A stretch of 64,000 nucleotides of DNA from assembly GCF_030546695.1 (NCBI RefSeq), contig NZ_JAUOTP010000003.1, positions 62,001-126,000 of the forward strand, given 5' to 3'. This DNA comes from Sphingomonas natans. Lineage in GTDB: Bacteria > Pseudomonadota > Alphaproteobacteria > Sphingomonadales > Sphingomonadaceae. A program made the translations under genes and the position numbers. Shown piece by piece: positions 1 to 64,000 of the stretch (position 1 is the stretch's first letter; each line of letters begins with the position of its first letter). Below the pieces are notes generated by a model. That model was given only the letters and a program-made list of their open reading frames with translations, was not told the DNA's origin and ran no database searches.

Positions 1-454
1 CCACGATCCGCGCGCGATCGCCGCCATGCGCCGCACCGTTTTCGCGCAGCCAGTCGACCGCGAGGCCCACATCTTCACCTCCCGCCGGCCAGCCATGATC
101 GGGCGCCAGGCGGTAGTTCATTACCGCGCCCAGCATCCCGTTTCGGGCCGCCCACCGCGCGGCATGAGCATTGAAAGGATGATCCACGCTGCTTTTCTCG
201 CCGCGCAGAAAGCCGCCGCCATGCACCCAGAGCAACACGGGAACGGGACCGTCCCTGCTGACCGGTGCATAGAGATCGAGACGCTGTCGGGAATGATCGC
301 CATATTCGATATCAGCGGCATGGACCGGCTGCGCGGCGGCGAGGTGGCCCTGTTCCTCGCGGAACAGGGCATAGACCGCCGCCAGTACATCGGGCCCGAG
401 CCGCCGGCCTAGCCCGGCTATTGCTGTCCGTTCGGCGGCCGGTTGCATTGTCAT
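1..454 (-). CDS. alpha/beta hydrolase (esterase/lipase family), 3' end cut by window edge
   Basis: The reading frame stays open from the ATG at 454 to the window edge, giving about 151 residues. It contains LLWVHGGGFLRGEK, the HGGG oxyanion-hole motif of the hormone-sensitive-lipase/carboxylesterase group, followed by MNYRLAPDHGWPAGGEDV, the usual second conserved block. The nucleophile GxSxG and the Asp/His residues lie beyond the edge. An alternative ATG at 448 is possible. It starts 17 bp after the TonB receptor stop on the same strand, so it is probably the last visible gene of the aromatic-catabolism operon, where an ester or lactone hydrolase would fit. Substrate unknown. Confidence 0.85.
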   Translation of the reverse strand, partial: MTMQPAAERTAIAGLGRRLGPDVLAAVYALFREEQGHLAAAQPVHAADIEYGDHSRQRLDLYAPVSRDGPVPVLLWVHGGGFLRGEKSSVDHPFNAHAARWAARNGMLGAVMNYRLAPDHGWPAGGEDVGLAVDWLRENGAAHGGDRARIV

Positions 455-471
455 GGCTCGATCCCCGGCTG

Positions 472-2772
472 TCAGAATTTGGCGTCGAGGCTCAGGCCGA
501 TCTGCCGGAACGATTGCGGGCCATAGATCGCGCCGACGTTGGTCGCCCCGCCATATGGAAATGAGCTCTGCATGAGCTGCGGCTCGTGCTGATTGAACAG
601 GTTTCGCGCGAACACCGCCACCTGATAGCGATCGTCTTCGGTCCGCACGCCGAGGCGGCCGCCAACCGTCCAGTGCGCGCGGTAGGTCGTCTCCGCGAGC
701 GAGTTGGCCTCGTAACGGATGCGTGACTTCCAGACCGTATCGCCGGCGAGGAAGCCCTTGAAGCCGTTCGCCACGAGATGCTCATATTCACCCGAGAAGG
801 TGAATTTGTACTTCGGCGCATAAGCGAGCTGGGTGCCGCCGATATTGGTGCCATCCGTGCCAATATAGCTGCCGGGATACGTCGCCTTGGCGAGGATGAA
901 GCCGGTATTGATGGACAAATCCCGCGTCACGCGCCCGAACAGATTGATCTCGGCGCCGCGGGATTTCACGCCGTCGATATTGTTCTGCACGCAGGAGATC
1001 GCCGCCGTCGCCGGATCGGTAGTGCACGACTGCGCCTGGAAATCCTTGATCTTCGTATAGAAGACGTTGAGATCCGCGACCCAGCCGCCGAACAACGTCG
1101 TCTTGAGGCCTGCCTCATAGGCGGTCGGGATCTCTGGCTGCACGACATAAGGCACTGCCGGCAGAGCAGGCGTGGCGATCTGGCCACCCTTGAAACCGCG
1201 CGACGCGGTTGCGTAGACCATCGTCCGGTTGGCGAGATCATATTGCGCGCCGAAGCGATAGGATATTTTCCCGGTACTGAGCTCCTGCCGGTAGAACGGG
1301 CTTGCCGGGGTATCGAGGCTGGTCCGATTGAGCGCCAGCTTCGCGCTTGTATAGCGCCCGCCCGCAATCAGCCGGGCCTTCGACGTCAGGTGGATCGTAC
1401 CCTGACCGAAGACCGACAGGGATTCGTCCAGGATACGATCGAACGCCCCCAGATTGCGCGCGACCGGGATCACGACCCCGGGCGCGGGGACGATTGAGAC
1501 GCTCAGCGATTCCGGATCGCGATTCTGGATCTGGCGCGAGAAGAAGGTGCCGGCCGTATATTCGAGGAACTGGCTGGCCGGCGACGAGATGCGAAACTCC
1601 TGCGTGAACAGGCTGATCCGCCGGTTGACCGGGCCGTTGGCCACCTGCAGCTCGAGCGGATCGGCGCGGAACACGTTCGTCGCCGATCCGAGGCCGGTTT
1701 CTCTGGCCTCACGATAGGCGGTGATCGACGTCAGCGTGAACGGCTCCGCCTCGTAATCCGCCTGGAACGAGCCGCCATAGCTTTTAAAGCGCCCTGTATA
1801 GCTCTGGCTCGTGCAATAGTCCCGATTGCCTTCGCGGGCGGTGACGCCGCAACTGGCGAGGCGGGCGGTGATGCCGCGCGTATCGGGCACGGCACCGAAG
1901 ATCAGGCCGGGCCCGCCCGTGCTCACGAAGGTGAAGAAGTCGCCGCCATTCTCCGTCTTGGTCTTGCTGTAGTCGCCGATCAGGTTGAAGGTCAGCCGAT
2001 CACCCGGCCGCCACAGCAGGCGCGCGCGACCGCCATAGCGGTTGGTGTCGTTCAGCGTATCGCCCGTCGCGTTGCGATTGGGACCCTGGCGCAGATTGCC
2101 GAAACCGGAAACGCGCAGCGCGGCATCGGTCGTGATCGGCACGTTGACGACGCCTTGGACGATCTGGTTGCCATATTGCGAACCAGCGGTTCCGGCATCC
2201 GATAGCTCGGTGCGGACGCGCGCGCTGAAGCCCGAAGGATCGGGCGCGTTCGTGGTGATGTTGATGACGCCCGCGGAGGTCGTCAGGCCGAAGAGCGTGC
2301 CCTGCGGCCCCTTCAGCACTTCGATGCGGCCGACGTCGAACAGATCGGAGATGTTGGCGTTGCCCTGGCTGACCTGATCGACGACGATGCCGACCGAGGC
2401 GACGGCGCCGGCCGAGAAGGTCTGCGTGCCGAGCCCGCGCAGCGAGCCACCGCCGCCCGTATTCTGCCCGGGCGCCTGCTGCACTTCGAGGCTCGGCGAG
2501 ATGCGCGAGAGATCGTTGACGGTGTTGACCTGCTGACGTTCGAGCTGCGCCTGACTGGCGACGGTGATCGAGATCGGCACGTCGACGACGCGCTCCTGCC
2601 GCCGCTGGGCTGTGACGACGATGTCACCGGCCTGCTGTTCGGTCATGTCGGTGCCGCCCTGCGCCGCGTTCGACGCTGCGGCTGGCGTAGCGGATGCATC
2701 CTGCGCCATGGCGGGCGTGGACAATGCGATAAGACTGGCGGTGCCGATCATTGCGGAAAGCTTCGTCTTCAT
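472..2772 (-). CDS. TonB-dependent outer-membrane receptor
   Basis: 766 residues. A cleavable signal peptide (MKTKLSAMIGTASLIAL...AMAQ) is followed by a TonB-box region DIVVTAQRRQERVVDVPISI, a plug domain (about residues 60-180, with IEVLKGPQGTLFGL) and a 22-strand barrel ending in the aromatic LSLDAKF. The ATG at 2772 was chosen because it begins the signal peptide and has AGGAGG 7 nt upstream; the frame stays open farther upstream only inside the preceding gene. It lies 26 bp after the FAH-family gene, so it is co-transcribed with the catabolic enzymes and probably imports their substrate. The family is the sphingomonad/caulobacter receptor type that takes up diverse organic molecules as well as siderophores. 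The ligand is inferred only from context. Confidence 0.93.
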   Translation of the reverse strand: MKTKLSAMIGTASLIALSTPAMAQDASATPAAASNAAQGGTDMTEQQAGDIVVTAQRRQERVVDVPISITVASQAQLERQQVNTVNDLSRISPSLEVQQAPGQNTGGGGSLRGLGTQTFSAGAVASVGIVVDQVSQGNANISDLFDVGRIEVLKGPQGTLFGLTTSAGVINITTNAPDPSGFSARVRTELSDAGTAGSQYGNQIVQGVVNVPITTDAALRVSGFGNLRQGPNRNATGDTLNDTNRYGGRARLLWRPGDRLTFNLIGDYSKTKTENGGDFFTFVSTGGPGLIFGAVPDTRGITARLASCGVTAREGNRDYCTSQSYTGRFKSYGGSFQADYEAEPFTLTSITAYREARETGLGSATNVFRADPLELQVANGPVNRRISLFTQEFRISSPASQFLEYTAGTFFSRQIQNRDPESLSVSIVPAPGVVIPVARNLGAFDRILDESLSVFGQGTIHLTSKARLIAGGRYTSAKLALNRTSLDTPASPFYRQELSTGKISYRFGAQYDLANRTMVYATASRGFKGGQIATPALPAVPYVVQPEIPTAYEAGLKTTLFGGWVADLNVFYTKIKDFQAQSCTTDPATAAISCVQNNIDGVKSRGAEINLFGRVTRDLSINTGFILAKATYPGSYIGTDGTNIGGTQLAYAPKYKFTFSGEYEHLVANGFKGFLAGDTVWKSRIRYEANSLAETTYRAHWTVGGRLGVRTEDDRYQVAVFARNLFNQHEPQLMQSSFPYGGATNVGAIYGPQSFRQIGLSLDAKF

Positions 2773-2798
2773 GTCATCCCTCCTGCTATTTTGTGATT

Positions 2799-3635
2799 TT
2801 ATTGTTCGTCGATGATCCGATTGGTGAGCGTGCCGATAGGGCCGATGTCGATTTCGATCCTGTCGCCGGCCTTCATCCAGACCGGTGGCTGACGCTTGGC
2901 GCCAACCCCTCCGGGCGTACCCGTGGCGATCACGTCCCCCGGTGAGAGCGGAGTGAATGCGGAGACGTAGGCGATGATGTCGGCGATCGAGAAGATCATC
3001 TCGCCGACCGGCTGATCCTGCATCACCGTGCCGTTCAGCCGCGAGACGACGCGCACCCCCAGAAGATCGCCTGCCTCGTCCGGCGAGACGAGCCACGGGC
3101 CGAAGCCGCCGGTCGCCGGGAAGTTCTTGCCCGGTGCGAACTGCGTGGTGTGCCACTGCCAGTCGCGCACCGATGCATCGTTGAAGCAGGCGTAACCCGC
3201 GACATGATCAAGCGCATCGCCCGCCGCGATTGCGCGTCCGCCTCTGCCGATCACCACCGCCAATTCCGCTTCGTAATCGAGATCGGTCGAGGCGCGCGGC
3301 CGCACGATCGGCTGGCCGTCCGCGACCAGAGTATCGGCAAAGCGCGTGAAGATGGAGGGGTGGGCGACCTTGGCGCGCCCGGTCTCCTGCCGGTGGCTCT
3401 CGTAATTGTGGCCGACGCACAGGATCTTCCCCGGATTGGGAATGACCGGAAGAAGCAAGGCGTCGGCCAGTGCAACCCGCGCCTTCCCCGAGAGCGAGGC
3501 CAAAGCCTGCGCGGCGATTGCGGACTTCAGATCCACAGGCGCGCCCGGCGCGGCGCCCAGATCCACGATCTGATCGCCCTCGATCCGGCCGTAGCTGGCG
3601 GTGCCGTCGGTCCGGCGGAAGCTGACATAGCGCAT
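2799..3635 (-). CDS. fumarylacetoacetate hydrolase family protein
   Basis: 278 residues. The FAH fold is recognised from CVGHNYESHRQE (residues 73-84), the metal-binding acidic set YEAELAVVIG (E122, E124) with a further acid near D153, and the C-terminal VIATGTPGGVGAKR. The superfamily includes fumarylpyruvate and acylpyruvate hydrolases, 2-hydroxypentadienoate hydratases and decarboxylases that work on ring-fission products using Mg2+ or Mn2+. It sits 11 bp after the VOC dioxygenase gene and 26 bp before the TonB receptor, so it probably processes the product of ring cleavage. Whether it is a hydrolase or a hydratase cannot be decided from sequence alone. Confidence 0.9.
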   Translation of the reverse strand: MRYVSFRRTDGTASYGRIEGDQIVDLGAAPGAPVDLKSAIAAQALASLSGKARVALADALLLPVIPNPGKILCVGHNYESHRQETGRAKVAHPSIFTRFADTLVADGQPIVRPRASTDLDYEAELAVVIGRGGRAIAAGDALDHVAGYACFNDASVRDWQWHTTQFAPGKNFPATGGFGPWLVSPDEAGDLLGVRVVSRLNGTVMQDQPVGEMIFSIADIIAYVSAFTPLSPGDVIATGTPGGVGAKRQPPVWMKAGDRIEIDIGPIGTLTNRIIDEQ

Positions 3636-3646
3636 GGAATCTGTCC

Positions 3647-4543
3647 TCAGGCAGCGGTGGTGGCGAGCGGGGCAGCCACCCAGTCGCGATGAAAGCGGAA
3701 GCGCTGTTCGGCCTCGCGCAGCGCGGCATTGTCCTTCTCGGACAAGCCCCAGTGATCGATCCGGTTTTCGGGCCAGGTCCAGTCCTCGGGCGCGCCGACC
3801 TTATAGTCGTCGGCGACCTTCTCGACGGCGGTCGAAAATTCCACGACGGCGCCGAACGGGGCGATGAAGTAAGCGAAGACATTTGCCCCCGGGCCGTGCC
3901 GTCCCGGCCCCCAGGCCGGCGCCATCTTCTGATCGCGAAGACGGCCGATCCCCCGGAAGACGGCGTCGATATCCGCCATCTCGAACGCGATGTGGTTGAG
4001 CGACGAAAAGCCGGCGCGCGCGAAGGCGGTGCTGTGATGCGAATCGTTGCAGCGGACGAACACCATCGCCTTCGTCCGATCGGACACTTGGAAGCCGAGC
4101 ACCCGTTCCGCGACATCGCCGGCAGCCTCGGCATCGGCGGCGTTCAGCACCACGTGGGTCAGCTTCACGGGCAGATCGCGCCCGTCGAGCGGCTCCGCCT
4201 CCGCGCTACCCGCGAGGAAGCGGAACAAAACACCTTCGGGCAGCTCGACGATCAGGCCATGTCCGCCGCCCGGATCTTCCGACACCACTGGCTTCGCGGC
4301 CAACCCGCTTTCCGCGACGCGCTTCTGCAGCGAAGCGAGTTCAGTCTCCTCGCACAGGAAGGTCGTCGAGCGGACGCCTTCTTGGCCCTCCTCCAACGCG
4401 ACGAGATAGGGGTGCGTCCCCGATCCGCGCAGATAGTGCGTAGTACCGCGCTGCTCGGCAGGCGCCATGCCCCAGATATCGGTCAGGAAGGCTGCGGCCT
4501 TCGCCGCGTCCGGTGTGATCAGTTCGATGCTGCGCAGCTTCAT
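3647..4543 (-). CDS. VOC-superfamily extradiol-type dioxygenase
   Basis: 298 residues in two vicinal-oxygen-chelate modules (about 1-115 and 122-240) plus a C-terminal tail. The candidate Fe(II) ligands of the type I extradiol dioxygenases are in the second module: H130 (VKLTHVVLN), H184 (SLNHIAFEM) and E235 (GAVVEFST). The first module has lost the metal set, as in the two-domain dioxygenases. The ATG overlaps the stop of the upstream gene by four bases (ATGA), so translation is coupled. With the flavin hydroxylase two genes upstream, the most likely role is meta-cleavage of a catechol-type intermediate. Other VOC activities such as hydroxyphenylpyruvate-type chemistry are less likely but not excluded. 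Confidence 0.85.
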   Translation of the reverse strand: MKLRSIELITPDAAKAAAFLTDIWGMAPAEQRGTTHYLRGSGTHPYLVALEEGQEGVRSTTFLCEETELASLQKRVAESGLAAKPVVSEDPGGGHGLIVELPEGVLFRFLAGSAEAEPLDGRDLPVKLTHVVLNAADAEAAGDVAERVLGFQVSDRTKAMVFVRCNDSHHSTAFARAGFSSLNHIAFEMADIDAVFRGIGRLRDQKMAPAWGPGRHGPGANVFAYFIAPFGAVVEFSTAVEKVADDYKVGAPEDWTWPENRIDHWGLSEKDNAALREAEQRFRFHRDWVAAPLATTAA

Positions 4544-4965
4544 GCTTCGGCTCCGTGAGATAGGGCGGCGATGCCCGCCATGGCGCAGGCTTCGTCCTGA
4601 TCTGGGGTATCGCCGCTAACCCCGATCGCGCCGATGATCGCGCCGGCTTCATCGCGGAGCAGCACGCCGCCCGGCGAAAGCGCCAATTGCCCGCCCGTCG
4701 CGATCGCGACCGAGGTGAAGAAGGCAGGATTGCCGGCAGCGCGCACGGCGATCTCGCGCGTATCCGCGCCCATGCCGAGCGCGCCCATCGCCTTGGCGCG
4801 GGCGATGTCGAAGCGGAACAGGCTGGCGCCGTCTTCGCGCGCGAACGCCAACGGATGCCCGCCCGCGTCGAGCACGATGATACCGAGTGGCTTCGCTTCC
4901 CGCTCGCGCGCATCGGCAAGCGCGGCAGTCAGAATGATGTGCGCGGCGGCGAGGTTCAGGATCAT
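4540..4965 (-). CDS. GlcG/HbpS family (DUF336) heme-binding-like protein
   Basis: 141 residues. The DUF336 (GlcG/HbpS) fold shows in PLGIIVLDAGGHPLAFARED, in the central region with DIARAKAMGALGMG, and in GGVLLRDEAGAIIGAIGVSG. Members bind heme or small acids and often sit in aromatic or glycolate catabolic operons without a proven catalytic role. The ATG at 4965 was chosen because it overlaps the preceding stop by four bases. The frame remains open farther upstream only within the hydroxylase gene. Coupled translation on both sides ties it to the hydroxylase and the dioxygenase. It has no signal peptide, so it is cytoplasmic. Confidence 0.88.
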   Translation of the reverse strand: MILNLAAAHIILTAALADAREREAKPLGIIVLDAGGHPLAFAREDGASLFRFDIARAKAMGALGMGADTREIAVRAAGNPAFFTSVAIATGGQLALSPGGVLLRDEAGAIIGAIGVSGDTPDQDEACAMAGIAALSHGAEA

Positions 4966-6509
4966 GCCGCCTCCTCCGCGCGCGCCGGAGAGCCACCCAG
5001 CATCGCGTTCCAGCTCTCGATCAGCGCGCCCACATCGTCGCTCGTCCCGAACACGTAGAAGTCGGGCCGCACCAGCACTGCGCGAACGTCGCGTGTCGTC
5101 AGCCATGCCGCGACCGCCCCCCCGTCACCGAGCTGCGATGCATCGATCACGGGATATGTGGGCAGACGAGACCGTGCGGCCTGCGCCGTCGCCGTATCGA
5201 TCGCGAAAAGCCGCCAGCCGTCGCCCGTCGCGCTGTCCAGCAGCAGCGGCACCCCGTCCCGCTCTATCCACGGCTGGATGAAGCGCTCGCCGGCAGCAGC
5301 GCTGCCGCCCATGACGATCCCGGTGCCGATGGCGGGGATGAGGTCGGCGGCCGTGCTGTGGCTCGCCGCGCGAGCCGCTTCGCGCATCGCTTTGTCGCGC
5401 GCGGCGGCGGCGTCCGTGTCCAGCATGCAGATGTAGCGGCCCGCCGCCACCGCCGCTGAGATCACCGCGCGGACATGCGGATCGCGCTCGGGCTGGTAGG
5501 TGTCGAGGATCGACGGCGCGGCGACGCCGTTCGCCACCATCGCCAGCTTCCAGGAGAGATTGGCGACATCGCGCAGCCCGTGACACATGCCCTGGCCGAA
5601 GAAGGGCGGCGTCTGATGTGCGGCATCGCCCGCCAAGAACACGCGGCCAACCTGCCAGCGTTCCGCAATCAATCCGTGAAACCGGTACGTGGCGGCGCGC
5701 GTGATGCGGTGTGGCACGCCCGCCAGCCAGGGCGCGACCAATGCAGAGACGACACCCGGCTGCATCATGGCCTCGTCATCCTCGCCGGGCAGCAGCATGA
5801 ACTCCCAGCGACGATGATTGCCGCGCCCCGGCACGATCGTCGCGGGGCGGCGCGGATCGCACATCATCACGGAAAGATGCTGCAGATCGGCCGCCTCTGG
5901 CACGCCGGTCAGATCGGGAAAGCGCACGTCACCGTCGACTTCCGCGTCCACCACCAGCCACGGCTCTTCGAAATCGAGATCTTCGAGAGCGACGTTCAGC
6001 GCCTTGCGCACGGCCGATCGCGCGCCATCGCAGGCGATCACCCAACGCGCGCGCACCGACTGCGCGTCCGCCGCATCACCCAAAGCCAGCGTGACCCCGT
6101 CCGCATCCTGCGTCAGCCCGCGCAGCTCGCTGCCAAATCGCAGGTCCACATTGGGAAACCGGTCCAGCGCCCTGCGCAGATGCGCTTCCAGCTCGGGCTG
6201 ATAGAAGAAATAGTCGTTAGACCAGCCGAATGGCCGCGGCTGGCCGACCGTGCCCATGTAGCGGATCACGCCATGATCGGCACCGATATGCAGATGCCCC
6301 GCCGTATCGCGCATGTCCGGCAGGATCCGATCGATCACGCCAGCCGACTGGAACAATCGCAGCATCTCATGATCGAGATGCACGGCGCGCGGCAACGGAA
6401 AGGGCGCCGCCTCGCGCTCCACGACCAAAGTTGCGAGCCCGGCCTTGCCGAGCAAATTGGCAGCCAGCGCGCCCACGGGGCCGCAGCCGATGATTGCCAC
6501 ATCGTACAT
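4962..6509 (-). CDS. FAD-dependent aromatic hydroxylase, MhpA-like (class A flavin monooxygenase)
   Basis: 515 residues. The Rossmann motif GCGPVG lies at residues 8-13, the DG motif in WVIACDGARSAVRKAL, and the FAD-ribityl GD motif in VFLAGDAAHQTPPFFGQGMC. This is the 3-(3-hydroxyphenyl)propionate hydroxylase/phenol 2-monooxygenase lineage, including a C-terminal thioredoxin-like region (about residues 405-500). The enzyme probably uses NAD(P)H and O2 to hydroxylate a phenolic ring to a catechol. It is followed by the DUF336 gene with a four-base overlap and preceded by the amidohydrolase at 23 bp. The true substrate is not readable. MhpA proper would be followed by MhpB, an LigB-type enzyme, whereas here a VOC-type dioxygenase takes that place. 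Confidence 0.9.
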   Translation of the reverse strand: MYDVAIIGCGPVGALAANLLGKAGLATLVVEREAAPFPLPRAVHLDHEMLRLFQSAGVIDRILPDMRDTAGHLHIGADHGVIRYMGTVGQPRPFGWSNDYFFYQPELEAHLRRALDRFPNVDLRFGSELRGLTQDADGVTLALGDAADAQSVRARWVIACDGARSAVRKALNVALEDLDFEEPWLVVDAEVDGDVRFPDLTGVPEAADLQHLSVMMCDPRRPATIVPGRGNHRRWEFMLLPGEDDEAMMQPGVVSALVAPWLAGVPHRITRAATYRFHGLIAERWQVGRVFLAGDAAHQTPPFFGQGMCHGLRDVANLSWKLAMVANGVAAPSILDTYQPERDPHVRAVISAAVAAGRYICMLDTDAAAARDKAMREAARAASHSTAADLIPAIGTGIVMGGSAAAGERFIQPWIERDGVPLLLDSATGDGWRLFAIDTATAQAARSRLPTYPVIDASQLGDGGAVAAWLTTRDVRAVLVRPDFYVFGTSDDVGALIESWNAMLGGSPARAEEAA

Positions 6510-6532
6510 CAGATCAGCCTTGGTCGAATGGT

Positions 6533-7780
6533 TCAGGCGATGGCGAGCGCGGGTTCCGGCGCCTTGTGAAGGCGGCCTCCCTGCATGATCATCGCCAGCT
6601 TGGTTTTGTCCTGCAGGATCGAGACGTTGATCGTCGGATCGCCATCTACGAGCAGCAGGTCGGCGAGATAGCCGGGCTTCACGAGGCCCAATTCGTCCCC
6701 CATCTGCATCAGCTCGCCGCCGAGCTTCGTTGCCGCCACCAGCGCTTCAGTGGGCGTGCACTCGAACAGGTCCACGAAATGCTGAAGATCGCGCGCGTTG
6801 CGGCCATTGGGATTGAACGGAAAGCCGTAATCGCCGCCCGGCAGCACGCGCACGCCGCGGCGGCGCAGCTCAGGGATCATCCGCCTGGCATTGGCGATGA
6901 CGGGTTTGGCCATCTCCTTCATCGAGCTCATGTCGATGTGCGGCGGCGGCGTGGCCTCCAGCGTGCCCACGATCACACCGATCGCGGGCGCCATGAAGAT
7001 GCGGTCGCGCTGCGCTTCCAGCATGGCGAGAGCTTCGTCGTCGGCGTAGCTGCAATGGTACAGGACATCGACGCCGCAGCGCAGGGCGATCTTCACGGCC
7101 TCGGCTGCCTGCGTATGCGCGCCGACAAGCATGCCCAGCCGATGCGCTTCGTCGCAGGCGGCGGCCACCTCGTCCTCTTCGTACAGGATGTGCTGCGAAC
7201 TGCCGGGCAGGAGCGCATCCTCGCCCGAGATGACGAGCTTGACGTTGTCGATCCCCCAGTCCTTGCATCGTTGGACGAAGGCCCGCATCGCGTCGGGGCC
7301 CCTCCCCTCCATCGATATCTTCTTGCCGGTCTCGACCCCTTCGGCCGCTTCCGGGCTGCGCTCGATCGTCGACGCGCGCAGGCGGGGGCCGGGCGCCGTG
7401 CCGGCCGCGATCTCGTCGCGAAGCTCCACCTCCAGCGTGTTGCCGAGCGCGCCGGCTGAGAAAGCGCTGGTGAAGCCGTGATCTAGCAGGACGCGGGCAT
7501 TGCGCCATGTCGCGATCCGCATCTCGTCGGGCGGAAGCATGAAGGTGTGATAGATTTTCTCGACCGACGAGCCCCAGGAGAGATGGGCATGCGCCTCGAT
7601 CAGGCCGGGCATCAACATGCGGCCGGCACCAGCGATGACATGATCGCCCTCGCCGGTTTCGAAGCCGGCCGACCCGCGATGGACGGCCGCGACCCGATCG
7701 CCTTCGACGACGACGGTTGCGGCATAAGGCGCGGTCCCGGTACCGTCGAACAGCTGGATGTCACGAAATATATGACGCAT
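6533..7780 (-). CDS. metal-dependent amidohydrolase family protein
   Basis: 415 residues. The first metal motif is H64-x-H66 in GLIEAHAHLSW. A candidate carboxylated lysine lies in DNVKLVISGED, later metal histidines in VGAHTQAAEA and LYHCSYADDEA, and the final aspartate in LPGGDYGFPFNP. It lacks a signal peptide. The family includes prolidases, imidazolonepropionases and aryl-amide or lactone hydrolases. As the first enzyme gene of the operon (103 bp below the LysR gene, 23 bp above the hydroxylase) it may open an amide, carbamate or ester to release the phenolic substrate; this is an inference from order only. Confidence 0.85.
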   Translation of the reverse strand: MRHIFRDIQLFDGTGTAPYAATVVVEGDRVAAVHRGSAGFETGEGDHVIAGAGRMLMPGLIEAHAHLSWGSSVEKIYHTFMLPPDEMRIATWRNARVLLDHGFTSAFSAGALGNTLEVELRDEIAAGTAPGPRLRASTIERSPEAAEGVETGKKISMEGRGPDAMRAFVQRCKDWGIDNVKLVISGEDALLPGSSQHILYEEDEVAAACDEAHRLGMLVGAHTQAAEAVKIALRCGVDVLYHCSYADDEALAMLEAQRDRIFMAPAIGVIVGTLEATPPPHIDMSSMKEMAKPVIANARRMIPELRRRGVRVLPGGDYGFPFNPNGRNARDLQHFVDLFECTPTEALVAATKLGGELMQMGDELGLVKPGYLADLLLVDGDPTINVSILQDKTKLAMIMQGGRLHKAPEPALAIA

Positions 7781-7883
7781 CAGACCCTCTCGTTCGCCGG
7801 CTTTTCCGGTCGCTCGTCGAGCTTATGCGCCTGTCCGCGCAGTCACGTAAAATAATGATTCGTGGCCACACCATAGGTGCAGG

Positions 7884-8768
7884 CTATGGCTGAAGCGCCG
7901 CCAGGAGCATCGCCGCCAGTGGCGAAAGCGGCCGGTCGGCAACGTAGCGCACGCCGACGCTTCGGTTGATCCCGGCGTCGATGATCCGGATGCCGCGCAA
8001 GACGCCGATCGAGAGCTCTGCGGCCGCGACGAGCCGCGGCAAGATGGTAACGCGCGACCCGCCCCGAACGATCGCCTTGGTCGTCAGCAGAGAGTCGCAG
8101 CGGATCACGTCTTGGGGGGTCGGTGCTTCGGTCGCGATGAACAGCGCATCGATATGCCGACGAAAGCCGCCTCTCGCCTCGGGCAGGACCCAACGCATCT
8201 CGCTGGTCGCGCGCAGGGAGATCTCTGCCGGCAGATGGTCATTGGCGCGGCCGACCAGCAGGTCGAAAGGCTCCCGCGCGCATGTTAGCTCTGCGATGCC
8301 AGCCGGGGGCGGCTCCATGCCGGTCGTGACGAGCGCGAGTTCCACCTCCCCCTTCTGCAGCATGCCGACCAGATCGCCGTCCGGCCGTTCCAGCACCTGC
8401 AGCGCGAGCCGGCCGACCTGGCCCTCGATGCGCTTCACCGCCTCGGGTAGAAGGCTGACGAGCGCGCCCGGCGTGCCGCCCACGCGTAACGGCCCGGCCA
8501 CCGCATCACGCGCGTGAAGCACGTCCTCCTTCGCGTGCTGAAGCAGGAGTTCGAGCGCCTCGGCGCGTGCACGAAGCGCCGTCCCGGCAGCCGTAAGCGA
8601 GATGCCACGCCGCCCCCGCTCGAACAGCATGGCTCCTACCGCTCTTTCGAGCTGCGCCATAGCCACGGACACGGAGGGCTGTGAGAGACTTAAGGCGCGG
8701 GCTCCGCCGCTGATCGAATTCTCTCGACAGATTGACAGGAAGATTCGGAGAGAGCGCGGGTCAAGCAT
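7884..8768 (-). CDS. LysR-family transcriptional regulator
   Basis: 294 residues. An N-terminal winged HTH (about residues 4-62, with SISGGARALSLSQPSVSVAM as recognition region) is followed by a type 2 periplasmic-binding-like effector domain. Unlike most LysR genes it is not divergent: it lies upstream of, and in the same direction as, the catabolic operon, separated by 103 bp. It probably senses the pathway substrate or an intermediate and activates the operon, and perhaps also the TonB receptor farther upstream. Confidence 0.9.
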   Translation of the reverse strand: MLDPRSLRIFLSICRENSISGGARALSLSQPSVSVAMAQLERAVGAMLFERGRRGISLTAAGTALRARAEALELLLQHAKEDVLHARDAVAGPLRVGGTPGALVSLLPEAVKRIEGQVGRLALQVLERPDGDLVGMLQKGEVELALVTTGMEPPPAGIAELTCAREPFDLLVGRANDHLPAEISLRATSEMRWVLPEARGGFRRHIDALFIATEAPTPQDVIRCDSLLTTKAIVRGGSRVTILPRLVAAAELSIGVLRGIRIIDAGINRSVGVRYVADRPLSPLAAMLLAALQP

Positions 8769-9030
8769 CGCGCGATCCTAAGCGATGCGCCGCCGGAAAC
8801 CGAGTGCGTCGCCCATCACTGCTTCACTAGAAGCATCCAAAATAGGAATGTTGCCTACCCGTTGTGAATTCGCGGATTGCACTAGCGTATACCCGATGAG
8901 CCGGCCTTCGCGTTTTTCAAAAGCGGGATCCCTTCCTCCTCAGTGCGACGGTGGCAACGCACCGCTGCGCAATGCCCGCCCCTAGGGTGGCCTCCAGCGG
9001 TCGAAGCGGTCGGTTTGCAGGGCGCGGAGA

Positions 9031-11432
9031 CTATCTGCGCAATAGGCTGTCTTTCAGCGTTACCTGCAGTGTGATGGCCCGCGGCGCACTCGCCGTCCCC
9101 AGTACGTCCCCCTGCCGCGTCACCGCGGTGCCGGTCCCCGTGGCGGTGGAGCCGACGACGGAGCCGGCAACCACGTACAGCTTGTTCGTCAAGTTTCGCC
9201 CGATCAGTGCGACTTCCCAAGGTTTGTTCGGGCCGCCGTTGAGGGTGACGGTGCCATTGAGTTGCCAATAGCGACCTTGGCGGTTGAGAGGGTTCGCCTC
9301 GGTCTGGGTGACGTAGGAGCTGCTGTAGGCGGTATCGAGCGCGATTGTGCCGCCAAGGCCGTCCGTGAACGCATGGTCGTAACCAATACCGGCCGTCAGG
9401 CCGAACCGCGGGGCCCGGAACAGTCTCTGCCCGGTCTGATCCTGATCCTGATAGGGATTAGCCGCCGTTCCGTAGGTCGATGCAGGTAGCCCCGGACTAC
9501 GGGGATTGAGATTACACCCGGCCGCGATCGCCTGCCCCGCATAACAGCCGCCGATGAAGTTGGTATATCGCGAATGATTGTAGGCAAGGGCCGCGTTGAG
9601 CGCGAGCCCGCGAAGCTGGTTGGGGCGGATAGTCGTGCTGAACTCCAGACCCTGTATTTTTGCGCCGCCGGCATTCTGCGTAAGCTGGGTGAAGGAGGCG
9701 TTGTCGTAGCGGGAAAGCTGCAGGCCACTGTACTTGTAATAATATCCAACGAGATCGAACAGCACCTGCCTGCCCGCCAGATACCCCTTCACGCCCCCCC
9801 TCCGCCGCCCCGGGCGGTCATCTGCCCATAGGACAAGTCCGTGCGCGGTAGCGTTTGATTGGCGGCCGATCGCAACGTTGCAGGAACGGTGTTGAAACCG
9901 CCCGAGGTGAAGCCTTCGCGATAGGCGGTATATAGCGTGAGGTTCGTATTGGGGCGGTAGGTAAGCGTGATCTCAGGCGAGAAATCGTGATAGTTTCGCT
10001 TCGGAGACAGCACGTCGATCGTGCTGCCAAACGATGTTCCGGTCAGCGATTTACGCTCCCACGAATAACGACCGCCGCCGGCCAGTTCGAGATCGTCCAG
10101 CAATTTATAGCGGGTCTGTCCGAAGACGGACGTCGCGCGCGTATGAACGTCGTAATATGTGGAGCCCACGAGGAATGGCGCGCCGAAATCGACGCCGAAC
10201 GCCTGCCGGATCTTGAAATGGGCGTCCTGATAGAACCCGCCAGCGAGGAAGTTGACCGGACCATCGAAATCCGTCGCCAGGCGCAGTTCCTGACTGAAAC
10301 CGTCCGCGACGATATCGTTGGAGGCGGCGAAATAAGGCACGTTGGAAAAGGTGAACGGATCGACCGATTTTTCTCCGAGCCGATAATAGCCGGTCACGGA
10401 GGACAGCGTGAAATCGCTGCCGATCTCTTGGTCGATGGCCAAGGACGACAGGAATTGCGTCGATTTGACGAAGGGAACGCCATCCTCGAGCGTGGGATCG
10501 AGGGCGGTGACACGTTGAGGGATGATCACACTGTAAAAGTTGCGGTTGAGCTTGCAGTCGATGGCTCCCGACAGCCGGCTGACGCCGCCGGGGCAGAAGA
10601 CGATCTGCGACCCGCCGGTCGGGCCCACGCCATCACGCGTTCTCTGCCCATAGGCGACCTTGCCTTTGAAAATGGCACCGCCCCCCGCAGGATTGTAATT
10701 GAGCGTGCCGCGAACGAATATGTCCTCAGCGTTGTATGTTTTGGCCGCCGGTCCTGGCGTTACATTGGGAATGGGCACCGCAACGTTGCGAAACCAGCCA
10801 TCTTCCTTCGAATAATACGCAACAATACGCGCGCCAAGCTTGTCCGTCACCGGTCCCGAGACGACCCCTTCGACATATCTTTGGTCCGCATTGAACTCGT
10901 AACCTGTGCGAAGCTTCATCTCGAGGTCGCGGCCCGGATCCTGCGATACCAGCGAGATGATGCCGCCCGGACTATTCTTGCCGTAGAACAGGGCCTGCGG
11001 GCCTTTCAATACCTCGACCCGGCCGAGATCGATCTGACCAAGCCTTATCGCGTTGCCGTAGCTGATCGGGACGCCATCCATGTTGAGCGTCACCGCCGTT
11101 TCTGTGGACGGATTCGAAATGCCGGAACCGATCCCGCGAAGATTGATCGAACCACCCACCTGATTCTGAGATTCGGCAATGACAAGTTGCGGCACCAGTT
11201 GGCTGATGCTTGACAGGGTTACGTTCGAATATCGGGAAAGCTGTTCCTGAGACAAAGCAGATACGGCGACCGGCACGTCCAATAAGCGCTCGTCGCGCTT
11301 ACGCGCCGTCACAATGATATCGCCCGATCCAAGGGTCGAGCCTTCCGTGTTTTGAGCATGTGCCGGCGGCATGGCTAGTAAAGCGCTAAACCCGATTACG
11401 GCTGCTCCCTGGCAGATCCTCTTCATCATCAT
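9031..11432 (-). pseudogene. TonB-dependent receptor, interrupted by a frameshift in a G7 run
   Basis: The 5' part (11432-9789) encodes a signal peptide (MMMKRICQGAAVIGFSALLA), TonB box DIIVTARKRDERLLDVPVAV, plug with IEVLKGPQALFYGKNSPGG and most of a barrel, ending abruptly after TDLSYGQMTARGGGGGA. The 3' part (9792-9031) continues without a gap as VKGYLAGRQVLFDLVGYYYK and carries the remaining barrel strands to ITLQVTLKDSLLRR. The break is at a run of seven C on the plus strand, 9794-9800; one extra base there would restore a receptor of about 800 residues. The join lacks the usual acidic/aromatic residues before the GxKG turn. It could be a true pseudogene, a contingency tract or a sequencing error. 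Substrate import is otherwise as for the 472-2772 receptor. Confidence 0.85.
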
Positions 11433-11798
11433 CCCCAGTCATCTTATTTTTTCGGAAACATAGTCCGCCGCGAGGCCACTGATGGGCACGTCGGCCGACC
11501 TAGTCCCACCGTTAAAGTGATCTCGGTGCGTATCTCTGCCAGAAACCGCAAAGCGCGTAATGGGAAGGCAGGACCGGTTGCTATCGATATCGCCGCTGCG
11601 ATTACGCGACCGATGACTTTGAAGAGAGGCAGTTGCTAGCGCCGACACGATAGAGCGGCCACGTGGCTCCTTCGTGAAGTTGCCATCAGAATACCAAATG
11701 CAGGCCTCAAATCCGTTCTCTGATCTCGATAGGCCGCTGGTTAAGCGGCATCGCGCAACCATATATGCGAACGGCCAATTCACTCTTCGCGATACATC
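11433..11798. other. intergenic stretch, no gene recognised
   Basis: Between the broken receptor and the mntH remnant. Frames here have no recognisable domain, signal peptide or convincing ribosome binding site. Probably decayed sequence and the receptor promoter. Confidence 0.5.
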
Positions 11799-12161
11799 CT
11801 AAAGCGCCCACTTGACACCGCTGAGATAAGGATCGGGCTCTCGTAGACCCGGCTTTCCATGAGCCCCGCGCCCATAGAGGTAAATTGGGCGCCCTGCCGT
11901 AGCGGAGCCGGCAGGCCTGGGCGAGATCGAGGCGACGACGAAGAGCAGGTCGAAACCGAAGCTAGCGCCCGCGGCGATGTCCGTCGCACAGTTCCCGGGA
12001 TCCATGTAGCCGACGGCAATCAACATGCCAGGGCCGACGAACCCTGCCACCCGTCGCGCGAGCGAACCCCCTGAAGGGACGACGACGCTGCCAACAGTCT
12101 CGGACGGGCAGAACGGTGCGGTTGCGACCGAAGGAAGTTTCACGCCGAATATTGATGTCAT
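11799..12161 (-). pseudogene. mntH: NRAMP (MntH-type) metal transporter, N-terminal remnant
   Basis: About residues 31-76 of this 120-codon frame match the start of NRAMP transporters: [20 protein letters not shown] followed by [17 protein letters not shown]. The DPGN metal-binding motif of transmembrane helix 1 is intact. After helix 1b/2 the match stops and is replaced by unrelated, Pro/Gly/Arg-rich residues. A working transporter needs about 11 helices and over 400 residues, so this is a 5' fragment. Alphaproteobacterial MntH normally has a tryptophan or phenylalanine after DPGN where a cysteine stands here, another sign of decay. Confidence 0.75.
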
Positions 12162-12408
12162 CTCCGCGATCTAGACTGCGAGCGCCGGCAATCAATCACG
12201 GGGGGCTTCAAGCGCGAAAATCAAAGCTTTCGCGGGCATTCCCTGTCCGCTCCTAGTCGGCTCAGCGTAGCGCCATAGGGAGCCGTCCGACATATGGACG
12301 CCTTCTTTTTTCGTTCGTCGAGCAGCGCAATGCCCCTTCGCCTCGGAGGCGGCCCGTGGCGGTCGGTTACGCCGTGGCTCGCGGCGTGGTCGCAGCCGCG
12401 AGCTAAGC

Positions 12409-13596
12409 CTACGCTATGGTCGGTCGGCGCTCCGTAAGGAAGAGAAGGAACGCCGCTGTAGCCGATACCGCTCCCAATGAGGCGGTGGCCGTCCAGCCTC
12501 CCTGGTCCAAGCTCAAGGTCGCGAGCGTCGAGCCAAGAGCCCCGGCAAGGAAGACGATTGTCATGTAAACCGCATTGATGCGTCCGCGAGCCTCTGGAAG
12601 GATCGAGAAGAGCACGCGTTGGCCGAGCACCTGGTTCATCTGGGTCGCCGCATCGAGCAGGATGGCGGCCGCAGCGAGCAGAATCAGCGCATGCGCGGCC
12701 GCCGCCCAGCCCGCGATCAGAAACGCGACGATCGCCGATGCGAGCGCCGCTGCCGTGCCAGCTCGAACATATCCGCGATCACCGAGCCGTCCCGCGATCG
12801 GGGCTGCCAGCGCTCCGCCGGCTCCGGCCAGCGCGAACAACGCGATACCGGCCTGACCGAGGCCGAAACGCCCCGCGAGCAGCAGTGGCACCGCCGTCCA
12901 GAACAGGTTGAACGTTGCGAACATCGTCGCCTGGTAGGCCGTGCGTCGCCGGATCGCTGGCGTTTTCACAAGCAGCGAAAGGCTCGACAGCAAGAGCTGC
13001 CCATAGCGCAATACCGGCTCGGGCCGCCGCTCCGGGACGGTGCGCGCAATGAGCAGCGCCAGTGCCGCCATGCCAAGTGCGGAGACTCCGAAAATCGCGC
13101 GCCAGCCGGCCACGGCGGCAAGGCCGTTCGCCAATGGGCGGGCCAGCATGATGCCGGTGATCAGCCCGCCCATGATATTGCCGACGACCCGGCCGCGGCT
13201 GTCGTGCGGCGCCAGATGGGCGGCAAGCGGCACCATGATCTGGGCGCCGACCGAGCAAAAGCCAGTCGCGAACGAAAACAGAAGAAAGCTCACCGCGTCG
13301 GCGGCCATCCAGGTACCGAACAGTCCGCAGCATGCTCCCGCCGTCAGCAGCAGGATCAGCCGCTTGTTCTCGACGCGATCCGCGAGCGAGACGACGAAGA
13401 ACAAGCCCGCGCCATAACCCAGCTGCGTCGATGTGACGACGAGGCCCGCGACCCCGCCATGAAGGCCCAACGCCGGCGCGATCTCGCCGATCAGCGCTTG
13501 CGCATAATAGAGGTTCGCCACCATCAGCCCGCAGGCGACCGAGAATATGGCGGTGAGGGCAGGGCCGATGCCCGGTCCGCGCGTCTTGCTGTTCAT
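12409..13596 (-). CDS. major facilitator superfamily (MFS) transporter
   Basis: 395 residues with about 12 hydrophobic helices. The MFS A-motif-like loop is seen between helices 2 and 3 (VSLADRVENKRLILL) and again in the second half (GRLGDRGYVRAGTA). Proton-driven export of a small molecule is the likely role, similar to the YgaY/arabinose-efflux type. It starts 7 bp after the stop of the preceding gene at 13603, so the two are probably one transcription unit. Confidence 0.9.
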   Translation of the reverse strand: MNSKTRGPGIGPALTAIFSVACGLMVANLYYAQALIGEIAPALGLHGGVAGLVVTSTQLGYGAGLFFVVSLADRVENKRLILLLTAGACCGLFGTWMAADAVSFLLFSFATGFCSVGAQIMVPLAAHLAPHDSRGRVVGNIMGGLITGIMLARPLANGLAAVAGWRAIFGVSALGMAALALLIARTVPERRPEPVLRYGQLLLSSLSLLVKTPAIRRRTAYQATMFATFNLFWTAVPLLLAGRFGLGQAGIALFALAGAGGALAAPIAGRLGDRGYVRAGTAAALASAIVAFLIAGWAAAAHALILLAAAAILLDAATQMNQVLGQRVLFSILPEARGRINAVYMTIVFLAGALGSTLATLSLDQGGWTATASLGAVSATAAFLLFLTERRPTIA

Positions 13597-13602
13597 CGCG
13601 AC

Positions 13603-14253
13603 TCAGGCTGCTGCGCTTGAGGTTCGATGCGCTTCGATCGTCTGATAAGCTCCGCCCATGAGCGCCGTGACCTCAGCCGCGCTCAGTACATAGTGCGGCT
13701 CATATCCAAGGCCGCGCCGCCTGGTGCGCCTCCAGTGCTCTACATAGAGACCCTGGTTAGGACCGAAGACGAGATTGATGTGACGCGCCAGCTTCGGAGG
13801 CCCGTGAGGCGAATAGGCGATCCGAAAGATGGAAATGTCGGCCACGTAGGGCCCGACCATCACCCAGACGTGACCGTTACAGTCATAAGCTTCGGTAGAG
13901 CAGGAAGCCGCCCCGCCGCGTGGCGAGCGATCACCGAAAACGGCTTCGCCCTCCACCGTCAGCGTTCCGGCAACGACCTGGATCGGGCCGCGCAACACCC
14001 TTTCGAGCTGAACCGCGAAAGCTGCGCTCATCGCTGCACAGGCCGCGGGGACGTCGAGAAAGATCGTGAGGAGATCGACGGCGCTCGTCGTCAGCACGGC
14101 GCGATCCCGGTCATTCATCTCATACGCTTTGAAGGCCTTCGCCGCGGGCCAGCCGTGCTGCCTGGCTATCAGCTTACCAAGCTCGGTGAGGTCTTTCGCG
14201 ACGGACATCGCGAGCAGATAGCGGCGTGTGCCGGTCAGCGCCAGCGCTCGCAC
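13603..14253 (-). CDS. hypothetical protein, possible transglutaminase-like fold
   Basis: Up to 216 residues; a start at 14208 (MSVAKDLTELGKLIARQHGW) is equally possible because neither has a clear ribosome binding site. No family is recognised with certainty. The stretch CSTEAYDCNGHVWVMVGPYV followed by ADISIFRIAYS contains Cys, His and Asp in an order and spacing that recall transglutaminase/cysteine-peptidase-like proteins, but this is only a resemblance. It is close to, and codirectional with, the MFS gene. Confidence 0.6.
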   Translation of the reverse strand: MRALALTGTRRYLLAMSVAKDLTELGKLIARQHGWPAAKAFKAYEMNDRDRAVLTTSAVDLLTIFLDVPAACAAMSAAFAVQLERVLRGPIQVVAGTLTVEGEAVFGDRSPRGGAASCSTEAYDCNGHVWVMVGPYVADISIFRIAYSPHGPPKLARHINLVFGPNQGLYVEHWRRTRRRGLGYEPHYVLSAAEVTALMGGAYQTIEAHRTSSAAA

Positions 14254-14325
14254 TCCGGAGGCTGACAGCGCCAGGCGTCCAGCTGCTCGCCGCAGCCGGC
14301 GGCTCCGTGCGCCGAGCGTGCCGCG

Positions 14326-16371
14326 TCAATCAAGAAAGCTGCGAATCCGTCGCGCGCGTGCGGGATGGCTCATTTTCTTGAGCGCCTTGGCCTCGATCTG
14401 GCGGATCCGTTCGCGGGTCACGCCGAACTGCTGTCCGACTTCCTCGAGCGTGTGATCGGTGTCCATGCCAATGCCAAAGCGCATGCGCAGCACCCGCTCC
14501 TCGCGCGGCGTAAGCGCCGAGAGCGCGTGCGTCACGTTTTCCTTGAGACTGGCTTGGATCGCCGCATTGACCGGGATCACGGCATCCTTGTCTTCGATGA
14601 AATCGCCAAGCTTGCTGTCGTCCTCTTCGCCCACCGGGGAATCGAGCGAGACCGGCTCCTTGGCAATCTTCATAACCGCCCGGATTTTCGCCAGCGGCAT
14701 CGAGAGGCGCTCGGCCAGCTCCTCCGGCGTCGCCTCGCGACCGGTCTCGTGGAGGAACTGGCGGCTGGTGCGGACCAGCTTGTTGATCGTGTCGATCATG
14801 TGGACTGGGATGCGGATCGTTCGCGCCTGATCTGCGATTGAACGGGTGATCGCCTGTCGGATCCACCACGAGGCGTAGGTGCTGAACTTGTAGCCGCGGC
14901 GATATTCGAACTTATCGACCGCCTTCATCAGGCCGATATTGCCTTCCTGAATGAGATCAAGGAATTGCAGGCCGCGGTTCGTATATTTTTTAGCGATTGA
15001 GATGACCAAGCGGAGATTCGCCTCGACCATTTCCTTCTTGGCAATGCGCGCCTCGCGCTCGCCCTTCTGGACCATGTTGACGATCCGGCGGAACTCGGTG
15101 AGCGCCATGCCCGTCGCCTGCGCGATCTCGGCGATCTCGGCGCGGACGCGCTCGACCGCGGCGCCCTCGACGGTCGCAAACGCGATCCACTTCTTGTCGA
15201 CCGTCCCGACGCGCTCGAGCCAGCCTTCCTCGGTCTCGTGACCGACATAGCGATTTAGAAAGTCCGTACGAGGGACTTTGTGGCGTTCCGCCATGCGCAG
15301 CATCTGTCCGCTTAGCGCGGTCAGCCTGCGGTTGAACGAGTAGAGCTGGTCGAGCAACTCCTCGATCAACGCACTACGAAATTTGACGCCCTCGACCTCG
15401 GCGGTGAGCTGCTCGCGGAGCTGCTGATACTCTCGCTCCCGCGCCGCCGGGAAAGCCGCTCCCAAGCCCATCGCCGCCATGCGCGCGCGCTGCAGGTCTG
15501 CGAAACTCCGATAGACCGTCGTGATCGTCGCGAACCGCGCCAGCGCCTGCGGCTTGAGCTGCTGCTCCATTTGGGCGAGGCTCAGCGCATTGTCTTCCTC
15601 ATCCTCGTCGTCGGATGGCCGCGACGGATGATTTTCGGCGCCTTCCGGACCTTCGTCGGCGGACGCGTCCTCGGTTTCCTCTTCCTCCTTGAAGGATGGC
15701 CCAGCAGACGTTGCGCTGATCTCGCCGCTATCGTCTTCCCCGGCACGCGCGGCCTGCTCGGGCGTCGGCCCACGGGAGATCATCGCGTCGAGATCGAGGA
15801 TCTCGCGCAACTGCATCGTGCCGTCATCGAGCCGCCTCGACCAGTCGATGATCTGGGTAAAGGTCAGCGCGCTCTCGCAGAGCCCCCGGATCATTGTATC
15901 GCGCCCGGCCTCGATCCGCTTGGCGACCGCGGCCTCACCCTCGCGGGTGAGATATTCGACCGTGCCCATCTCGCGCAGATACATGCGGACCGGATCGCTC
16001 GTACGGTCGATGACCTCTTTCGTCGGCGGCTGCGCAAAGACGGCCGAGCTCTCATCGGCTTCATTGGAGGCCTCAGCCCTATCGGCATTGTCGTCGTCCG
16101 GCCGTTCGCCATCGGCATCGTCGTCGTCACCGGCAGTTTCATTTTCGACGATGGTGACGCCCATCTCGTTGATGGCTGCCATCACGTCCTCGATCTGTCC
16201 GGACGTCATTTCGTCCTGCGGCAACGCCATGGCGAGCTGTTTGTGGGTGACGTAGCCCTGCGCCTTGGCCCGAGCGATGAGATTCCTGACACCGGCCTCA
16301 TTCAACTCGATCAGCGGCGCACCTCCTGCGTCGTGATCGCTGTCGGGCTCTGGCGTCATTGTACTGGCCAT
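14326..16371 (-). CDS. rpoD: RNA polymerase sigma-70 factor RpoD (primary type)
   Basis: 681 residues with all parts of a group 1 sigma factor. Region 1.1 is around residues 20-75 ([17 protein letters not shown]), region 1.2 around 118-160 ([12 protein letters not shown]), then a long acidic non-conserved region (about 160-400). Region 2 shows in [20 protein letters not shown] and [20 protein letters not shown], region 3 in [14 protein letters not shown], and region 4.2 in [20 protein letters not shown]. It directs RNA polymerase to housekeeping promoters. In sphingomonads rpoD normally follows dnaG. Here no dnaG is near and the neighbours are accessory genes, so this may be a second copy. 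It is complete and shows no damage. Confidence 0.95.
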
Positions 16372-16544
16372 TTTGTCGTTTCAGATCCTGATGCGTGCGC
16401 AAGAAGGTGCCTTTGCGCTCCTACGCTTAAGAAAGTCCGATGTGAGGCGACGGTGAGACGAGCGCGAACTACCTCTCCCTGACGGCGTCTGGGCGTCAAA
16501 TGCTGCTCAGGCGAAACAGACATGCACGGCGGCGGCCTGATAAG

Positions 16545-16826
16545 TTATTGCGCGGGGGTCGCCTTTTCAATGACGCTCTCGAGCTTCGCTCGGTCGCTGT
16601 CAGAATAGTCCCCTACTCGATCGCACTCGATCTTGTGCTGCAGGAATGTGTAACAGCTCCGGTCCGGCTGTGCCGCGATATAAGCGTATCGAGCGATGAC
16701 TAGCAGCAGCGCGAGCACGATGAGCCAACGCACGGCCCGCAACCAGCCGTCATTGCGACCTGAAGATGTCGGACGTCGGCGCACACTGGTCTTGCTCCCG
16801 CGTCGCGGGGATTGCTTCGTGGCCAC
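16545..16826 (-). CDS. small single-pass membrane protein, hypothetical
   Basis: 93 residues with a GTG start. A basic N-terminus (about residues 1-30, many Arg/Lys/Ser) leads into one transmembrane helix (LRAVRWLIVLALLLVIARYA, about 29-48), then a short segment with two cysteines (SCYTFLQHKIEC) that would be periplasmic and could form a disulfide. No family recognised. It stands alone upstream of rpoD on the same strand. Confidence 0.55.
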   Translation of the reverse strand: MATKQSPRRGSKTSVRRRPTSSGRNDGWLRAVRWLIVLALLLVIARYAYIAAQPDRSCYTFLQHKIECDRVGDYSDSDRAKLESVIEKATPAQ

Positions 16827-17144
16827 TACCTTGTATCGCTCCGATCATCGCAAGGTGGCAGCCGGCGCCGCCCCTCGAGCTTTGTGGGATGCGCCGTTAT
16901 CAGCGAGCCGGATCGCCGTCCACCGGACGGCTTAGCCCGTTGCACCACAATGAGGCTTCCCGGATAGAAAGACGTGTTGGACCCGGCCCGCCACTCGCGG
17001 AACGAGTAGCGAAAATTTGACAGTCCGCTTGACCCGTCCTCCAGCCAAACCAGATGCTCATCCCGCTGGATATTCGCTCGCGAAGTTCCGTTAGTTAGCC
17101 TAGACGGCATGCCTTCCCAGCTCCCGCGCAGGCAGAAGCCGAAA
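16827..17144. other. intergenic stretch, no gene recognised
   Basis: A minus-strand frame crosses this stretch ([19 protein letters not shown]) but has no recognised domain and runs antisense into rpsU. I see no convincing gene. It should contain the rpsU promoter. Confidence 0.4.
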
Positions 17145-17345
17145 ATGCAGATCATCGTTCGCGACAACAATATCGACCAGGCGCTCCGAGCGCTCAAGAA
17201 GAAGCTTCAACGCGAAGGCATATACCGCGAGATGAAGCTTCGTCGGCACTATGAGAAACCCTCCGAGAAGCGCGCGCGCGAGCATGCGGCCGCAGTCAGC
17301 CGTGCCCGGAAGGCCGATCGCAAGCGAGCGGAGCGGGATCGGTAA
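17145..17345 (+). CDS. rpsU: 30S ribosomal protein bS21
   Basis: 66 residues starting [20 protein letters not shown] and continuing to the basic tail [19 protein letters not shown], a full-length match to alphaproteobacterial bS21. The frame extends 12 codons upstream, but MQII is the family start and was chosen. bS21 binds the platform of the small subunit near the anti-Shine-Dalgarno end. Many sphingomonads carry more than one copy, and an isolated copy next to an rpoD gene is noteworthy. Confidence 0.93.
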
Positions 17346-17545
17346 CAGAAGTCGCTGGCAGCAGACACCTCGCTGTCCCCTACTTTGGGCGCTCATTGAC
17401 GTTTTATTGCCCCGCGTAACGATCGACCACCTGAGCGTGGTCGTCTCGGAGCCGAACTGGTCGGCCACGAGCGTTCCACTTGCTTTCGCCCTTGCAGACG
17501 CCTGCCGGGCGCAAATCAAAAGCGACATCAATGCCGAGGGCGAGA

Positions 17546-18079
17546 CTAACGCACGCGATGGAGCTCGCGATAATAGTGCGTTCCGTCCTTCAAATCATCC
17601 GCTTCAATAATCAACGTATCACCCGAAAGCTTGTACGGTCGTATCTGGTCTGTATTGGTGTAAGTCGTATCTAACGCGCCTTCTACCTCATGATGAATAA
17701 GGTGATTGACCTTGTCCACACGGTAGGTCCCAAAGTAGCTGACGAAAGCGCCATATGCCTGCGTTTTCTCAGCGTCGGTTGGTTTCTTGCTATCTGCGGC
17801 GAACGCCGGCAGCGGCGGATCGCGCATGATCTGAACGCTGAGGTGGCCCGTCTTGTCGTACATGAAGTACCCGCGTGGATGGGCGCCGTAAGGCGTCTTC
17901 ACCGCTCCATCCTTCGACATATTCTCAAAACGGACGAGGCGCCACGTGCCGACCAACCCCCATTCATCCACGGGCGCGGCATGATCCGTTTGCGTTACCG
18001 CATGCTGCGAAGCGAAAACCGGGGGCATGATCGTCAGTGACGTCAGCACGAGCGCTCTAAAGAACAATGTATTTCCCAA
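17546..18079 (-). CDS. lipocalin-like domain protein, probably exported
   Basis: About 177 residues from a TTG at 18079; a shorter start at 18028 is also possible, and the frame stays open to 18241 with unlikely sequence. The N-terminus LGNTLFFRALVLTSLTIMPP with VFASQ resembles a signal peptide. The mature part has the lipocalin-5 pattern: LVGTWRLVRFENMSKDG, then HPRGYFMYDKTGHLSVQIMR, and YFGTYRVDKVNHLIHHEVEG. Members form an 8-stranded barrel; ligands are mostly unknown. It is convergent with rpsU. Confidence 0.75.
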   Translation of the reverse strand: MGNTLFFRALVLTSLTIMPPVFASQHAVTQTDHAAPVDEWGLVGTWRLVRFENMSKDGAVKTPYGAHPRGYFMYDKTGHLSVQIMRDPPLPAFAADSKKPTDAEKTQAYGAFVSYFGTYRVDKVNHLIHHEVEGALDTTYTNTDQIRPYKLSGDTLIIEADDLKDGTHYYRELHRVR

Positions 18080-18495
18080 CCGATAGAGCCATAAGTCAGT
18101 TTGGTTCAGTCGACCGATGTCCGCAAGCGGGCGCGAGACGCCCGGCGGGTCCGTGGCAGGGAGAGTTGCGGACCCCCCAGATCCCCACGGCAAAGACGAT
18201 ATAACGAGCTTGCGCCCCCTGCCGCCAAAGCGATGGGACATTCGTCCATCGATGCTGCACTCGATGTACGCCGCCCCTGGAATGACGGACGATTTCTCGC
18301 CCGAAGAGCATTCAAGCCGCCGCCTTCTACCGCCGGCGACGATTGGAACGACGTCTGGCGTCGCCGATCGCGCGTGGGAAGACCGAGGGCGTTGAAGAGC
18401 GCTTCAGTCCCTTGGACGGGCGCGTGATTGTCTAAGCGCCCTCGACAAAACCGGACATCTCACTATCTAGGTGTTACCACTAGAAAGGTTTGACG
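18080..18495. other. intergenic stretch upstream of the toxin-antitoxin pair
   Basis: No gene is supported; frames in this stretch are Arg/Pro-rich and lack ribosome binding sites. Its right end holds an imperfect palindrome described separately. Confidence 0.4.
18466..18484. promoter_or_regulatory. imperfect palindrome, possible antitoxin operator
   Basis: The sequence TCTAGGTGTTACCACTAGA is an inverted repeat (6 of 8 arm positions pair, 3-nt centre) ending 11 bp before the antitoxin ATG. Type II antitoxins usually bind such palindromes to repress their own operon. The binding is inferred. Confidence 0.4.
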
Positions 18496-18729
18496 ATGGA
18501 CCGGGCGATCAGTGCCAGCGACGCCAATCAGCGTTTCTCCGAGATGCTCCGCGAGGTGCAGGAAGGCGAAACCTTCGTCGTGACGTCGCGCGGTCGGCCC
18601 GTCGCCAAAGTGTCACCGATCGACGATCTCGATCGGCAGGATCCCGCGCTCGACGCGCTGCTCGACTTTGTTGCGACCCTTCCCCGCCGCCATGGAAAGG
18701 CGTGGCGACGCGAGGATCTTTACGAGTGA
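18496..18729 (+). CDS. type II antitoxin, Phd/YefM family
   Basis: 77 residues. The N-terminal fold is typical of Phd/YefM: ISASDANQRFSEMLREVQEG, then FVVTSRGRPVAKVSPID, which forms the dimeric DNA-binding half. The C-terminal tail (about 50-77, DFVATLPRRHGKAWRRED) should wrap the toxin. The ATG at 18496 has AAAGG 7-11 nt upstream. Its TGA overlaps the GTG start of the PIN toxin (GTGA), the classic coupled arrangement. It should neutralise the toxin and repress the operon. Confidence 0.88.
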   Translation: MDRAISASDANQRFSEMLREVQEGETFVVTSRGRPVAKVSPIDDLDRQDPALDALLDFVATLPRRHGKAWRREDLYE

Positions 18730-19184
18730 CCCGGATCGCGTTCGACACGAACGTCCTCGCTTATCTAGCCGGCGTCGACCGTCATCCCGACGACGGCGCC
18801 AAGATCGACGCCAGCCGAACGCTTCTTAAGCGCCTACGCGGCCGCGCCGTGCTCGTGGCCCCACTTCAAGTGCTGGGCGAGCTTTTTGTCGTGCTGACGC
18901 GCTCAGGCGCGACGCGTGATGAAGCCCGCGATACCGTGCTGCGTATGACAGAGGCCTTCGGGACGGCCGACAGCAATGCCTCCGCCTTCCTATCGGCGCT
19001 CGATCTCGCGGCTGCGCACAAGTTTCAATTCTGGGATGCGCTGATTTGCAACGCCGCTGCCGAAGCCAGTTGCGGCTTGCTGCTGTCTGAGGACATGTCG
19101 CTGGGCTTTGCGTGGCGCGGTGTGATCATCGTCAATCCTTTTGCGCCAGAGCCAGACGCGCGGTTGACCAGCCTCTTGGCCTGA
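18726..19184 (+). CDS. PIN-domain ribonuclease toxin, VapC type
   Basis: 152 residues from GTG at 18726. PIN acidic residues are visible: the first Asp in RIAFDTNVLAYLAG, the Glu in VLGELFVVLTRSG, the Asp in KFQFWDALICNAAAE and a last acid in LLLSEDMSLGF. These make the Mg2+-dependent RNase active site. Translation is coupled to the antitoxin by a GTGA overlap. VapC toxins cleave initiator tRNA or rRNA loops; the target here is unknown. The site is intact, so the pair is probably functional. Confidence 0.9.
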   Translation: MTRIAFDTNVLAYLAGVDRHPDDGAKIDASRTLLKRLRGRAVLVAPLQVLGELFVVLTRSGATRDEARDTVLRMTEAFGTADSNASAFLSALDLAAAHKFQFWDALICNAAAEASCGLLLSEDMSLGFAWRGVIIVNPFAPEPDARLTSLLA

Positions 19185-19594
19185 TCTCGGGCCATTCACA
19201 AAGACAGGAATGGAAGCGTCGAGGGACGGCTCAAGCACGGGCTCAATAAATTTTATGCTTGGGCGTCGCGCGCTTCTTTGAGTCGCCGACGACACGATTA
19301 ACGTGCCCCCCCCCCCCGCGATCGGAACGATTACTAGCAGCTCTATTTTCCCTGCTCGAGGCGCCAGCATCCGGTGCGTATTTGCATATGCGGAGGCGCG
19401 CGCGACGCAGATCGACCTCGATAAGAGCCGGTCTTCCGACCAGCCGCATGACTCCCTCCATTCTGAGGCGCCAATCCACACCGCCACCACGATGGCACAA
19501 ATATAAAACCAATAATCTATGTTCATTTATGATCAGACCGGGGAACGTCGATTAACGCGACCGGTTTCAATCGCTCCTACCGGAGAATTTCCTA
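19185..19594. other. intergenic stretch with a C12 homopolymer
   Basis: Contains an unusually long run of twelve C at 19306-19317. On the minus strand, a frame starting at 19526 (MNIDYWFYICAIVVAVWIGA) could encode a small membrane-anchored protein and would cross the G12 run, but no homology is recognised and the frame runs into vapC antisense. The right end holds the catalase promoter. Confidence 0.45.
19542..19566 (+). promoter_or_regulatory. EcfG-type general stress promoter of the Mn catalase gene
   Basis: GGAAC (19542-19546), 17 nt, GTT (19564-19566) matches the GGAAC-N16-CGTT consensus of alphaproteobacterial sigma EcfG, except that G replaces the less fixed C. The implied transcript would start near 19573 and give a leader of about 22 nt before the ATG, with GGAG at 19582-19585. 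The match is read directly; control by EcfG/PhyR is inferred. Confidence 0.6.
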
Positions 19595-20572
19595 ATGTTT
19601 ATGCACAATAAGCGTCTGCAATATACCGTGAGGGTTAGTGAGACAAATCCGCGTCTCGCCACTATGATGCTTGAGCAGTTCGGTGGCGCAGACGGTGAGC
19701 TTGCAGCCGCAATGCGCTATTTCACTCAAGGACTCGGCGAGGACGATGCCGGTCGCAAGGATATGCTGCTAGACATCGCGACCGAGGAGTTGAGCCATCT
19801 CGAAGTGATCGGGTCGATCATCGCGATGCTCAACAAGGGCGTGAAGGCGCAGCTGGCCGAAGGCCAGATGGAAGAAGTCGAACTTTACCGTACGTTCGGA
19901 ACATCAGGCGTGAGCGCGAAGGAGGCTCTCTTGTTCGGTGGTGGACCTGCGCTGATTGATTCCGCCGGGGTTCCCTGGACCGCCGCATATATCGACAGCC
20001 GCTCGGAGCCGACGGCGGACCTTCGTTCGAACATTGCAGCCGAAAGCCGCGCGAAGATCGTTTATGAGCGCCTGATCAACATCACCGATGATCCAGGCAT
20101 CAAGGAAGCGCTTGGCTTCCTGATGACGCGCGAAATTGCGCATCAGAAATCCTTCGAGAAGGCGCTTTACGCGATCGAGGACAACTTTCCGTCGGGCAAG
20201 CTGCCCGGTGTCGCAAAATACGCCAATATCTACGTCAACACGTCGCAGGGAGAAGGTGACACGAACGGACCGTGGAACGCTGGCGGTCAATGGGATCGGA
20301 TCGACGACCTTACGCAGACGATGCCGATTGATGGCGGCGATGGCACGGCCAGCGTCGGGTTGAGTTCGGCGGAGGAGGTCGCGGCAGCCAAGTTGGCTGC
20401 GCGAACCGCATCAAATCCCGCTTCGAACCCAAGGACGGGCGTTGATCTGGGCGCAGGCCCCGGCGCCGGCCGTACCACGGATGCTGATCTGGGTGGTGCC
20501 GAAGACATTGCATCCGCGCCGGCCTTTGCCGAGGCGAACCCGCCGGCGTCCGTGGACACCCTGACGACCTAA
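19595..20572 (+). CDS. manganese catalase family protein
   Basis: 325 residues. The di-manganese ferritin-like bundle has its ligands in place: E35 (GADGELAAAMRYF), E65 and H68 (TEELSHLEV), E150 (IAAESRAKI) and H183 (TREIAHQKSFEKAL). It breaks down H2O2 to water and oxygen in the cytoplasm without heme. Residues after about 230 are a low-complexity Gly/Ala-rich tail, longer than in the Lactobacillus enzyme. The gene has GGAG 9 nt upstream and an EcfG-type promoter, fitting general stress control. Together with katG at 33.6-35.9 kb it gives two unrelated peroxide defences in the window. Confidence 0.94.
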   Translation: MFMHNKRLQYTVRVSETNPRLATMMLEQFGGADGELAAAMRYFTQGLGEDDAGRKDMLLDIATEELSHLEVIGSIIAMLNKGVKAQLAEGQMEEVELYRTFGTSGVSAKEALLFGGGPALIDSAGVPWTAAYIDSRSEPTADLRSNIAAESRAKIVYERLINITDDPGIKEALGFLMTREIAHQKSFEKALYAIEDNFPSGKLPGVAKYANIYVNTSQGEGDTNGPWNAGGQWDRIDDLTQTMPIDGGDGTASVGLSSAEEVAAAKLAARTASNPASNPRTGVDLGAGPGAGRTTDADLGGAEDIASAPAFAEANPPASVDTLTT

Positions 20573-20580
20573 CCCTCTCA

Positions 20581-20613
20581 AGCCCGGCGAGGTCGTATAA
20601 GCCGCGCCGGGCT
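20581..20613 (+). terminator. stem-loop after Mn catalase, possible terminator
   Basis: AGCCCGGCG (20581-20589) pairs perfectly with CGCCGGGCT (20605-20613), 9 bp with a 15-nt loop, 9 bp after the stop codon. There is no T run, so it could be a 3'-end stabiliser rather than an intrinsic terminator. Confidence 0.4.
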
Positions 20614-20641
20614 GACTGTCCGTGGTCAGGGAGGCGACGAA

Positions 20642-20956
20642 ATGAAACACGCGCGTATAGGCAGCGCCATCGATATTGAGATTGGCAAATCGGTTTACGG
20701 CTCGCGCAGCCGGTTGCTCCTGTCGCTCATCGCGCTCCTGGCGATGGGCAGCGCATCGCTAATGGGCGACGAACCGGACATCGGGTCTTCGATCATGATC
20801 CTATTCGTGAGCGGCACTGCCTTGTTGGCTGCATCATCTCCCAAATCGACAAGAGCCTCGACCGATGCCAGCTTGGAACGACTGCTCGTTCGTCCGACAA
20901 AAGTGGCGCACGAAGAGCGCTCGCCGACACCGGGCGTGGCCCGATATCAACGATGA
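20642..20956 (+). CDS. small membrane protein, hypothetical
   Basis: 104 residues with GGGAGG 6 nt before the ATG. Two hydrophobic segments (about residues 23-41, LLLSLIALLAMGSASLMG, and 50-65, IMILFVSGTALLAA) suggest a two-pass membrane protein with a basic, Ser/Pro-rich tail. No family recognised. Its stop overlaps the next start (ATGA), so it is coupled to the DUF6894 gene. Confidence 0.65.
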   Translation: MKHARIGSAIDIEIGKSVYGSRSRLLLSLIALLAMGSASLMGDEPDIGSSIMILFVSGTALLAASSPKSTRASTDASLERLLVRPTKVAHEERSPTPGVARYQR

Positions 20957-21198
20957 GATACTATCTCACCATCTACAACGGCATAGGAATGGTTGAGGAC
21001 GAAGAAGGTCGTGATTTCGCTAGCCTTGCCGAGGCAAAAGCCGCCGCGATAGATGGCATTCGGTCCTTGATCAGCGAAGAAGCCCGACAGGGAACGGTGG
21101 ACCTTACCGGGCGGATAGAGGTTCTAGACTCTCTTGGAAAACTGCTGTGTCTCGTGCGCTACGAGGAGGCGATTGACCTGCGGCTTTCGAAGGGGTGA
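20953..21198 (+). CDS. DUF6894 family protein
   Basis: 81 residues. The pattern MRYYLTIYNGIGMVEDEEGR, then ASLAEAKAAAIDGIRSLISE and LLCLVRYEEAIDL, fits DUF6894, a small family common in sphingomonads and rhizobia, often beside stress genes. Function unknown. Four-base overlap with the gene before, and its stop overlaps the ribosome binding region of the Crp/Fnr gene, so the three form one unit. Confidence 0.75.
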   Translation: MRYYLTIYNGIGMVEDEEGRDFASLAEAKAAAIDGIRSLISEEARQGTVDLTGRIEVLDSLGKLLCLVRYEEAIDLRLSKG

Positions 21199-21200
21199 CG

Positions 21201-21920
21201 ATGCTCGATATCCATCTGCGCAAGTTACGCGCACGAGACGAAATCAGCGCGCCTGAAGAGGCCGCAATTCGGGCGGCCGCGTGCCCCGAGATCAGACTGC
21301 CCGCCGACACGATCGCGATCCGCAAAGGCGAAGAGCTCGCGGCGAGCACGCTGCTCCTCGAAGGGATGATGTGCCGTTTCAAAGATCTACGCAACGGCGA
21401 GCGCCAGATCACCGAATTGCATGTCGCCGGCGATTTTGTGGATTTGCACAGCTTTTCGCTCAAGCGCCTCGATCACTCGATATTGACGCTGACCGAGTGT
21501 CGCATCGCGACGGTCCCGCATGCAAAACTGTCGGCTATCACCGAACAGCATCCCCACCTTACCCGGGTATATTGGTTTCAAACTAACCTCGATGCCGCTA
21601 TTCACCGGGAGTGGGAGCTTTCGCTGGGCCGACGGACCGCTATAGCCAAGCTCGCAGCCTTGTTTTGCGAACTCCGCATTCGCCTCGGAATCGTTGGCTT
21701 AGCCGAAGAGGCCGCATATTCCCTCCCACTTACCCAACTCGATTTAGCGGAATGCCTGGGGCTGACCCAGATCCACGTCAACCGAACGCTAAAGGAACTT
21801 CGCGAACGGAAACTCGTCGAGTTTCGCAGTGGTCGGGTGCGGATCGCCGATCTGGCAGGGCTGGCCGCCGTAGCAGAGTTTGATCCGGCCTACCTCTATC
21901 TCGAACGTCGGAAGCGGTAA
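21201..21920 (+). CDS. Crp/Fnr-family transcriptional regulator
   Basis: 239 residues from ATG 21201, preceded by AAGGGG; a GTG two codons upstream is possible. It has an N-terminal cyclic-nucleotide-binding-like beta-roll (about 20-130) and a C-terminal winged helix with recognition helix LTQLDLAECLGLTQIHVNRT (about 180-199). The phosphate-binding Gly-Glu and Arg of true CRP are absent and there is no Fnr cysteine cluster, so the signal is unclear. This subgroup is abundant in sphingomonads and often linked to stress genes. It is the last gene of the 20642-21920 unit and has a paralogue at 31463. Confidence 0.9.
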   Translation: MLDIHLRKLRARDEISAPEEAAIRAAACPEIRLPADTIAIRKGEELAASTLLLEGMMCRFKDLRNGERQITELHVAGDFVDLHSFSLKRLDHSILTLTECRIATVPHAKLSAITEQHPHLTRVYWFQTNLDAAIHREWELSLGRRTAIAKLAALFCELRIRLGIVGLAEEAAYSLPLTQLDLAECLGLTQIHVNRTLKELRERKLVEFRSGRVRIADLAGLAAVAEFDPAYLYLERRKR

Positions 21921-22052
21921 TTCGGGCGTGGCGTCATGCCGAACGAACGCGAATGCTATGTCACGCTTCAGATCGCTGAACCGGCGCTGGGCACTGCTAT
22001 CGGCCAACGCGCCGTGTGCCACTGCTCATGAGGCATTAGGACAGGCGTAGAA

Positions 22053-22289
22053 ATGCATTGTGACCCGCGACCGCTGATCGCGGGGGCGAGGTTTCTCGCG
22101 GCGAGATGCTCGCTGCTTCGAACCTTCGACGCGCTGATCTCCACAGACCGCGGCGGGCGACAGATCGCCCAGGGCGTTGGGCCGGGGACGACGGCGCTTC
22201 GCTGGATCGCAGTGCATGAAGCGCTGGGGCTCATCGTGCCGACGCCAAATCCGACGATCCCGCAGCTCGCCGGCGAGGCTACCTCGTAA
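22053..22289 (+). CDS. possible small hypothetical protein
   Basis: 78 residues (MHCDPRPLIAGARFLAARCS...) with an AGG about 8 nt upstream. No domain recognised. Arg/Ala-rich composition is unremarkable for this genome. It is the only plausible gene in the 449-bp gap between the regulator and HU genes, and may be spurious. Confidence 0.3.
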   Translation: MHCDPRPLIAGARFLAARCSLLRTFDALISTDRGGRQIAQGVGPGTTALRWIAVHEALGLIVPTPNPTIPQLAGEATS

Positions 22290-22315
22290 GAGCTTCGGTT
22301 CTGCACGACTTTCCT

Positions 22316-22344
22316 TTGACAGACGCCGCAGCGCGGGGCTTATT
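22316..22344 (+). promoter_or_regulatory. sigma-70-type promoter of the HU gene
   Basis: TTGACA (22316-22321), a 17-nt spacer and CTTATT (22339-22344) lie 26 bp before the HU start. The -35 box is a perfect consensus and the -10 box is weaker. Confidence 0.5.
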
Positions 22345-22369
22345 CGCTCCAACAAAAGATGATGGGCGG

Positions 22370-22642
22370 ATGAACAAGCAAGATTTGATCCGCGCAGTGG
22401 CGGAACAGACGGGGTTTGACCGGAGCGATGCGGCTCGGCTTGTTGAGGCTATCCTCGGCAAGATCAGCCAGACCTTGGCTTCCGGCAGCGAAGTCCGGCT
22501 AGCCAGATTCGGAAGGTTTTACGTCGGGGAGCGGAAGGCCTCCTTAGGGCGCAATCCACGTACCGGCGCGCCTTTGAACATCAGCACGATCCGGCGCCCC
22601 AAGTTTCGACCTGCGCAGGGGCTGAAGGGCTTGATCAAGTAG
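22370..22642 (+). CDS. HU/IHF-family DNA-binding protein
   Basis: 90 residues, full HU length. The dimerisation helices (MNKQDLIRAVAEQTGFDRSD, then ARLVEAILGKISQTL) and the beta-arm signature GRFYVGERKASLGRNPRTGA are present. The arm turn reads NPRTGAPLNI, as in HU, with the intercalating proline. It bends DNA non-specifically. It stands alone in an accessory region, so it is likely an extra copy besides the chromosomal HU. Confidence 0.92.
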   Translation: MNKQDLIRAVAEQTGFDRSDAARLVEAILGKISQTLASGSEVRLARFGRFYVGERKASLGRNPRTGAPLNISTIRRPKFRPAQGLKGLIK

Positions 22643-22833
22643 AATGCTCGGCCTCATGCGTACGGTGCTAGGTGGGGTCAAATGGCGGCCCACGCCGGAG
22701 AACTCTCTCTCGATATGGCATTTTACCTGCGCAGCGAATATCGCCCAACCGCCGCTCTAGTTCATGGTTTCGCGCTCTGCTTCACAGACGCGCGGTGCTT
22801 GTCATTGCAGCAGCGACGACACAGGATGTGAGT

Positions 22834-23061
22834 ATGAAAGCCGCTGCGCTCGAAACGCTACTCGTCGAAATGCTGGTCGGCGCGACGGGGGGAAAATATG
22901 CGAAGTGGGTCCGCGCGGTGGGGGTGGTGGAAGTGCTGCCGATTACGAAGCACCCGCAGTCGAACTGGCGCGTGATCCCCGTCGGAACGGCCGATGAGAA
23001 AACCGCAGTGGAGAAGGCGGCTGAACTCGTTCGAGAACATCATCCATATGCGGAAGCGTGA
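22834..23061 (+). CDS. small conserved hypothetical protein (NWRV motif)
   Basis: 75 residues from ATG 22834, with AGGA 8 nt upstream; the frame extends to 22672 but the upstream part is unlikely. Features are ALETLLVEMLVGATGGKYAK, then SNWRVIPVGTADEKTAVEKA and LVREHHPYAE. The second half is a compact beta-alpha unit similar to a fragment on the minus strand near 23.94-24.06 kb. Function unknown. Confidence 0.6.
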   Translation: MKAAALETLLVEMLVGATGGKYAKWVRAVGVVEVLPITKHPQSNWRVIPVGTADEKTAVEKAAELVREHHPYAEA

Positions 23062-23125
23062 AGCCCAGCGGTGAGGCTAGTCACGCATCATCTGGTGGCG
23101 TGGGTTAAGACAGTCTTCACCTACA

Positions 23126-23386
23126 ATGTTCGACCGAGCAGGCGCGCTATCGGAACAACGCTGGTGGCAGAGCGTATCCAGAATAGTGGGAAAAACTGCC
23201 AATATTCCTCTTTGTTTTGAGCTCTGCGAGGCTTTGGCCGCCCGGCTTGCCGCTATGTCGGAGGCCAACGTCGCTGGAAGACACGAAGAAGCCGATCGTC
23301 ACATGAAGGTCGCGCTGAAGCTGATTGCGGAAATTCGAGCCCGACGCACTTCGCTCCAACGGAGGTTGACGAGCTCAGGCCGATAG
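23126..23386 (+). CDS. small helical hypothetical protein
   Basis: 86 residues. The central part (LCEALAARLAAMSEANVAGR, then HEEADRHMKVALKLIAEIRA) looks like two amphipathic helices, with the Ala/Leu spacing of real proteins. No family recognised. Confidence is moderate because no good ribosome binding site is seen. Confidence 0.4.
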   Translation: MFDRAGALSEQRWWQSVSRIVGKTANIPLCFELCEALAARLAAMSEANVAGRHEEADRHMKVALKLIAEIRARRTSLQRRLTSSGR

Positions 23387-24272
23387 GAGCCCCGCCTGAC
23401 GGGGGGTGGCGACGGGGCTCTAGCGAAATCGCAGGGGGAGGCGTGTATCTCGCTCAGCTAAAACGATGTTCTGCCCATGTCGTTCCTGGTGGTCGATAGA
23501 AGTTGTCCTGCGCCCGTAAGTAAGCGAGCATGAACCGTTTTCAAAAGAGAGATGGGCGCTGCATCATCGACATGCGATCCAGGCGTCGATGACCGAGAGA
23601 CATACGCGCACTCCGCTTGCGTAGCACGAGCAACGTCTTGCTCATCAACGAAAACGACTACAGCCTTGGACCCCGCGCGTTCCTGAGGCCCACGGTCAGG
23701 CTGCGCGTCTTTGTGCCGGACGCGACCTTAGCCGCCTTGACCCAGGCAGCGGCGCTCACGCCCCTCGGGCTCTTGAAGCCGTGCAGACGGCGAAGGAGGT
23801 GAAAGTCGAGGTCGCCGATTGCACGGCGAACGCGCCAAATCATGCGGCACTCGTTGGCGCTCCGTACCGCGATCCAGCGGAGGCTGGGGCACGATCTCCT
23901 GTCTTTTAAGGCGCCGTCTTTCGGGTAGGTTGGGATTATGCTCCTTACAACTGCGGCGCAGCATCCGCGGCGTGCGCTGATCCTTTTCGCCGGTAGCTGT
24001 CACCCGCCAATTGTATTTGGAGTGCGGCGTCATCGGGGGGGTATTGATCATGGCCGATGCTGGCACGCCAAGCCCAGGACTCGCCGCCGGCTCCGCCGAC
24101 AAGTATGCCGAGCAGCAGATCCCTCTCGGTCGGCCGTGGTCACGCGTAAGGAATGGCGCTGTCGAGCGGTGTGGCAATACTGCCCTCTCGCGATCGGCAG
24201 TGGTGTCACCGGCGGATCGCCGCGTAGAATGCAGATGGACGTGTTGCGCATCATGCCTCGTGCGCCAGGTGT
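23387..24272. other. gene-poor stretch with a possible decayed small gene
   Basis: No intact gene is recognised over 886 bases. On the minus strand, about 24052-23925, the frame MINTPPMTPHSKYNWRVTAT continuing to KEHNPNLPERR resembles the second half of the NWRV protein at 22834-23061 and may be a degraded paralogue. A stem GAGCCCCG/CGGGGCTC at 23387-23420 follows the 23126 gene. Confidence 0.4.
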
Positions 24273-24515
24273 TTACGATAAGCCGTGCATAGAAGATCGC
24301 ACGGACAATGTCTTACCCAAGGCCCCGTGGGCGACTTGGCCAGTATCCGGATTGATTGATGCGGCGCGCCGCGTGCCCTGCCAAATTTCAACATAGCCAG
24401 GATGATCCTGGCGGATGGCCTCGGCGACAGCCGAGGCATCATTGTCGCCGGAATAGTTTTCTGCCCGCAATATGCGGCCATCCGGATCCAAGAAATAGAG
24501 GCGGAAGTGATGCAT
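24273..24515 (-). CDS. small conserved hypothetical protein
   Basis: 80 residues from ATG 24515, chosen because GGGAG lies exactly 7 nt upstream; other in-frame starts upstream have poor spacing. It begins MHHFRLYFLDPDGRILRAEN, then DDASAVAEAIRQDHPGYVEI with WQGTRR. The pattern of a short beta-hairpin, an Ala-rich helix and a WQG(T)RR end resembles small orphan proteins common in sphingomonads, distantly like DUF6894. Function unknown. Confidence 0.65.
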   Translation of the reverse strand: MHHFRLYFLDPDGRILRAENYSGDNDASAVAEAIRQDHPGYVEIWQGTRRAASINPDTGQVAHGALGKTLSVRSSMHGLS

Positions 24516-24766
24516 CCCCATGCTCCCACTCTTCGAGGCGAACATGCCACGGTGCATGTCCTGTCTCTGGCGCCTCAGCCCCGGCCAGCGATGTTTCGCT
24601 CTACCGCCCGCTCGCCATGTCAATCTTGATCTACGTCGAGATAGGAACGCTTTTTTTGGATGAAGGGTGATGATGCGGCGTATCTCGTTGGCTGCAATTT
24701 AATCTGGTCGACCGGGGCCTTCCTCTCATTCCCGCTCGTTCAAGAAGACCTGATGGAGAAATCGCA

Positions 24767-24943
24767 ATGATCCCGGATCCCGAGCTTGAGAAGCAGCTGA
24801 CTGACGACATCGCGCTCGAAGCCGCCACCGAAGGTGGGGAGCTTCCGACCGACGTTGAAGCGATTGAAGACGACGACGCTGCCGATTTGGAAGAAGTCCA
24901 GGACGAAGCCCCCGAAGAGCGCACAGAGGGTGGCGTCCAGTGA
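24767..24943 (+). CDS. 58-residue acidic protein
   Basis: MIPDPELEKQLTDDIALEAA is followed by a run of Asp/Glu (DVEAIEDDDAADLEEVQDEA). More than a third of residues are acidic and there is only one lysine. The ribosome binding site TGGAGAAA lies 7-10 nt before the ATG. It overlaps nothing on its strand and sits upstream of the Gly-rich and CsbD genes. Probably cytoplasmic and disordered; function unknown. Confidence 0.6.
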   Translation: MIPDPELEKQLTDDIALEAATEGGELPTDVEAIEDDDAADLEEVQDEAPEERTEGGVQ

Positions 24944-25007
24944 ACACGGAGGTGAAGCCACCGACCTGCTGAACGGCAGGACGGTAGCCCGGTTACAGGA
25001 GCACGGT

Positions 25008-25307
25008 GTGAGCGACGATCGTCTGATCAATCCTGAGCAAGGAGCGGCGCGGCCGCGCGGAGAAACTGAGGCCCCGGCACCGGTTGGCGACGCTCGGTTC
25101 GCTTTGTCTGTCGCAACCGACGGCGGGCAGAACCGCGGTCGCCGCGCCGGGGTCACGAAGAACGGCGAGGTCGTCGGTAGCGGCGCTGGGGCTGGCGGCG
25201 GCGGCGGGGTCGAAGATTTCGACAGCGATCCGGCGGCGGGCGATGGAAGGCCGGAGTTGCCAGTTCAGCATGGCACCGAGGCCGAGCCTGAGAATAGCAA
25301 CACCTGA
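25008..25307 (+). CDS. glycine-rich small hypothetical protein
   Basis: 99 residues from GTG 25008, chosen because AGGAG ends 6 nt before it. The frame remains open farther upstream but there it overlaps the acidic gene out of frame. The middle reads VTKNGEVVGSGAGAGGGGGV and EDFDSDPAAGDG, a low-complexity Gly/Ala run followed by acidic residues. No enzyme motif. Likely stress-related by position before csbD. Confidence 0.55.
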   Translation: MSDDRLINPEQGAARPRGETEAPAPVGDARFALSVATDGGQNRGRRAGVTKNGEVVGSGAGAGGGGGVEDFDSDPAAGDGRPELPVQHGTEAEPENSNT

Positions 25308-25384
25308 GCCGTTACGGGTCTTATCGCGCCCCGGATGGTTAGAGCAGGGACCCGGCGCGTCCGTCGCGGTCCGAAAGGGTCATC

Positions 25385-25624
25385 ATGAATAGCGACACAT
25401 ATATCGGCACAAGCAAGAACGTGACCGGTCAGATCAAAGAGGTTACCGGCAAGGCGATCGGTGATGAGCAAATGCAGGGCTCCGGGATCGCCGACCAATT
25501 TTCCGGAAATATCCAGAATGCGTATGGCAAAGCGCGCGACTTTGCCCGCGATCGTCCCTTAGCAACGGCCGCGGTCGCTGGAATAATCGGCTTAGCGATC
25601 CTCAACACGCTGCGCGGCAATTAG
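25385..25624 (+). CDS. CsbD-family stress protein
   Basis: 79 residues. The CsbD core is clear: KNVTGQIKEVTGKAIGDEQM, then QGSGIADQFSGNIQNAYGKA. A C-terminal hydrophobic segment (LATAAVAGIIGLAILNTL, about 59-76) would anchor it to the membrane, as in many proteobacterial versions. CsbD proteins are induced by general stress and their function is unknown. It is followed at 53 bp by the PRC-barrel gene. Confidence 0.9.
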   Translation: MNSDTYIGTSKNVTGQIKEVTGKAIGDEQMQGSGIADQFSGNIQNAYGKARDFARDRPLATAAVAGIIGLAILNTLRGN

Positions 25625-25677
25625 AAGGTGCGTCGCCGCCATTGACGGCGGCGCCCGAGTTCAACAGGGACCAGTTC

Positions 25678-26067
25678 ATGGATACGATCGACAGCGAGAC
25701 CATCCAAGCATCGGAGACAGGTTCTTTGATCGCGTCGAGCAAAGTCGAGGGAACCCGCGTGTTTGACGCGGCAGGTTCGAAGTTGGGCACCGTCCGCAAT
25801 TTCATGGTCGATAAGCGTTCCGGTCAAGTCGCGTATGTCGTCATATCGACCGGCGGGTTCCTTGGGCTCGGCCAGGCCTATCACCCGTTGCCGTGGTCGG
25901 CTTTGCGCTACGAAGACGGCAAAGGGGGATATGTCGTCGAGGTCGCGAGCGACATGCTCTCCGGCGGTCCGAGTTTTCGGCCCGACACAGCGCCCATTTT
26001 CGATGACGCCTACGGCGCACGGATCGACGAATATTATCGTCCGCCCGCCGGTACGATTTCGCTCTAA
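25678..26067 (+). CDS. PRC-barrel domain protein
   Basis: 129 residues from ATG 25678, preceded by AGGGA. The PRC-barrel beta domain lies at about residues 15-90: LIASSKVEGTRVFDAAGSKL, then GTVRNFMVDKRSGQVAYVVI and YHPLPWSALRYED. The tail (FRPDTAPIFDDAYGARIDEY) is typical of the sphingomonad and methylobacterial versions. The domain is shared with RimM and photosynthetic H subunit; as a free protein it is a common companion of csbD under stress control. Cytoplasmic. Confidence 0.88.
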   Translation: MDTIDSETIQASETGSLIASSKVEGTRVFDAAGSKLGTVRNFMVDKRSGQVAYVVISTGGFLGLGQAYHPLPWSALRYEDGKGGYVVEVASDMLSGGPSFRPDTAPIFDDAYGARIDEYYRPPAGTISL

Positions 26068-26310
26068 CGTCGTACGTGACAGCGACCATCAGGGGCTGAC
26101 GTTCATAAGCTGCAGGCGCCGCGCCGTTATGTTGGCTTCCTCCGCAATCCTTCCCGCGCGATCGATTGCTTGCGCTAGGATCGATGGTTTGCTCAAGCCT
26201 CCGATTTCGGTTCGGCTTCGCTCACAATAAGTCTGCCAGCAAATTCCCGAGCAGGGCCATGAGGTGCCCCCAATCGTGTTGAGCAAAGAAGGGGATCAGC
26301 TCTGACCAGC

Positions 26311-27351
26311 TTAGGCGACCATTTCTTTCTGCGTACGTCCATCGAACATGGCAATCCCCGTTTTTCTGATCGGCAGCGCGAACCGGCCGAGCCCATCGAT
26401 CAGGCGTTCCATCTCTGCTTTACCGGCATCCCAGCGGTCTCCGACCGACCGGGGCGAGAAATCCATCGCCTTACCGGATATTTCTGTGTCGGGCGCCTCG
26501 TAGGCCAATCGCAGGAAGGAGATGCCTGGCAGGTTTTCACCCTGACGCCTTTGATAGTGATCTTTCCACCTTGTCATCGACCGGTGTGACTGAGTCGCGA
26601 ACAGGAGGTCTTGCATCCGGGTTGCCGCGTCACCGAGCGTCCGCGGCCGCCTCCCCGCAAGCGGCAGCAGGTCGATAGCGATGCAAAGCGTGGGAATGGC
26701 TGGCGGCGACGCGAAAAACGGATCGACCGGAAGGTTTGCGGAGAGCCCGCCGTCCGCAAGCCAGCGGCCATCTATCTCGACGGGCGGAAACGCCACCGGC
26801 AGTGCTGCGCTTGCGCGGACATGTTGAGGCCCGAGAACGTCCCGATCGGTATCGAACAGCACGTCCTCACCGCTCTCTATATCCACAGAGGTCGCCGTGA
26901 AGCGGACATTGCCCCTGTTCAGACGCTCGAAATCGACCAGTGTGTCCAGATTCGAAACCATTTGGCTTGTTTCAAAGATTGCAGGCGTGCCCGCCCCGGA
27001 CAAGATCGGCCCAAACACCCCCAAACGACCGGCCGTCATTGTCCAATGCGCGGCGGCCGATCGCCTCAAGATTTCTATCGTCCTGCCCAGGTGTCGGGAA
27101 GGCAGAGGTTGGCGGCCCCGCCTTGGCCGCCAGAGATCCGCTAGCTTGGCCAAGCGCGCCGCCGGATCGTTGCCGGCAATGATTGCACCGTTCATCGCAC
27201 CGGCGGAAGCGCCGATGACCCAATCGGGCTCGAGCCCGGCCTCATTCAGCGCTTCATAGGCGCCCGCCTGAAAGGCACCCAGGGCGTTCCCGCCGCTGAG
27301 GATGAGAACGAAATTGAAATCGCGTCGCTCGCGAGCGAACTCGATCGCCAT
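26311..27351 (-). CDS. patatin-like phospholipase family protein
   Basis: 346 residues from ATG 27351; the frame extends to 27459 but the added part is not conserved. The patatin catalytic dyad is present: Ser49 in WVIGASAGAMNGA and Asp200 in WLADGGLSANLP. The glycine-rich oxyanion loop is LSGGNALGAFQAG (residues 18-30), with Asn where Gly/Ala is more usual. It probably hydrolyses membrane phospholipid or acyl esters in the cytoplasm. It is followed upstream, 211 bp away, by the codirectional dehydrogenase gene; a shared transcript is possible. Confidence 0.9.
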   Translation of the reverse strand: MAIEFARERRDFNFVLILSGGNALGAFQAGAYEALNEAGLEPDWVIGASAGAMNGAIIAGNDPAARLAKLADLWRPRRGRQPLPSRHLGRTIEILRRSAAAHWTMTAGRLGVFGPILSGAGTPAIFETSQMVSNLDTLVDFERLNRGNVRFTATSVDIESGEDVLFDTDRDVLGPQHVRASAALPVAFPPVEIDGRWLADGGLSANLPVDPFFASPPAIPTLCIAIDLLPLAGRRPRTLGDAATRMQDLLFATQSHRSMTRWKDHYQRRQGENLPGISFLRLAYEAPDTEISGKAMDFSPRSVGDRWDAGKAEMERLIDGLGRFALPIRKTGIAMFDGRTQKEMVA

Positions 27352-27562
27352 CTTAGCTCTCACACCAATGAAAGTCCGCGGTAAGTCGGCAGAGGTTCGC
27401 AACGGCAAACTTTCCGGGGATTGCGAAAAGGTCGTCGGTCGTCTGGCCTTGTGCTTCAAAAGACGTGAGCCGTCCTAGCCCTAAGGCGCCGGCTGGCTGC
27501 TCGCGAGCGCCCATCCTCTGCCGAGGCCGGTGCGCTTCGAACTATTGCGCACCGGCTTCAAT

Positions 27563-28738
27563 TCAACCGTGTGGCCGCATCACTACCTTGATGACACCGT
27601 CTTCCTTATCCCGAAACTTTCGGTACATTTCCGGCGCATCTTCCAGGCTTGCCGGGTGCGTGATCACGAAGCTCGGGTCGATATCGCCCGCCTCGATCCG
27701 CGCGAGCAATTCCTTCGTATAGGCCTGCACATGCGTCTGGCCAGTCTTGATCGTCAGGCCCTTGTTCATCATCGCGCCGATCGGGATTTTGTCACCCATG
27801 CCGATATAGACGCCCGGGATCGAAACCGTCCCGCCCATGCGGCAGCTCATGATCGCCTGGCGCAGAACATGGACGCGATCTGTTGCAAGGAAGGTCGCCG
27901 CCTTGAGCTTGTCGAGAACGGCATCGGCTCCGCCATGGCCAGACGCCTCGGCTCCGACCGCATCGATGCAGCTGTCGGGACCGCGTCCTTTGGTGCGGAA
28001 CTGGAGCTCATCATAGACGTCGACCTGACTGAAATCGATCGTCTCGGCGCCGCCCGCCTCGGCCATCGCCAGACGCTCTGGGACCTCGTCGATCGCGATC
28101 ACGCGGCCTGCGCCAAGCATCAGCGCCGAACGGATCGCGAACTGACCGACTGGCCCGCAGCCCCAGACAGCCACCGTATCGCCGGGCTCGATCTGCGCAT
28201 TCTCCGCCGCCATATAGCCCGTCGGGAAGATGTCCGAGAGAAACAATGCCTGCTCGTCGGTGACGTTGTCGGGCACCTTGATCGGACCGAAGTCGGCCAT
28301 TGGCACGCGCAGATATTCTGCCTGCCCGCCGCAATAGCCGCCGAGCATGTGGCTGAAACCAAACAGGCCCGCCGGCGAATGGCCCATCGCCTTGATAGCC
28401 AGCTCGGAGTTGGGATTGGTCCGCTCGCATGCCGAGTAAAGGCCCTTCTTGCAAAACCAGCAGTCGCCGCAGCTGATCGTGAAGGGGACGACCACGCGGT
28501 CACCGATCTTGAGGTTGGTCACTTCGGAGCCGAGCGCGACCACCTCGCCCATATTTTCATGACCGAGAATGTCGCCTGCTTCCATCGTCGGCTGATAGCC
28601 ATCGAGAAGATGCAGATCGGAACCGCAGATCGCGCAGGCGGTCACCTTGATGATCGCGTCGCGGGGATGTTTGATTTCCGGATCGGCGACGGTGTCGACG
28701 CGCACGTCGCCTTTACCGTGCCAGCAGAGAGCGCGCAT
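27563..28738 (-). CDS. zinc-dependent alcohol dehydrogenase (formaldehyde-dehydrogenase-like)
   Basis: 391 residues of the medium-chain dehydrogenase family. Catalytic zinc ligands are C38 (ICGSDLH) and H60-E61 (GHENMGEVV); the structural zinc cysteines are C90, C93, C96 and C104 ([15 protein letters not shown]). The NAD-binding site is [18 protein letters not shown]. The insert at about 195-290 and the sequence style match the glutathione-independent formaldehyde dehydrogenase-like group. It probably oxidises an aldehyde or short alcohol with NAD. A strong AGGAGG lies before the ATG. Confidence 0.9.
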
Positions 28739-29535
28739 GAAGTCCTCCTGTGAGGGATGTGCAAGCCGAACAGGTGGGGGAGCGACATGTTCCTCGTGAA
28801 ATCAAAACCTTGTTCTCGGTTTTTGGCAGAGCAACCTATGTGCTTGCAACAGCGCAACGACCCGGAACCGGACATTCCGCCTGTGCTTGTGGTTCCAACT
28901 TCGGCCGCTCATTCGCGTGCCTACGATCGATCTCGGCCATCGCGATCAAGCGTACAATCCTTGCGAAGTGGCAGGGTTATTAGGGTCGCTTTCGGCGGTA
29001 AGCGGTGCGACACCATCGCTCATCCCGCCAAATTCGGAATAAGCCGTGCCGACCGATATGCACGCGAGCGCCGCACATATCGCCCGCGGCGCCGATCAGC
29101 ACGGTCTGCAGCGTTGCCTGCGCTCGAGCTGAAAACCCATAGCGCCGCGCGTGGGTCGATATGCCAGTCCGCGGCGTGCTGCCACATCCTTGAGCCCATC
29201 GGCGGTGTCAGCGGATCGGTGATCTCACGGGTGCCGCCGGGTGGGGGCGCTTAGCGCATCACGCGGCCGACGAGGGCTATACCCGGCTCGTCATTCGGCT
29301 TCGGATCGTGCGATACTTGAGCACGAAGGCAATGCCGCGATCCGCAAGCCGGGGCGCGACTTCAAAACCCTCGCTATCCATCGAAAAGGACAAAAAAACG
29401 CACCGCCGGGTGCGATGATCACGGTAGCGCCGGTTGCACCGCTGGCGGCGACGAAAACCGCCGTGACCGCACAGCTACGTCCCATTTCCCGGCGTCTTGG
29501 AAGTCAACGGGCAGGGCAGTGTCCCTAAGACGCGA
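28739..29535. other. gene-poor stretch, nothing recognised
   Basis: Frames over these 797 bases are Arg/Ser/Pro-rich and carry no domain I recognise. The minus-strand stretch around 29040-29200 (MWQHAADWHIDPRAALWVFS) looks protein-like for about 30 residues and may be the remains of a gene. Confidence 0.4.
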
Positions 29536-30393
29536 TCACCCTTCCGGTTGGATTTCTCCCCTAACCTGCCCGTGCGCAAGTAACGCGAATAGCCCTGTAC
29601 CCCCGACGATATTGCCGAGCAACGAGGGCAGTATCAGCCCGCAAGTTGCGTCGTAGAACGTCGTCTCATGCGCCAACCAAAGCAACCAAGCCTCTCCCGA
29701 GCCGGCAACGACGTGGCTGAAGCCGCCGAGCGCGATGACGTAGGTCATCAAAACGATCACCCAGAACTCGCTACCGCGAGCGTTGGGCAGGATCCACGCG
29801 ATTGCGGCAACAAGAAACCCCGCTGGCATTCCCATCAGGAACGTCGTGGCTCCATCATGGCCGAGGATTGGCCGCGAGATTACCAGCGCTGCGTGCAGAT
29901 GTTCGGCATCGACAATGATCTGGTACGCCACCAACACCGCGACAAGCAGTGTCCCCGCCATATTGGCAATGAATACCGCAGCCCATAGCCGCAATAGCCT
30001 TGCGAGGTTTCGTTTCGTGGGGTGAGTGGCTAGCGGCAAGACAGCCGTGACCGTATTTTCGGTAAAAAGCTGGAGGTTCCCCATTATGACAATCACAAAG
30101 CCGACTGAGTAGCCCAGCGACCAAACCAACTTCGCCCAAGGGGCGTCGGGCAGTCGCGAGTGCAGAAATGCCTCGGCCAGGATAGATGCGCTAATCGCGA
30201 CACCTGCGGCAAAGCCAGAGAATAGCAGGGAGGGCAGTGGACGACCGAGTTCCTCGTCGCCCTGGAGCCTTATGACTTCGTGAACGACCTTGGGGGATCC
30301 CGCTTTTCGTTCGAACACGGAGTCAGCCTCCGTGTTGGAAAGACCGGACGAAGGCTCGGACTCACGCTCAGCAAGATGCCCGTCAGCTCCCAC
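29536..30393 (-). CDS. formate/nitrite transporter family protein (FocA/YfdC-like)
   Basis: Up to 285 residues; the GTG at 30393 has no clear ribosome binding site, so the true start could be farther in. The family shows in RLQGDEELGRPLPSLLFSGF, the first-helix region, and six helices follow, with NLQLFTENTVTAVLPL and a repeat-related segment HVVAGSGEAWLLWLAHET. The YfdC branch of the FNT pentameric channels is the closest in style; substrates of this branch are not established. Inner membrane. Confidence 0.87.
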   Translation of the reverse strand: MGADGHLAERESEPSSGLSNTEADSVFERKAGSPKVVHEVIRLQGDEELGRPLPSLLFSGFAAGVAISASILAEAFLHSRLPDAPWAKLVWSLGYSVGFVIVIMGNLQLFTENTVTAVLPLATHPTKRNLARLLRLWAAVFIANMAGTLLVAVLVAYQIIVDAEHLHAALVISRPILGHDGATTFLMGMPAGFLVAAIAWILPNARGSEFWVIVLMTYVIALGGFSHVVAGSGEAWLLWLAHETTFYDATCGLILPSLLGNIVGGTGLFALLAHGQVRGEIQPEG

Positions 30394-30424
30394 ACCACCC
30401 CCAATGCTCGTGCTCGATCACTGT

Positions 30425-30706
30425 TTATCCTGCGCGTGCCGTCTCGCTTGAGGCCGCTGCCCGTTCTTCAAATGTCGAAATAATACTCCCGACCTTATTC
30501 CAGGGGAGCGAAAGAGGCTCCGCACTTGAAACCGGCCGGAGACGGTAATGCAAGACATGCAGCGCTACCCGCGCCGAGTTTGCTGACCAGGCGCTTTCCA
30601 GCGCGTTGTGCATCTCAGCCCTCTCAGCATCCCATCGCTGGAGAATTGCTGTGGTGGCGGACGAGGCCGGCTCTCTGCTCATGGGCCGTTTATGATACGC
30701 AATCAC
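30425..30706 (-). CDS. possible small hypothetical protein
   Basis: 93 residues. The central part (ATTAILQRWDAERAEMHNAL, then ESAWSANSARVALHVLHYRL) looks like helical protein. No domain recognised and no clear ribosome binding site. Otherwise the 585-bp gap between the FNT gene and the gene at 30979 holds nothing I can name. Confidence 0.35.
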   Translation of the reverse strand: MIAYHKRPMSREPASSATTAILQRWDAERAEMHNALESAWSANSARVALHVLHYRLRPVSSAEPLSLPWNKVGSIISTFEERAAASSETARAG

Positions 30707-30978
30707 GCAGACACCTCATCCTAGGTTAACATTGCGGGCAAATCTTTCGTAGGAACGCGTGTCGGGCTATGGCCGACGCGTTTCGTCCGCGGCACGGTGA
30801 GAGACTCGGCGACGGTTTAGCAGTAGGCGATTAACGGCGGGCCGCTGCCCTCGCCTCCCCAAACATCCCATTTTGCGGGTGTGACGACTGGGATAGCCGT
30901 CCACCAGATCCTGGCTTCAGCGCACCTGATATAGCAGCGCGGTCTCTGGATGATTGAGCGTCATCAATTTCATAGGGA

Positions 30979-31287
30979 TTAAATCACCAAGGGCTTCGAT
31001 CTTTCGTCACCCGCGAGATCAATCGATAAAGTTGCACGAATAGCATCCAATATCGTGAGCGTTTGGATCTCAGCAGCGGATTCACCGACATCTGCTGCAA
31101 TCTCCCGTTTCGCGTCGCCGGCAATGTCTACGATTTCGATCGCTTCCGCAAAGCTTAGCACGCGGCGGGCGATCAAACTATGAATGAGGCTCTCCACCAA
31201 CAGGATCGCTGCTTCCCCGTGAGGATCTTCGATCCGCCGCCGACCATCTAAACTGCGGTGATTGTCGTTGGAGATGAACTCCGACAT
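30979..31287 (-). CDS. conserved hypothetical protein, helical
   Basis: 102 residues with GGAG before the ATG. It reads HGEAAILLVESLIHSLIARR, then VLSFAEAIEIVDIAGDAKRE and IAADVGES, i.e. two or three amphipathic helices. I have the impression of a small sphingomonad family found near regulators and stress genes, but cannot name it. It is divergent from the Crp/Fnr gene at 31463. Confidence 0.7.
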   Translation of the reverse strand: MSEFISNDNHRSLDGRRRIEDPHGEAAILLVESLIHSLIARRVLSFAEAIEIVDIAGDAKREIAADVGESAAEIQTLTILDAIRATLSIDLAGDERSKPLVI

Positions 31288-31462
31288 ATTTTCAAGACTC
31301 CGCCCAGACAGACACGCCCCAGCCCCAGCCGCCGGGGCGAGAAATAGGGCACGACGATCCGGCTATCTTACCGAATACCGCCAGCTGGACATTCAACGAA
31401 ATTAACAATCGGCATTAACTTTGGACAATTTTAGGAACTTGCCGAGTGTGAGATACCGGCTT

Positions 31463-32185
31463 ATGAACAATCGTTTCCTCACCAAGCTGCGCAATTTTGG
31501 GGAACTTGGGGAAGCGGGCGAGGCCGCCCTCACAAAGGCGACGGCGATGCCGCGCAAAGTGGCCGCCAGATCCGATCTCATCCGAGAAGGCGACCGGCCC
31601 GGCCCTGTGTTCGTCATGCTCGACGGGTGGGCGTTTCGTTATAAGATCATGCCCGGCGGTACGCGACAGGTGTTGGCGTTTTTGATGCCCGGAGACTGCT
31701 GCGATCTCCATATCGGGTTATTGGCGGAGATGGACCATAGCATCCAGACCGTGACCCCGGCGCTCGTTGCCAAAATCGACCGGGTCGAGATGAATGCGAT
31801 CCTCGATGCTCACCGCCCCGTGGCCAGGGCGATGTATATTGCGCAGCTCGTGGACGAAGGGACAATGCGAGCCTGGATCGCCAGTATGGGGCGACGGTCC
31901 AGCGTCGAGCGCGTTGCCCATTTGATGTGCGAACTTTACCTAAGAGCGCGCAATATCGGCCTAACGTCGGAGGGCCCTTTTGCTCTGCCGATGTCTCAGA
32001 TTGTGTTGGCGGACGCGCTGGGCATGACGCCTGTTCACATCAATCGCGTCTTCAAGGAATTGCGGCTCGCCGATGCCATGACCCTCAAGCGAGGCAGCCT
32101 GATGATCACCGATCCGTCGAAATTGGCCAAGATTGCGGGGTTTGATGAAAATTTCCTGCACCGGCGGCTTCGTCAGACACGCTAG
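31463..32185 (+). CDS. Crp/Fnr-family transcriptional regulator
   Basis: 240 residues from ATG 31463. The cNMP-like barrel is at about 20-130 (MPGGTRQVLAFLMPGDCCDL) and the winged helix has recognition helix MSQIVLADALGMTPVHINRV (about 175-194). As in the paralogue at 21201, the CRP phosphate-binding residues and Fnr cysteines are missing. It is divergent from the 30979 gene and may control it. Signal unknown. Confidence 0.9.
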   Translation: MNNRFLTKLRNFGELGEAGEAALTKATAMPRKVAARSDLIREGDRPGPVFVMLDGWAFRYKIMPGGTRQVLAFLMPGDCCDLHIGLLAEMDHSIQTVTPALVAKIDRVEMNAILDAHRPVARAMYIAQLVDEGTMRAWIASMGRRSSVERVAHLMCELYLRARNIGLTSEGPFALPMSQIVLADALGMTPVHINRVFKELRLADAMTLKRGSLMITDPSKLAKIAGFDENFLHRRLRQTR

Positions 32186-32290
32186 CGCCATAGGGCTTAA
32201 TCCGAGCGCCTTCTTGCTCGGTTGCTTCCGCATCGGCGGGAACGAGAGGGCCGACGAATCGTTGGAATAAATCAAATAAGGACCTTTGCC

Positions 32291-32389
32291 ATGCAACCCT
32301 ATCTCTGGATATGGCTATTGGGTGCACCATTCGTGGTAGCGCTTGCCGATCTCGTCACCACTCGGGCCGTAAGAGGCGGGCGAGTCTGA
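32291..32389 (+). CDS. 32-residue membrane peptide
   Basis: MQPYLWIWLLGAPFVVALAD then a short basic tail ending RGGRV. One hydrophobic helix (about 3-19) precedes Arg residues. AAGGAC lies 8 nt before the ATG, a good spacing. The stop is 204 bp after the end of the Crp/Fnr gene, so it could be on the same transcript. Small size makes chance possible. Confidence 0.4.
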   Translation: MQPYLWIWLLGAPFVVALADLVTTRAVRGGRV

Positions 32390-32878
32390 TACCTGGCGCC
32401 GGTTTCACTTTCCAAAGCCGCCGAGCCATAATAGCTCGGATGCGTTCCTAACCTTCGAAGCCTTCCACTCCGCCGCGCTCGTTGACGGGTCAAGGGTTAG
32501 ATAGCTCGGGCAGCCGCACGAGCGTACCAGTCGGCGTTCCCCCTTCACGGCCGGGCATGGTCACAGGCCGGCTAGCATCTTTAAAAATCGCTCCGTCGCA
32601 TGTGCACAGACGGCGAAATGTTCGTCGTTATCGTCCATCTTAATACCTCAAAGAGACGAGTGACACCGTCCGGGTCACCCTCCCCCGCTCCCGATGCTCG
32701 GCTGTCGCAACCGTTGGCTCGCCGGATCCAAGCTGTAGGCAATAGCGGCGCAATAGAATTGGTGCTGGTTGGCTCCCATCATAACGCCTAATTGAAACGA
32801 CCCAAAGTCAGGCACTCATAAGAGAGCTCGGTTCTTGACCCAATTCGCGCGCCGCTTTCATATTTGAAGGAGTTAAAG
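32390..32878. other. intergenic stretch, no gene recognised
   Basis: No frame with a domain, signal peptide or good ribosome binding site. Lies between the 32-residue peptide and the decayed terminase. Confidence 0.45.
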
Positions 32879-33563
32879 CTGCTGCAGGGCCCACAATATT
32901 TTGCGGCTCAATGCCAACAAAATTCGCTTTGTATCCGACGGCGCGCTGATCGATCTGGCGTGGTTCGGACAATATGAGGAAATGCCGGTACGCTCTGCCT
33001 TTCTAAAGGTCGTACAGGTTCGGGATCCCGCTATTAGCGAGCGCATATCAGCGGATTACTCGGTCGGCATGACTTGGGGATATCATGAGGAACAGCGGTA
33101 TCTCCTCGACCTTATTCGGGCTCGCCTATCCTTTCCAACCCTGCTTGATCGCGTCATTGCTTGGCAGCGTAAGTGGCGGGCAGACGCTATGGTGATCGAA
33201 GGAGCATGTATCGGCATATCGCTTCGGCAAACCGTCAAACGCGCCGACGTTATGGATATGGTGCTCGCTCTTACCTCGAGGGGATCTAAGGAAGAACGCC
33301 TAGCGGGCCGTTCCGCTTAGCTCGCTACCGGGGACTATCTGCTTCCGACGGCAGCCGCCTGGCTTTATGATCTCAAGCGGGAGCTAGTCGTATTCCCGGA
33401 CTGCACCCACGACGATCAAGTCGACGCGTTGTCGCTATTCCTCGACTTCGCGTTCGGCCACCACCGGTGGCTACAGATTAGATTTGACGCCCGAGCGCGC
33501 CCGCTCAGTCGGCCCTCGCGACCGAACCGCCACAGGCGACACGGACCGAGTGCCATGGGCTAG
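32879..33563 (+). pseudogene. phage terminase large subunit, C-terminal (nuclease) remnant
   Basis: Three pieces of one coding sequence are visible. The first, GPQYFAAQCQQN near 32887, breaks by a frameshift near 32926 and continues as GALIDLAWFGQYEEMPVRSA with the nuclease segment DYSVGMTWGYHEEQRYLLDL and RWRADAMVIEGACIGISL. An in-frame TAG at 33318-33320 interrupts it. After it the frame goes on as LATGDYLLPTAAAWLYDLKR and THDDQVDALSLFLDFAFGHH, the conserved end of the RNase-H-like domain. The usual acid after VIE (IED) is Gly here. The ATPase half is missing. It is a decayed prophage trace with no other phage gene near. Confidence 0.8.
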
Positions 33564-33611
33564 AGACGACCACAGCAGGCTGCCGCGACCGCATGTTCCC
33601 GGCCGAAACGC

Positions 33612-35930
<2,319 letters not shown>

Positions 35931-35998
35931 TCAAACGACGTTGATCATCATGGCAGCGTTCGTCAGGGATAATTCGTGGTTCTGGCGGGCGATGCGGT

Positions 35999-36694
35999 TC
36001 AGGCGTCGACGTGAGCCACAGCGTCGAGGATCACGGCCGCAACCTTCTGAGGCTGGGAAAGAATCGACAGACGGCTCGCCTCAAGCTCGACCGTCGTCGC
36101 GCCCATCCGGGTGGCGAGAGCGCGCTCGAGTTCCACGCTGACGATGCGATCATCCGTGGAAACGACATACCAGCATGGCCGGCTTGCCCACGCTGCCTCC
36201 GTGATCTCCTCGCCGAAAGTGCTCGCCGGAAGCGGCGGCTGGAGCACAGCGAGAACGCGCGTCTCCGCCTCTGGCAGGTCTTGGGCGACGTCATGCGCCC
36301 AAGCCTCGACGCTGAGCTTCAGATTGCTGGCCCCATCATGCCTCAGTTGGGCAAGGCCCGGAGGTGCAGCGTGAGCCTGGACGAGTTCGCCCACCGTCTC
36401 GCCAGCCTTTGGCGCGAAAGCGGCTACGTAGACCAGCGCCTTAACCTTCGGATCGTTACCGGCCTCCGTGATCACGGCACCACCCCAGCTAAGGCCCACG
36501 AGCACGACGGGACCCTCTATCGCACTTATAGCCAACCGGGTTGCCGCGACATCGTCAGCGAGGGAAGTGGTCGGATTCTGAACGGCGACGACCGGGATTC
36601 CGTTGTCCAGAAGAATTGGAATGACCCGCTGCCAGCTGGAGCCGTCAGCCCAAGCGCCGTGGACCAAAACGGCGGTAGGCGATGACAAAAACAT
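35999..36694 (-). CDS. alpha/beta hydrolase with substituted catalytic histidine
   Basis: 231 residues of the alpha/beta-hydrolase group related to plant esterases. The oxyanion HG (H12-G13, AVLVHGAWADG) and nucleophile S69 (VGLSWGGAV) are present, with the acid likely in STDDRIV. The catalytic histidine, normally in the block S-H-x-x-M-L-S-x-P, is Arg208 here (ASRLSILSQPQKVA). The codon is CGT, one transition from CAT. The protein may be inactive as an esterase or may have another role. Codon use and frame are otherwise normal. Confidence 0.85.
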   Translation of the reverse strand: MFLSSPTAVLVHGAWADGSSWQRVIPILLDNGIPVVAVQNPTTSLADDVAATRLAISAIEGPVVLVGLSWGGAVITEAGNDPKVKALVYVAAFAPKAGETVGELVQAHAAPPGLAQLRHDGASNLKLSVEAWAHDVAQDLPEAETRVLAVLQPPLPASTFGEEITEAAWASRPCWYVVSTDDRIVSVELERALATRMGATTVELEASRLSILSQPQKVAAVILDAVAHVDA

Positions 36695-37011
36695 GACCTG
36701 GCCTCATTCCTAGGAACTATCGTCGCCCGATAAGGGCACTCCGAGCAGATTTATTGTCGCATTAAGCCCTTTCTTGTCTTCGAATGACGGGACGGAGGCA
36801 GTTCGCTCGTATGAGCGCTGACCGTGAACAAGCGGGGCGGTCCGCTCCATCGGCAGCGCCGACCCGAAAGGGTGTTGCCAGTCAGCCTGGTCCGACAATT
36901 CGCGCACATCGCGTCCAATAAACGCCAGCACCGCTACTTTAGCACTTCGCCGCACAAATTCCGGCGACATTCCTCTCGCGCCGGTCAACGCTGTAGTCCC
37001 GCGGAGGTTTG
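36695..37011. other. intergenic stretch between divergent hydrolase and GMC genes
   Basis: A 92-codon minus-strand frame (36988-36710) has no recognised domain. The stretch should hold both promoters; I cannot point to clear boxes. Confidence 0.4.
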
Positions 37012-38724
37012 ATGATCATCGATCTTGAGAAGGCGAGTGAAAACATCACGCTTCATACAGAGATCTGCATCGTCGGATCAGGCGCCGCTGGCCAGACGAT
37101 CGCGCGCCGTCTGCTTACGCTGGGTCACGAGGTCACTTTGCTCGAAAGCGGCGGGACCGATTACGAACTGGGAACAGCGGGTCTTAACGACGGAAAGATC
37201 GTCGGGCAGGCATACTACCCCCTCCGAGACGCGCGCCTCCGCTTCTTCGGCGGGACCACCGCCATTTGGGGAGGTCGCTGCGCCGAACTCGAACCGATCG
37301 ATCTGGAGAAGCGCGAGTGGATCCCCCATTCCGGCTGGCCTCTCGGTTGGCGCGAAATCCGTGACTATTACGAGGAGGCGCGGCCGTTGTTCGGGCAGCC
37401 GAACTGGCGGCCCGACATCAGCGACATGGTGGGCGCCGGGCTTACGATGCCTCCTTTCGACGAAGCACTCCTAACGACCCCCCTCTGGACGTTCGACACG
37501 AGCCTCAACCGATTTACTATAGGCCGTGCCGACGACATCGCCTCCCATCCGCGAGCCAGGATCGTCCTCCACGCCAACGTCACCAGACTACAGGCTAACT
37601 TGGAGGCAAGCTCCGTCCGTCGATTGATCGCGCGAACCATCGGAGGACGCCGCCTCGTCGTGCATGCCCGCGCAATCGTGCTTGCCGCAGGCGGCATAGA
37701 AACGCCACGACTGCTGTTGGCGTCACGGACAGAGATGCCGGGCGGGTTGGGCAATGGACACGATTTGGTCGGGCGCTTCTTCATGGAGCACCCGCACGCC
37801 CGCGGGGGGCGGATCGTGGGCGGCGCGGCGTGGCGGATGCTCAAGCTCTTCGCGCGTCGACATCGCATCGAGGGCCAGGACATGGCTGCGATGATCGCCA
37901 CAAGCCCGGCGCTGCAGCGCAAGCAGGGTCTTCTGAACTCCTCGCTCACGATCGTGGCCCGGCAACCCGAGGATGCGAGGAAATCTTTGGGGATGCGTAT
38001 CTATGACGGGATGAAACACGACATTCCACCCAACCGCGCGGGACGAGCCCTGTGGATGGGCGCCAAGAACTTCGCTTCCTCGGTCCAGCGCCATGTTGAT
38101 CCCGCTCGGCCCTGGGCTCTGTATAAGATGGGGCGTCTCGAGCTTTCGCTGCTGGTCCGCGCCGAACAAGCGCCGAACCGGGACAGTCGGATCACCATGA
38201 CGCGCGACGTCGATGTCGTCGGGATGCCGCGCGTCCAGCTAGACTGGCGCCTGACGGAGCTGGACAAGCGAAGCGTGATCGGACTGGTCGATGCGCTCGG
38301 TTCAGAGCTCCGTCGTCTTGGTCTGGGCCATGTCGAACGGGCGGAATGGCTAGATGATCCAAGACGTATTTGGCACAGCGACCCCCTCGTCTCGTCGCAC
38401 CCGCTAGGTGGTTATCACCACATCGGGACGACCCGGATGTCTTCCGATCCGCGCACGGGAGTCGTTGATCCGCACGGTCGTGTGCACGGCATCGCGAATC
38501 TCTACATCGTAGGATCGTCGACGTTCCCCACCTCCGGATGGGCGAACCCTACCGTCACGATCGCCGCCTTGGCCTTGAGGACAGGGGATCGGATCTCCGC
38601 CTCCTTGAAGCACCGCGAACAGCATCATCCAAGGCTTCAGGCCGCTTCGACCCGTTCGTCAGCTGGGGACAACCTTGGCCAACGCCCGATCGCACCTCGA
38701 ATGATGGCCGGCGGTGCCTCATGA
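37012..38724 (+). CDS. GMC-family FAD-dependent oxidoreductase
   Basis: 570 residues from ATG 37012, with GGAGG 4-5 nt upstream. The FAD motif is G22-S-G24-A-A-G27 in CIVGSGAAGQTIARR. The GMC C-terminal block has active-site residues in SSHPLGGYHHIGTTRM and SGWANPTVTIAALALRTGD. The FGGTTAIWGG segment (about residues 80-89) is the ADP/FAD-binding loop. No signal peptide is seen. These enzymes oxidise sugar or alcohol hydroxyls with a quinone, cytochrome or O2 as acceptor. It is followed by the OprB porin gene, so a carbohydrate substrate is likely. The last four bases overlap an ATG that is not the porin start I prefer. Confidence 0.88.
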   Translation: MIIDLEKASENITLHTEICIVGSGAAGQTIARRLLTLGHEVTLLESGGTDYELGTAGLNDGKIVGQAYYPLRDARLRFFGGTTAIWGGRCAELEPIDLEKREWIPHSGWPLGWREIRDYYEEARPLFGQPNWRPDISDMVGAGLTMPPFDEALLTTPLWTFDTSLNRFTIGRADDIASHPRARIVLHANVTRLQANLEASSVRRLIARTIGGRRLVVHARAIVLAAGGIETPRLLLASRTEMPGGLGNGHDLVGRFFMEHPHARGGRIVGGAAWRMLKLFARRHRIEGQDMAAMIATSPALQRKQGLLNSSLTIVARQPEDARKSLGMRIYDGMKHDIPPNRAGRALWMGAKNFASSVQRHVDPARPWALYKMGRLELSLLVRAEQAPNRDSRITMTRDVDVVGMPRVQLDWRLTELDKRSVIGLVDALGSELRRLGLGHVERAEWLDDPRRIWHSDPLVSSHPLGGYHHIGTTRMSSDPRTGVVDPHGRVHGIANLYIVGSSTFPTSGWANPTVTIAALALRTGDRISASLKHREQHHPRLQAASTRSSAGDNLGQRPIAPRMMAGGAS

Positions 38725-38903
38725 ATAATACGAAGCTCGTCCAAAAAGGCGTCTCGTGGCGACAATCCTCACAGCAATACCGGTGGCAGGCCACGCAGAT
38801 CATCCCTTCGACCCGGAATGTCTCGTTGAACCGACACCTCACCCATACGGTCGCCCCACCGCTCGTTCTTGATGGCGCCGGGGACGCCTTCGCAGTAGAT
38901 CGC

Positions 38904-40280
38904 ATGACACCGCGATTGCCCTGTCGCCGTCGGGCACAGTCAGCCATTTTAGTTCTCTCGGCATCGCTCTTGATAGGATGGAGCGGGACTGCTCTTGCTC
39001 AAAGCCGCGACGTTGTTCCCGATGCGAATCCCGACAGTTTGGCTGCAGATACGCAGGAACACGCGAGCGCGCCGCCGACGCTGACAGGCGAGTGGGGAGG
39101 CCTGCGGACCCGAATCAGGGACGCTGGCGTCGATTTGAACGCGTCCTACGTCAGCGAATTGGCGACGAACATCAGCGGGGGAGCGCGCAAGGACGCTACC
39201 GAGACGGGTCAGCTCGCGTTCGGCGCCGCGATCGACACAGAGAAGCTGTTCGGCCTGCGTGGTGGCTTGGTCCAGGCAAGCATCACCTATCGGCGCGGTC
39301 ACAATCTCACGGATCGAGCCGGATTGGGACTGCTCCAGCAGGTTCAGGAAGTCTACGGACGTGGACAGACCTGGCGACTGACGCGTCTGTGGTATCAACA
39401 GAGCCTCGGCGGCGGGGTCGATGTGAAGCTCGGGCGCATCCCTGGTGGGGGCGAGTTCAATGCCTTCTCGTGCGACTTCATGAATCTCAGCTTGTGCGGA
39501 GCGCCGGCGGGCAACCTCGCGGGTGACTACTGGTATAATTGGCCGATCAGCCAGTGGGGCGTGAGGCTCCGCATGAAGAAAACGCGCTGGTATGCGCAGG
39601 CCGGCGTCTACGAACAGAACCCGCGCAACCTCAACAACAGGTTCATCGTTGGTTACTTCCATGGCGCCAAAGGCGCACTCGTGCCAATGGAAGTGGGCTA
39701 CACGCCTCGGCTCGCCGCTGGCCTGCCGGGCATCTATCGGCTTGGCGCCTGGTATAATACCGCCAACGCCAACGACCTTCTGCTCGACGGGTCGCACCGC
39801 CCCTATGCCGTTACCGGACTGGCGCCATTGCGGCGGGACGGGCGCTACGGGGCCTATGTCATGCTCCAGCAGCAGATCACCGGAGCCGCGAAGCTCGACG
39901 CCAACGGCCAACCTAGCACCATCAAGGGACTCACGCTGTTTCTGAACATCACCCAGACTGACCGCCGGACGCAGCGGACGGACAACCAGATTTCAACCGG
40001 GCTATTCCTGACCGGTGCGATCGCCTTCCGCCCCCACGACGACATCGGGCTGGGTTTCGCGAGAACCAACGTAAACGGCCGTGCCGACCGCTCGGAAGGT
40101 CTCTCAGACCCGGGAACGCCGAGAGCGAAAGCAGAGTATGCCGGGGAATTCTTCTACAGTGTTCATCTCGCTCCTTGGCTGATCCTGCGCCCCAACTTCC
40201 AATACGTCCTTAACCCTGGCGGGCGGGCGGCACTACCGGACGTGGTCGTGCTCGGGCTCAAAAGCGCGATCACCTTCTGA
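38904..40280 (+). CDS. carbohydrate porin, OprB family
   Basis: 458 residues from ATG 38904, which starts the signal peptide (MTPRLPCRRRAQSAILVLSA...ALAQ). An earlier in-frame ATG at 38721 overlaps the previous stop (ATGA) but would place 61 extra residues before the signal sequence. The OprB pattern begins at LTGEWGGLRTRIRDAGVDLN and continues with KLGRIPGGGEFNAF through a 16-strand barrel ending in LKSAITF. It lets sugars across the outer membrane by diffusion. It is probably cotranscribed with the GMC gene and ended by the terminator at 40373. Confidence 0.9.
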   Translation: MTPRLPCRRRAQSAILVLSASLLIGWSGTALAQSRDVVPDANPDSLAADTQEHASAPPTLTGEWGGLRTRIRDAGVDLNASYVSELATNISGGARKDATETGQLAFGAAIDTEKLFGLRGGLVQASITYRRGHNLTDRAGLGLLQQVQEVYGRGQTWRLTRLWYQQSLGGGVDVKLGRIPGGGEFNAFSCDFMNLSLCGAPAGNLAGDYWYNWPISQWGVRLRMKKTRWYAQAGVYEQNPRNLNNRFIVGYFHGAKGALVPMEVGYTPRLAAGLPGIYRLGAWYNTANANDLLLDGSHRPYAVTGLAPLRRDGRYGAYVMLQQQITGAAKLDANGQPSTIKGLTLFLNITQTDRRTQRTDNQISTGLFLTGAIAFRPHDDIGLGFARTNVNGRADRSEGLSDPGTPRAKAEYAGEFFYSVHLAPWLILRPNFQYVLNPGGRAALPDVVVLGLKSAITF

Positions 40281-40372
40281 TGTTGTTTTCATCAAAATCA
40301 TCGAGCGTGCAAAGTACGACCTTGGTCAAAAGCAGCTTCCCCTTCAGGCCGCACCCCTCCCCGGCCTGATCT

Positions 40373-40408
40373 GGCGTCGGGACGGTCCGCCGTCCCGACG
40401 CCCTTTTT
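40373..40408 (+). terminator. Rho-independent terminator after oprB
   Basis: A perfect 13-bp stem GGCGTCGGGACGG/CCGTCCCGACGCC (40373-40385 and 40390-40402) with a 4-nt loop is followed by C and TTTTT at 40404-40408. It lies 93 bp after the porin stop and 35 bp before the convergent lyase stop. It is the strongest terminator seen in the window; it has no T run in the minus direction. Confidence 0.85.
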
Positions 40409-40442
40409 GATATTGAAGGCTGTGTAAGGTAGGGCTGGCGAT

Positions 40443-41718
40443 CTAGCTCTTGGGAACGGACGTAGGCAACGTGGCGCCCCGTCCCGGCCAACGCTCATAA
40501 AGAAGCTGCGTCTCCGCGCTCGGTTCAGGTGCAGCGTAGTCGGAGGACCGCCAAGCCCAACCTGCGCGCGTCATCAAGTCAGACAGCTCTCCCTTTGGCA
40601 CGCTGAGCTCAGGATATGGCCAACGCTCCGGCTTCTGCACGTAGCCTGCCAGGAGATCGGTAGCGGAACGAAGACCTCGGCCTCTGCCGTCACGATAGTC
40701 CCATAGATCCGTTCCAAGACACGCAGCGACGTCAGCAACGTCATATGCCGCGGTTAGCGCGTAAATCGAGTAGTGGAGGCTCCGCGTCCGCGCCAGCTCG
40801 CGAGGCAGGCGCCCATCACGCGCGAACTGCACAGAGATGCGACGCTTCGGAAATGCCTGCACGACCGCGCGGGCGACATCCGGTTTGCCCGCAAACAAAG
40901 CGAAACGGGTCAGCTGGGCATCGAACCACATCCCGTGATTATTGTTCGCTGCCCGCTCCGCGCGTCCATTCGGGCTCTGCTGCATCCAGTCGACGTATCG
41001 CGAAAACCATTCCTCAAGACCGGCCTGTTCCTCGGGAGCGAGGGCGGCACTCGATTTCATCAGGCCGATCGCCTCGACAACGCGGAGAAGGCGACTGGTG
41101 TCCAGCACCCCCTCCTTCCGACCCGACACTCTGCCCGGCACCCCTTGCGCATAGTCCATGTTCGGGTTCATCCGGGTGCTTGGATCTAGAAACCAAGCGC
41201 GGATAAACCTGGCGGCCGCCTCGGCATACCGGCGCTGGCCAGTATAGTGGTAGGCAAGCGCCAGGTCCGCGACGGCATTGCTCATCGCGTCCATGCGCGT
41301 CGCGTCGAACGCGTTGGTGGCGCGCTCCGGGTTCACCTCGCCGTCGCGGCGGATGTAGGGGCGCTGAAGATTCGTCTTGTCCGGCCACCAATATGGACCA
41401 ATGCTCATGTAGTCGTGACGGTCCCCCGATGGTGGCAGGCTGCTTTTGTCGACGACGCTGAAACGCTTCAAGCCCATCGCCGCGTCGGCACGCGCTACCA
41501 GTTCGGCGACAGTGCGAGCGAGCGCCGGATCGTTTGCCTGGCGCGTCTTCAGAACCGCCAGCTGATCCTCCTTCCAAATGATCAAGCTCGGACCGCCGAG
41601 ATCGCCGTTGAGGTCTGCGGCACAGCGATCAGAGACGATTGCTCCGTAGGCTCGTGTAGAGCCATACGGCGCGACGCCCAGTTCCAATGCCGCGATAACA
41701 AAAAAGAGTGAGGCGCAT
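40443..41718 (-). pseudogene. alginate-lyase family protein (PF05426), frameshifted in signal peptide
   Basis: The body (41687-40443, 414 codons) has the family blocks YWWPDKTNLQRPYIRRDGEV, the catalytic-type Asn-His in ERAANNNHGMWFDAQ, and LHYSIYALTAAYDVADVAA. The natural start is the ATG at 41718, which overlaps the TGA of the TonB receptor (TGATG). From it the frame reads MRLTLF, then leaves frame at a run of six T (plus-strand A at 41700-41705). With five T it would read MRLTLFVIAALELGVAPYGS, a good signal peptide in frame with the body. So one base is extra, either a real mutation, a reversible tract or a sequencing error. The family cleaves uronate glycans by beta-elimination in the periplasm. 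Confidence 0.8.
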
Positions 41719-44648
41719 CAAAACACCACACGCACACCGGCATAGTAGGTTGGGCCGCTAGCGCTGACCTCCGTAACGCTATCGTATCCCCCTTTGAAGA
41801 ATATGTCGCGGGTGCCCGTAATGTTCTGGGCCTGAGCCTTCAGCTGGACGTGATCGTTGATGTTGTATTGGACCGACACGTCTAGGAAGTCGGATCCCCG
41901 AACAGAGCGGTTGGTGCTGCTGTTCGGCTTGTAGTAGTTCGACCGGTAGCGGTAGAATCCACGTATCGAGAAGCCATACTTCTCCCACCAGATCGATGCG
42001 TTCGCATTGTATTTCGACGAACCAATCAGATTTGCCGGCTCCACGTAAGGCGCCAGCGTCGACGGATCCGGATACGCGAAGTTGGCATGGACGTAATTGA
42101 AACCGCCGCTGACCCCGAAGCCGTCGAGGGGAGCGGGCAACCAAGCCAGTTGATGGCTTCCACTCACCTCCAGTCCATAGAGGCGGCGCGTGGTGTCATC
42201 GTTTATCGGGGCAATCGAGCTGATAGTGATCGGCGCACCGTTCACTACCAATGTGGTCGAACGCGGCGCGCTCCTCGCGATCACCGCGCCCTTCAGCCAT
42301 TTATAGTAGGGCGCCAAGGAAAACGATGTGTCCTTATTGAGATAGAGCTCCATCGAGACGTCCGCGTTCCAACCCATCAAAGGCTTGAGCGCCGGATTGC
42401 CCGTGGTGCTGTTTGCAAGTGCATCCTGAACGGTTGTCGCGGTCGAGCTGGCGGCACCGATGGCGACACCGGCCCCGAAGCTCTCGATGCCCGACCGGGA
42501 GAGAGACCGGTATCCCGCAAGGCGCAACTTCACTTTCTCAGAGACGTCAAACGCTATGTTGGCGCTCGGGAGCCAGTAGGCATATCTACCCTTCTGCGTG
42601 GACTCCACGACGGTCGCCCCTGCGACGGGATTGACCACGAAGAGCCCGGAATTTGGATCGATCACGACCGAGACGGGCACGTTAAAGCCCTTGGAATCGA
42701 TAGTGGTGCGGACGTAGCGCACACCCGCGTTTCCGGACACGGGAACGTCCCCGACCTGGCTCCGAAAATTGGCCATCGCGTAGCCCGCCCAAATGCGCTC
42801 GCGCACGTTGATGTCGCTTGGATCCCGCGTCTCTGTCGGAAAGGGCAGTCCCTCCGAGCCGCCCGTAAATGTCCGATAGAGGCAGTCGTTGTCGAAGGTG
42901 GCCCAAGAGGAGATGTTCGTCTTGGAATCGTGCATGAAGTCGTTTGTCGGGAAGGACGTGCGGCACTGCTGATTGCCGGCGACCGAGAGCGCAGGCGCAA
43001 TGGTGTCGAGATCCGTGTTAGCAGCGTTGTCGTTCGTGCGCCGATGCGAGGAATACCGTCCGCCGACCTTCAGCGACTGGAGGAAATCGCCATCGAGGTC
43101 GTAGGACCCGTCGACGCGGCCCGCGTAGATCTTATCCCGTCGGTTCGTCGCGAGCCGGTTCCGGGCATATCCCGCCAATGTGTAGTTAGCGGGATCGTTG
43201 ATGTTGAAGTTGCCGAAGGACACGCTTGGGACGGCATCCCGCGTATTATCGAAGACATAGGCTACGCGGGTGTTGGAGCGCAGTCGGGTTGCCTTCTGCG
43301 TCTCTGTGCGATGCGACCCCGAATATGAGGCGTCGGCCACGAGCGTCAGCTGGTCGTGCTTCCAATTCACGGTCCCGCCGCCGCCGACATACGTCTCATT
43401 CCTCTGGCGACGCTCGTTCTGTGTTTCGAGGTTGGAGTTGCCAGCGTATCGGAGCAGCGCCCCGGCGGAGTCGTCGTTTCCGACACCACCGATAATCTGC
43501 GGCTGGATGCCGCGAGTGGCCTCCGTGATGGAGAAGATGAAGCGTCGCTCCAGGCTGCGCCGCTTCGAATATTGTCCGTCGAGCGAGATATCGAGTTCCG
43601 AGGTCGGTTTCCACTCGAGGGCGCCGATGAGCGCGTCACGCTTCTCGTTGGTGACATTTGCGCGCCAGGCCCGGCTGCTCGTCGCGAAGTAGCGGCCTCC
43701 CACCGTGCTACCAGTTGGTGCGGTGACGGCGTTACTGCAGTTCGTGGCACTCGTGCCGGGAGCATTCGCCGACGTCGTGCACGGCACGAATGCCGAATTT
43801 GTCGTGTAGTAGTCCTCGGGCGCGGTAGTGTCCTGACGCTGGTAGCCTATGCTAACGCCGATATCGCCGATCCCGGTCTCGAACTGGTCGGTGTAGGACA
43901 GGTTCGCGCGGTAGCTGGCGCCAGTCCTTCCAAGATTGTCGTTTTCTTGCGGCGAGTAAGCCCCACGCACCTCGGCCACAATGCGGCGCTTGCCGTAATC
44001 GAGCGGCTTCAGCGACCGGAGGTCAATGATACCGGCCGAACCGCCCTCGACGAAGTCCGCCTCCTGCGACTTGTAGACGAGGACGCCGTTGACGAGTTCG
44101 GAAGGGAATTGCTGGAACGCAACCGAGCGGTCGGCGCCGGCGCTGCTGACTTCGCGCCCGTTGAACGTCGCGAAACTCAGCGTCGGCCCAAGACCGCGCA
44201 CAGAGATCTCGTTGGCGTTGCCCTTGAAGCGATCCGACGTCACGCCGGTGATCCTCGTCAGTGTGTCACCCACCGAATTGTCGGGCAGAGCACCTATCTG
44301 GTCATTGACGATGCCGTCGAGAATGACGGCTGCGCTGCGCTTCGTCTCCAACGATGAGCGTTGAGTCGCGCGCGCTCCGCTGATGATGATTTCATCCTCT
44401 TTTGAAGCGTTTGCAGTAGTGGCGACGCCCTGGGCCGGCATCGCCGCCGTTTCGGGTTCAGCTACCGGGTTGGGTTGCACCGACGAAGACTTGATGCTCC
44501 CTTCGACAGGCGAACTGGCGGCGGCCCCCGGGGACTGCGCGTTGTCCACCGTCTGCGCAATCAACGGCGCCGTGACGCCTACCATGGAGGCAAGCAGCAT
44601 AACTCGCAGGGCAAGTTGCCGCTGCGGATCCGACCTGGTGTCCGTCAT
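41718..44648 (-). CDS. TonB-dependent receptor, large carbohydrate type
   Basis: 976 residues from ATG 44648, chosen by the ribosome binding site GGGGAG 7 nt upstream; the frame is open to 44855 but that part is not a signal sequence. The signal peptide includes LALRVMLLASMVGVTAPLIA. A long Ser/Ala/Pro linker precedes the TonB-box region DEIIISGARATQRSSLETKR, the plug (ADFVEGGSAGIIDLRSLKPL) and a large barrel. Length and plug style fit the caulobacter/sphingomonad class of oligosaccharide receptors. It shares an operon with three lyase-like proteins, so it probably imports the oligouronides they make. Confidence 0.94.
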   Translation of the reverse strand: MTDTRSDPQRQLALRVMLLASMVGVTAPLIAQTVDNAQSPGAAASSPVEGSIKSSSVQPNPVAEPETAAMPAQGVATTANASKEDEIIISGARATQRSSLETKRSAAVILDGIVNDQIGALPDNSVGDTLTRITGVTSDRFKGNANEISVRGLGPTLSFATFNGREVSSAGADRSVAFQQFPSELVNGVLVYKSQEADFVEGGSAGIIDLRSLKPLDYGKRRIVAEVRGAYSPQENDNLGRTGASYRANLSYTDQFETGIGDIGVSIGYQRQDTTAPEDYYTTNSAFVPCTTSANAPGTSATNCSNAVTAPTGSTVGGRYFATSSRAWRANVTNEKRDALIGALEWKPTSELDISLDGQYSKRRSLERRFIFSITEATRGIQPQIIGGVGNDDSAGALLRYAGNSNLETQNERRQRNETYVGGGGTVNWKHDQLTLVADASYSGSHRTETQKATRLRSNTRVAYVFDNTRDAVPSVSFGNFNINDPANYTLAGYARNRLATNRRDKIYAGRVDGSYDLDGDFLQSLKVGGRYSSHRRTNDNAANTDLDTIAPALSVAGNQQCRTSFPTNDFMHDSKTNISSWATFDNDCLYRTFTGGSEGLPFPTETRDPSDINVRERIWAGYAMANFRSQVGDVPVSGNAGVRYVRTTIDSKGFNVPVSVVIDPNSGLFVVNPVAGATVVESTQKGRYAYWLPSANIAFDVSEKVKLRLAGYRSLSRSGIESFGAGVAIGAASSTATTVQDALANSTTGNPALKPLMGWNADVSMELYLNKDTSFSLAPYYKWLKGAVIARSAPRSTTLVVNGAPITISSIAPINDDTTRRLYGLEVSGSHQLAWLPAPLDGFGVSGGFNYVHANFAYPDPSTLAPYVEPANLIGSSKYNANASIWWEKYGFSIRGFYRYRSNYYKPNSSTNRSVRGSDFLDVSVQYNINDHVQLKAQAQNITGTRDIFFKGGYDSVTEVSASGPTYYAGVRVVF

Positions 44649-44719
44649 TCTCATTCTCCCCTGTTTGCCCGATCCGGGCTTCTGACTGTTGTGCCGACCT
44701 AGCTCTAACCCGAGGCCGG

Positions 44720-46594
44720 CTATCGATATGTAAGGCTCCAGCCGACAGACAGCGGGCTCGCCATGGTCGCAGCGCCACGTTCGCACAGTGCTCGGCTCGA
44801 GAGTGGGCCGGTCGGCGCGCGGTAGGGTGCCGCGTTCACCTCGGCCGCCCTGCACCTCTGGAAGCCCTGCACATCGAAGCGCGTGACTTCCCCCTCCCCA
44901 TAACTGATCGCACCGGCCGCCTGAACGACCGGCTTCGAAGAGAAGCTCGCAAACTCGAGTGAGATGTTCTTAACCTTGAGCGGCTCGGCCGGAACCATCC
45001 GATCCGTGCGGGTGATATGACCGGGGCTGAAGACATAACGCGTCTCGAAGGAGAGCCGTTTGTCCTTCACCGCATCGTCACCACCGATGCGATCCGCGGC
45101 GTCCTGCCGATAGGTCACGATCGTGGTAATGCCGTTTAGCTCAACGGTCACATCCCGAAACCAGGCGAGCGGCATCAGCACCGTGCCATCTTGTAGCGTG
45201 ACCTGCGGCACGAGCTGGGGGAAGGTCGCGTCAGCGGAACCGGACAGCATTCCCGTGGAGGCGGGGATCGGAAAGTAGGCGTTGTGCATATGCTGCCCGT
45301 CTGCCCCATTGATGAGCGGCAGTCCGATGACGTGTCGTCCATCCCGCAGAGTGAGCAGGGCGCGGTCGTAATCGCCCTTGGCGAACCAGGTGAATGTCGA
45401 TTTGGGAAGGCGATCAAGCCAAGCCGCATAGCCTGGATCGGTCGGCTTGCTTCTGAAGCCGAGATCGTTCCATTCCTCGTTCGTATAGACATACTGACGA
45501 GCAAGGCTCAGGTTTTCGCCGAGAATGCGATACTTCTCGCGATAGCCGTCAGTGCGACGCCCTTTGTCCCACATGTTCACTGATCCCGTGTCTGCATCGA
45601 TCCAGAAATCGACGTATCGGGCAGCGATCCGAGAGGAGAACGCGTAGGCCATCCGCTGTTCCTCCGGAGTGAGCACTCCGAGTTCGGCGGCTGCGGTCAT
45701 GACCTCCAGAAAGCAGGTCTCACCGTAGGGCCCGATGCTACGTCCATACTCGAAGCCCTCACCGGTTAAGTTGAAGCGCGGCAGCATGAGATCAACTGAC
45801 TTGCGCAACCACTCCCGCACTTCGGGGGGCGGGGTCCTGCCGGTTTCGATCAGTCGCTGTGCGATCTCCCCGATCAGAAGCACCGAGTAGCGGTCGAAGC
45901 GACCTTTACCGTCCGTCTCGTCCGCGAAGCCGAATGCGCCCGAGTATTTGCGGTAATGGTCGAGCATCTTCTCGAACAGGGCGTCACTGCCGCTTGCATC
46001 CTCCCAGCCGAGAAGCATGCGCAACCGTGCGATCGAAAAGGCCACGCCGAAATAGTTGTTCGGCAGCTCGATGAGGGTCAGGTCGTCGGTGCGGACGAAA
46101 CGTCGCCAGTCTAGCTTCTCGCGCAGCTTTCGCTGGGTTTCAGCGCTCACGGCAGAGTCAAGCAGTCCCGCCTTCTTCAACGAATAGAGTGCAGAAATGT
46201 AGTAATACATGCCCCAAGAGTCGTTATCGTCCTCGACAGTCATGTCGGCGATTTGTCGGAAGCCCGCCAAGTATGTCTGAAAACGGGGATCGGAATGCGG
46301 CGTATCGAGGAGCAGCAGGGCGAATGCGCCTGCGATCTTTCCCGGCAGGAACTTGTCATGGGCATCGAACACCGGAACCCCGTCCAGCCGCATGGCCCGC
46401 TTCTCGCGCAACGTTTGATCAAGAAGAGCCGCAAGCTGGGGCATGAGACGGGTCCGGATCGTCACGTCCATGGGGGCCACGGTGCCGTAGACTGGGCCGT
46501 GCGGAGCCGCAGCGGCAGTCTCGGCAACGCCCGGCGTTCCTGAAGCCAGCATCACAGTCATCCCCACGAGTCGAAGAGATTTTGAACAAATCAT
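44720..46594 (-). CDS. secreted toroid polysaccharide-lyase-like protein
   Basis: 624 residues with a signal peptide (MICSKSLRLVGMTVMLASGT...). The first about 380 residues are helical and read like an (alpha/alpha)6 toroid: SWGMYYYISALYSLKKAGLL, then ELPNNYFGVAFSIARLRMLL and EYGRSIGPYGETCFLEVM. The rest is beta-rich (RHVIGLPLINGADGQHMHNA). The layout recalls heparinase II/III- and chondroitin-lyase-like polysaccharide lyases, in which Asn, His and Tyr act in a beta-elimination; candidate residues are in LPNNY and GPYGE. I cannot place it in a defined PL family. It lies between two TonB receptor-linked lyase genes. Confidence 0.75.
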   Translation of the reverse strand: MICSKSLRLVGMTVMLASGTPGVAETAAAAPHGPVYGTVAPMDVTIRTRLMPQLAALLDQTLREKRAMRLDGVPVFDAHDKFLPGKIAGAFALLLLDTPHSDPRFQTYLAGFRQIADMTVEDDNDSWGMYYYISALYSLKKAGLLDSAVSAETQRKLREKLDWRRFVRTDDLTLIELPNNYFGVAFSIARLRMLLGWEDASGSDALFEKMLDHYRKYSGAFGFADETDGKGRFDRYSVLLIGEIAQRLIETGRTPPPEVREWLRKSVDLMLPRFNLTGEGFEYGRSIGPYGETCFLEVMTAAAELGVLTPEEQRMAYAFSSRIAARYVDFWIDADTGSVNMWDKGRRTDGYREKYRILGENLSLARQYVYTNEEWNDLGFRSKPTDPGYAAWLDRLPKSTFTWFAKGDYDRALLTLRDGRHVIGLPLINGADGQHMHNAYFPIPASTGMLSGSADATFPQLVPQVTLQDGTVLMPLAWFRDVTVELNGITTIVTYRQDAADRIGGDDAVKDKRLSFETRYVFSPGHITRTDRMVPAEPLKVKNISLEFASFSSKPVVQAAGAISYGEGEVTRFDVQGFQRCRAAEVNAAPYRAPTGPLSSRALCERGAATMASPLSVGWSLTYR

Positions 46595-46677
46595 TATGTT
46601 ACCTTCTGCTGCGACACGCTTTGTCCAACTGTTATTGTCTCGATTATCCTCGAGCTATTGCTGCCCTGAGCAGAAAA

Positions 46678-47853
46678 TCAGATCCACAGCACTGGCTGAC
46701 GAATGGGGAAGTTTCGGATGATCTCCGGTGTCTCCGGATCTGCATCAAGGCCTTGCCAGAGCTTCAGATAATCCGATCGACCCAGCGCGAGTCCTCCAAA
46801 CAGGAGTGAGACCTGCCGCACTGGGAGCTTGTCGAAGAATTCGACGTCCGGCTTGGCGGGCCAGCGTCGCTTGTCCGCTATTGCTGGCGCCATATAGGCG
46901 AGTGCCTTGGCGAGCCCGCGGCCGTCCGCCGTGGCGAAATGCCACAGATCGTCGTCCGCACTCGACGCTATGGTCGCGAGCGTCGACAGGACGTCGAGAT
47001 TGAACAGCGAATAGCTGTAGGGTTTCGTCCGGGCGAGCTCCAGCGGCTGGCGTCCATCGGCTTCGACCTGATTGGGGATGAGGACCTCGCGGAACGACCG
47101 CGCCTGTGCCATGACCAGCTTCCGATCGCGCACCAGCCTCGCGAACGCAGCCACCTGAAGCGCATAGCAAGAACCGTGGTTGTTTTTTTCGTCACTTTCG
47201 TCGAGGCCGTTCGGCGAGGTCGTCAACCACTCGAGGTAGCGTGCAAACCATTGTCTGACGGCGGCGCCTTGAGCGGCAGGATAGGCAGACCCCGCTCTCT
47301 GCAAGACGAGCGCGGCCTGCGCGACCTCCACCAGATGAAGCGTGTCGATCACGCCGATCCCCCGCCCCGTATTGACGCCGATGATCGCCTGGGCATGATC
47401 CAGATTGGGCGCCATGCACGTGGCGGGGTTCACGAACCAGGCGTCGAGATGCTCCGCGGCGTGACGTGCGTAGCGCGGATCCGCGGTTAGCTGCCACGCG
47501 GCCGCGAGCGTTGGCATCTGGACGCTGAAAGAGATTAGCGCCTGGCGATGTTCGTCGAAGCGATCTGGATTGGAATAGCCATCCCGGCGGATGTAGGGGC
47601 CGCCCGGTCGCTCGGGGTCCGGCCACCAGTAGTCTCCTTCCGAATAATAGTCATGCGCGCGCCCCGGACTACGCGTTGCACGGCGGGCAGTAACGGTAGT
47701 CGGGCGGAGCGAAAGAAAGCGGTTTGCAGCCGCCACCACGCGCGGCCTCTCGCGCTGGCGGATGGCCTCTCGGTCAGGCTCGGACGCGGCCGAAACCGCC
47801 CCCGCCGTGAAGGGCGCCAGCGCCAACGCTGTCAGAAGGGTGCGGCGGTCCAT
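46678..47853 (-). CDS. alginate-lyase family protein (PF05426), possibly Tat-exported
   Basis: 391 residues. The N-terminus MDRRTLLTALALAPFTAGAV has a twin-arginine and may be a Tat signal. Family blocks are GDYWWPDPERPGGPYIRRDG, the Asn-His signature SDEKNNHGSCYALQVAAFA, and PYSYSLFNLDVLSTLATI, equivalent to those of the frameshifted paralogue at 40443. It probably eliminates at uronate residues in the periplasm. It lies 18 bp below the TonB receptor stop and 83 bp above the toroid protein start. Confidence 0.85.
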   Translation of the reverse strand: MDRRTLLTALALAPFTAGAVSAASEPDREAIRQRERPRVVAAANRFLSLRPTTVTARRATRSPGRAHDYYSEGDYWWPDPERPGGPYIRRDGYSNPDRFDEHRQALISFSVQMPTLAAAWQLTADPRYARHAAEHLDAWFVNPATCMAPNLDHAQAIIGVNTGRGIGVIDTLHLVEVAQAALVLQRAGSAYPAAQGAAVRQWFARYLEWLTTSPNGLDESDEKNNHGSCYALQVAAFARLVRDRKLVMAQARSFREVLIPNQVEADGRQPLELARTKPYSYSLFNLDVLSTLATIASSADDDLWHFATADGRGLAKALAYMAPAIADKRRWPAKPDVEFFDKLPVRQVSLLFGGLALGRSDYLKLWQGLDADPETPEIIRNFPIRQPVLWI

Positions 47854-47871
47854 CGGCTGAATTTCACGCTT

Positions 47872-50325
47872 TCAAAAATTGAAGCCAAGCCGAACACCGT
47901 AGTATCTCTCGCTATCTCGGCCGGGCTTGAAGGAGATCGCGTTGGTCGGGTTCACGGCCAACGTTGGGTTGGTATTCCAAACCACCTCTCGTCCCTTGGT
48001 CAGCACGTAGTTCTGATCGAAGGCGTTGTTCACAAACACCGTCACCTTGAAGTGATCGGTGCTTACGCCAACACCGAAATTGGCGAGCGCGTATCCCTTC
48101 TGCTCGGCGTCCGGATCGCCCAGCAGGCTGAAGTTCACTCCGGTCTGATAGCGCATGCTGGCGTTGATGAAGCCGGTGAGGCCGTCCGTGAGACGACGTT
48201 CGTATTCACCGGAAAGGGCTGCGGTCCACTTCGGCGCATTCGGGAGGCGCGCGCCTGACAGGTCCTGCACTCCGCCTACGCAGCCCTGAGCTGCAGTCTG
48301 CCGTGAAAAGCAGGCAGCGCCGGGAAAATCATTGATCTTGGCGATGTTGTAGGCGCCGTTCAAATTAAGGGTCAGCCCCGGCACGAAGCGGGCAGCCAGT
48401 TCCATCTCCACGCCCTTCGATGTGACCTTCCCCAGACTGTTCAGGATGTTCTGGTTGGTGACCTCGTCTCGGCTTTGCGCCTGAAACCCAAGATATTCTT
48501 CGTAGAAGCCGGTCATGTTCCATGTCAGCCGTCCCCCGAGGAGAGTAGCCTTGAAGCCGCCCTCGAACGCATTGCTGTGCTCAGGCGCGATCGGCTGGCG
48601 TGCGGCGATCCCGTCCGCAGTGGGAACGCCGGCGAACTGCCCGGTCGTCAAAGGCGTGCGCACGGTGAAGGTGCTGGTCAGATCGTAGGCCAGGCCCTTG
48701 TAACCTCGCGCATAGTGGCCGAACACCATGATGCCCGGTGAAAAGCGGTATTGGATCGCCGCACTCCCGGTCACGACATTGTCATGGTCGCACGTCGAGA
48801 TCGGGACCGTAGCCGTCCCACTTTTCGTGTCGCACTTCGGGTTTCCGTAGGTGATGTTGTTACCAAAATCGGTGAAGTTGTAGCTCAGCTCCTCCCTGTG
48901 AAGCCGGCCGCCACTGATCACCGTGAGCTTGTCGGTCAAATCATAGGAGAGCTGTCCGAACAACGCGTAGGTCGACTGCTTTGAGCGCGAATCGTAGTAG
49001 GAATAGGCGATCGTGTTGGTGGACGGCAGGTTCGCAATGCCATTGAAATTGCCCAGCGAAAGCGATCCTCGGGTGAAGTCGCGGATCGAGGCAGTGTTGC
49101 TGTAGAACAGGCCACCCACATAGCGGAACCGACCAGAGGAGGGGGAGGTAAGCCTCACTTCCTCGGTCACGGTGCGGATCGTGAAGAAGCCACCGTTAGT
49201 CGAGCCTCCAAACGGGAGGCGTGGGTCGCTCAGCTGAAAGTTGTAGTCGCTGGAGTCTGTGTCCTGCCTATCAATCAGATGATATCGATCGTAGGACGAG
49301 ATCAGCATCACCGTTTGGCCGCCGGACAGATCGTGCGCAATCTTCAACCCGGAGCCGTAATCCGTCGAGTTGCCCTTCGCATCGGTATCTAAGCGGGTCC
49401 GCCGATTGTCCGGCGAGGGCACGATCGAGCCGAGCAGCGTGGATTGTGGGACGTTCGCGCGCGCGAAAGTCACACCCGGACTGAGGAAGTAGAGCGCCGG
49501 CGCGCAGCAGGACGCGCGCGTTCGGACCACGTATGGAATGAGCGTTACGGTCCAATCGGCCGAAGGTGTCCAGACCAGCTTGCCCCGCAGCGTCAGATCC
49601 GACTGGCCGTTCAGCCAGTTCCCCGTCGTGTCGTTGTATAGCGTCCCTCGATACTTGCTGTAGTTGCCGGTCAGGCGGCCGCTCAACGTCTCCGTGATCG
49701 GGCCGGAGACCGACGCCTGAATCCGCCGCTCATGATCTGATGTGATGAGGCCCTGACCGCCTAGCGTGAAGTCCTTCGTCGGTGCAGCGGTGGTAATGTT
49801 GACCACCCCTGCCGAGGCCGCCTTGCCGAACAGCGTGCTTTGCGGGCCGCGCAGCACCTCGATCTGAGCGACGTCGGTCAGGGCTGTGAATGCCGCCGCC
49901 TGGAAGGCTTGCGGAATGTCGTCCGCCACCACGGCAACGCTGGGCTGCGTCGAGATCGAGAACGCGTAAGTCCCGATGCCGCGAATGTTGATGCTGTTGT
50001 TCGCAGGTTGACTCGTTTTCGAAATCGTCAGGGATGGCGCGACGCGAACGACGTCGTCGAAGTCGCGAACGTTTGCGCGCTCGAGACCGGCGGCCGTCAC
50101 CGCGAGGACCGATGCCGGAACGTTCTGAACGTTCTCCGACCGCTTGTTAGCCGTCACGACGATCTCCTCCAGCCCCCCGCCTGCCGAAGCCTGGCTGTCT
50201 CGAATGCCCTGAATCTCCCCCGCGTTCCCAACCCCATCGACGTGCTGCTGAGCGACGCCGGGACTAGCCTGAAGGATGCACAATAGGCCCAAAGGTGCCA
50301 CTGCGCGCGATGCGTGCCGCCCCAT
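47872..50325 (-). CDS. TonB-dependent outer-membrane receptor
   Basis: 817 residues. Signal peptide (APLGLLCILQASPGVAQQ), TonB box EEIVVTANKRSENVQNVPAS, plug (IEVLRGPQSTLFGKAASAG) and a barrel ending in YGVRLGFNF. AGGAGAGGG precedes the ATG. It is the first gene of a five-gene minus-strand operon with two PF05426 proteins, a toroid lyase-like protein and a second receptor. It is shorter and of a different subtype from the 976-residue receptor, so the operon may import two size classes of ligand, or a siderophore-like and a glycan-like one. Confidence 0.94.
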   Translation of the reverse strand: MGRHASRAVAPLGLLCILQASPGVAQQHVDGVGNAGEIQGIRDSQASAGGGLEEIVVTANKRSENVQNVPASVLAVTAAGLERANVRDFDDVVRVAPSLTISKTSQPANNSINIRGIGTYAFSISTQPSVAVVADDIPQAFQAAAFTALTDVAQIEVLRGPQSTLFGKAASAGVVNITTAAPTKDFTLGGQGLITSDHERRIQASVSGPITETLSGRLTGNYSKYRGTLYNDTTGNWLNGQSDLTLRGKLVWTPSADWTVTLIPYVVRTRASCCAPALYFLSPGVTFARANVPQSTLLGSIVPSPDNRRTRLDTDAKGNSTDYGSGLKIAHDLSGGQTVMLISSYDRYHLIDRQDTDSSDYNFQLSDPRLPFGGSTNGGFFTIRTVTEEVRLTSPSSGRFRYVGGLFYSNTASIRDFTRGSLSLGNFNGIANLPSTNTIAYSYYDSRSKQSTYALFGQLSYDLTDKLTVISGGRLHREELSYNFTDFGNNITYGNPKCDTKSGTATVPISTCDHDNVVTGSAAIQYRFSPGIMVFGHYARGYKGLAYDLTSTFTVRTPLTTGQFAGVPTADGIAARQPIAPEHSNAFEGGFKATLLGGRLTWNMTGFYEEYLGFQAQSRDEVTNQNILNSLGKVTSKGVEMELAARFVPGLTLNLNGAYNIAKINDFPGAACFSRQTAAQGCVGGVQDLSGARLPNAPKWTAALSGEYERRLTDGLTGFINASMRYQTGVNFSLLGDPDAEQKGYALANFGVGVSTDHFKVTVFVNNAFDQNYVLTKGREVVWNTNPTLAVNPTNAISFKPGRDSERYYGVRLGFNF

Positions 50326-50740
50326 AACCCTCTCCTGATCTTGTTTTATTGACGAGATTGGTCGGCACTTTAGACACCGGTGTCAACGACCCAAAAGGGG
50401 GGTGCGGATCACAAAAAACCCAGCTATTATCTGTCAGGGCCTTCCCGTCCTCTTTCCAATATTTACGGCAACTTCGTTTCAGGTCGAGCACGTCTGCTAC
50501 CGAAAACGAATGCGTTGACCGCTCGTCCGGCTTGATCCGGATAGAGATAGATCCACACAAGAACCGACCCCTTCGGCACTAAACCTTAGTATGTGCGATG
50601 CGCCAACTGCCGTATATCTTTCGGACGAGCACCCAATTTCATATCCGATGCAGTCAAGCGCGCAGCTTGCTCGCGCTATCTCTTTGGAGGGTCGAGCAGC
50701 TGGAGCCCATCTGTTCGCGGTTTGGAACTGGGAGAAAGCA

Positions 50741-53134
50741 GTGGACGACACGCCCGATCGAGAGCCCGGTGGCTTGAGCAAACCCTACCTATGGTGCGTA
50801 GCCGCACTGACGATGGCCCTTGGTGCGCTATCCGTCGCCGGGGGAATCTGGCTCCTTTTGCTGGGCGGGAGCCCCTACTATCTCGTTGTCGGCGCCGCCC
50901 TCGTGATCGCCGCGGTGCTGATCGGGCGGGCGCAATCGCTTGCGACTTGGCTGTTCGCGTTGATCATAGTCGCCACCGTCCTGTGGTCGCTGCTCGAAGT
51001 CGGTCTGGACTGGTGGGCGCTCGTGCCGAGAGGCGACCTCATCTTCGTCATCGGTCTCCTGCTGCTGCTTCCCCCGGCGATGCGGCGGCTCCACCCGGAA
51101 ACGCGGTGGGCATACGCTGCCATGCCTCTCGTCGCGTCGCTTTCCATCGCCGCCGTCGTCGGATGCCTGGCAATTGCACGCGATGTCCACGACGTCCCCG
51201 GATCCCTGCCCGGCATACGCCAGGGCCCCACTTCCGACACCGCCCTCATGGCGGACGGCGATTGGCCAGCCTATGCCGGCACGTGGCATGGAAACAAATA
51301 TTCGCCACTTGCGCAGATCAATCCATTGAACGTCGGTAAGCTCAAGGTCGCGTGGGCCATCCACACCGGGGACACGAAACGCGCGGGCGACCCGGACGAG
51401 ACGACCTACGAGGTCACGCCCATCAAGGTCGGAAACACCCTCTACATGTGCACGCCGCACAACGTGGTGCTGGCGTTGGATCCTGATACGGGCCGGGAGC
51501 TGTGGCGGTTCGATCCGAAAGTCCAAGTGCCGAAGCACGTCCAGCACCTTACGTGCCGTGGCGTGTCATGGTTCGACGCCTCAACTACCGGCAAGGTTTC
51601 GTCAGAGTGTCCGCAACGCCTGTTCGTCGCCACCAATGATTCCAGGCTAATAGCGCTGAACCCACGGAGCGGCACCGTCTGCCGCAGCTTCGGCACGAAC
51701 GGGGTGGTGAGCCTACTGGAAGGCCAGTCCCACTACAACGATGGCTGGTATCAATACACGTCTGCTCCTTTGATCGCGCGCAACCTGGTCGTCCTCGGTG
51801 GCGCGGTGTTCGACAATGCCTCGGTCGATGTGCCTGCGGGCGTGATCCGCGCCTATGACGGCATAACAGGCAGGCTGGTGTGGAACTTCGATCCGGGTCG
51901 GCCCAACGACACGACGCCGCTGAAGGCCGGCGCTCACTACACTCCATCGACACCGAACATGTGGAGCACACCAGCAGCCGACGAACGTCTCGGCCTGATC
52001 TACCTTCCGATCGGCATGGGCGCCGTCGACCAGTGGGGTGGCCGCCGCCCAGCCACGACAGAGCGTTTCGCAACGTCCGTGCTAGCGCTCGAGATCGAGA
52101 CCGGCCGACTGCGCTGGAAGTATCAAACCGTCCATCACGACCTGTGGGACATGGACGTGCCCGCCCAACCCGCGCTGGTGGACCTCACACTCCCGGGCAA
52201 GGGGCGCGTTCCGGCGCTCGTCCAGTCGACCAAGACGGGGAACCTCTTCGTTCTCGACCGCCGGACCGGACTTCCGCTGCTTCCGGCTCCGGAACGAGCA
52301 GTTCCACAGGGGGCGGCTCCTGGCGACTGGGTTTCGACGACGCAACCGTTCTCGTCGATGAACCTCATGCCAAAGCTCGCAACCGAGCGGAAGATGTGGG
52401 GCGCGACAATGGTCGATCAACTGTGGTGCCGCATTCGCTTCAAGAGCCTTCGTTACGAGGGGCCCTTTACGCCACCGTCCCTGAAGGGCACGCTCGTATT
52501 CCCCGGCAATTTCGGCGTGATGGACTGGGGTGGCATGTCGATCGATCCCGCCCGTCAGGTCGCCTTTGCGCATCCCAACTACATAGCGTTCGTCGATCGC
52601 CTCGTTCCGCGTGCCGAAGGTGGGTCGACCGGCTCCGGCGGTCCAGCCGGCGGGTCAGACAGAAGGGGCTCGAGCGAGAAAGGTTACAATCCCAACACGG
52701 GCGCGCCTTTCGCCGTCGATATGAACCCTTTCCTCTCGCCGCTCGGGCTGCCGTGTCAGCAGCCGCCATGGGGCTATGTCGCGGGCGTTGACCTGGTTTC
52801 GGGCAAGATTGCCTGGCAACACCGGAACGGCAACATCCGCATGGAGACGCCACTTATCCCCCTGCCCTTCACGCTCGGGGTGCCTTCGTTAGGCGGACCT
52901 ATGATGACGGCAGGGGGCGTTGCGTTCATGTCCTCAGCGATAGACGACTACGTTAGGGCGTATAACGTAAGCACTGGCAAGGTCCTTTGGAGCGCAAGCC
53001 TTCCCGCGGGCGGGCAAGCCACGCCGATGACCTATCTCGGAAGAAACGGCCGCCAGTATGTGATTGTGGTCGCCGGCGGCCATGGATCACTCGGCACGAA
53101 ACTGGGAGACAACGTCATCGCCTATGCGCTTTGA
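50741..53134 (+). CDS. gcd: PQQ-dependent membrane-bound glucose dehydrogenase
   Basis: 797 residues from GTG 50741, with GGGAG 6 nt upstream. That length equals the usual size of Gcd (E. coli about 796), while upstream starts add 31-50 non-conserved residues. Five N-terminal transmembrane helices (about 15-145) are followed by the periplasmic PQQ beta-propeller: GDWPAYAGTWHGNKYSPLAQ, YMCTPHNVVLALDPDTGREL and NLFVLDRRTGLPLLPAPERA. It oxidises aldoses to aldonolactones and passes electrons to ubiquinone. No pqq synthesis genes are in view. It is divergent from the receptor gene at 50325 and may share its regulation. Confidence 0.93.
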   Translation: MDDTPDREPGGLSKPYLWCVAALTMALGALSVAGGIWLLLLGGSPYYLVVGAALVIAAVLIGRAQSLATWLFALIIVATVLWSLLEVGLDWWALVPRGDLIFVIGLLLLLPPAMRRLHPETRWAYAAMPLVASLSIAAVVGCLAIARDVHDVPGSLPGIRQGPTSDTALMADGDWPAYAGTWHGNKYSPLAQINPLNVGKLKVAWAIHTGDTKRAGDPDETTYEVTPIKVGNTLYMCTPHNVVLALDPDTGRELWRFDPKVQVPKHVQHLTCRGVSWFDASTTGKVSSECPQRLFVATNDSRLIALNPRSGTVCRSFGTNGVVSLLEGQSHYNDGWYQYTSAPLIARNLVVLGGAVFDNASVDVPAGVIRAYDGITGRLVWNFDPGRPNDTTPLKAGAHYTPSTPNMWSTPAADERLGLIYLPIGMGAVDQWGGRRPATTERFATSVLALEIETGRLRWKYQTVHHDLWDMDVPAQPALVDLTLPGKGRVPALVQSTKTGNLFVLDRRTGLPLLPAPERAVPQGAAPGDWVSTTQPFSSMNLMPKLATERKMWGATMVDQLWCRIRFKSLRYEGPFTPPSLKGTLVFPGNFGVMDWGGMSIDPARQVAFAHPNYIAFVDRLVPRAEGGSTGSGGPAGGSDRRGSSEKGYNPNTGAPFAVDMNPFLSPLGLPCQQPPWGYVAGVDLVSGKIAWQHRNGNIRMETPLIPLPFTLGVPSLGGPMMTAGGVAFMSSAIDDYVRAYNVSTGKVLWSASLPAGGQATPMTYLGRNGRQYVIVVAGGHGSLGTKLGDNVIAYAL

Positions 53135-53162
53135 GGCATGGGGGTGCCGTAGGCAGGGGCGG

Positions 53163-53555
53163 TCACGCGGATGACGTGTCGATCGCCCCCTCCTTCTCCA
53201 CTCGCTCGTCCCGTAGAATGCGCTCGACTTGAGTAATCTGCTTTTGGCTGTAGCCGACATCCGCCAAAGCATCCTTGAGAAGCACGGCATGGCCATCGCC
53301 AAGACGCACCAACACACAGAAACGGCGCAGGATCTCCAGCCGCTGATCCGCCAGAGACCGCAGTTTGGGGAGGACGCGCAGGCTGACCAGGGTCCGTCCG
53401 ATCGCTGTCCGCGCGAACCGGTCGATCAAAGCGTCATTCCTGGAAAGCGCGATCACTCGCAACGACATCGCATCGAGGCGCGACGTCGTGCTTGGCAAAG
53501 GAGCGACCGCTGCCATTTCGGCGGGCCTTAGCCTGCCGTCCAATTCCAAAAGCAT
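53163..53555 (-). CDS. conserved hypothetical protein
   Basis: 130 residues from ATG 53555, with AGAAGG 7 nt upstream; the frame continues to 53600. It reads MLLELDGRLRPAEMAAVAPL, a centre MSLRVIALSRNDALIDRFAR and a C-terminal helical end GYSQKQITQVERILRDERVE. No family recognised. It is convergent with gcd. Confidence 0.6.
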   Translation of the reverse strand: MLLELDGRLRPAEMAAVAPLPSTTSRLDAMSLRVIALSRNDALIDRFARTAIGRTLVSLRVLPKLRSLADQRLEILRRFCVLVRLGDGHAVLLKDALADVGYSQKQITQVERILRDERVEKEGAIDTSSA

Positions 53556-53653
53556 CGATATGCCTTCTCTATCACCGGAGACGCGTGATCTAGCTGTCAC
53601 AGCTTGAATGAGAGCTTGCCAATTCTCGTCCAGCGAGAACCGCTAACGTAAAT

Positions 53654-53878
53654 CTACATTCGCGGCGGGCCGACCTGCCTGTCGAACATAAGGGGTGCGA
53701 TAGAAACAATAAGCAAACCGGTCATGATTGAGCACAGCATCCCATCATCGAGGAAATGATACATGATTATATAGATGATGATCACCATCGTTACCAAGAT
53801 AAACGGCAACACCAGCTTTCTCAACATCGCATTTACTGATGACAATAGGTGCGTCTCGCTAATAGGGCGGATTTTCAT
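53654..53878 (-). CDS. small two-helix membrane protein
   Basis: 74 residues with two hydrophobic helices: LVLPFILVTMVIIIYIIMYH (about 22-41) and MLCSIMTGLLIVSIAPLMF (about 47-65). No family recognised. Its AT-rich codons differ from the neighbours, a possible sign of separate origin. Confidence 0.5.
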   Translation of the reverse strand: MKIRPISETHLLSSVNAMLRKLVLPFILVTMVIIIYIIMYHFLDDGMLCSIMTGLLIVSIAPLMFDRQVGPPRM

Positions 53879-53981
53879 TCCAGTGTTCCTAGCTTTCGCA
53901 CTGATTTAGTGATCATGCGACCGTAGTTGAAATACCGTTGTAGTCTCTGAGCAGACCGGGTCGGTATCGGCCACGAAGTCC

Positions 53982-55412
53982 CTATCGAGCGGCTGCGGAT
54001 CCGGCAGTCTCGACTGGCGCGTCGTTCCCCCACCCGCCACCTAGGGCCAGAAAGAGGTCGATCTGGCGGTCGACGAGCAAGGCGCGGGACTGCGCAAAGG
54101 CTGCTTCGGCATTCGCGAGGGCAGATTGCGCGCTCAGCACGTCGATGAAGTTCGTCCTGCCAAAGCGATACAGACGCCCCGCCTGCTCGGTCGCCCGGCG
54201 GGCATCGTCACGACTGAGCGCGAAGGTCGCGCTCCTGTCCGCTTCACGAGCATACGCCGATAGCGCCGTCTCGGTCTGTCGGAGCGCTTCAATGACTATG
54301 CCATCAAAGTCGGCGGAGGCAGCCTCGGCCGCGGCACCGGCCTCGGCTATCCGGGCACGGGCAACCGCCCTGTTGGGGAAGCTCCACGATAGTAGAGGAC
54401 CCAAGCTGCCGCCGAAACTGCTACCGGTTCCAAAGCCAGCGATCGGGCCGGCGATGCCGAGCGGGCCGCCGATGGAGACGCGGGGATACAGGTTTGCGGT
54501 TTCCAACCCGATGGTCGCGGTGGCCGCATGCAGTAGTCTCTCGGCGGCGCGGACGTCCGGCCTGCGCGCGAGCAATTGCGCACCATCGCCTACAGGGATT
54601 GCCCGCCGCAATGCCGGCGGGCTGATACACTGTATGAGCTCACGCGGATAAGCGGCTGGCGTCCGCCCCATGAGGGCCGCCAGTTCATAGAGGGCCGCCT
54701 GCCGGCTTGCGATAATTTCAGGAATGGCCGCGGTGCTTAGGTCGAATGCAGCCTTGGCCCGTGTGACGTCGAACTCCGTCCCTCGCCCGCCCTGCTTCAG
54801 CCTGGTGGTGACACCGAGCGTCTCCCTCTGCACGTCTAGCACACGTTGGGTGGCCGCGAGCGTCGCGTTCGCTGAGCATGCCGCAGCGTAGCTCCTTGTG
54901 ACGGCGGCTGCCACCGTTACTCTCACGCCGTCTCTTGCCGCCTGCACCGCCTCATTATTGGCCCGTGCCGCTTCGATGCCGCGGCGGATCCCGCCCGCCA
55001 GATCCAAAGCATAAGAGACTCCGGCGCCCAGATCGTAGGTATATGATTCCGGGGACCTGATCTTGCCGCGGACGACCGCGATCTCCGCGCTGCCGGAAAT
55101 GCTGGTCTGGAACTGTCTTCCGGCCTCGGTCTCGCGAACTATGAAGCTGGCGCGACGCAGGTTGGCATCCGCCGCCTTCAAATCGTAATTCGCGGTCAGC
55201 GCCTCGGTGATATACGCATCGAGGCGAGCGTCATCATACATCCGCCACCATTGGTCGGGCGGCTCTCCTGAGACGAAGGCAGCCTCACCCCCGCTGTCGA
55301 ACGTCCCGCGTGCCGCCGGTGAAATCAACACCGCTTTCTCTGGCAGACGGTAATCTGGCCCCGCTGCGCACCCCGCTAGAAGGATTAGAATTAATCCCGC
55401 CGAGACCCTCAT
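53982..55412 (-). CDS. efflux outer-membrane lipoprotein, NodT/OMF family
   Basis: 476 residues from ATG 55412. The lipoprotein signal MRVSAGLILILLAGCAAGPD has a clear lipobox LAGC. OMF repeats follow, with PDQWWRMYDDARLDAYITEA and RRPDVRAAERLLHAATATIG. It forms the TolC-like channel. The ATG overlaps the HlyD stop (ATGA), making it the last gene of the efflux operon. The frame is open farther upstream only inside the HlyD gene. Confidence 0.92.
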   Translation of the reverse strand: MRVSAGLILILLAGCAAGPDYRLPEKAVLISPAARGTFDSGGEAAFVSGEPPDQWWRMYDDARLDAYITEALTANYDLKAADANLRRASFIVRETEAGRQFQTSISGSAEIAVVRGKIRSPESYTYDLGAGVSYALDLAGGIRRGIEAARANNEAVQAARDGVRVTVAAAVTRSYAAACSANATLAATQRVLDVQRETLGVTTRLKQGGRGTEFDVTRAKAAFDLSTAAIPEIIASRQAALYELAALMGRTPAAYPRELIQCISPPALRRAIPVGDGAQLLARRPDVRAAERLLHAATATIGLETANLYPRVSIGGPLGIAGPIAGFGTGSSFGGSLGPLLSWSFPNRAVARARIAEAGAAAEAASADFDGIVIEALRQTETALSAYAREADRSATFALSRDDARRATEQAGRLYRFGRTNFIDVLSAQSALANAEAAFAQSRALLVDRQIDLFLALGGGWGNDAPVETAGSAAAR

Positions 55413-56290
55413 GGCGTGCTTCCCTGAGGAAGAATGGTCACAGTTGCGGTCCTCCCCGGTATGAGCGCTGTTCCGGGTGCCACCCGATCGATCCGGATAC
55501 GGACCGGTATGCGCTGGGCGAGTCTCACCCATGTGAACGTGGGCGCGACGGTAGGCAGCAGATTCCCACTGTTCGACCGTTGGTCGTCCGCGATGCCGCC
55601 GGCGATGCTGTCGACGTGGCCCTTCATCAAGGTCGGGCTGCCCATCAAGCGGACGCTGGCCAGGTCTCCGACCCTTATCTGTTCCAGCTTGGTCTCCTCG
55701 AAGTATCCCTCGACGCGGATCGTGCTGACTGCGACCAGCGCCATGGCCTGCGCACCTACAGCGATGTAGTCGCCCGGATGGAGGTCGAGGTTAGTCACCG
55801 TTCCGTCGACGCTCGCACGGATCGTCGTGCGGCGCAGGTTGAGCGAGGCGACTTCTAGAGCTGACCGCGCCTGAGCCAATGCCGCGGTTGCCGTCAGCAC
55901 CCGGGCGACATTCTCCTCATGTGTTTCCACTGCGACGAGATCGCCAAGCGAAAGATCGCGGCGAGAGGTCTTCCGAGCCAGGTCGAGCGTGGCCGACGCG
56001 CTGGCGATGTTCGCCTTCGCCTCGTCCAGGGAAGCCTTATAACGCGGCCTGTCGACTACGAAGAGGAGATCGCCGGCATGGACCAGCTGATTGTCACGGA
56101 CGTGCACGTCGGTAACCAGACCCGGGACGTCGGATGAGACCCGGACTACGTCCGCCCTTACATGGCCGTCACGGGTCCAAGGATCGTTCTCATATCGATG
56201 CCACAGTGCAACGGCGACGGACACCGCCAACAGGACTATGGCGACCGTCGCGACGAACCTCGCGAGCTGAAGCAAACGCAACTTGATCAT
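55409..56290 (-). CDS. HlyD-family periplasmic adaptor (AaeA-like)
   Basis: 293 residues. One N-terminal transmembrane helix (about 8-30) is followed by the biotinyl-lipoyl-like domain (VRVSSDVPGLVTDVHVRDNQ), a short helical hairpin, and a return segment RASVDGTVTNLDLHPGDYIA. It bridges the inner-membrane FUSC pump to the outer-membrane channel. It lies directly after the DUF1656 gene. Confidence 0.9.
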   Translation of the reverse strand: MIKLRLLQLARFVATVAIVLLAVSVAVALWHRYENDPWTRDGHVRADVVRVSSDVPGLVTDVHVRDNQLVHAGDLLFVVDRPRYKASLDEAKANIASASATLDLARKTSRRDLSLGDLVAVETHEENVARVLTATAALAQARSALEVASLNLRRTTIRASVDGTVTNLDLHPGDYIAVGAQAMALVAVSTIRVEGYFEETKLEQIRVGDLASVRLMGSPTLMKGHVDSIAGGIADDQRSNSGNLLPTVAPTFTWVRLAQRIPVRIRIDRVAPGTALIPGRTATVTILPQGSTP

Positions 56291-56500
56291 CTAGAGCCCG
56301 ATCGTTCTGCCGGCCTCGATCAGCGCGGCGAAGATGAAGACGAAAAAGGCGAGGTCCACAACTGGTCGCTGGGCGACCAAGCGATAGAACCCAATGCGGG
56401 AAAGCACAGTGGTCGCGACGCCGCATGCGCCCAACGCGACCAGGCCCACCAGGAGCAGCTTCGGGAAAAAGACTCCGAAGATGGAAATCTCGCCGATCAT
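56291..56500 (-). CDS. DUF1656 small membrane protein (AaeX-like)
   Basis: 69 residues starting MIGEISIFGVFFPKLLLVGL, with two membrane helices and the conserved RPVVDLAFFVFIFAAL end. This family always accompanies AaeAB-type efflux pumps. Its ATG overlaps the FUSC stop by four bases. Its role is unknown; it may help pump assembly. Confidence 0.88.
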   Translation of the reverse strand: MIGEISIFGVFFPKLLLVGLVALGACGVATTVLSRIGFYRLVAQRPVVDLAFFVFIFAALIEAGRTIGL

Positions 56501-58527
56501 GAGGTCAGCCTGGGGAGTGGCGCGGCGGCCCCGGGGAAGAGATTGCAGCGCAAACCAACGAGCGCCAAGGCAAGGTGATAGCTCACGCTCGCCGCCGACT
56601 GCCGGACCATCGCTGCGAACAGTAAGTCGATGCTTTTGCGAAGCCTCAGATCATCCGCTCGCTCGGGCAGTTCCGCATTGTCGAAATGCTCGGCTAGGCG
56701 CCGGAGCAGCGCCTCGAATGCGAACGCCTCTTTTTTCTTCGTCAGCGCCCCCTTCCATCGTCGCAACTCATCGAGGTTGATGCCGATGCGCATGCTCAGC
56801 AGCATCTGATCCAGCACCTCCTCTGGAGCCTGGCCACGCGCCACCTGGGGATAGAGATAAGCTACGCGATCGAGAGTCGTGCTTAGCCACCGTGCGGTGC
56901 GGGGCTTCGCTCCACTCAGGCATCGGAGAGCAAGTTCTCGCCTCGTTATCTGGAGCATCCGGCGTCCGCGACGCGCTGCAGAGGCGGGCCCCACGATCTG
57001 CAGGACGAGGACGGGCAACGCGATCCCGGCCAATTGAGCCATGTTGATATTCGCAAAGCTGTCGAAAGTCCCAGAGTAGCGATCTGAAAGTCCGATGGCC
57101 GTTGGCAGCGTTATGACCGCGCCAAGAGCATAAGCAGATGTCGTCGGGTTCGCGACAAGTCCGCCCATAAGCAGGAACACGGGGGCCAGCGCGAGCACCA
57201 GCGGAGCGAAATCGGTAACCCTGGGGAGAATAGCGAACGCGTAGATTGCGCCAAGGCAGATGCTGACCGCCGCGCCGATGAAGATGCGCCGGCCGATCTC
57301 GGGTTTTGCGTCGATGCTAGCCAGCACCGCGCCCACAGAGCCTGCGATAACGGCCGCGGAAGCCCCGTCAGGCCACGCGAAAAAGATCCAGACGGCACAA
57401 AGCAACAGGACGCTTGCAGCCACCCCGATGGCACTTCGTGTCGCGGTTCCATGATCCCGATGAAGCCGTCGCCCTCCAACGCAATGCAGGATCATCTGCA
57501 GTCGCTCGTCGGCCAGACGACGATGCGGTTCAACGAGGTATTGACGCAGCTCCGTCGACAGCGCGTGAGATTCCACGAGCTCACCGAGACGGACGTAGAA
57601 ATTTATTAGGAGCGCCGATGCCCAATCGCCCGAGAGGGCCGGTTTCGCTGCGGCGATACGATTCACGAGGCTCCCCGCGCGCGTATCGTTAGGGGCGCCG
57701 TTCTGAAGCCAAGCCTTTACTTCCAGCAACAGCTGGTCCGCCAAGGCTGGAAGCCGCCCGGCGGCGCGCAGTTCCTGGATACGCTCCGTGATCGCGGCAC
57801 CGAGGGGAAGGATCAGCGAAATCTGATCCTGGAGAGCACGGACGACGGAAACCCGAGGCAGAAGACGCGCAGTGTCGAACGGCAGATGGATAGACAGCTG
57901 GTGGATGTCGAAGACGTCTAAAGCGAGCCGACGCCTGTCCCGGTGGAGACTTTCGCTGGATCGATCAGCCAATGCGTCAGCGGACCACCGACAAGCATCC
58001 CGAAGGACGGCATCGACGCGGTCGATCAGGCGGGCCGTCACCGTCTGCGGTAGGATCACTCCGTGGATAAGGCTGGCGCACAGAATACCAAGGGTGATTT
58101 CCTGGACCCGGAGAATGGCCGTGGTGAATATCGCGCCTGGGGCCGTTACGGATGGAAATCCGATAATGCTCGCGGTGTAGCCGGCGAGCAGGAAAACGTA
58201 AGATCTCGGCGTGCGGTCTAGCAGCGCCAGGTAGACGCAGATCCCGAGCCAGGATGAGAGTGAAAGCGAAAGCAGTTCAGGTGAGTTCGCCAGATTTGGC
58301 ACCAAGGCCACGGCCGCCGTCGCCCCAAGCACCGTTCCAATCACCCGGAACACGGCCTTGGACAGCACCGCTCCCGCAAGCGGCTGCGAGACGATGTAGG
58401 TTGTGATAATTGCCCAAACAGGTCGGGGCAGACCGATCTGAAGAGCGATATAGTAGGCAAGCATCGCAGCCGCGAAGCTCTTCAGCGAGAAGATCGCGTC
58501 CAAAACGCCGTATTTATCAGCAGCCAC
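56497..58527 (-). CDS. FUSC-family inner-membrane transporter (AaeB-like)
   Basis: 676 residues from GTG 58527, chosen because GGAG lies 7 nt upstream and the length then fits AaeB; the frame is open to 58647. It has two blocks of membrane helices (about 12-175 and 350-480), with FSLKSFAAAMLAYYIALQIG, PRPVWAIITTYIVSQPLAGA and the second-block region IDAKPEIGRRIFIGAAVSIC, separated by a large cytoplasmic part. AaeB exports aromatic carboxylic acids; the substrate here is unknown. First gene of the operon. Confidence 0.9.
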   Translation of the reverse strand: MAADKYGVLDAIFSLKSFAAAMLAYYIALQIGLPRPVWAIITTYIVSQPLAGAVLSKAVFRVIGTVLGATAAVALVPNLANSPELLSLSLSSWLGICVYLALLDRTPRSYVFLLAGYTASIIGFPSVTAPGAIFTTAILRVQEITLGILCASLIHGVILPQTVTARLIDRVDAVLRDACRWSADALADRSSESLHRDRRRLALDVFDIHQLSIHLPFDTARLLPRVSVVRALQDQISLILPLGAAITERIQELRAAGRLPALADQLLLEVKAWLQNGAPNDTRAGSLVNRIAAAKPALSGDWASALLINFYVRLGELVESHALSTELRQYLVEPHRRLADERLQMILHCVGGRRLHRDHGTATRSAIGVAASVLLLCAVWIFFAWPDGASAAVIAGSVGAVLASIDAKPEIGRRIFIGAAVSICLGAIYAFAILPRVTDFAPLVLALAPVFLLMGGLVANPTTSAYALGAVITLPTAIGLSDRYSGTFDSFANINMAQLAGIALPVLVLQIVGPASAARRGRRMLQITRRELALRCLSGAKPRTARWLSTTLDRVAYLYPQVARGQAPEEVLDQMLLSMRIGINLDELRRWKGALTKKKEAFAFEALLRRLAEHFDNAELPERADDLRLRKSIDLLFAAMVRQSAASVSYHLALALVGLRCNLFPGAAAPLPRLTS

Positions 58528-58755
58528 GCGGTAACTCCGGATCACCCCGGTCCGTGCGCGAGAGCCCTCTTCGCGAGGGGTATGCGCGAGGCTCGGCGAA
58601 TGGATCGGCGAGGCCGCACCCGATTGGGTAATGGCGGTTTGAGCCACAGGACATAAAATGGGGAGCCGCGCGGATCATCGATCAGCGGCGCGTTGAGCGA
58701 ACCGGGCCTGCCGGTAAAAGACCGCTTTGATCCGAGGAAATACCGCGAGGGTATC

Positions 58756-59682
58756 GTGTACGACGTGAAGCATCTGCGATACTTCCTGGCGGTCGCCAAC
58801 GAACGCAGCTTCACCCGAGGCGCGGAACGGCTCAATATGGCGCAGCCGCCGCTCAGTCGGCGCATCCAGGAGATGGAGGAAGAGCTCGGAGCGAGGCTCT
58901 TCGACCGTGAAGCACGGCCTCTCGCTCTCACGGCGGCGGGGCAATTGTTTTACGAGCAGGCGATCCAGGTCATCCAGCGCGCGGAACAGATGCGGTCGAC
59001 CATGACCCGCTTTATCGCCTCCGAGCGCTCCCGGTTCGTCATCGGCCTGGTGCCATCGATGCTCTACGTGCGACTGCCCGACACCATCCGAGTTTTCCGG
59101 GAGCGCGCGCCAGGCGTCGAACTCAGCTTGCTCGAGATGACCAGCGCCGAGCAGATTGCAGCCCTCAAGGAGGGTCGCATCGACGTCGGGTTCGGCCGGA
59201 TGCGGTTCGAGGATCCGTCTATCCAACGTGAGATATTGCGTGAAGAGCCGCTGGTCGCAGCGCTCGCGCCGAACCATCCGCTCGCTGGAGGCGAATATCC
59301 AATCGGGCTCGACGCGATTAGCGCATTGCCGCTCATCGTCTATCCAAAGGAGCCTCGTCCGAGCTTCGCCGATCTTGTCATCTCGATGTTCGGAGACATC
59401 GGGGTCTATCCCGCCGAGATCATAGAAGTGCGGGAGCTGCAGACGGCGCTCGTGATGGCGGCAGCGGGTGAAGGCGTATGCCTCGTTCCCCAGTCGATCC
59501 AACGGATGAACCGGGTCGACATCGCGTTCCGCGATCTGGCGACGTCCACCACAGTTCCGATCATACTGAGGCACAGGCTGGGCGACGCGTCCCAGGAGCT
59601 CAATGTCCTCTTCGCCGTCTTCACTGACCTGTATCGCGAATGGGGCCTTCCCATTCCGTTTGGGCTCACAAGATCGAAGTAA
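58756..59682 (+). CDS. LysR-family regulator (BenM/CatM-like)
   Basis: 308 residues from GTG 58756, with GAGG 6 nt upstream, giving VYDVKHLRYFLAVANERSFT; the frame extends to 58693. The HTH has GAERLNMAQPPLSRRIQEME, typical of the CatM/BenM/AaeR branch that senses aromatic acids. It is divergent from the efflux operon (228 bp apart), so it very probably controls it. Confidence 0.92.
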   Translation: MYDVKHLRYFLAVANERSFTRGAERLNMAQPPLSRRIQEMEEELGARLFDREARPLALTAAGQLFYEQAIQVIQRAEQMRSTMTRFIASERSRFVIGLVPSMLYVRLPDTIRVFRERAPGVELSLLEMTSAEQIAALKEGRIDVGFGRMRFEDPSIQREILREEPLVAALAPNHPLAGGEYPIGLDAISALPLIVYPKEPRPSFADLVISMFGDIGVYPAEIIEVRELQTALVMAAAGEGVCLVPQSIQRMNRVDIAFRDLATSTTVPIILRHRLGDASQELNVLFAVFTDLYREWGLPIPFGLTRSK

Positions 59683-60272
59683 AGCGGAGGGCGACCGCGA
59701 TGAAAGGGGTGCGCCTGTCCGTTGAACACGAAACAGCCCGTCGATGGCACTCACTGGTTTGACGCCGGTTGCCAGACTTTGCCATCCATTGCCACGATCG
59801 ACCGACCGCCACCGGCCCACGGTTTTTCCTCCGACGGGGAATTGCGGCGGGTTGCGCATGGCCCATGGTTATTGCGCCCCCGCGCGCCGCTATTGTCGAA
59901 TCCGCGCCAAATTTGTCGATCGCGCCGCTGGCTATACGTAAATGCTCCGCTGACCCCATTCGCGGTCTATAGTCGCGGACCCACAGAAGGCTACATTTGA
60001 ACAAACTTATCTCAGACCTAAGAAGCGTTACTTCCACGAATATCGATCGACCGACCACGATCTCCCATTCAAGGCTTGCGTCTTCAAACTAAAGGCTCGA
60101 CGATATAAACCGTCGCATAGTGGCTGGAGCGTCACGCTCGACTATGACCGGTCGACGGATCGACGCCGATCTTTTTTCGGCAGTGGCTTCGTACCGGCGC
60201 TCGAGTCCGCCCCACGTCCCGAACATTGAACAAAGGGCTCGGTTCCTCGCCGTCGCTTCGAGGAGCATGACA
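59683..60272. other. intergenic stretch, no gene recognised
   Basis: No frame with a domain or good ribosome binding site over 590 bases between the LysR gene and the nucleotidyltransferase pseudogene. Confidence 0.5.
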
Positions 60273-61038
60273 ATGCATCTCAACCCATCACCGCGTGTCA
60301 TCATCCTCGCAGCGGGCCGAGGAACACAGCGTGGCAACATCACGACCGATGGTCCGAAGTGCCTCGTTGAGATAGGCGGACGACCGGGCATCGAATGGCA
60401 GCTCGACGCGCTTCACGCGGCCGGGATCAGAAACGTCACGTCATCGCCGGGTTCAATGCCCAAAGAGTCGAGGCGCGACTTTCGGAGTGTGCCGGCGTCT
60501 CGACGCTGCACAATCCCTTCTTCGCAGTGTCCGATGATCTCGCATAGATCTGGCTTGCGCGCGATCTGCTGGATGGAGATGCGGTGCCGCTCAAAGGCGA
60601 CACCCTTGTTTTCGTCGCAACCATCGAGACTCTGCTGCGCGACGCTAGAGACCGTATTACCGTCACCATCGACGAGAAGGCGGTACACGATGCAGAGGAC
60701 ATGAAGGTCTGGCTCGACGGCGATCGCGCCCGCGCGATCGGAAAGCAACTGACCCAAGCGGATGCGGGATCGATCGAGATGGTGATGCTCCGGGCTCCGG
60801 ATCCTTGGTGTTCCGTCAAACCGTCGAAGAGGCCCTATACAACACTGCCGCGCTCAGAAGCTGGTATGTCGGCCTGATCGATGAGATAGGTCAGCGCACC
60901 GCGGTGTTCTCAATCAATATCGAGGGCTTGTCGTGGAGCGAGATCGATCTTCTTTCTGATCTGTACGTGGCCGCAGCAACGGTGGCTGCATGGATGCGGG
61001 AGGGCTTTCAATCGTCGGAGATGATGCCAGCGGCCTGA
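60273..61038 (+). pseudogene. sugar-phosphate nucleotidyltransferase, broken
   Basis: The start (ATG 60273, AGGAG 7 nt upstream) gives PRVIILAAGRGTQRGNITTD, then GPKCLVEIGGRPGIEWQLDA, the NTP-binding Rossmann start of nucleotidyltransferases. A frameshift near 60437 moves it to VIAGFNAQRVEARLSECAGV. A TAG at about 60545-60547 interrupts VSDDLA|IWLARDLLDGDAV. A further shift near 60800 leads to VFRQTVEEALYNTAALRSWY. All pieces are collinear with one enzyme of about 250 residues, so the gene is dead by at least three lesions. Confidence 0.85.
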
Positions 61039-61152
61039 CGTGGCCTCCGATTACCGCGGATCGGTTCGCCCACCCATTCGGGTCGCTCGTAGATGCCCCC
61101 TGCGCATGTTAAGCAGAAGGCGGCAGCACATCGCGCCTACCAGTTCGGAACC

Positions 61153-64000
61153 ATGCCTAGAAACGCTCGGATCTGCCTTGCCGCCCTGTTGATCCTTCTG
61201 ACCGGGCATAGTGCGGCTTGGGGGACAAGCGCGGACGTCGGCCAATTCACCCACAGCAGCTGGACCAGCAAGGATGGGATACCGGGCATGGTCCAGGCGC
61301 TCGCGCAGACGCGCGATGGTTATCTATGGCTCGGCACTTACGAGGGACTCTATCGCTTCGACGGCGTTAGTTTTGATCGCATAAGGCCGCCTGCAGGCCA
61401 TCCTTCTGGTTCCATCCCCGTTAGTGCGCTTCTTGTCACCCGCAACGGGCGACTCTGGGTTGGCTACGCTGGCGGGGCCGGCGTGGAAGTGCTTCGAGGA
61501 GGCACCCTGCATCGGATGGGCATGCCAAATCCGCCTGGGGAGGTCACCGGCCTCGCCGAAGACGCCGATGGAGCGGTCTGGGTGGTGGGGGGACGAGGAC
61601 GAAAGGCTCTGAAGAGATATTCCTCAGGCAAATGGCAATCCATCAACTCGTCCTGGGGCGTTCCGGATGACGAAGCTGTCTCCGCCGTCTATCCGGCAAA
61701 GGACGGGACGGTGTGGGTGGCGACGCAAAAGCGGATCCTGATCCTGCGGCGGGGTGAGCGCCGGTTTGTAGACGGCGGAATTCGGGTATCGAACGGCGCG
61801 GGTCTCGCTCAGGATCGTAAGGGCCGGATGTGGCTATCAGACGCGTCAGGGACCCGGCTGCTTCCCGATCGTGATAGTCGCACGCAGGCCGCCCCCAGGC
61901 CGGAGGGATCGAGCAGAAGCGCGCGGCGCATCAGCCTCATGTTTGATCGGCAGGGTGATCTCTGGGGCTCGACCTTCACGGACGGGGTGTTCCGACTAGC
62001 GAACGCGGGGCAAGAGCGAGCGGCCACCGCCCCGATCTACTTTCGAACGTCGGAGGGCCTGACTTCGAATGAGGCGGTTGCAGTCCTAGAAGATCGCGAG
62101 GGAAACATTTGGGTGGCGACGGAGCTCGGTCTGGACCAGTTTCGCCGGGCCAATATCGAGAGCGTATCCAACCTGTCGAACGGATCGGCGTCCGGCTTCA
62201 TGACGGCGTCCGACGCCAGGGGCGACGTCTACGTCGCGATCGGCGCGGCGCTCTACTTCGCGGCTCCTAACGTTGAGGCCCGGCAGGTCCTGGCAGGCAA
62301 GCAGGACATCGAGGCCATATGCCGCGGCGGAGATGCGGTCTGGGTGGTTCAACGCGGTCGAGCCGTGCGGATGAGCAACGGCAAGCCGCTCACCACGATC
62401 ACGTGGTCCGGCGACAAGCCGACCTCGGGGTGCGGACAGGATTCGGAAGGCCACTTCTGGCTATCCCGTCCGGCGGGAGATCTCGCGATCCGCCGAGGCT
62501 CGGGCTGGGAAGAAGTCGAATTGCCGGGGAAGCGGACGCCGCTCGACATCTATATCGACTGGAAGGGCCTGATCGTTGGTACGCTCAGTCGGAAGTCGGT
62601 CGTTATTTACGATGGACGCCGGTGGCGCGAATTGTCGTCCGACAAGCTGGGGGTCTCGGGTCTGACGGTCATCTACGGAAACGCGCGAACCCTACTGATA
62701 GGTGGCGGCACCGGATTGGCGCGCTGGGACGGGCACGACGTGAAGCGGCTCGTTATCGACGATCATCCCTGGTTACGAGGGATCCGCGGGATCGTGCAAA
62801 CCGCGGATGGTGAAACGTGGATGATCAACAATCGGGGCATCATCCGTTTGGCGACTAGGGATCTGGAACGTGCATTCGACGATCCCAAGGCTGCGATACC
62901 GCACGACATCTTTGACGAGCAGGATGGTTTCAATAGTCGGACGCAGAACTCGCAAGCTCTTCAAGTCGCACTGGGCAGAGACAGTCGACTTTGGTTTCTA
63001 ACCCGGCAAGGTGTGTTACGCATCGATCCCGCGCACCTCGCTCGGAATGCGGTGGTTCCGCCCGTTGCCATCAGAGCAGTCTCTGCCGGAGGAAGACGCT
63101 ATCTCGATCCCACCCAGCTCAAACTGGCGCCTGGCCTGAAGAATATCTCGATCGAATACACGGGCCTGAGCCTGACTATCCCAAGCCGCGTCCGCTTTCG
63201 GTATCGCCTTCGAGGTTTCGACACTGGTTGGGTTGACCCAGGAACGCGTCGGCAAGCGTTCTACACCAATCTTCCTCCGGGCGATTACACGTTCGAGGTC
63301 GAGGCAGCGAACAACGATGGCGTCTGGAACCGTCGCGGCGTGTCGCTTCCCATCATCATCTCTCCAACGTTCATCCAAACGAGGACGTTTCTTGCTCTCT
63401 GCGTCGCTGCAGCCGTGGCCCTCCTATGGCTGCTTTACAGACTTCGGATGCACGCGATCGCGGAGCGCATGCGTGTGCGGCTGAGTGAGCGTCTCGCGGA
63501 ACGGGAACGCATCGCTCGCGAGCTGCACGATACCCTCCTTCAGAGCATACAGGCGCTTATCTTGCGATTTCAGCTGGCGGCAGATGACATCCCTGAGGAT
63601 CAACCCGTGCGGCAGTCGCTTGAGCAGGCGCTTGACCGAGCGGACACCGTTTTGGCCGAAGGACGCAGTCGCGTGAGGGACCTTCGCATCACCGAAGCAG
63701 GCGGCGACATCAAGCGGATGATCAACGATATCGTAGAACGCCAAGTGTTTTCTCCCGATACGCAGATCAAGGTCGAATCGGTGGGTGAGCCGCGGGCGAT
63801 GGATCCGATCGCCAGCGATGAGATCGCCCGGATCGCCAACGAGGCGATCTTTAACATCTGGCGGCACGCAAACGCGACCCAGCTAGACATTCGTATAGCG
63901 TTCATGGCGTCCGACTTTTCGGTCCGGTTCAAGGACAACGGCGTGGGAATACCGGAGGAGATCATGAGGCACGGGCACCGGTCCGGCCATTTCGGGTTGC
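61153..64000 (+). CDS. sensor histidine kinase with periplasmic propeller, 3' end cut
   Basis: The frame runs from ATG 61153 to the window edge (about 949 residues). A signal peptide (ICLAALLILLTGHSAAWG) is followed by Reg_prop propeller repeats, for example MVQALAQTRDGYLWLGTYEG and AVAVLEDREGNIWVATELGL. A Y_Y_Y domain (FRYRLRGFDTGWVDPGTRRQ), one transmembrane helix (TRTFLALCVAAAVALLWLLY) and a HisKA_3 kinase domain come next, with phospho-acceptor His about 792 in RIARELHDTLLQ, the N-box NEAIFNIWRHANAT and the G-box DNGVGIPEE. Such kinases sense glycans or stress signals and work with a NarL/LuxR-type response regulator, which should lie just beyond the edge. Confidence 0.93.
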   Translation, partial: MPRNARICLAALLILLTGHSAAWGTSADVGQFTHSSWTSKDGIPGMVQALAQTRDGYLWLGTYEGLYRFDGVSFDRIRPPAGHPSGSIPVSALLVTRNGRLWVGYAGGAGVEVLRGGTLHRMGMPNPPGEVTGLAEDADGAVWVVGGRGRKALKRYSSGKWQSINSSWGVPDDEAVSAVYPAKDGTVWVATQKRILILRRGERRFVDGGIRVSNGAGLAQDRKGRMWLSDASGTRLLPDRDSRTQAAPRPEGSSRSARRISLMFDRQGDLWGSTFTDGVFRLANAGQERAATAPIYFRTSEGLTSNEAVAVLEDREGNIWVATELGLDQFRRANIESVSNLSNGSASGFMTASDARGDVYVAIGAALYFAAPNVEARQVLAGKQDIEAICRGGDAVWVVQRGRAVRMSNGKPLTTITWSGDKPTSGCGQDSEGHFWLSRPAGDLAIRRGSGWEEVELPGKRTPLDIYIDWKGLIVGTLSRKSVVIYDGRRWRELSSDKLGVSGLTVIYGNARTLLIGGGTGLARWDGHDVKRLVIDDHPWLRGIRGIVQTADGETWMINNRGIIRLATRDLERAFDDPKAAIPHDIFDEQDGFNSRTQNSQALQVALGRDSRLWFLTRQGVLRIDPAHLARNAVVPPVAIRAVSAGGRRYLDPTQLKLAPGLKNISIEYTGLSLTIPSRVRFRYRLRGFDTGWVDPGTRRQAFYTNLPPGDYTFEVEAANNDGVWNRRGVSLPIIISPTFIQTRTFLALCVAAAVALLWLLYRLRMHAIAERMRVRLSERLAERERIARELHDTLLQSIQALILRFQLAADDIPEDQPVRQSLEQALDRADTVLAEGRSRVRDLRITEAGGDIKRMINDIVERQVFSPDTQIKVESVGEPRAMDPIASDEIARIANEAIFNIWRHANATQLDIRIAFMASDFSVRFKDNGVGIPEEIMRHGHRSGHFGL

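Follow-up and report, generated by a model that had tools for sequence, protein, structure and literature searches.

Polysaccharide lyases (PLs) are the means by which microbes open sugar-acid polymers. CAZy holds 44 PL families and, according to excerpted source text, function, structure and mechanism have been worked on for fewer than half of them. Among described enzymes, excerpted source text names PDB entry 8BDQ as PL38 and gives His243 and Tyr298 as the catalytic residues of BoPL38. Brevundimonas sp. SH203 has, in addition to a PL38 endolyase, the cellouronate lyase CUL-II, whose gene the paper does not name (PMC5477187). Literature searches on structure-based new CAZy families and on PLs, glucuronan and toroid folds led to PMC12088678 and PMC11848413, and those on PL45/PL46 or novel PL families gave, among the matches listed, only unrelated work (e.g. 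on the cell line PL45). Judged on search results alone, no description of the present system was recognised in the literature on the host genera and lyases or on Sphingomonas, PULs and lyases.

The window (the whole stretch of Sphingomonas natans DNA that was analysed, 64,000 nucleotides) contains as ORFs all eight genes named in an initial annotation, and both their positions and their family calls hold in the ORF list and in Pfam and NCBIfam searches (Table 1). The likely unit is a five-gene minus-strand run at 40443-50325, in the order TonB receptor 2, PL38-like lyase b, the 624-residue toroid protein, TonB receptor 1 and PL38-like lyase a, which would be transcribed as one message and co-regulated. 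Receptors and lyases had been described as alternating on the minus strand; they do interleave there, but the run takes in five of the eight genes and the remaining three lie on the plus strand. The true start of the OprB gene is probably downstream of its ORF start, since the latter overlaps the GMC gene, and the likely true start of receptor 1 is the ATG at 44654. Lyase a is counted from a TTG, and its start region is unusual.

Table 1. Features of the lyase run and its surroundings (positions in the window)
Feature	Coordinates	Strand	Evidence or remark
GMC oxidoreductase	37009-38724	+	GMC_oxred_C
OprB porin	38538-40280	+	OprB family match
PL38-like lyase a, 414 aa counted from TTG	40443-41687	-	PF05426, E 1.1e-87
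TonB-dependent receptor 1, ORF 1045 aa	41718-44855	-	TIGR01782, 515 bits (cut-off 310)
(α/α)-toroid plus β-sheet protein, 624 aa, candidate polysaccharide lyase	44720-46594	-	AF2 model, Foldseek, conserved residues
PL38-like lyase b, 391 aa	46678-47853	-	PF05426, E 2.1e-85
TonB-dependent receptor 2, 817 aa, first in run	47872-50325	-	PF00593 and PF07715
12-bp perfect palindrome GACACCGGTGTC, candidate operator (weak)	50373-50384		Upstream of receptor 2
Membrane PQQ dehydrogenase, glucose/quinate/shikimate family	50591-53134	+	TIGR03074, 1030 bits (cut-off 832.65)

The initial annotation had gone further and proposed that the lyases, the porin, the GMC oxidoreductase and the membrane PQQ dehydrogenase jointly oxidise the released sugars. 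The genes are physically adjacent, as such an integrated system would have it, but three of them are on the opposite strand, and a terminator-like 13-pair stem (40373-40402) intervenes between the OprB gene and the run (the terminator scan overall found 8 sites against 8.2 expected in shuffles). Relatives of the GMC and OprB genes were absent from 20 stretches, namely 14 related loci and 6 from the own genome, at E<=1e-20 and again at E<=1e-5. Among the 14 related loci, none encoded a relative of the PQQ dehydrogenase, whose sole match was a paralogue elsewhere in its own genome. Based on the stem and the missing relatives, a single system including these genes was rejected; joint oxidation of the sugars is very unlikely, and the three genes are probably mere neighbours of the lyase run.

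Candidate regulatory signals were also examined. The promoter scan found 2 sites against 2.2 in shuffles. The palindrome upstream of receptor 2 occurs as a single copy in the 4,563,252 bases of its own genome, where the naive expectation is 0.27, and matches with up to two mismatches number 6 in the window against 3.3 in shuffles. It was rejected as a shared regulon signal because no copy was found in the 60 loci compared and no second copy in the genome. As an operator for the receptor 2 side it is a weak candidate.

Sequence comparisons indicate that both PF05426 proteins are PL38-like, with the catalytic His and Tyr of BoPL38 kept. Their top PDB match is 3nfv (E 2.6e-83 for lyase a and 6.9e-62 for lyase b), which is labelled only 'alginate lyase', and 8bdq is matched at E 3.5e-63 and 4.8e-40, respectively. 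His251 and Tyr306 of lyase a, and His226 and Tyr281 of lyase b, align with His243 and Tyr298 of BoPL38. Neither protein is closer to PL5 than to PL38 structures, PL5 being represented by 1hv6, which we take to be an A1-III type alginate lyase of that family: lyase a matches it at E 1.6e-5, against 3.5e-63 for 8bdq, and no 1hv6-type entry is among the seven PDB matches of lyase b at E<=1. By eye, lyase b begins with a Tat-like signal peptide. The two TonB receptors are of different subtypes; receptor 1 exceeds the TIGR01782 cut-off, and receptor 2 reached no NCBIfam cut-off among the matches listed (25 of 27).

The 624-residue protein had been set apart as a toroid lyase-like protein that fitted no defined PL family, a description that holds against Pfam, NCBIfam and PDB sequences. 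No Pfam or NCBIfam model matched it, none of seven members of its family matched Pfam (E<=5), and phmmer found no PDB sequence (E<=1). The family profile retrieved from PDB sequences (E<=5) two weak, unrelated TIM10 entries only and no PL33 chain. Homology to PL33 was thus found neither by phmmer nor by the profile, the comparison covering solved members, with 8r72 and related entries in the PDB structure library; for PL35, PL8, PL12, PL17, PL21 and PL39, the protein likewise showed no sequence homology to solved members and no Pfam domain. Two other identities were considered and rejected: a remote PL38 (hhalign probability 1.6%), and a phage or viral depolymerase, for which no relative was found in viral contigs (pattern-based scan) or phage records (tblastn).

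Structure prediction had been proposed in the initial annotation for this product. The AlphaFold (AF2) model (pTM 0.82) has helices at 42-395 followed by strands at 399-623, and both the model and Foldseek place this two-domain arrangement in the (α/α)n toroid plus β-sheet lyase superfamily. Some loops fall below pLDDT 50, among them the one at 432-439 that contains His435. The top Foldseek match is 8r72 (PL33; E 4.1e-12, 12% identity, TM about 0.52), TM-scores being only about 0.5, and PL33, PL35 and PL8 rank ahead of PL17, with PL17 and PL39 also among the matches listed. The best 50 of 1014 matches (E<=10) comprise 49 uronate polysaccharide lyases and human DS-epi1. For a Burkholderia-type member modelled separately, PL35 and PL33 rank first, and 46 of 50 entries among the matches listed are lyases. 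The predicted fold therefore looks like that of the PL33/PL35/PL8/PL12/PL17 lyases, and the protein is a sequence-orphan candidate for a new lyase family.

A putative catalytic centre can be proposed from the alignment of 11 toroid members, in all of which Asn180 and Tyr236 are invariant. His435 is present in all six alphaproteobacterial members and in none of the five Burkholderia-type members, which have Asn there instead. These residues, with His435 included for the alphaproteobacteria, appear to follow the order of the PL33/PL35/PL12 triad. The Asn-Tyr spacing is 56, compared with 53 in PL33, 54 in PL35 and 54 in PL12, and the Tyr-His spacing of 199 is longer than in all three (153, 155 and 130, respectively; reference residue numbers are those in excerpts of the sources). 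In PL8, an excerpt places the His in the toroid instead of the β domain. The same fold is also compatible with a uronyl C5-epimerase or another non-lyase enzyme: DS-epi1 is fold match 11 and, in an excerpt of the source, has both the fold and the catalytic residues of PL33. We consider this quite improbable, since the other 49 of those best 50 matches are lyases, the neighbours in the operon resemble lyases and the cassette linked to it is of a catabolic kind.

The toroid gene is rare, being found in 2 of 397 family genomes, the own genome included, and a relative of lyase b at >=56% identity in 4 of the 397, again including the own. Both toroid genomes are among these four (chance 7.6e-5, a figure from two genomes only and with shared descent not removed). 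The other two lack the toroid gene, as does G569, which we counted against the linkage, and in the class sample PF05426 occurs in only one of three toroid genomes. Across six alphaproteobacterial toroid loci, a PF05426 gene directly adjoins the toroid gene in three (the window, L004 and L006). GH88, mannonate dehydratase or KduI is encoded within the same ~20 kb in three (GH88 and a ManD equivalog in L002, a UxuA equivalog in L004, GH88 and KduI in L006), so that one or another of these four partners is near in four of the six. L014 and L015 had no match to the cassette enzymes (E<=1e-10), and their genomes (G541 and G409) no PF05426 match. The five Burkholderia-type loci, whose neighbours were compared with window and cassette proteins only, matched nothing except the toroid protein itself.

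Individual proteins of the run recur in similar settings. Lyase b is 60-62% identical to the PF05426 protein adjoining the toroid gene in G394, and lyase a is 56% identical to the one adjoining the receptor 1 relative in the same genome. Receptor 1 is 54-57% identical to receptors adjoining PF05426 genes in G394 (L077) and G323 (L075), and in L014 and L015 the receptor encoded immediately upstream of the toroid gene shares 43-44% identity with receptor 2. In the own genome, contig C11, which is distinct from that of the lyase run, encodes GntR (49-52% identity), GH88 (51-55%) and DUF4861 (63%) proteins related to toroid-gene neighbours in relatives; their counterparts in other genomes flank the toroid gene or the lyase b gene. 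These C11 genes partly explain the absence of downstream genes from the run. A mannonate dehydratase is not established for the own genome, since its only UxuA-family match scores 104.8 bits against an NCBIfam cut-off of 191.

ManD and UxuA fit D-glucuronate catabolism. These partners, together with GH88 and KduI, argue against an alginate locus in which the PL38 enzymes would, like BoPL38 and Aly38A, be alginate lyases and the toroid protein a PL17/PL39-like oligoalginate lyase. The fold matches do include structures of PL17 and PL39, and an excerpt lists two of the four PL38 enzymes preceding RiPL38 as alginate lyases, but the fold ranking puts PL33, PL35 and PL8 before PL17. No PL7/PL15/PL17-type Pfam family was found in the 28 window ORF products scanned, in agreement with the earlier remark that this is unlike a standard alginate locus. 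We regard the alginate reading as unlikely.

It is instead probable that the five genes serve the TonB-dependent use of a glycan that contains D-glucuronate, the toroid protein being a third lyase. The initial proposal that a uronate glycan is cleaved and imported is thereby retained as probable; membrane sugar oxidation is not, membership of the GMC, OprB and dehydrogenase genes being unsupported. The run would encode the outer-membrane and periplasmic part of the system. Two PL38-type lyases, presumably exported, would cut the chain by β-elimination. The toroid protein, with an Asn180-Tyr236-(His435) centre like that of PL33/PL35/PL12, may act alongside them on chain ends or oligomers. Products would be taken in via the two receptors. 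Degradation would be carried further by two proteins whose genes adjoin that of the GntR regulator on C11, namely the DUF4861 protein and the GH88, an unsaturated uronyl hydrolase.

Within this glucuronate-glycan system, the substrate could be a heteropolymer (resembling hyaluronan/chondroitin or gellan, or some other glycan of plant or microbial origin) and not homopolymeric glucuronan, a possibility that we put forward tentatively. The nearest folds belong to hyaluronan, heparosan, chondroitin and gellan lyase families (PL33, PL35, PL8), and source extracts describe RiPL38 as active on HA and CS and an Akkermansia PL38 as tested on GAGs with GH105 (PMC11790493). Related cassettes also carry GH2, GH3, GH28, a sulfatase and one protein weakly similar, below cut-off, to hyaluronan lyase, and the C11 GH2 scores best as a LacZ-type β-galactosidase, just below cut-off. 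Accessory enzymes vary between loci, and nothing decisive counts against a heteropolymer.

The orphan protein is a directly testable lyase candidate, having a nameable fold, likely catalytic residues and an adjoining PF05426 gene in half of the alphaproteobacterial loci. Its closest comparison is with PL33 (BtPL33HA, 8r72; gellan and GAG lyases), with which it has in common the N-terminal (α/α) toroid and C-terminal β-sheet domain, an Asn followed by a Tyr at a comparable distance and, in alphaproteobacterial members, a β-domain His; it differs in its low identity (12%, TM about 0.52) and in a family profile that matches no PDB PL33 chain. The PL35 GAGases (8khv, 8khw) have the same fold, and His435, 36 residues past the start of the first β strand, is about as deep as GAGase VII His397 (domain from Met361 in the excerpted source), but identity is 9-11% and the Tyr-to-His stretch is longer. 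For PL38, which includes the alginate lyase BoPL38 and, from Brevundimonas sp. SH203, the glucuronan lyase CUL-I, lyases a and b retain the BoPL38 catalytic His and Tyr, whereas the toroid protein lies outside the family by the profile comparison above. CUL-II we take, from a title in a reference list, to be an exo-type enzyme. The toroid protein might then found a new PL family and represent the kind of gene still lacking for the exo-acting glucuronan (cellouronate) lyase that was purified, along with the PL38 endolyase CUL-I, from SH203, with a Burkholderiaceae branch that lacks the β-domain His and may differ in chemistry, a speculation that we hold to be rather unlikely. The orphan candidate might provide an enzyme that naturally attacks glucuronate polymers from the end. 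The likeness to CUL-II, drawn by description, is that in SH203, also an alphaproteobacterium, a further lyase accompanies a PL38 enzyme, there an endolyase (PMC5477187), as the candidate lyase here accompanies two PL38-like proteins.

All open reading frames and protein families named in the initial annotation were recovered by ORF and family-model scans. Its grouping of receptors and lyase-like genes on the minus strand also held, while the GMC oxidoreductase, OprB porin and PQQ dehydrogenase lie on the plus strand. Since the gaps between the five minus-strand genes are 18, 83, 65 and 30 bases in transcription order, a single predicted transcript is plausible.

Genes of the five-gene minus-strand run
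Feature	Coordinates	Strand	Transcription order	Likely start
Receptor 2 (TBDR2)	47872-50325	-	1	
PF05426 protein b (PL38 b)	46678-47853	-	2	
624-aa toroid protein	44720-46594	-	3	
Receptor 1 (TBDR1)	41718-44855	-	4	44654
PF05426 protein a (PL38 a)	40443-41687	-	5	

At 41687-41720 (minus strand), an ATG overlaps the receptor-1 stop codon, out of frame with the body of PL38 a, with a run of six Ts between; read from an in-frame TTG, PL38 a has no signal peptide apparent by eye. This odd start region is either real or an assembly error. Elsewhere in the window, 53982-58647 (minus strand) encodes, by eye, outer-membrane-factor-like and membrane-fusion-like proteins adjoining a FUSC family protein, and two genes that, by eye, look similar to this pair open the stretch L030. 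A TonB receptor, glyoxalase-domain protein, FAD-binding protein, amidohydrolase and LysR regulator lie consecutively at 472-8768, perhaps an aromatic-compound pathway. Contig C5 of the same genome (L028, 10789-13137) encodes another PQQ-dehydrogenase-like membrane protein, which shares 41% identity with that of the window and has a GH88 gene nearby.

Both PF05426 proteins, the only matches to this family in the genome, are by far closer to PL38 than to PL5. In a PDB sequence search the solved PL38 structure 8bdq matched PL38 a at E 3.5e-63 and PL38 b at E 4.8e-40; 1hv6, which we take to be a PL5 structure, matched PL38 a at E 1.6e-5, and PL38 b gave no row of that type. The best match of both was 3nfv, deposited simply as 'alginate lyase'. 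By alignment, the catalytic His243 and Tyr298 given for BoPL38 in PMC13169297 correspond to His251/Tyr306 in PL38 a and His226/Tyr281 in PL38 b. PL38 is an already known family, with activity on glucuronan (CUL-I, TpPL38A), alginate (BoPL38, Aly38A) and HA/CS (RiPL38) reported in PMC13027841.

Six alphaproteobacterial toroid loci were compared. The window locus has two receptors and two PL38-like proteins. The Hephaestia locus (L002) has two receptors, by similarity, with GntR/FCD, GH88, DUF4861 and a ManD equivalog. L004, in genome G394, likewise has two receptors by similarity, an adjoining PF05426 protein, GntR/FCD, GH2, a UxuA equivalog, aldose epimerase, sulfatase and GH28; a neighbouring stretch (L077) carries a TBDR1-PL38 a pair 54% and 56% identical to that of the window and a further PF05426 relative, 46% identical to an Asticcacaulis one. 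The Asticcacaulis plasmid locus (L006) holds a receptor, GH88-DUF4861, GH3, two KduI, GH2, MFS and two PF05426 proteins, of which the one directly adjoining the toroid gene is without the catalytic His in the alignment. The toroid genes of L014 and L015 each directly adjoin a receptor of the TBDR2 type (43-44%), and in L015 a GntR-type relative, sharing 39% identity with one from Hephaestia, adjoins the receptor; GH88, DUF4861, ManD, UxuA, KduI and PF05426 queries found no match in either locus at E<=1e-10, nor was PF05426 matched in their genomes in the class sample. DUF4861, repeatedly near GH88 (L002, L006, L029, L061, L075) and fused to it in Asticcacaulis, may be an accessory enzyme acting on unsaturated uronides.

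A cluster on contig C11 of the window's genome (L029) includes a GntR/FCD regulator (49-52% identical to those of L002 and L004, 71% to that of G569), GH88 (51% to L002, 55% to L006, 61% to G569), DUF4861 (63% to L002) and a LacZ-like GH2. G569 has a PL38-b relative, receptor, DUF4861, GntR, MFS and GH88 in a single cluster (L061), with no toroid match in the class sample. In G323 (L075), relatives of PL38 a, PL38 b and TBDR1 (55%) occur with GH88, DUF4861, GntR and a protein sharing 80% identity with the ManD of Hephaestia, while G383 (L076) has a PL38-b relative, a ManD relative at 79% and GntR; neither gave a toroid match in the search of 397 family genomes. The window's genome therefore seems to have this cassette split into two parts. 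In L061, a 549-aa protein (10522-12171) lies between the PL38-b relative and the receptor; no Pfam model matches it at E<=1e-10, and its similarity to the BT3328 hyaluronan lyase family is weak and below cut-off.

D-mannonate dehydratase works downstream of D-glucuronate, which favours this sugar over those of alginate. The window's genome has five GH88 matches and one UxuA-family match; the latter falls below the NCBIfam cut-off, so a mannonate dehydratase of its own is not established. The five-gene run is probably a TonB-dependent utilisation system for a D-glucuronate-containing polysaccharide, with the toroid protein as a predicted third lyase.

Counting the window's own genome, the toroid gene is present in 1 of 7 genomes of the genus, 2 of 397 of the family, 3 of 385 in the class sample and 3 of 398 in the phylum sample; it also occurs in two of five genomes from the order of G541. 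A pattern-based scan of GTDB contigs, which detects close relatives only, found one in Hephaestia mangrovi (63% identical). Plasmid records added five, from Asticcacaulis (53.7%) and four Burkholderia-group replicons (33.7-34.9%; three of the four retrieved). Five Burkholderia-group relatives (L007, L008, L009, L016, L017) share 35-38% identity with the window protein when aligned and are lipoprotein-like by eye; of the window and cassette proteins used as queries, the toroid protein alone had a match in their loci.

PL38-b relatives occur in 22 of the 397 family genomes at E<=1e-20 and in four at at least 56% identity (the window's genome, G394, G323 and G383). Both toroid genomes of the family fall within these four, with a chance under independence of 7.6e-5 (0.003 against the wider 22), a statistic that comes from two genomes only, one being that where the search began, and that does not correct for shared descent. 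In the class sample PF05426 was found in 36 genomes (32 over the cut-off), and only the window's genome had both genes.

The region may have been acquired, as its G+C (window 61.7%, lyase run 61.1%) is lower than in six stretches elsewhere in the genome (66.1-67.5%). Per 4-kb block across 16001-64000, G+C is 0.59-0.63, below those six stretches.

The toroid protein had been described as unplaceable in a defined PL family, and indeed no Pfam, NCBIfam or PDB-sequence match was obtained. At E<=5 none of its relatives matched Pfam, and NCBIfam yielded three weak rows, each produced by a single one of the seven members; the family profile gave two weak TIM10 rows against the PDB. The structure prediction suggested in the initial annotation (AlphaFold2, seven input sequences; pLDDT 78.2, pTM 0.82) yielded a helical toroid (42-395) followed by a strand domain (399-623). 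Foldseek returned 66 PDB matches at E<=0.001; the best 50 comprised 49 uronate polysaccharide lyases and human DS-epi1, led by 8r72 (PL33; E 4.1e-12, TM 0.52, 12% identity). A Burkholderia-type member, modelled separately at poorer quality (pLDDT 67.3, pTM 0.74), ranked PL35 and PL33 first, with lyases as 46 of the 50 best matches listed and DS-epi1, a mannosidase (two rows) and a putative glycosyl hydrolase as the others. The protein fits a known superfamily by its predicted fold, but it fell into no family tested.

One hypothesis is that the toroid family is the type of CUL-II, which is taken to be an exo-type cellouronate lyase. Two cellouronate lyases, CUL-I and CUL-II, come from Brevundimonas sp. 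SH203, whose genome paper lists one PF05426 gene, does not name the CUL-II gene and cites as reference 2 a title containing 'exo-type cellouronate lyase' (PMC5477187). CUL-I is an endo-lyase of a novel family, going by a title cited in PMC13027841. Titles and abstract openings on cellouronate lyase, glucuronan and CUL-I, a set covering little of the subscription literature, do not name a CUL-II gene. PMC4765187 claims that an engineered mutant is, as far as its authors are aware, the first lyase exolytic on glucuronan. Confidence in both the glucuronate and the CUL-II readings is slightly reduced by the below-cut-off score of the genome's mannonate dehydratase match and by the tentative assignment of CUL-II as the exo enzyme. 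It is unlikely that the toroid protein both founds a new lyase family and represents the SH203 exo-enzyme gene, with a Burkholderiaceae branch of perhaps different chemistry.

Catalysis in the superfamily uses Asn, Tyr and often a beta-domain His, according to PMC11848413 and PMC12088678, which give N238, Y291 and H444 for PL33 (PMC11848413) and N192, Y246, H401 for PL35 and N240, Y294, H424 for PL12 (PMC12088678); in PL8, the exception, the His lies within the toroid (chondroitinase AC N183, H233, Y242; PMC12088678). Asn180, Tyr236 and His213 are invariant across all 11 aligned toroid-family members, while His435, in a low-confidence loop of the model, is kept in 6/6 alphaproteobacterial members and replaced by Asn in 5/5 of the Burkholderia type. 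With residues paired by order and secondary structure rather than superposition, the Asn-Tyr spacing of 56 fits the 53-54 of PL33, PL35 and PL12, and the Tyr-His spacing of 199 is longer than theirs (153, 155 and 130, respectively), but His435 lies about as deep in the beta domain as the catalytic His of PL35.
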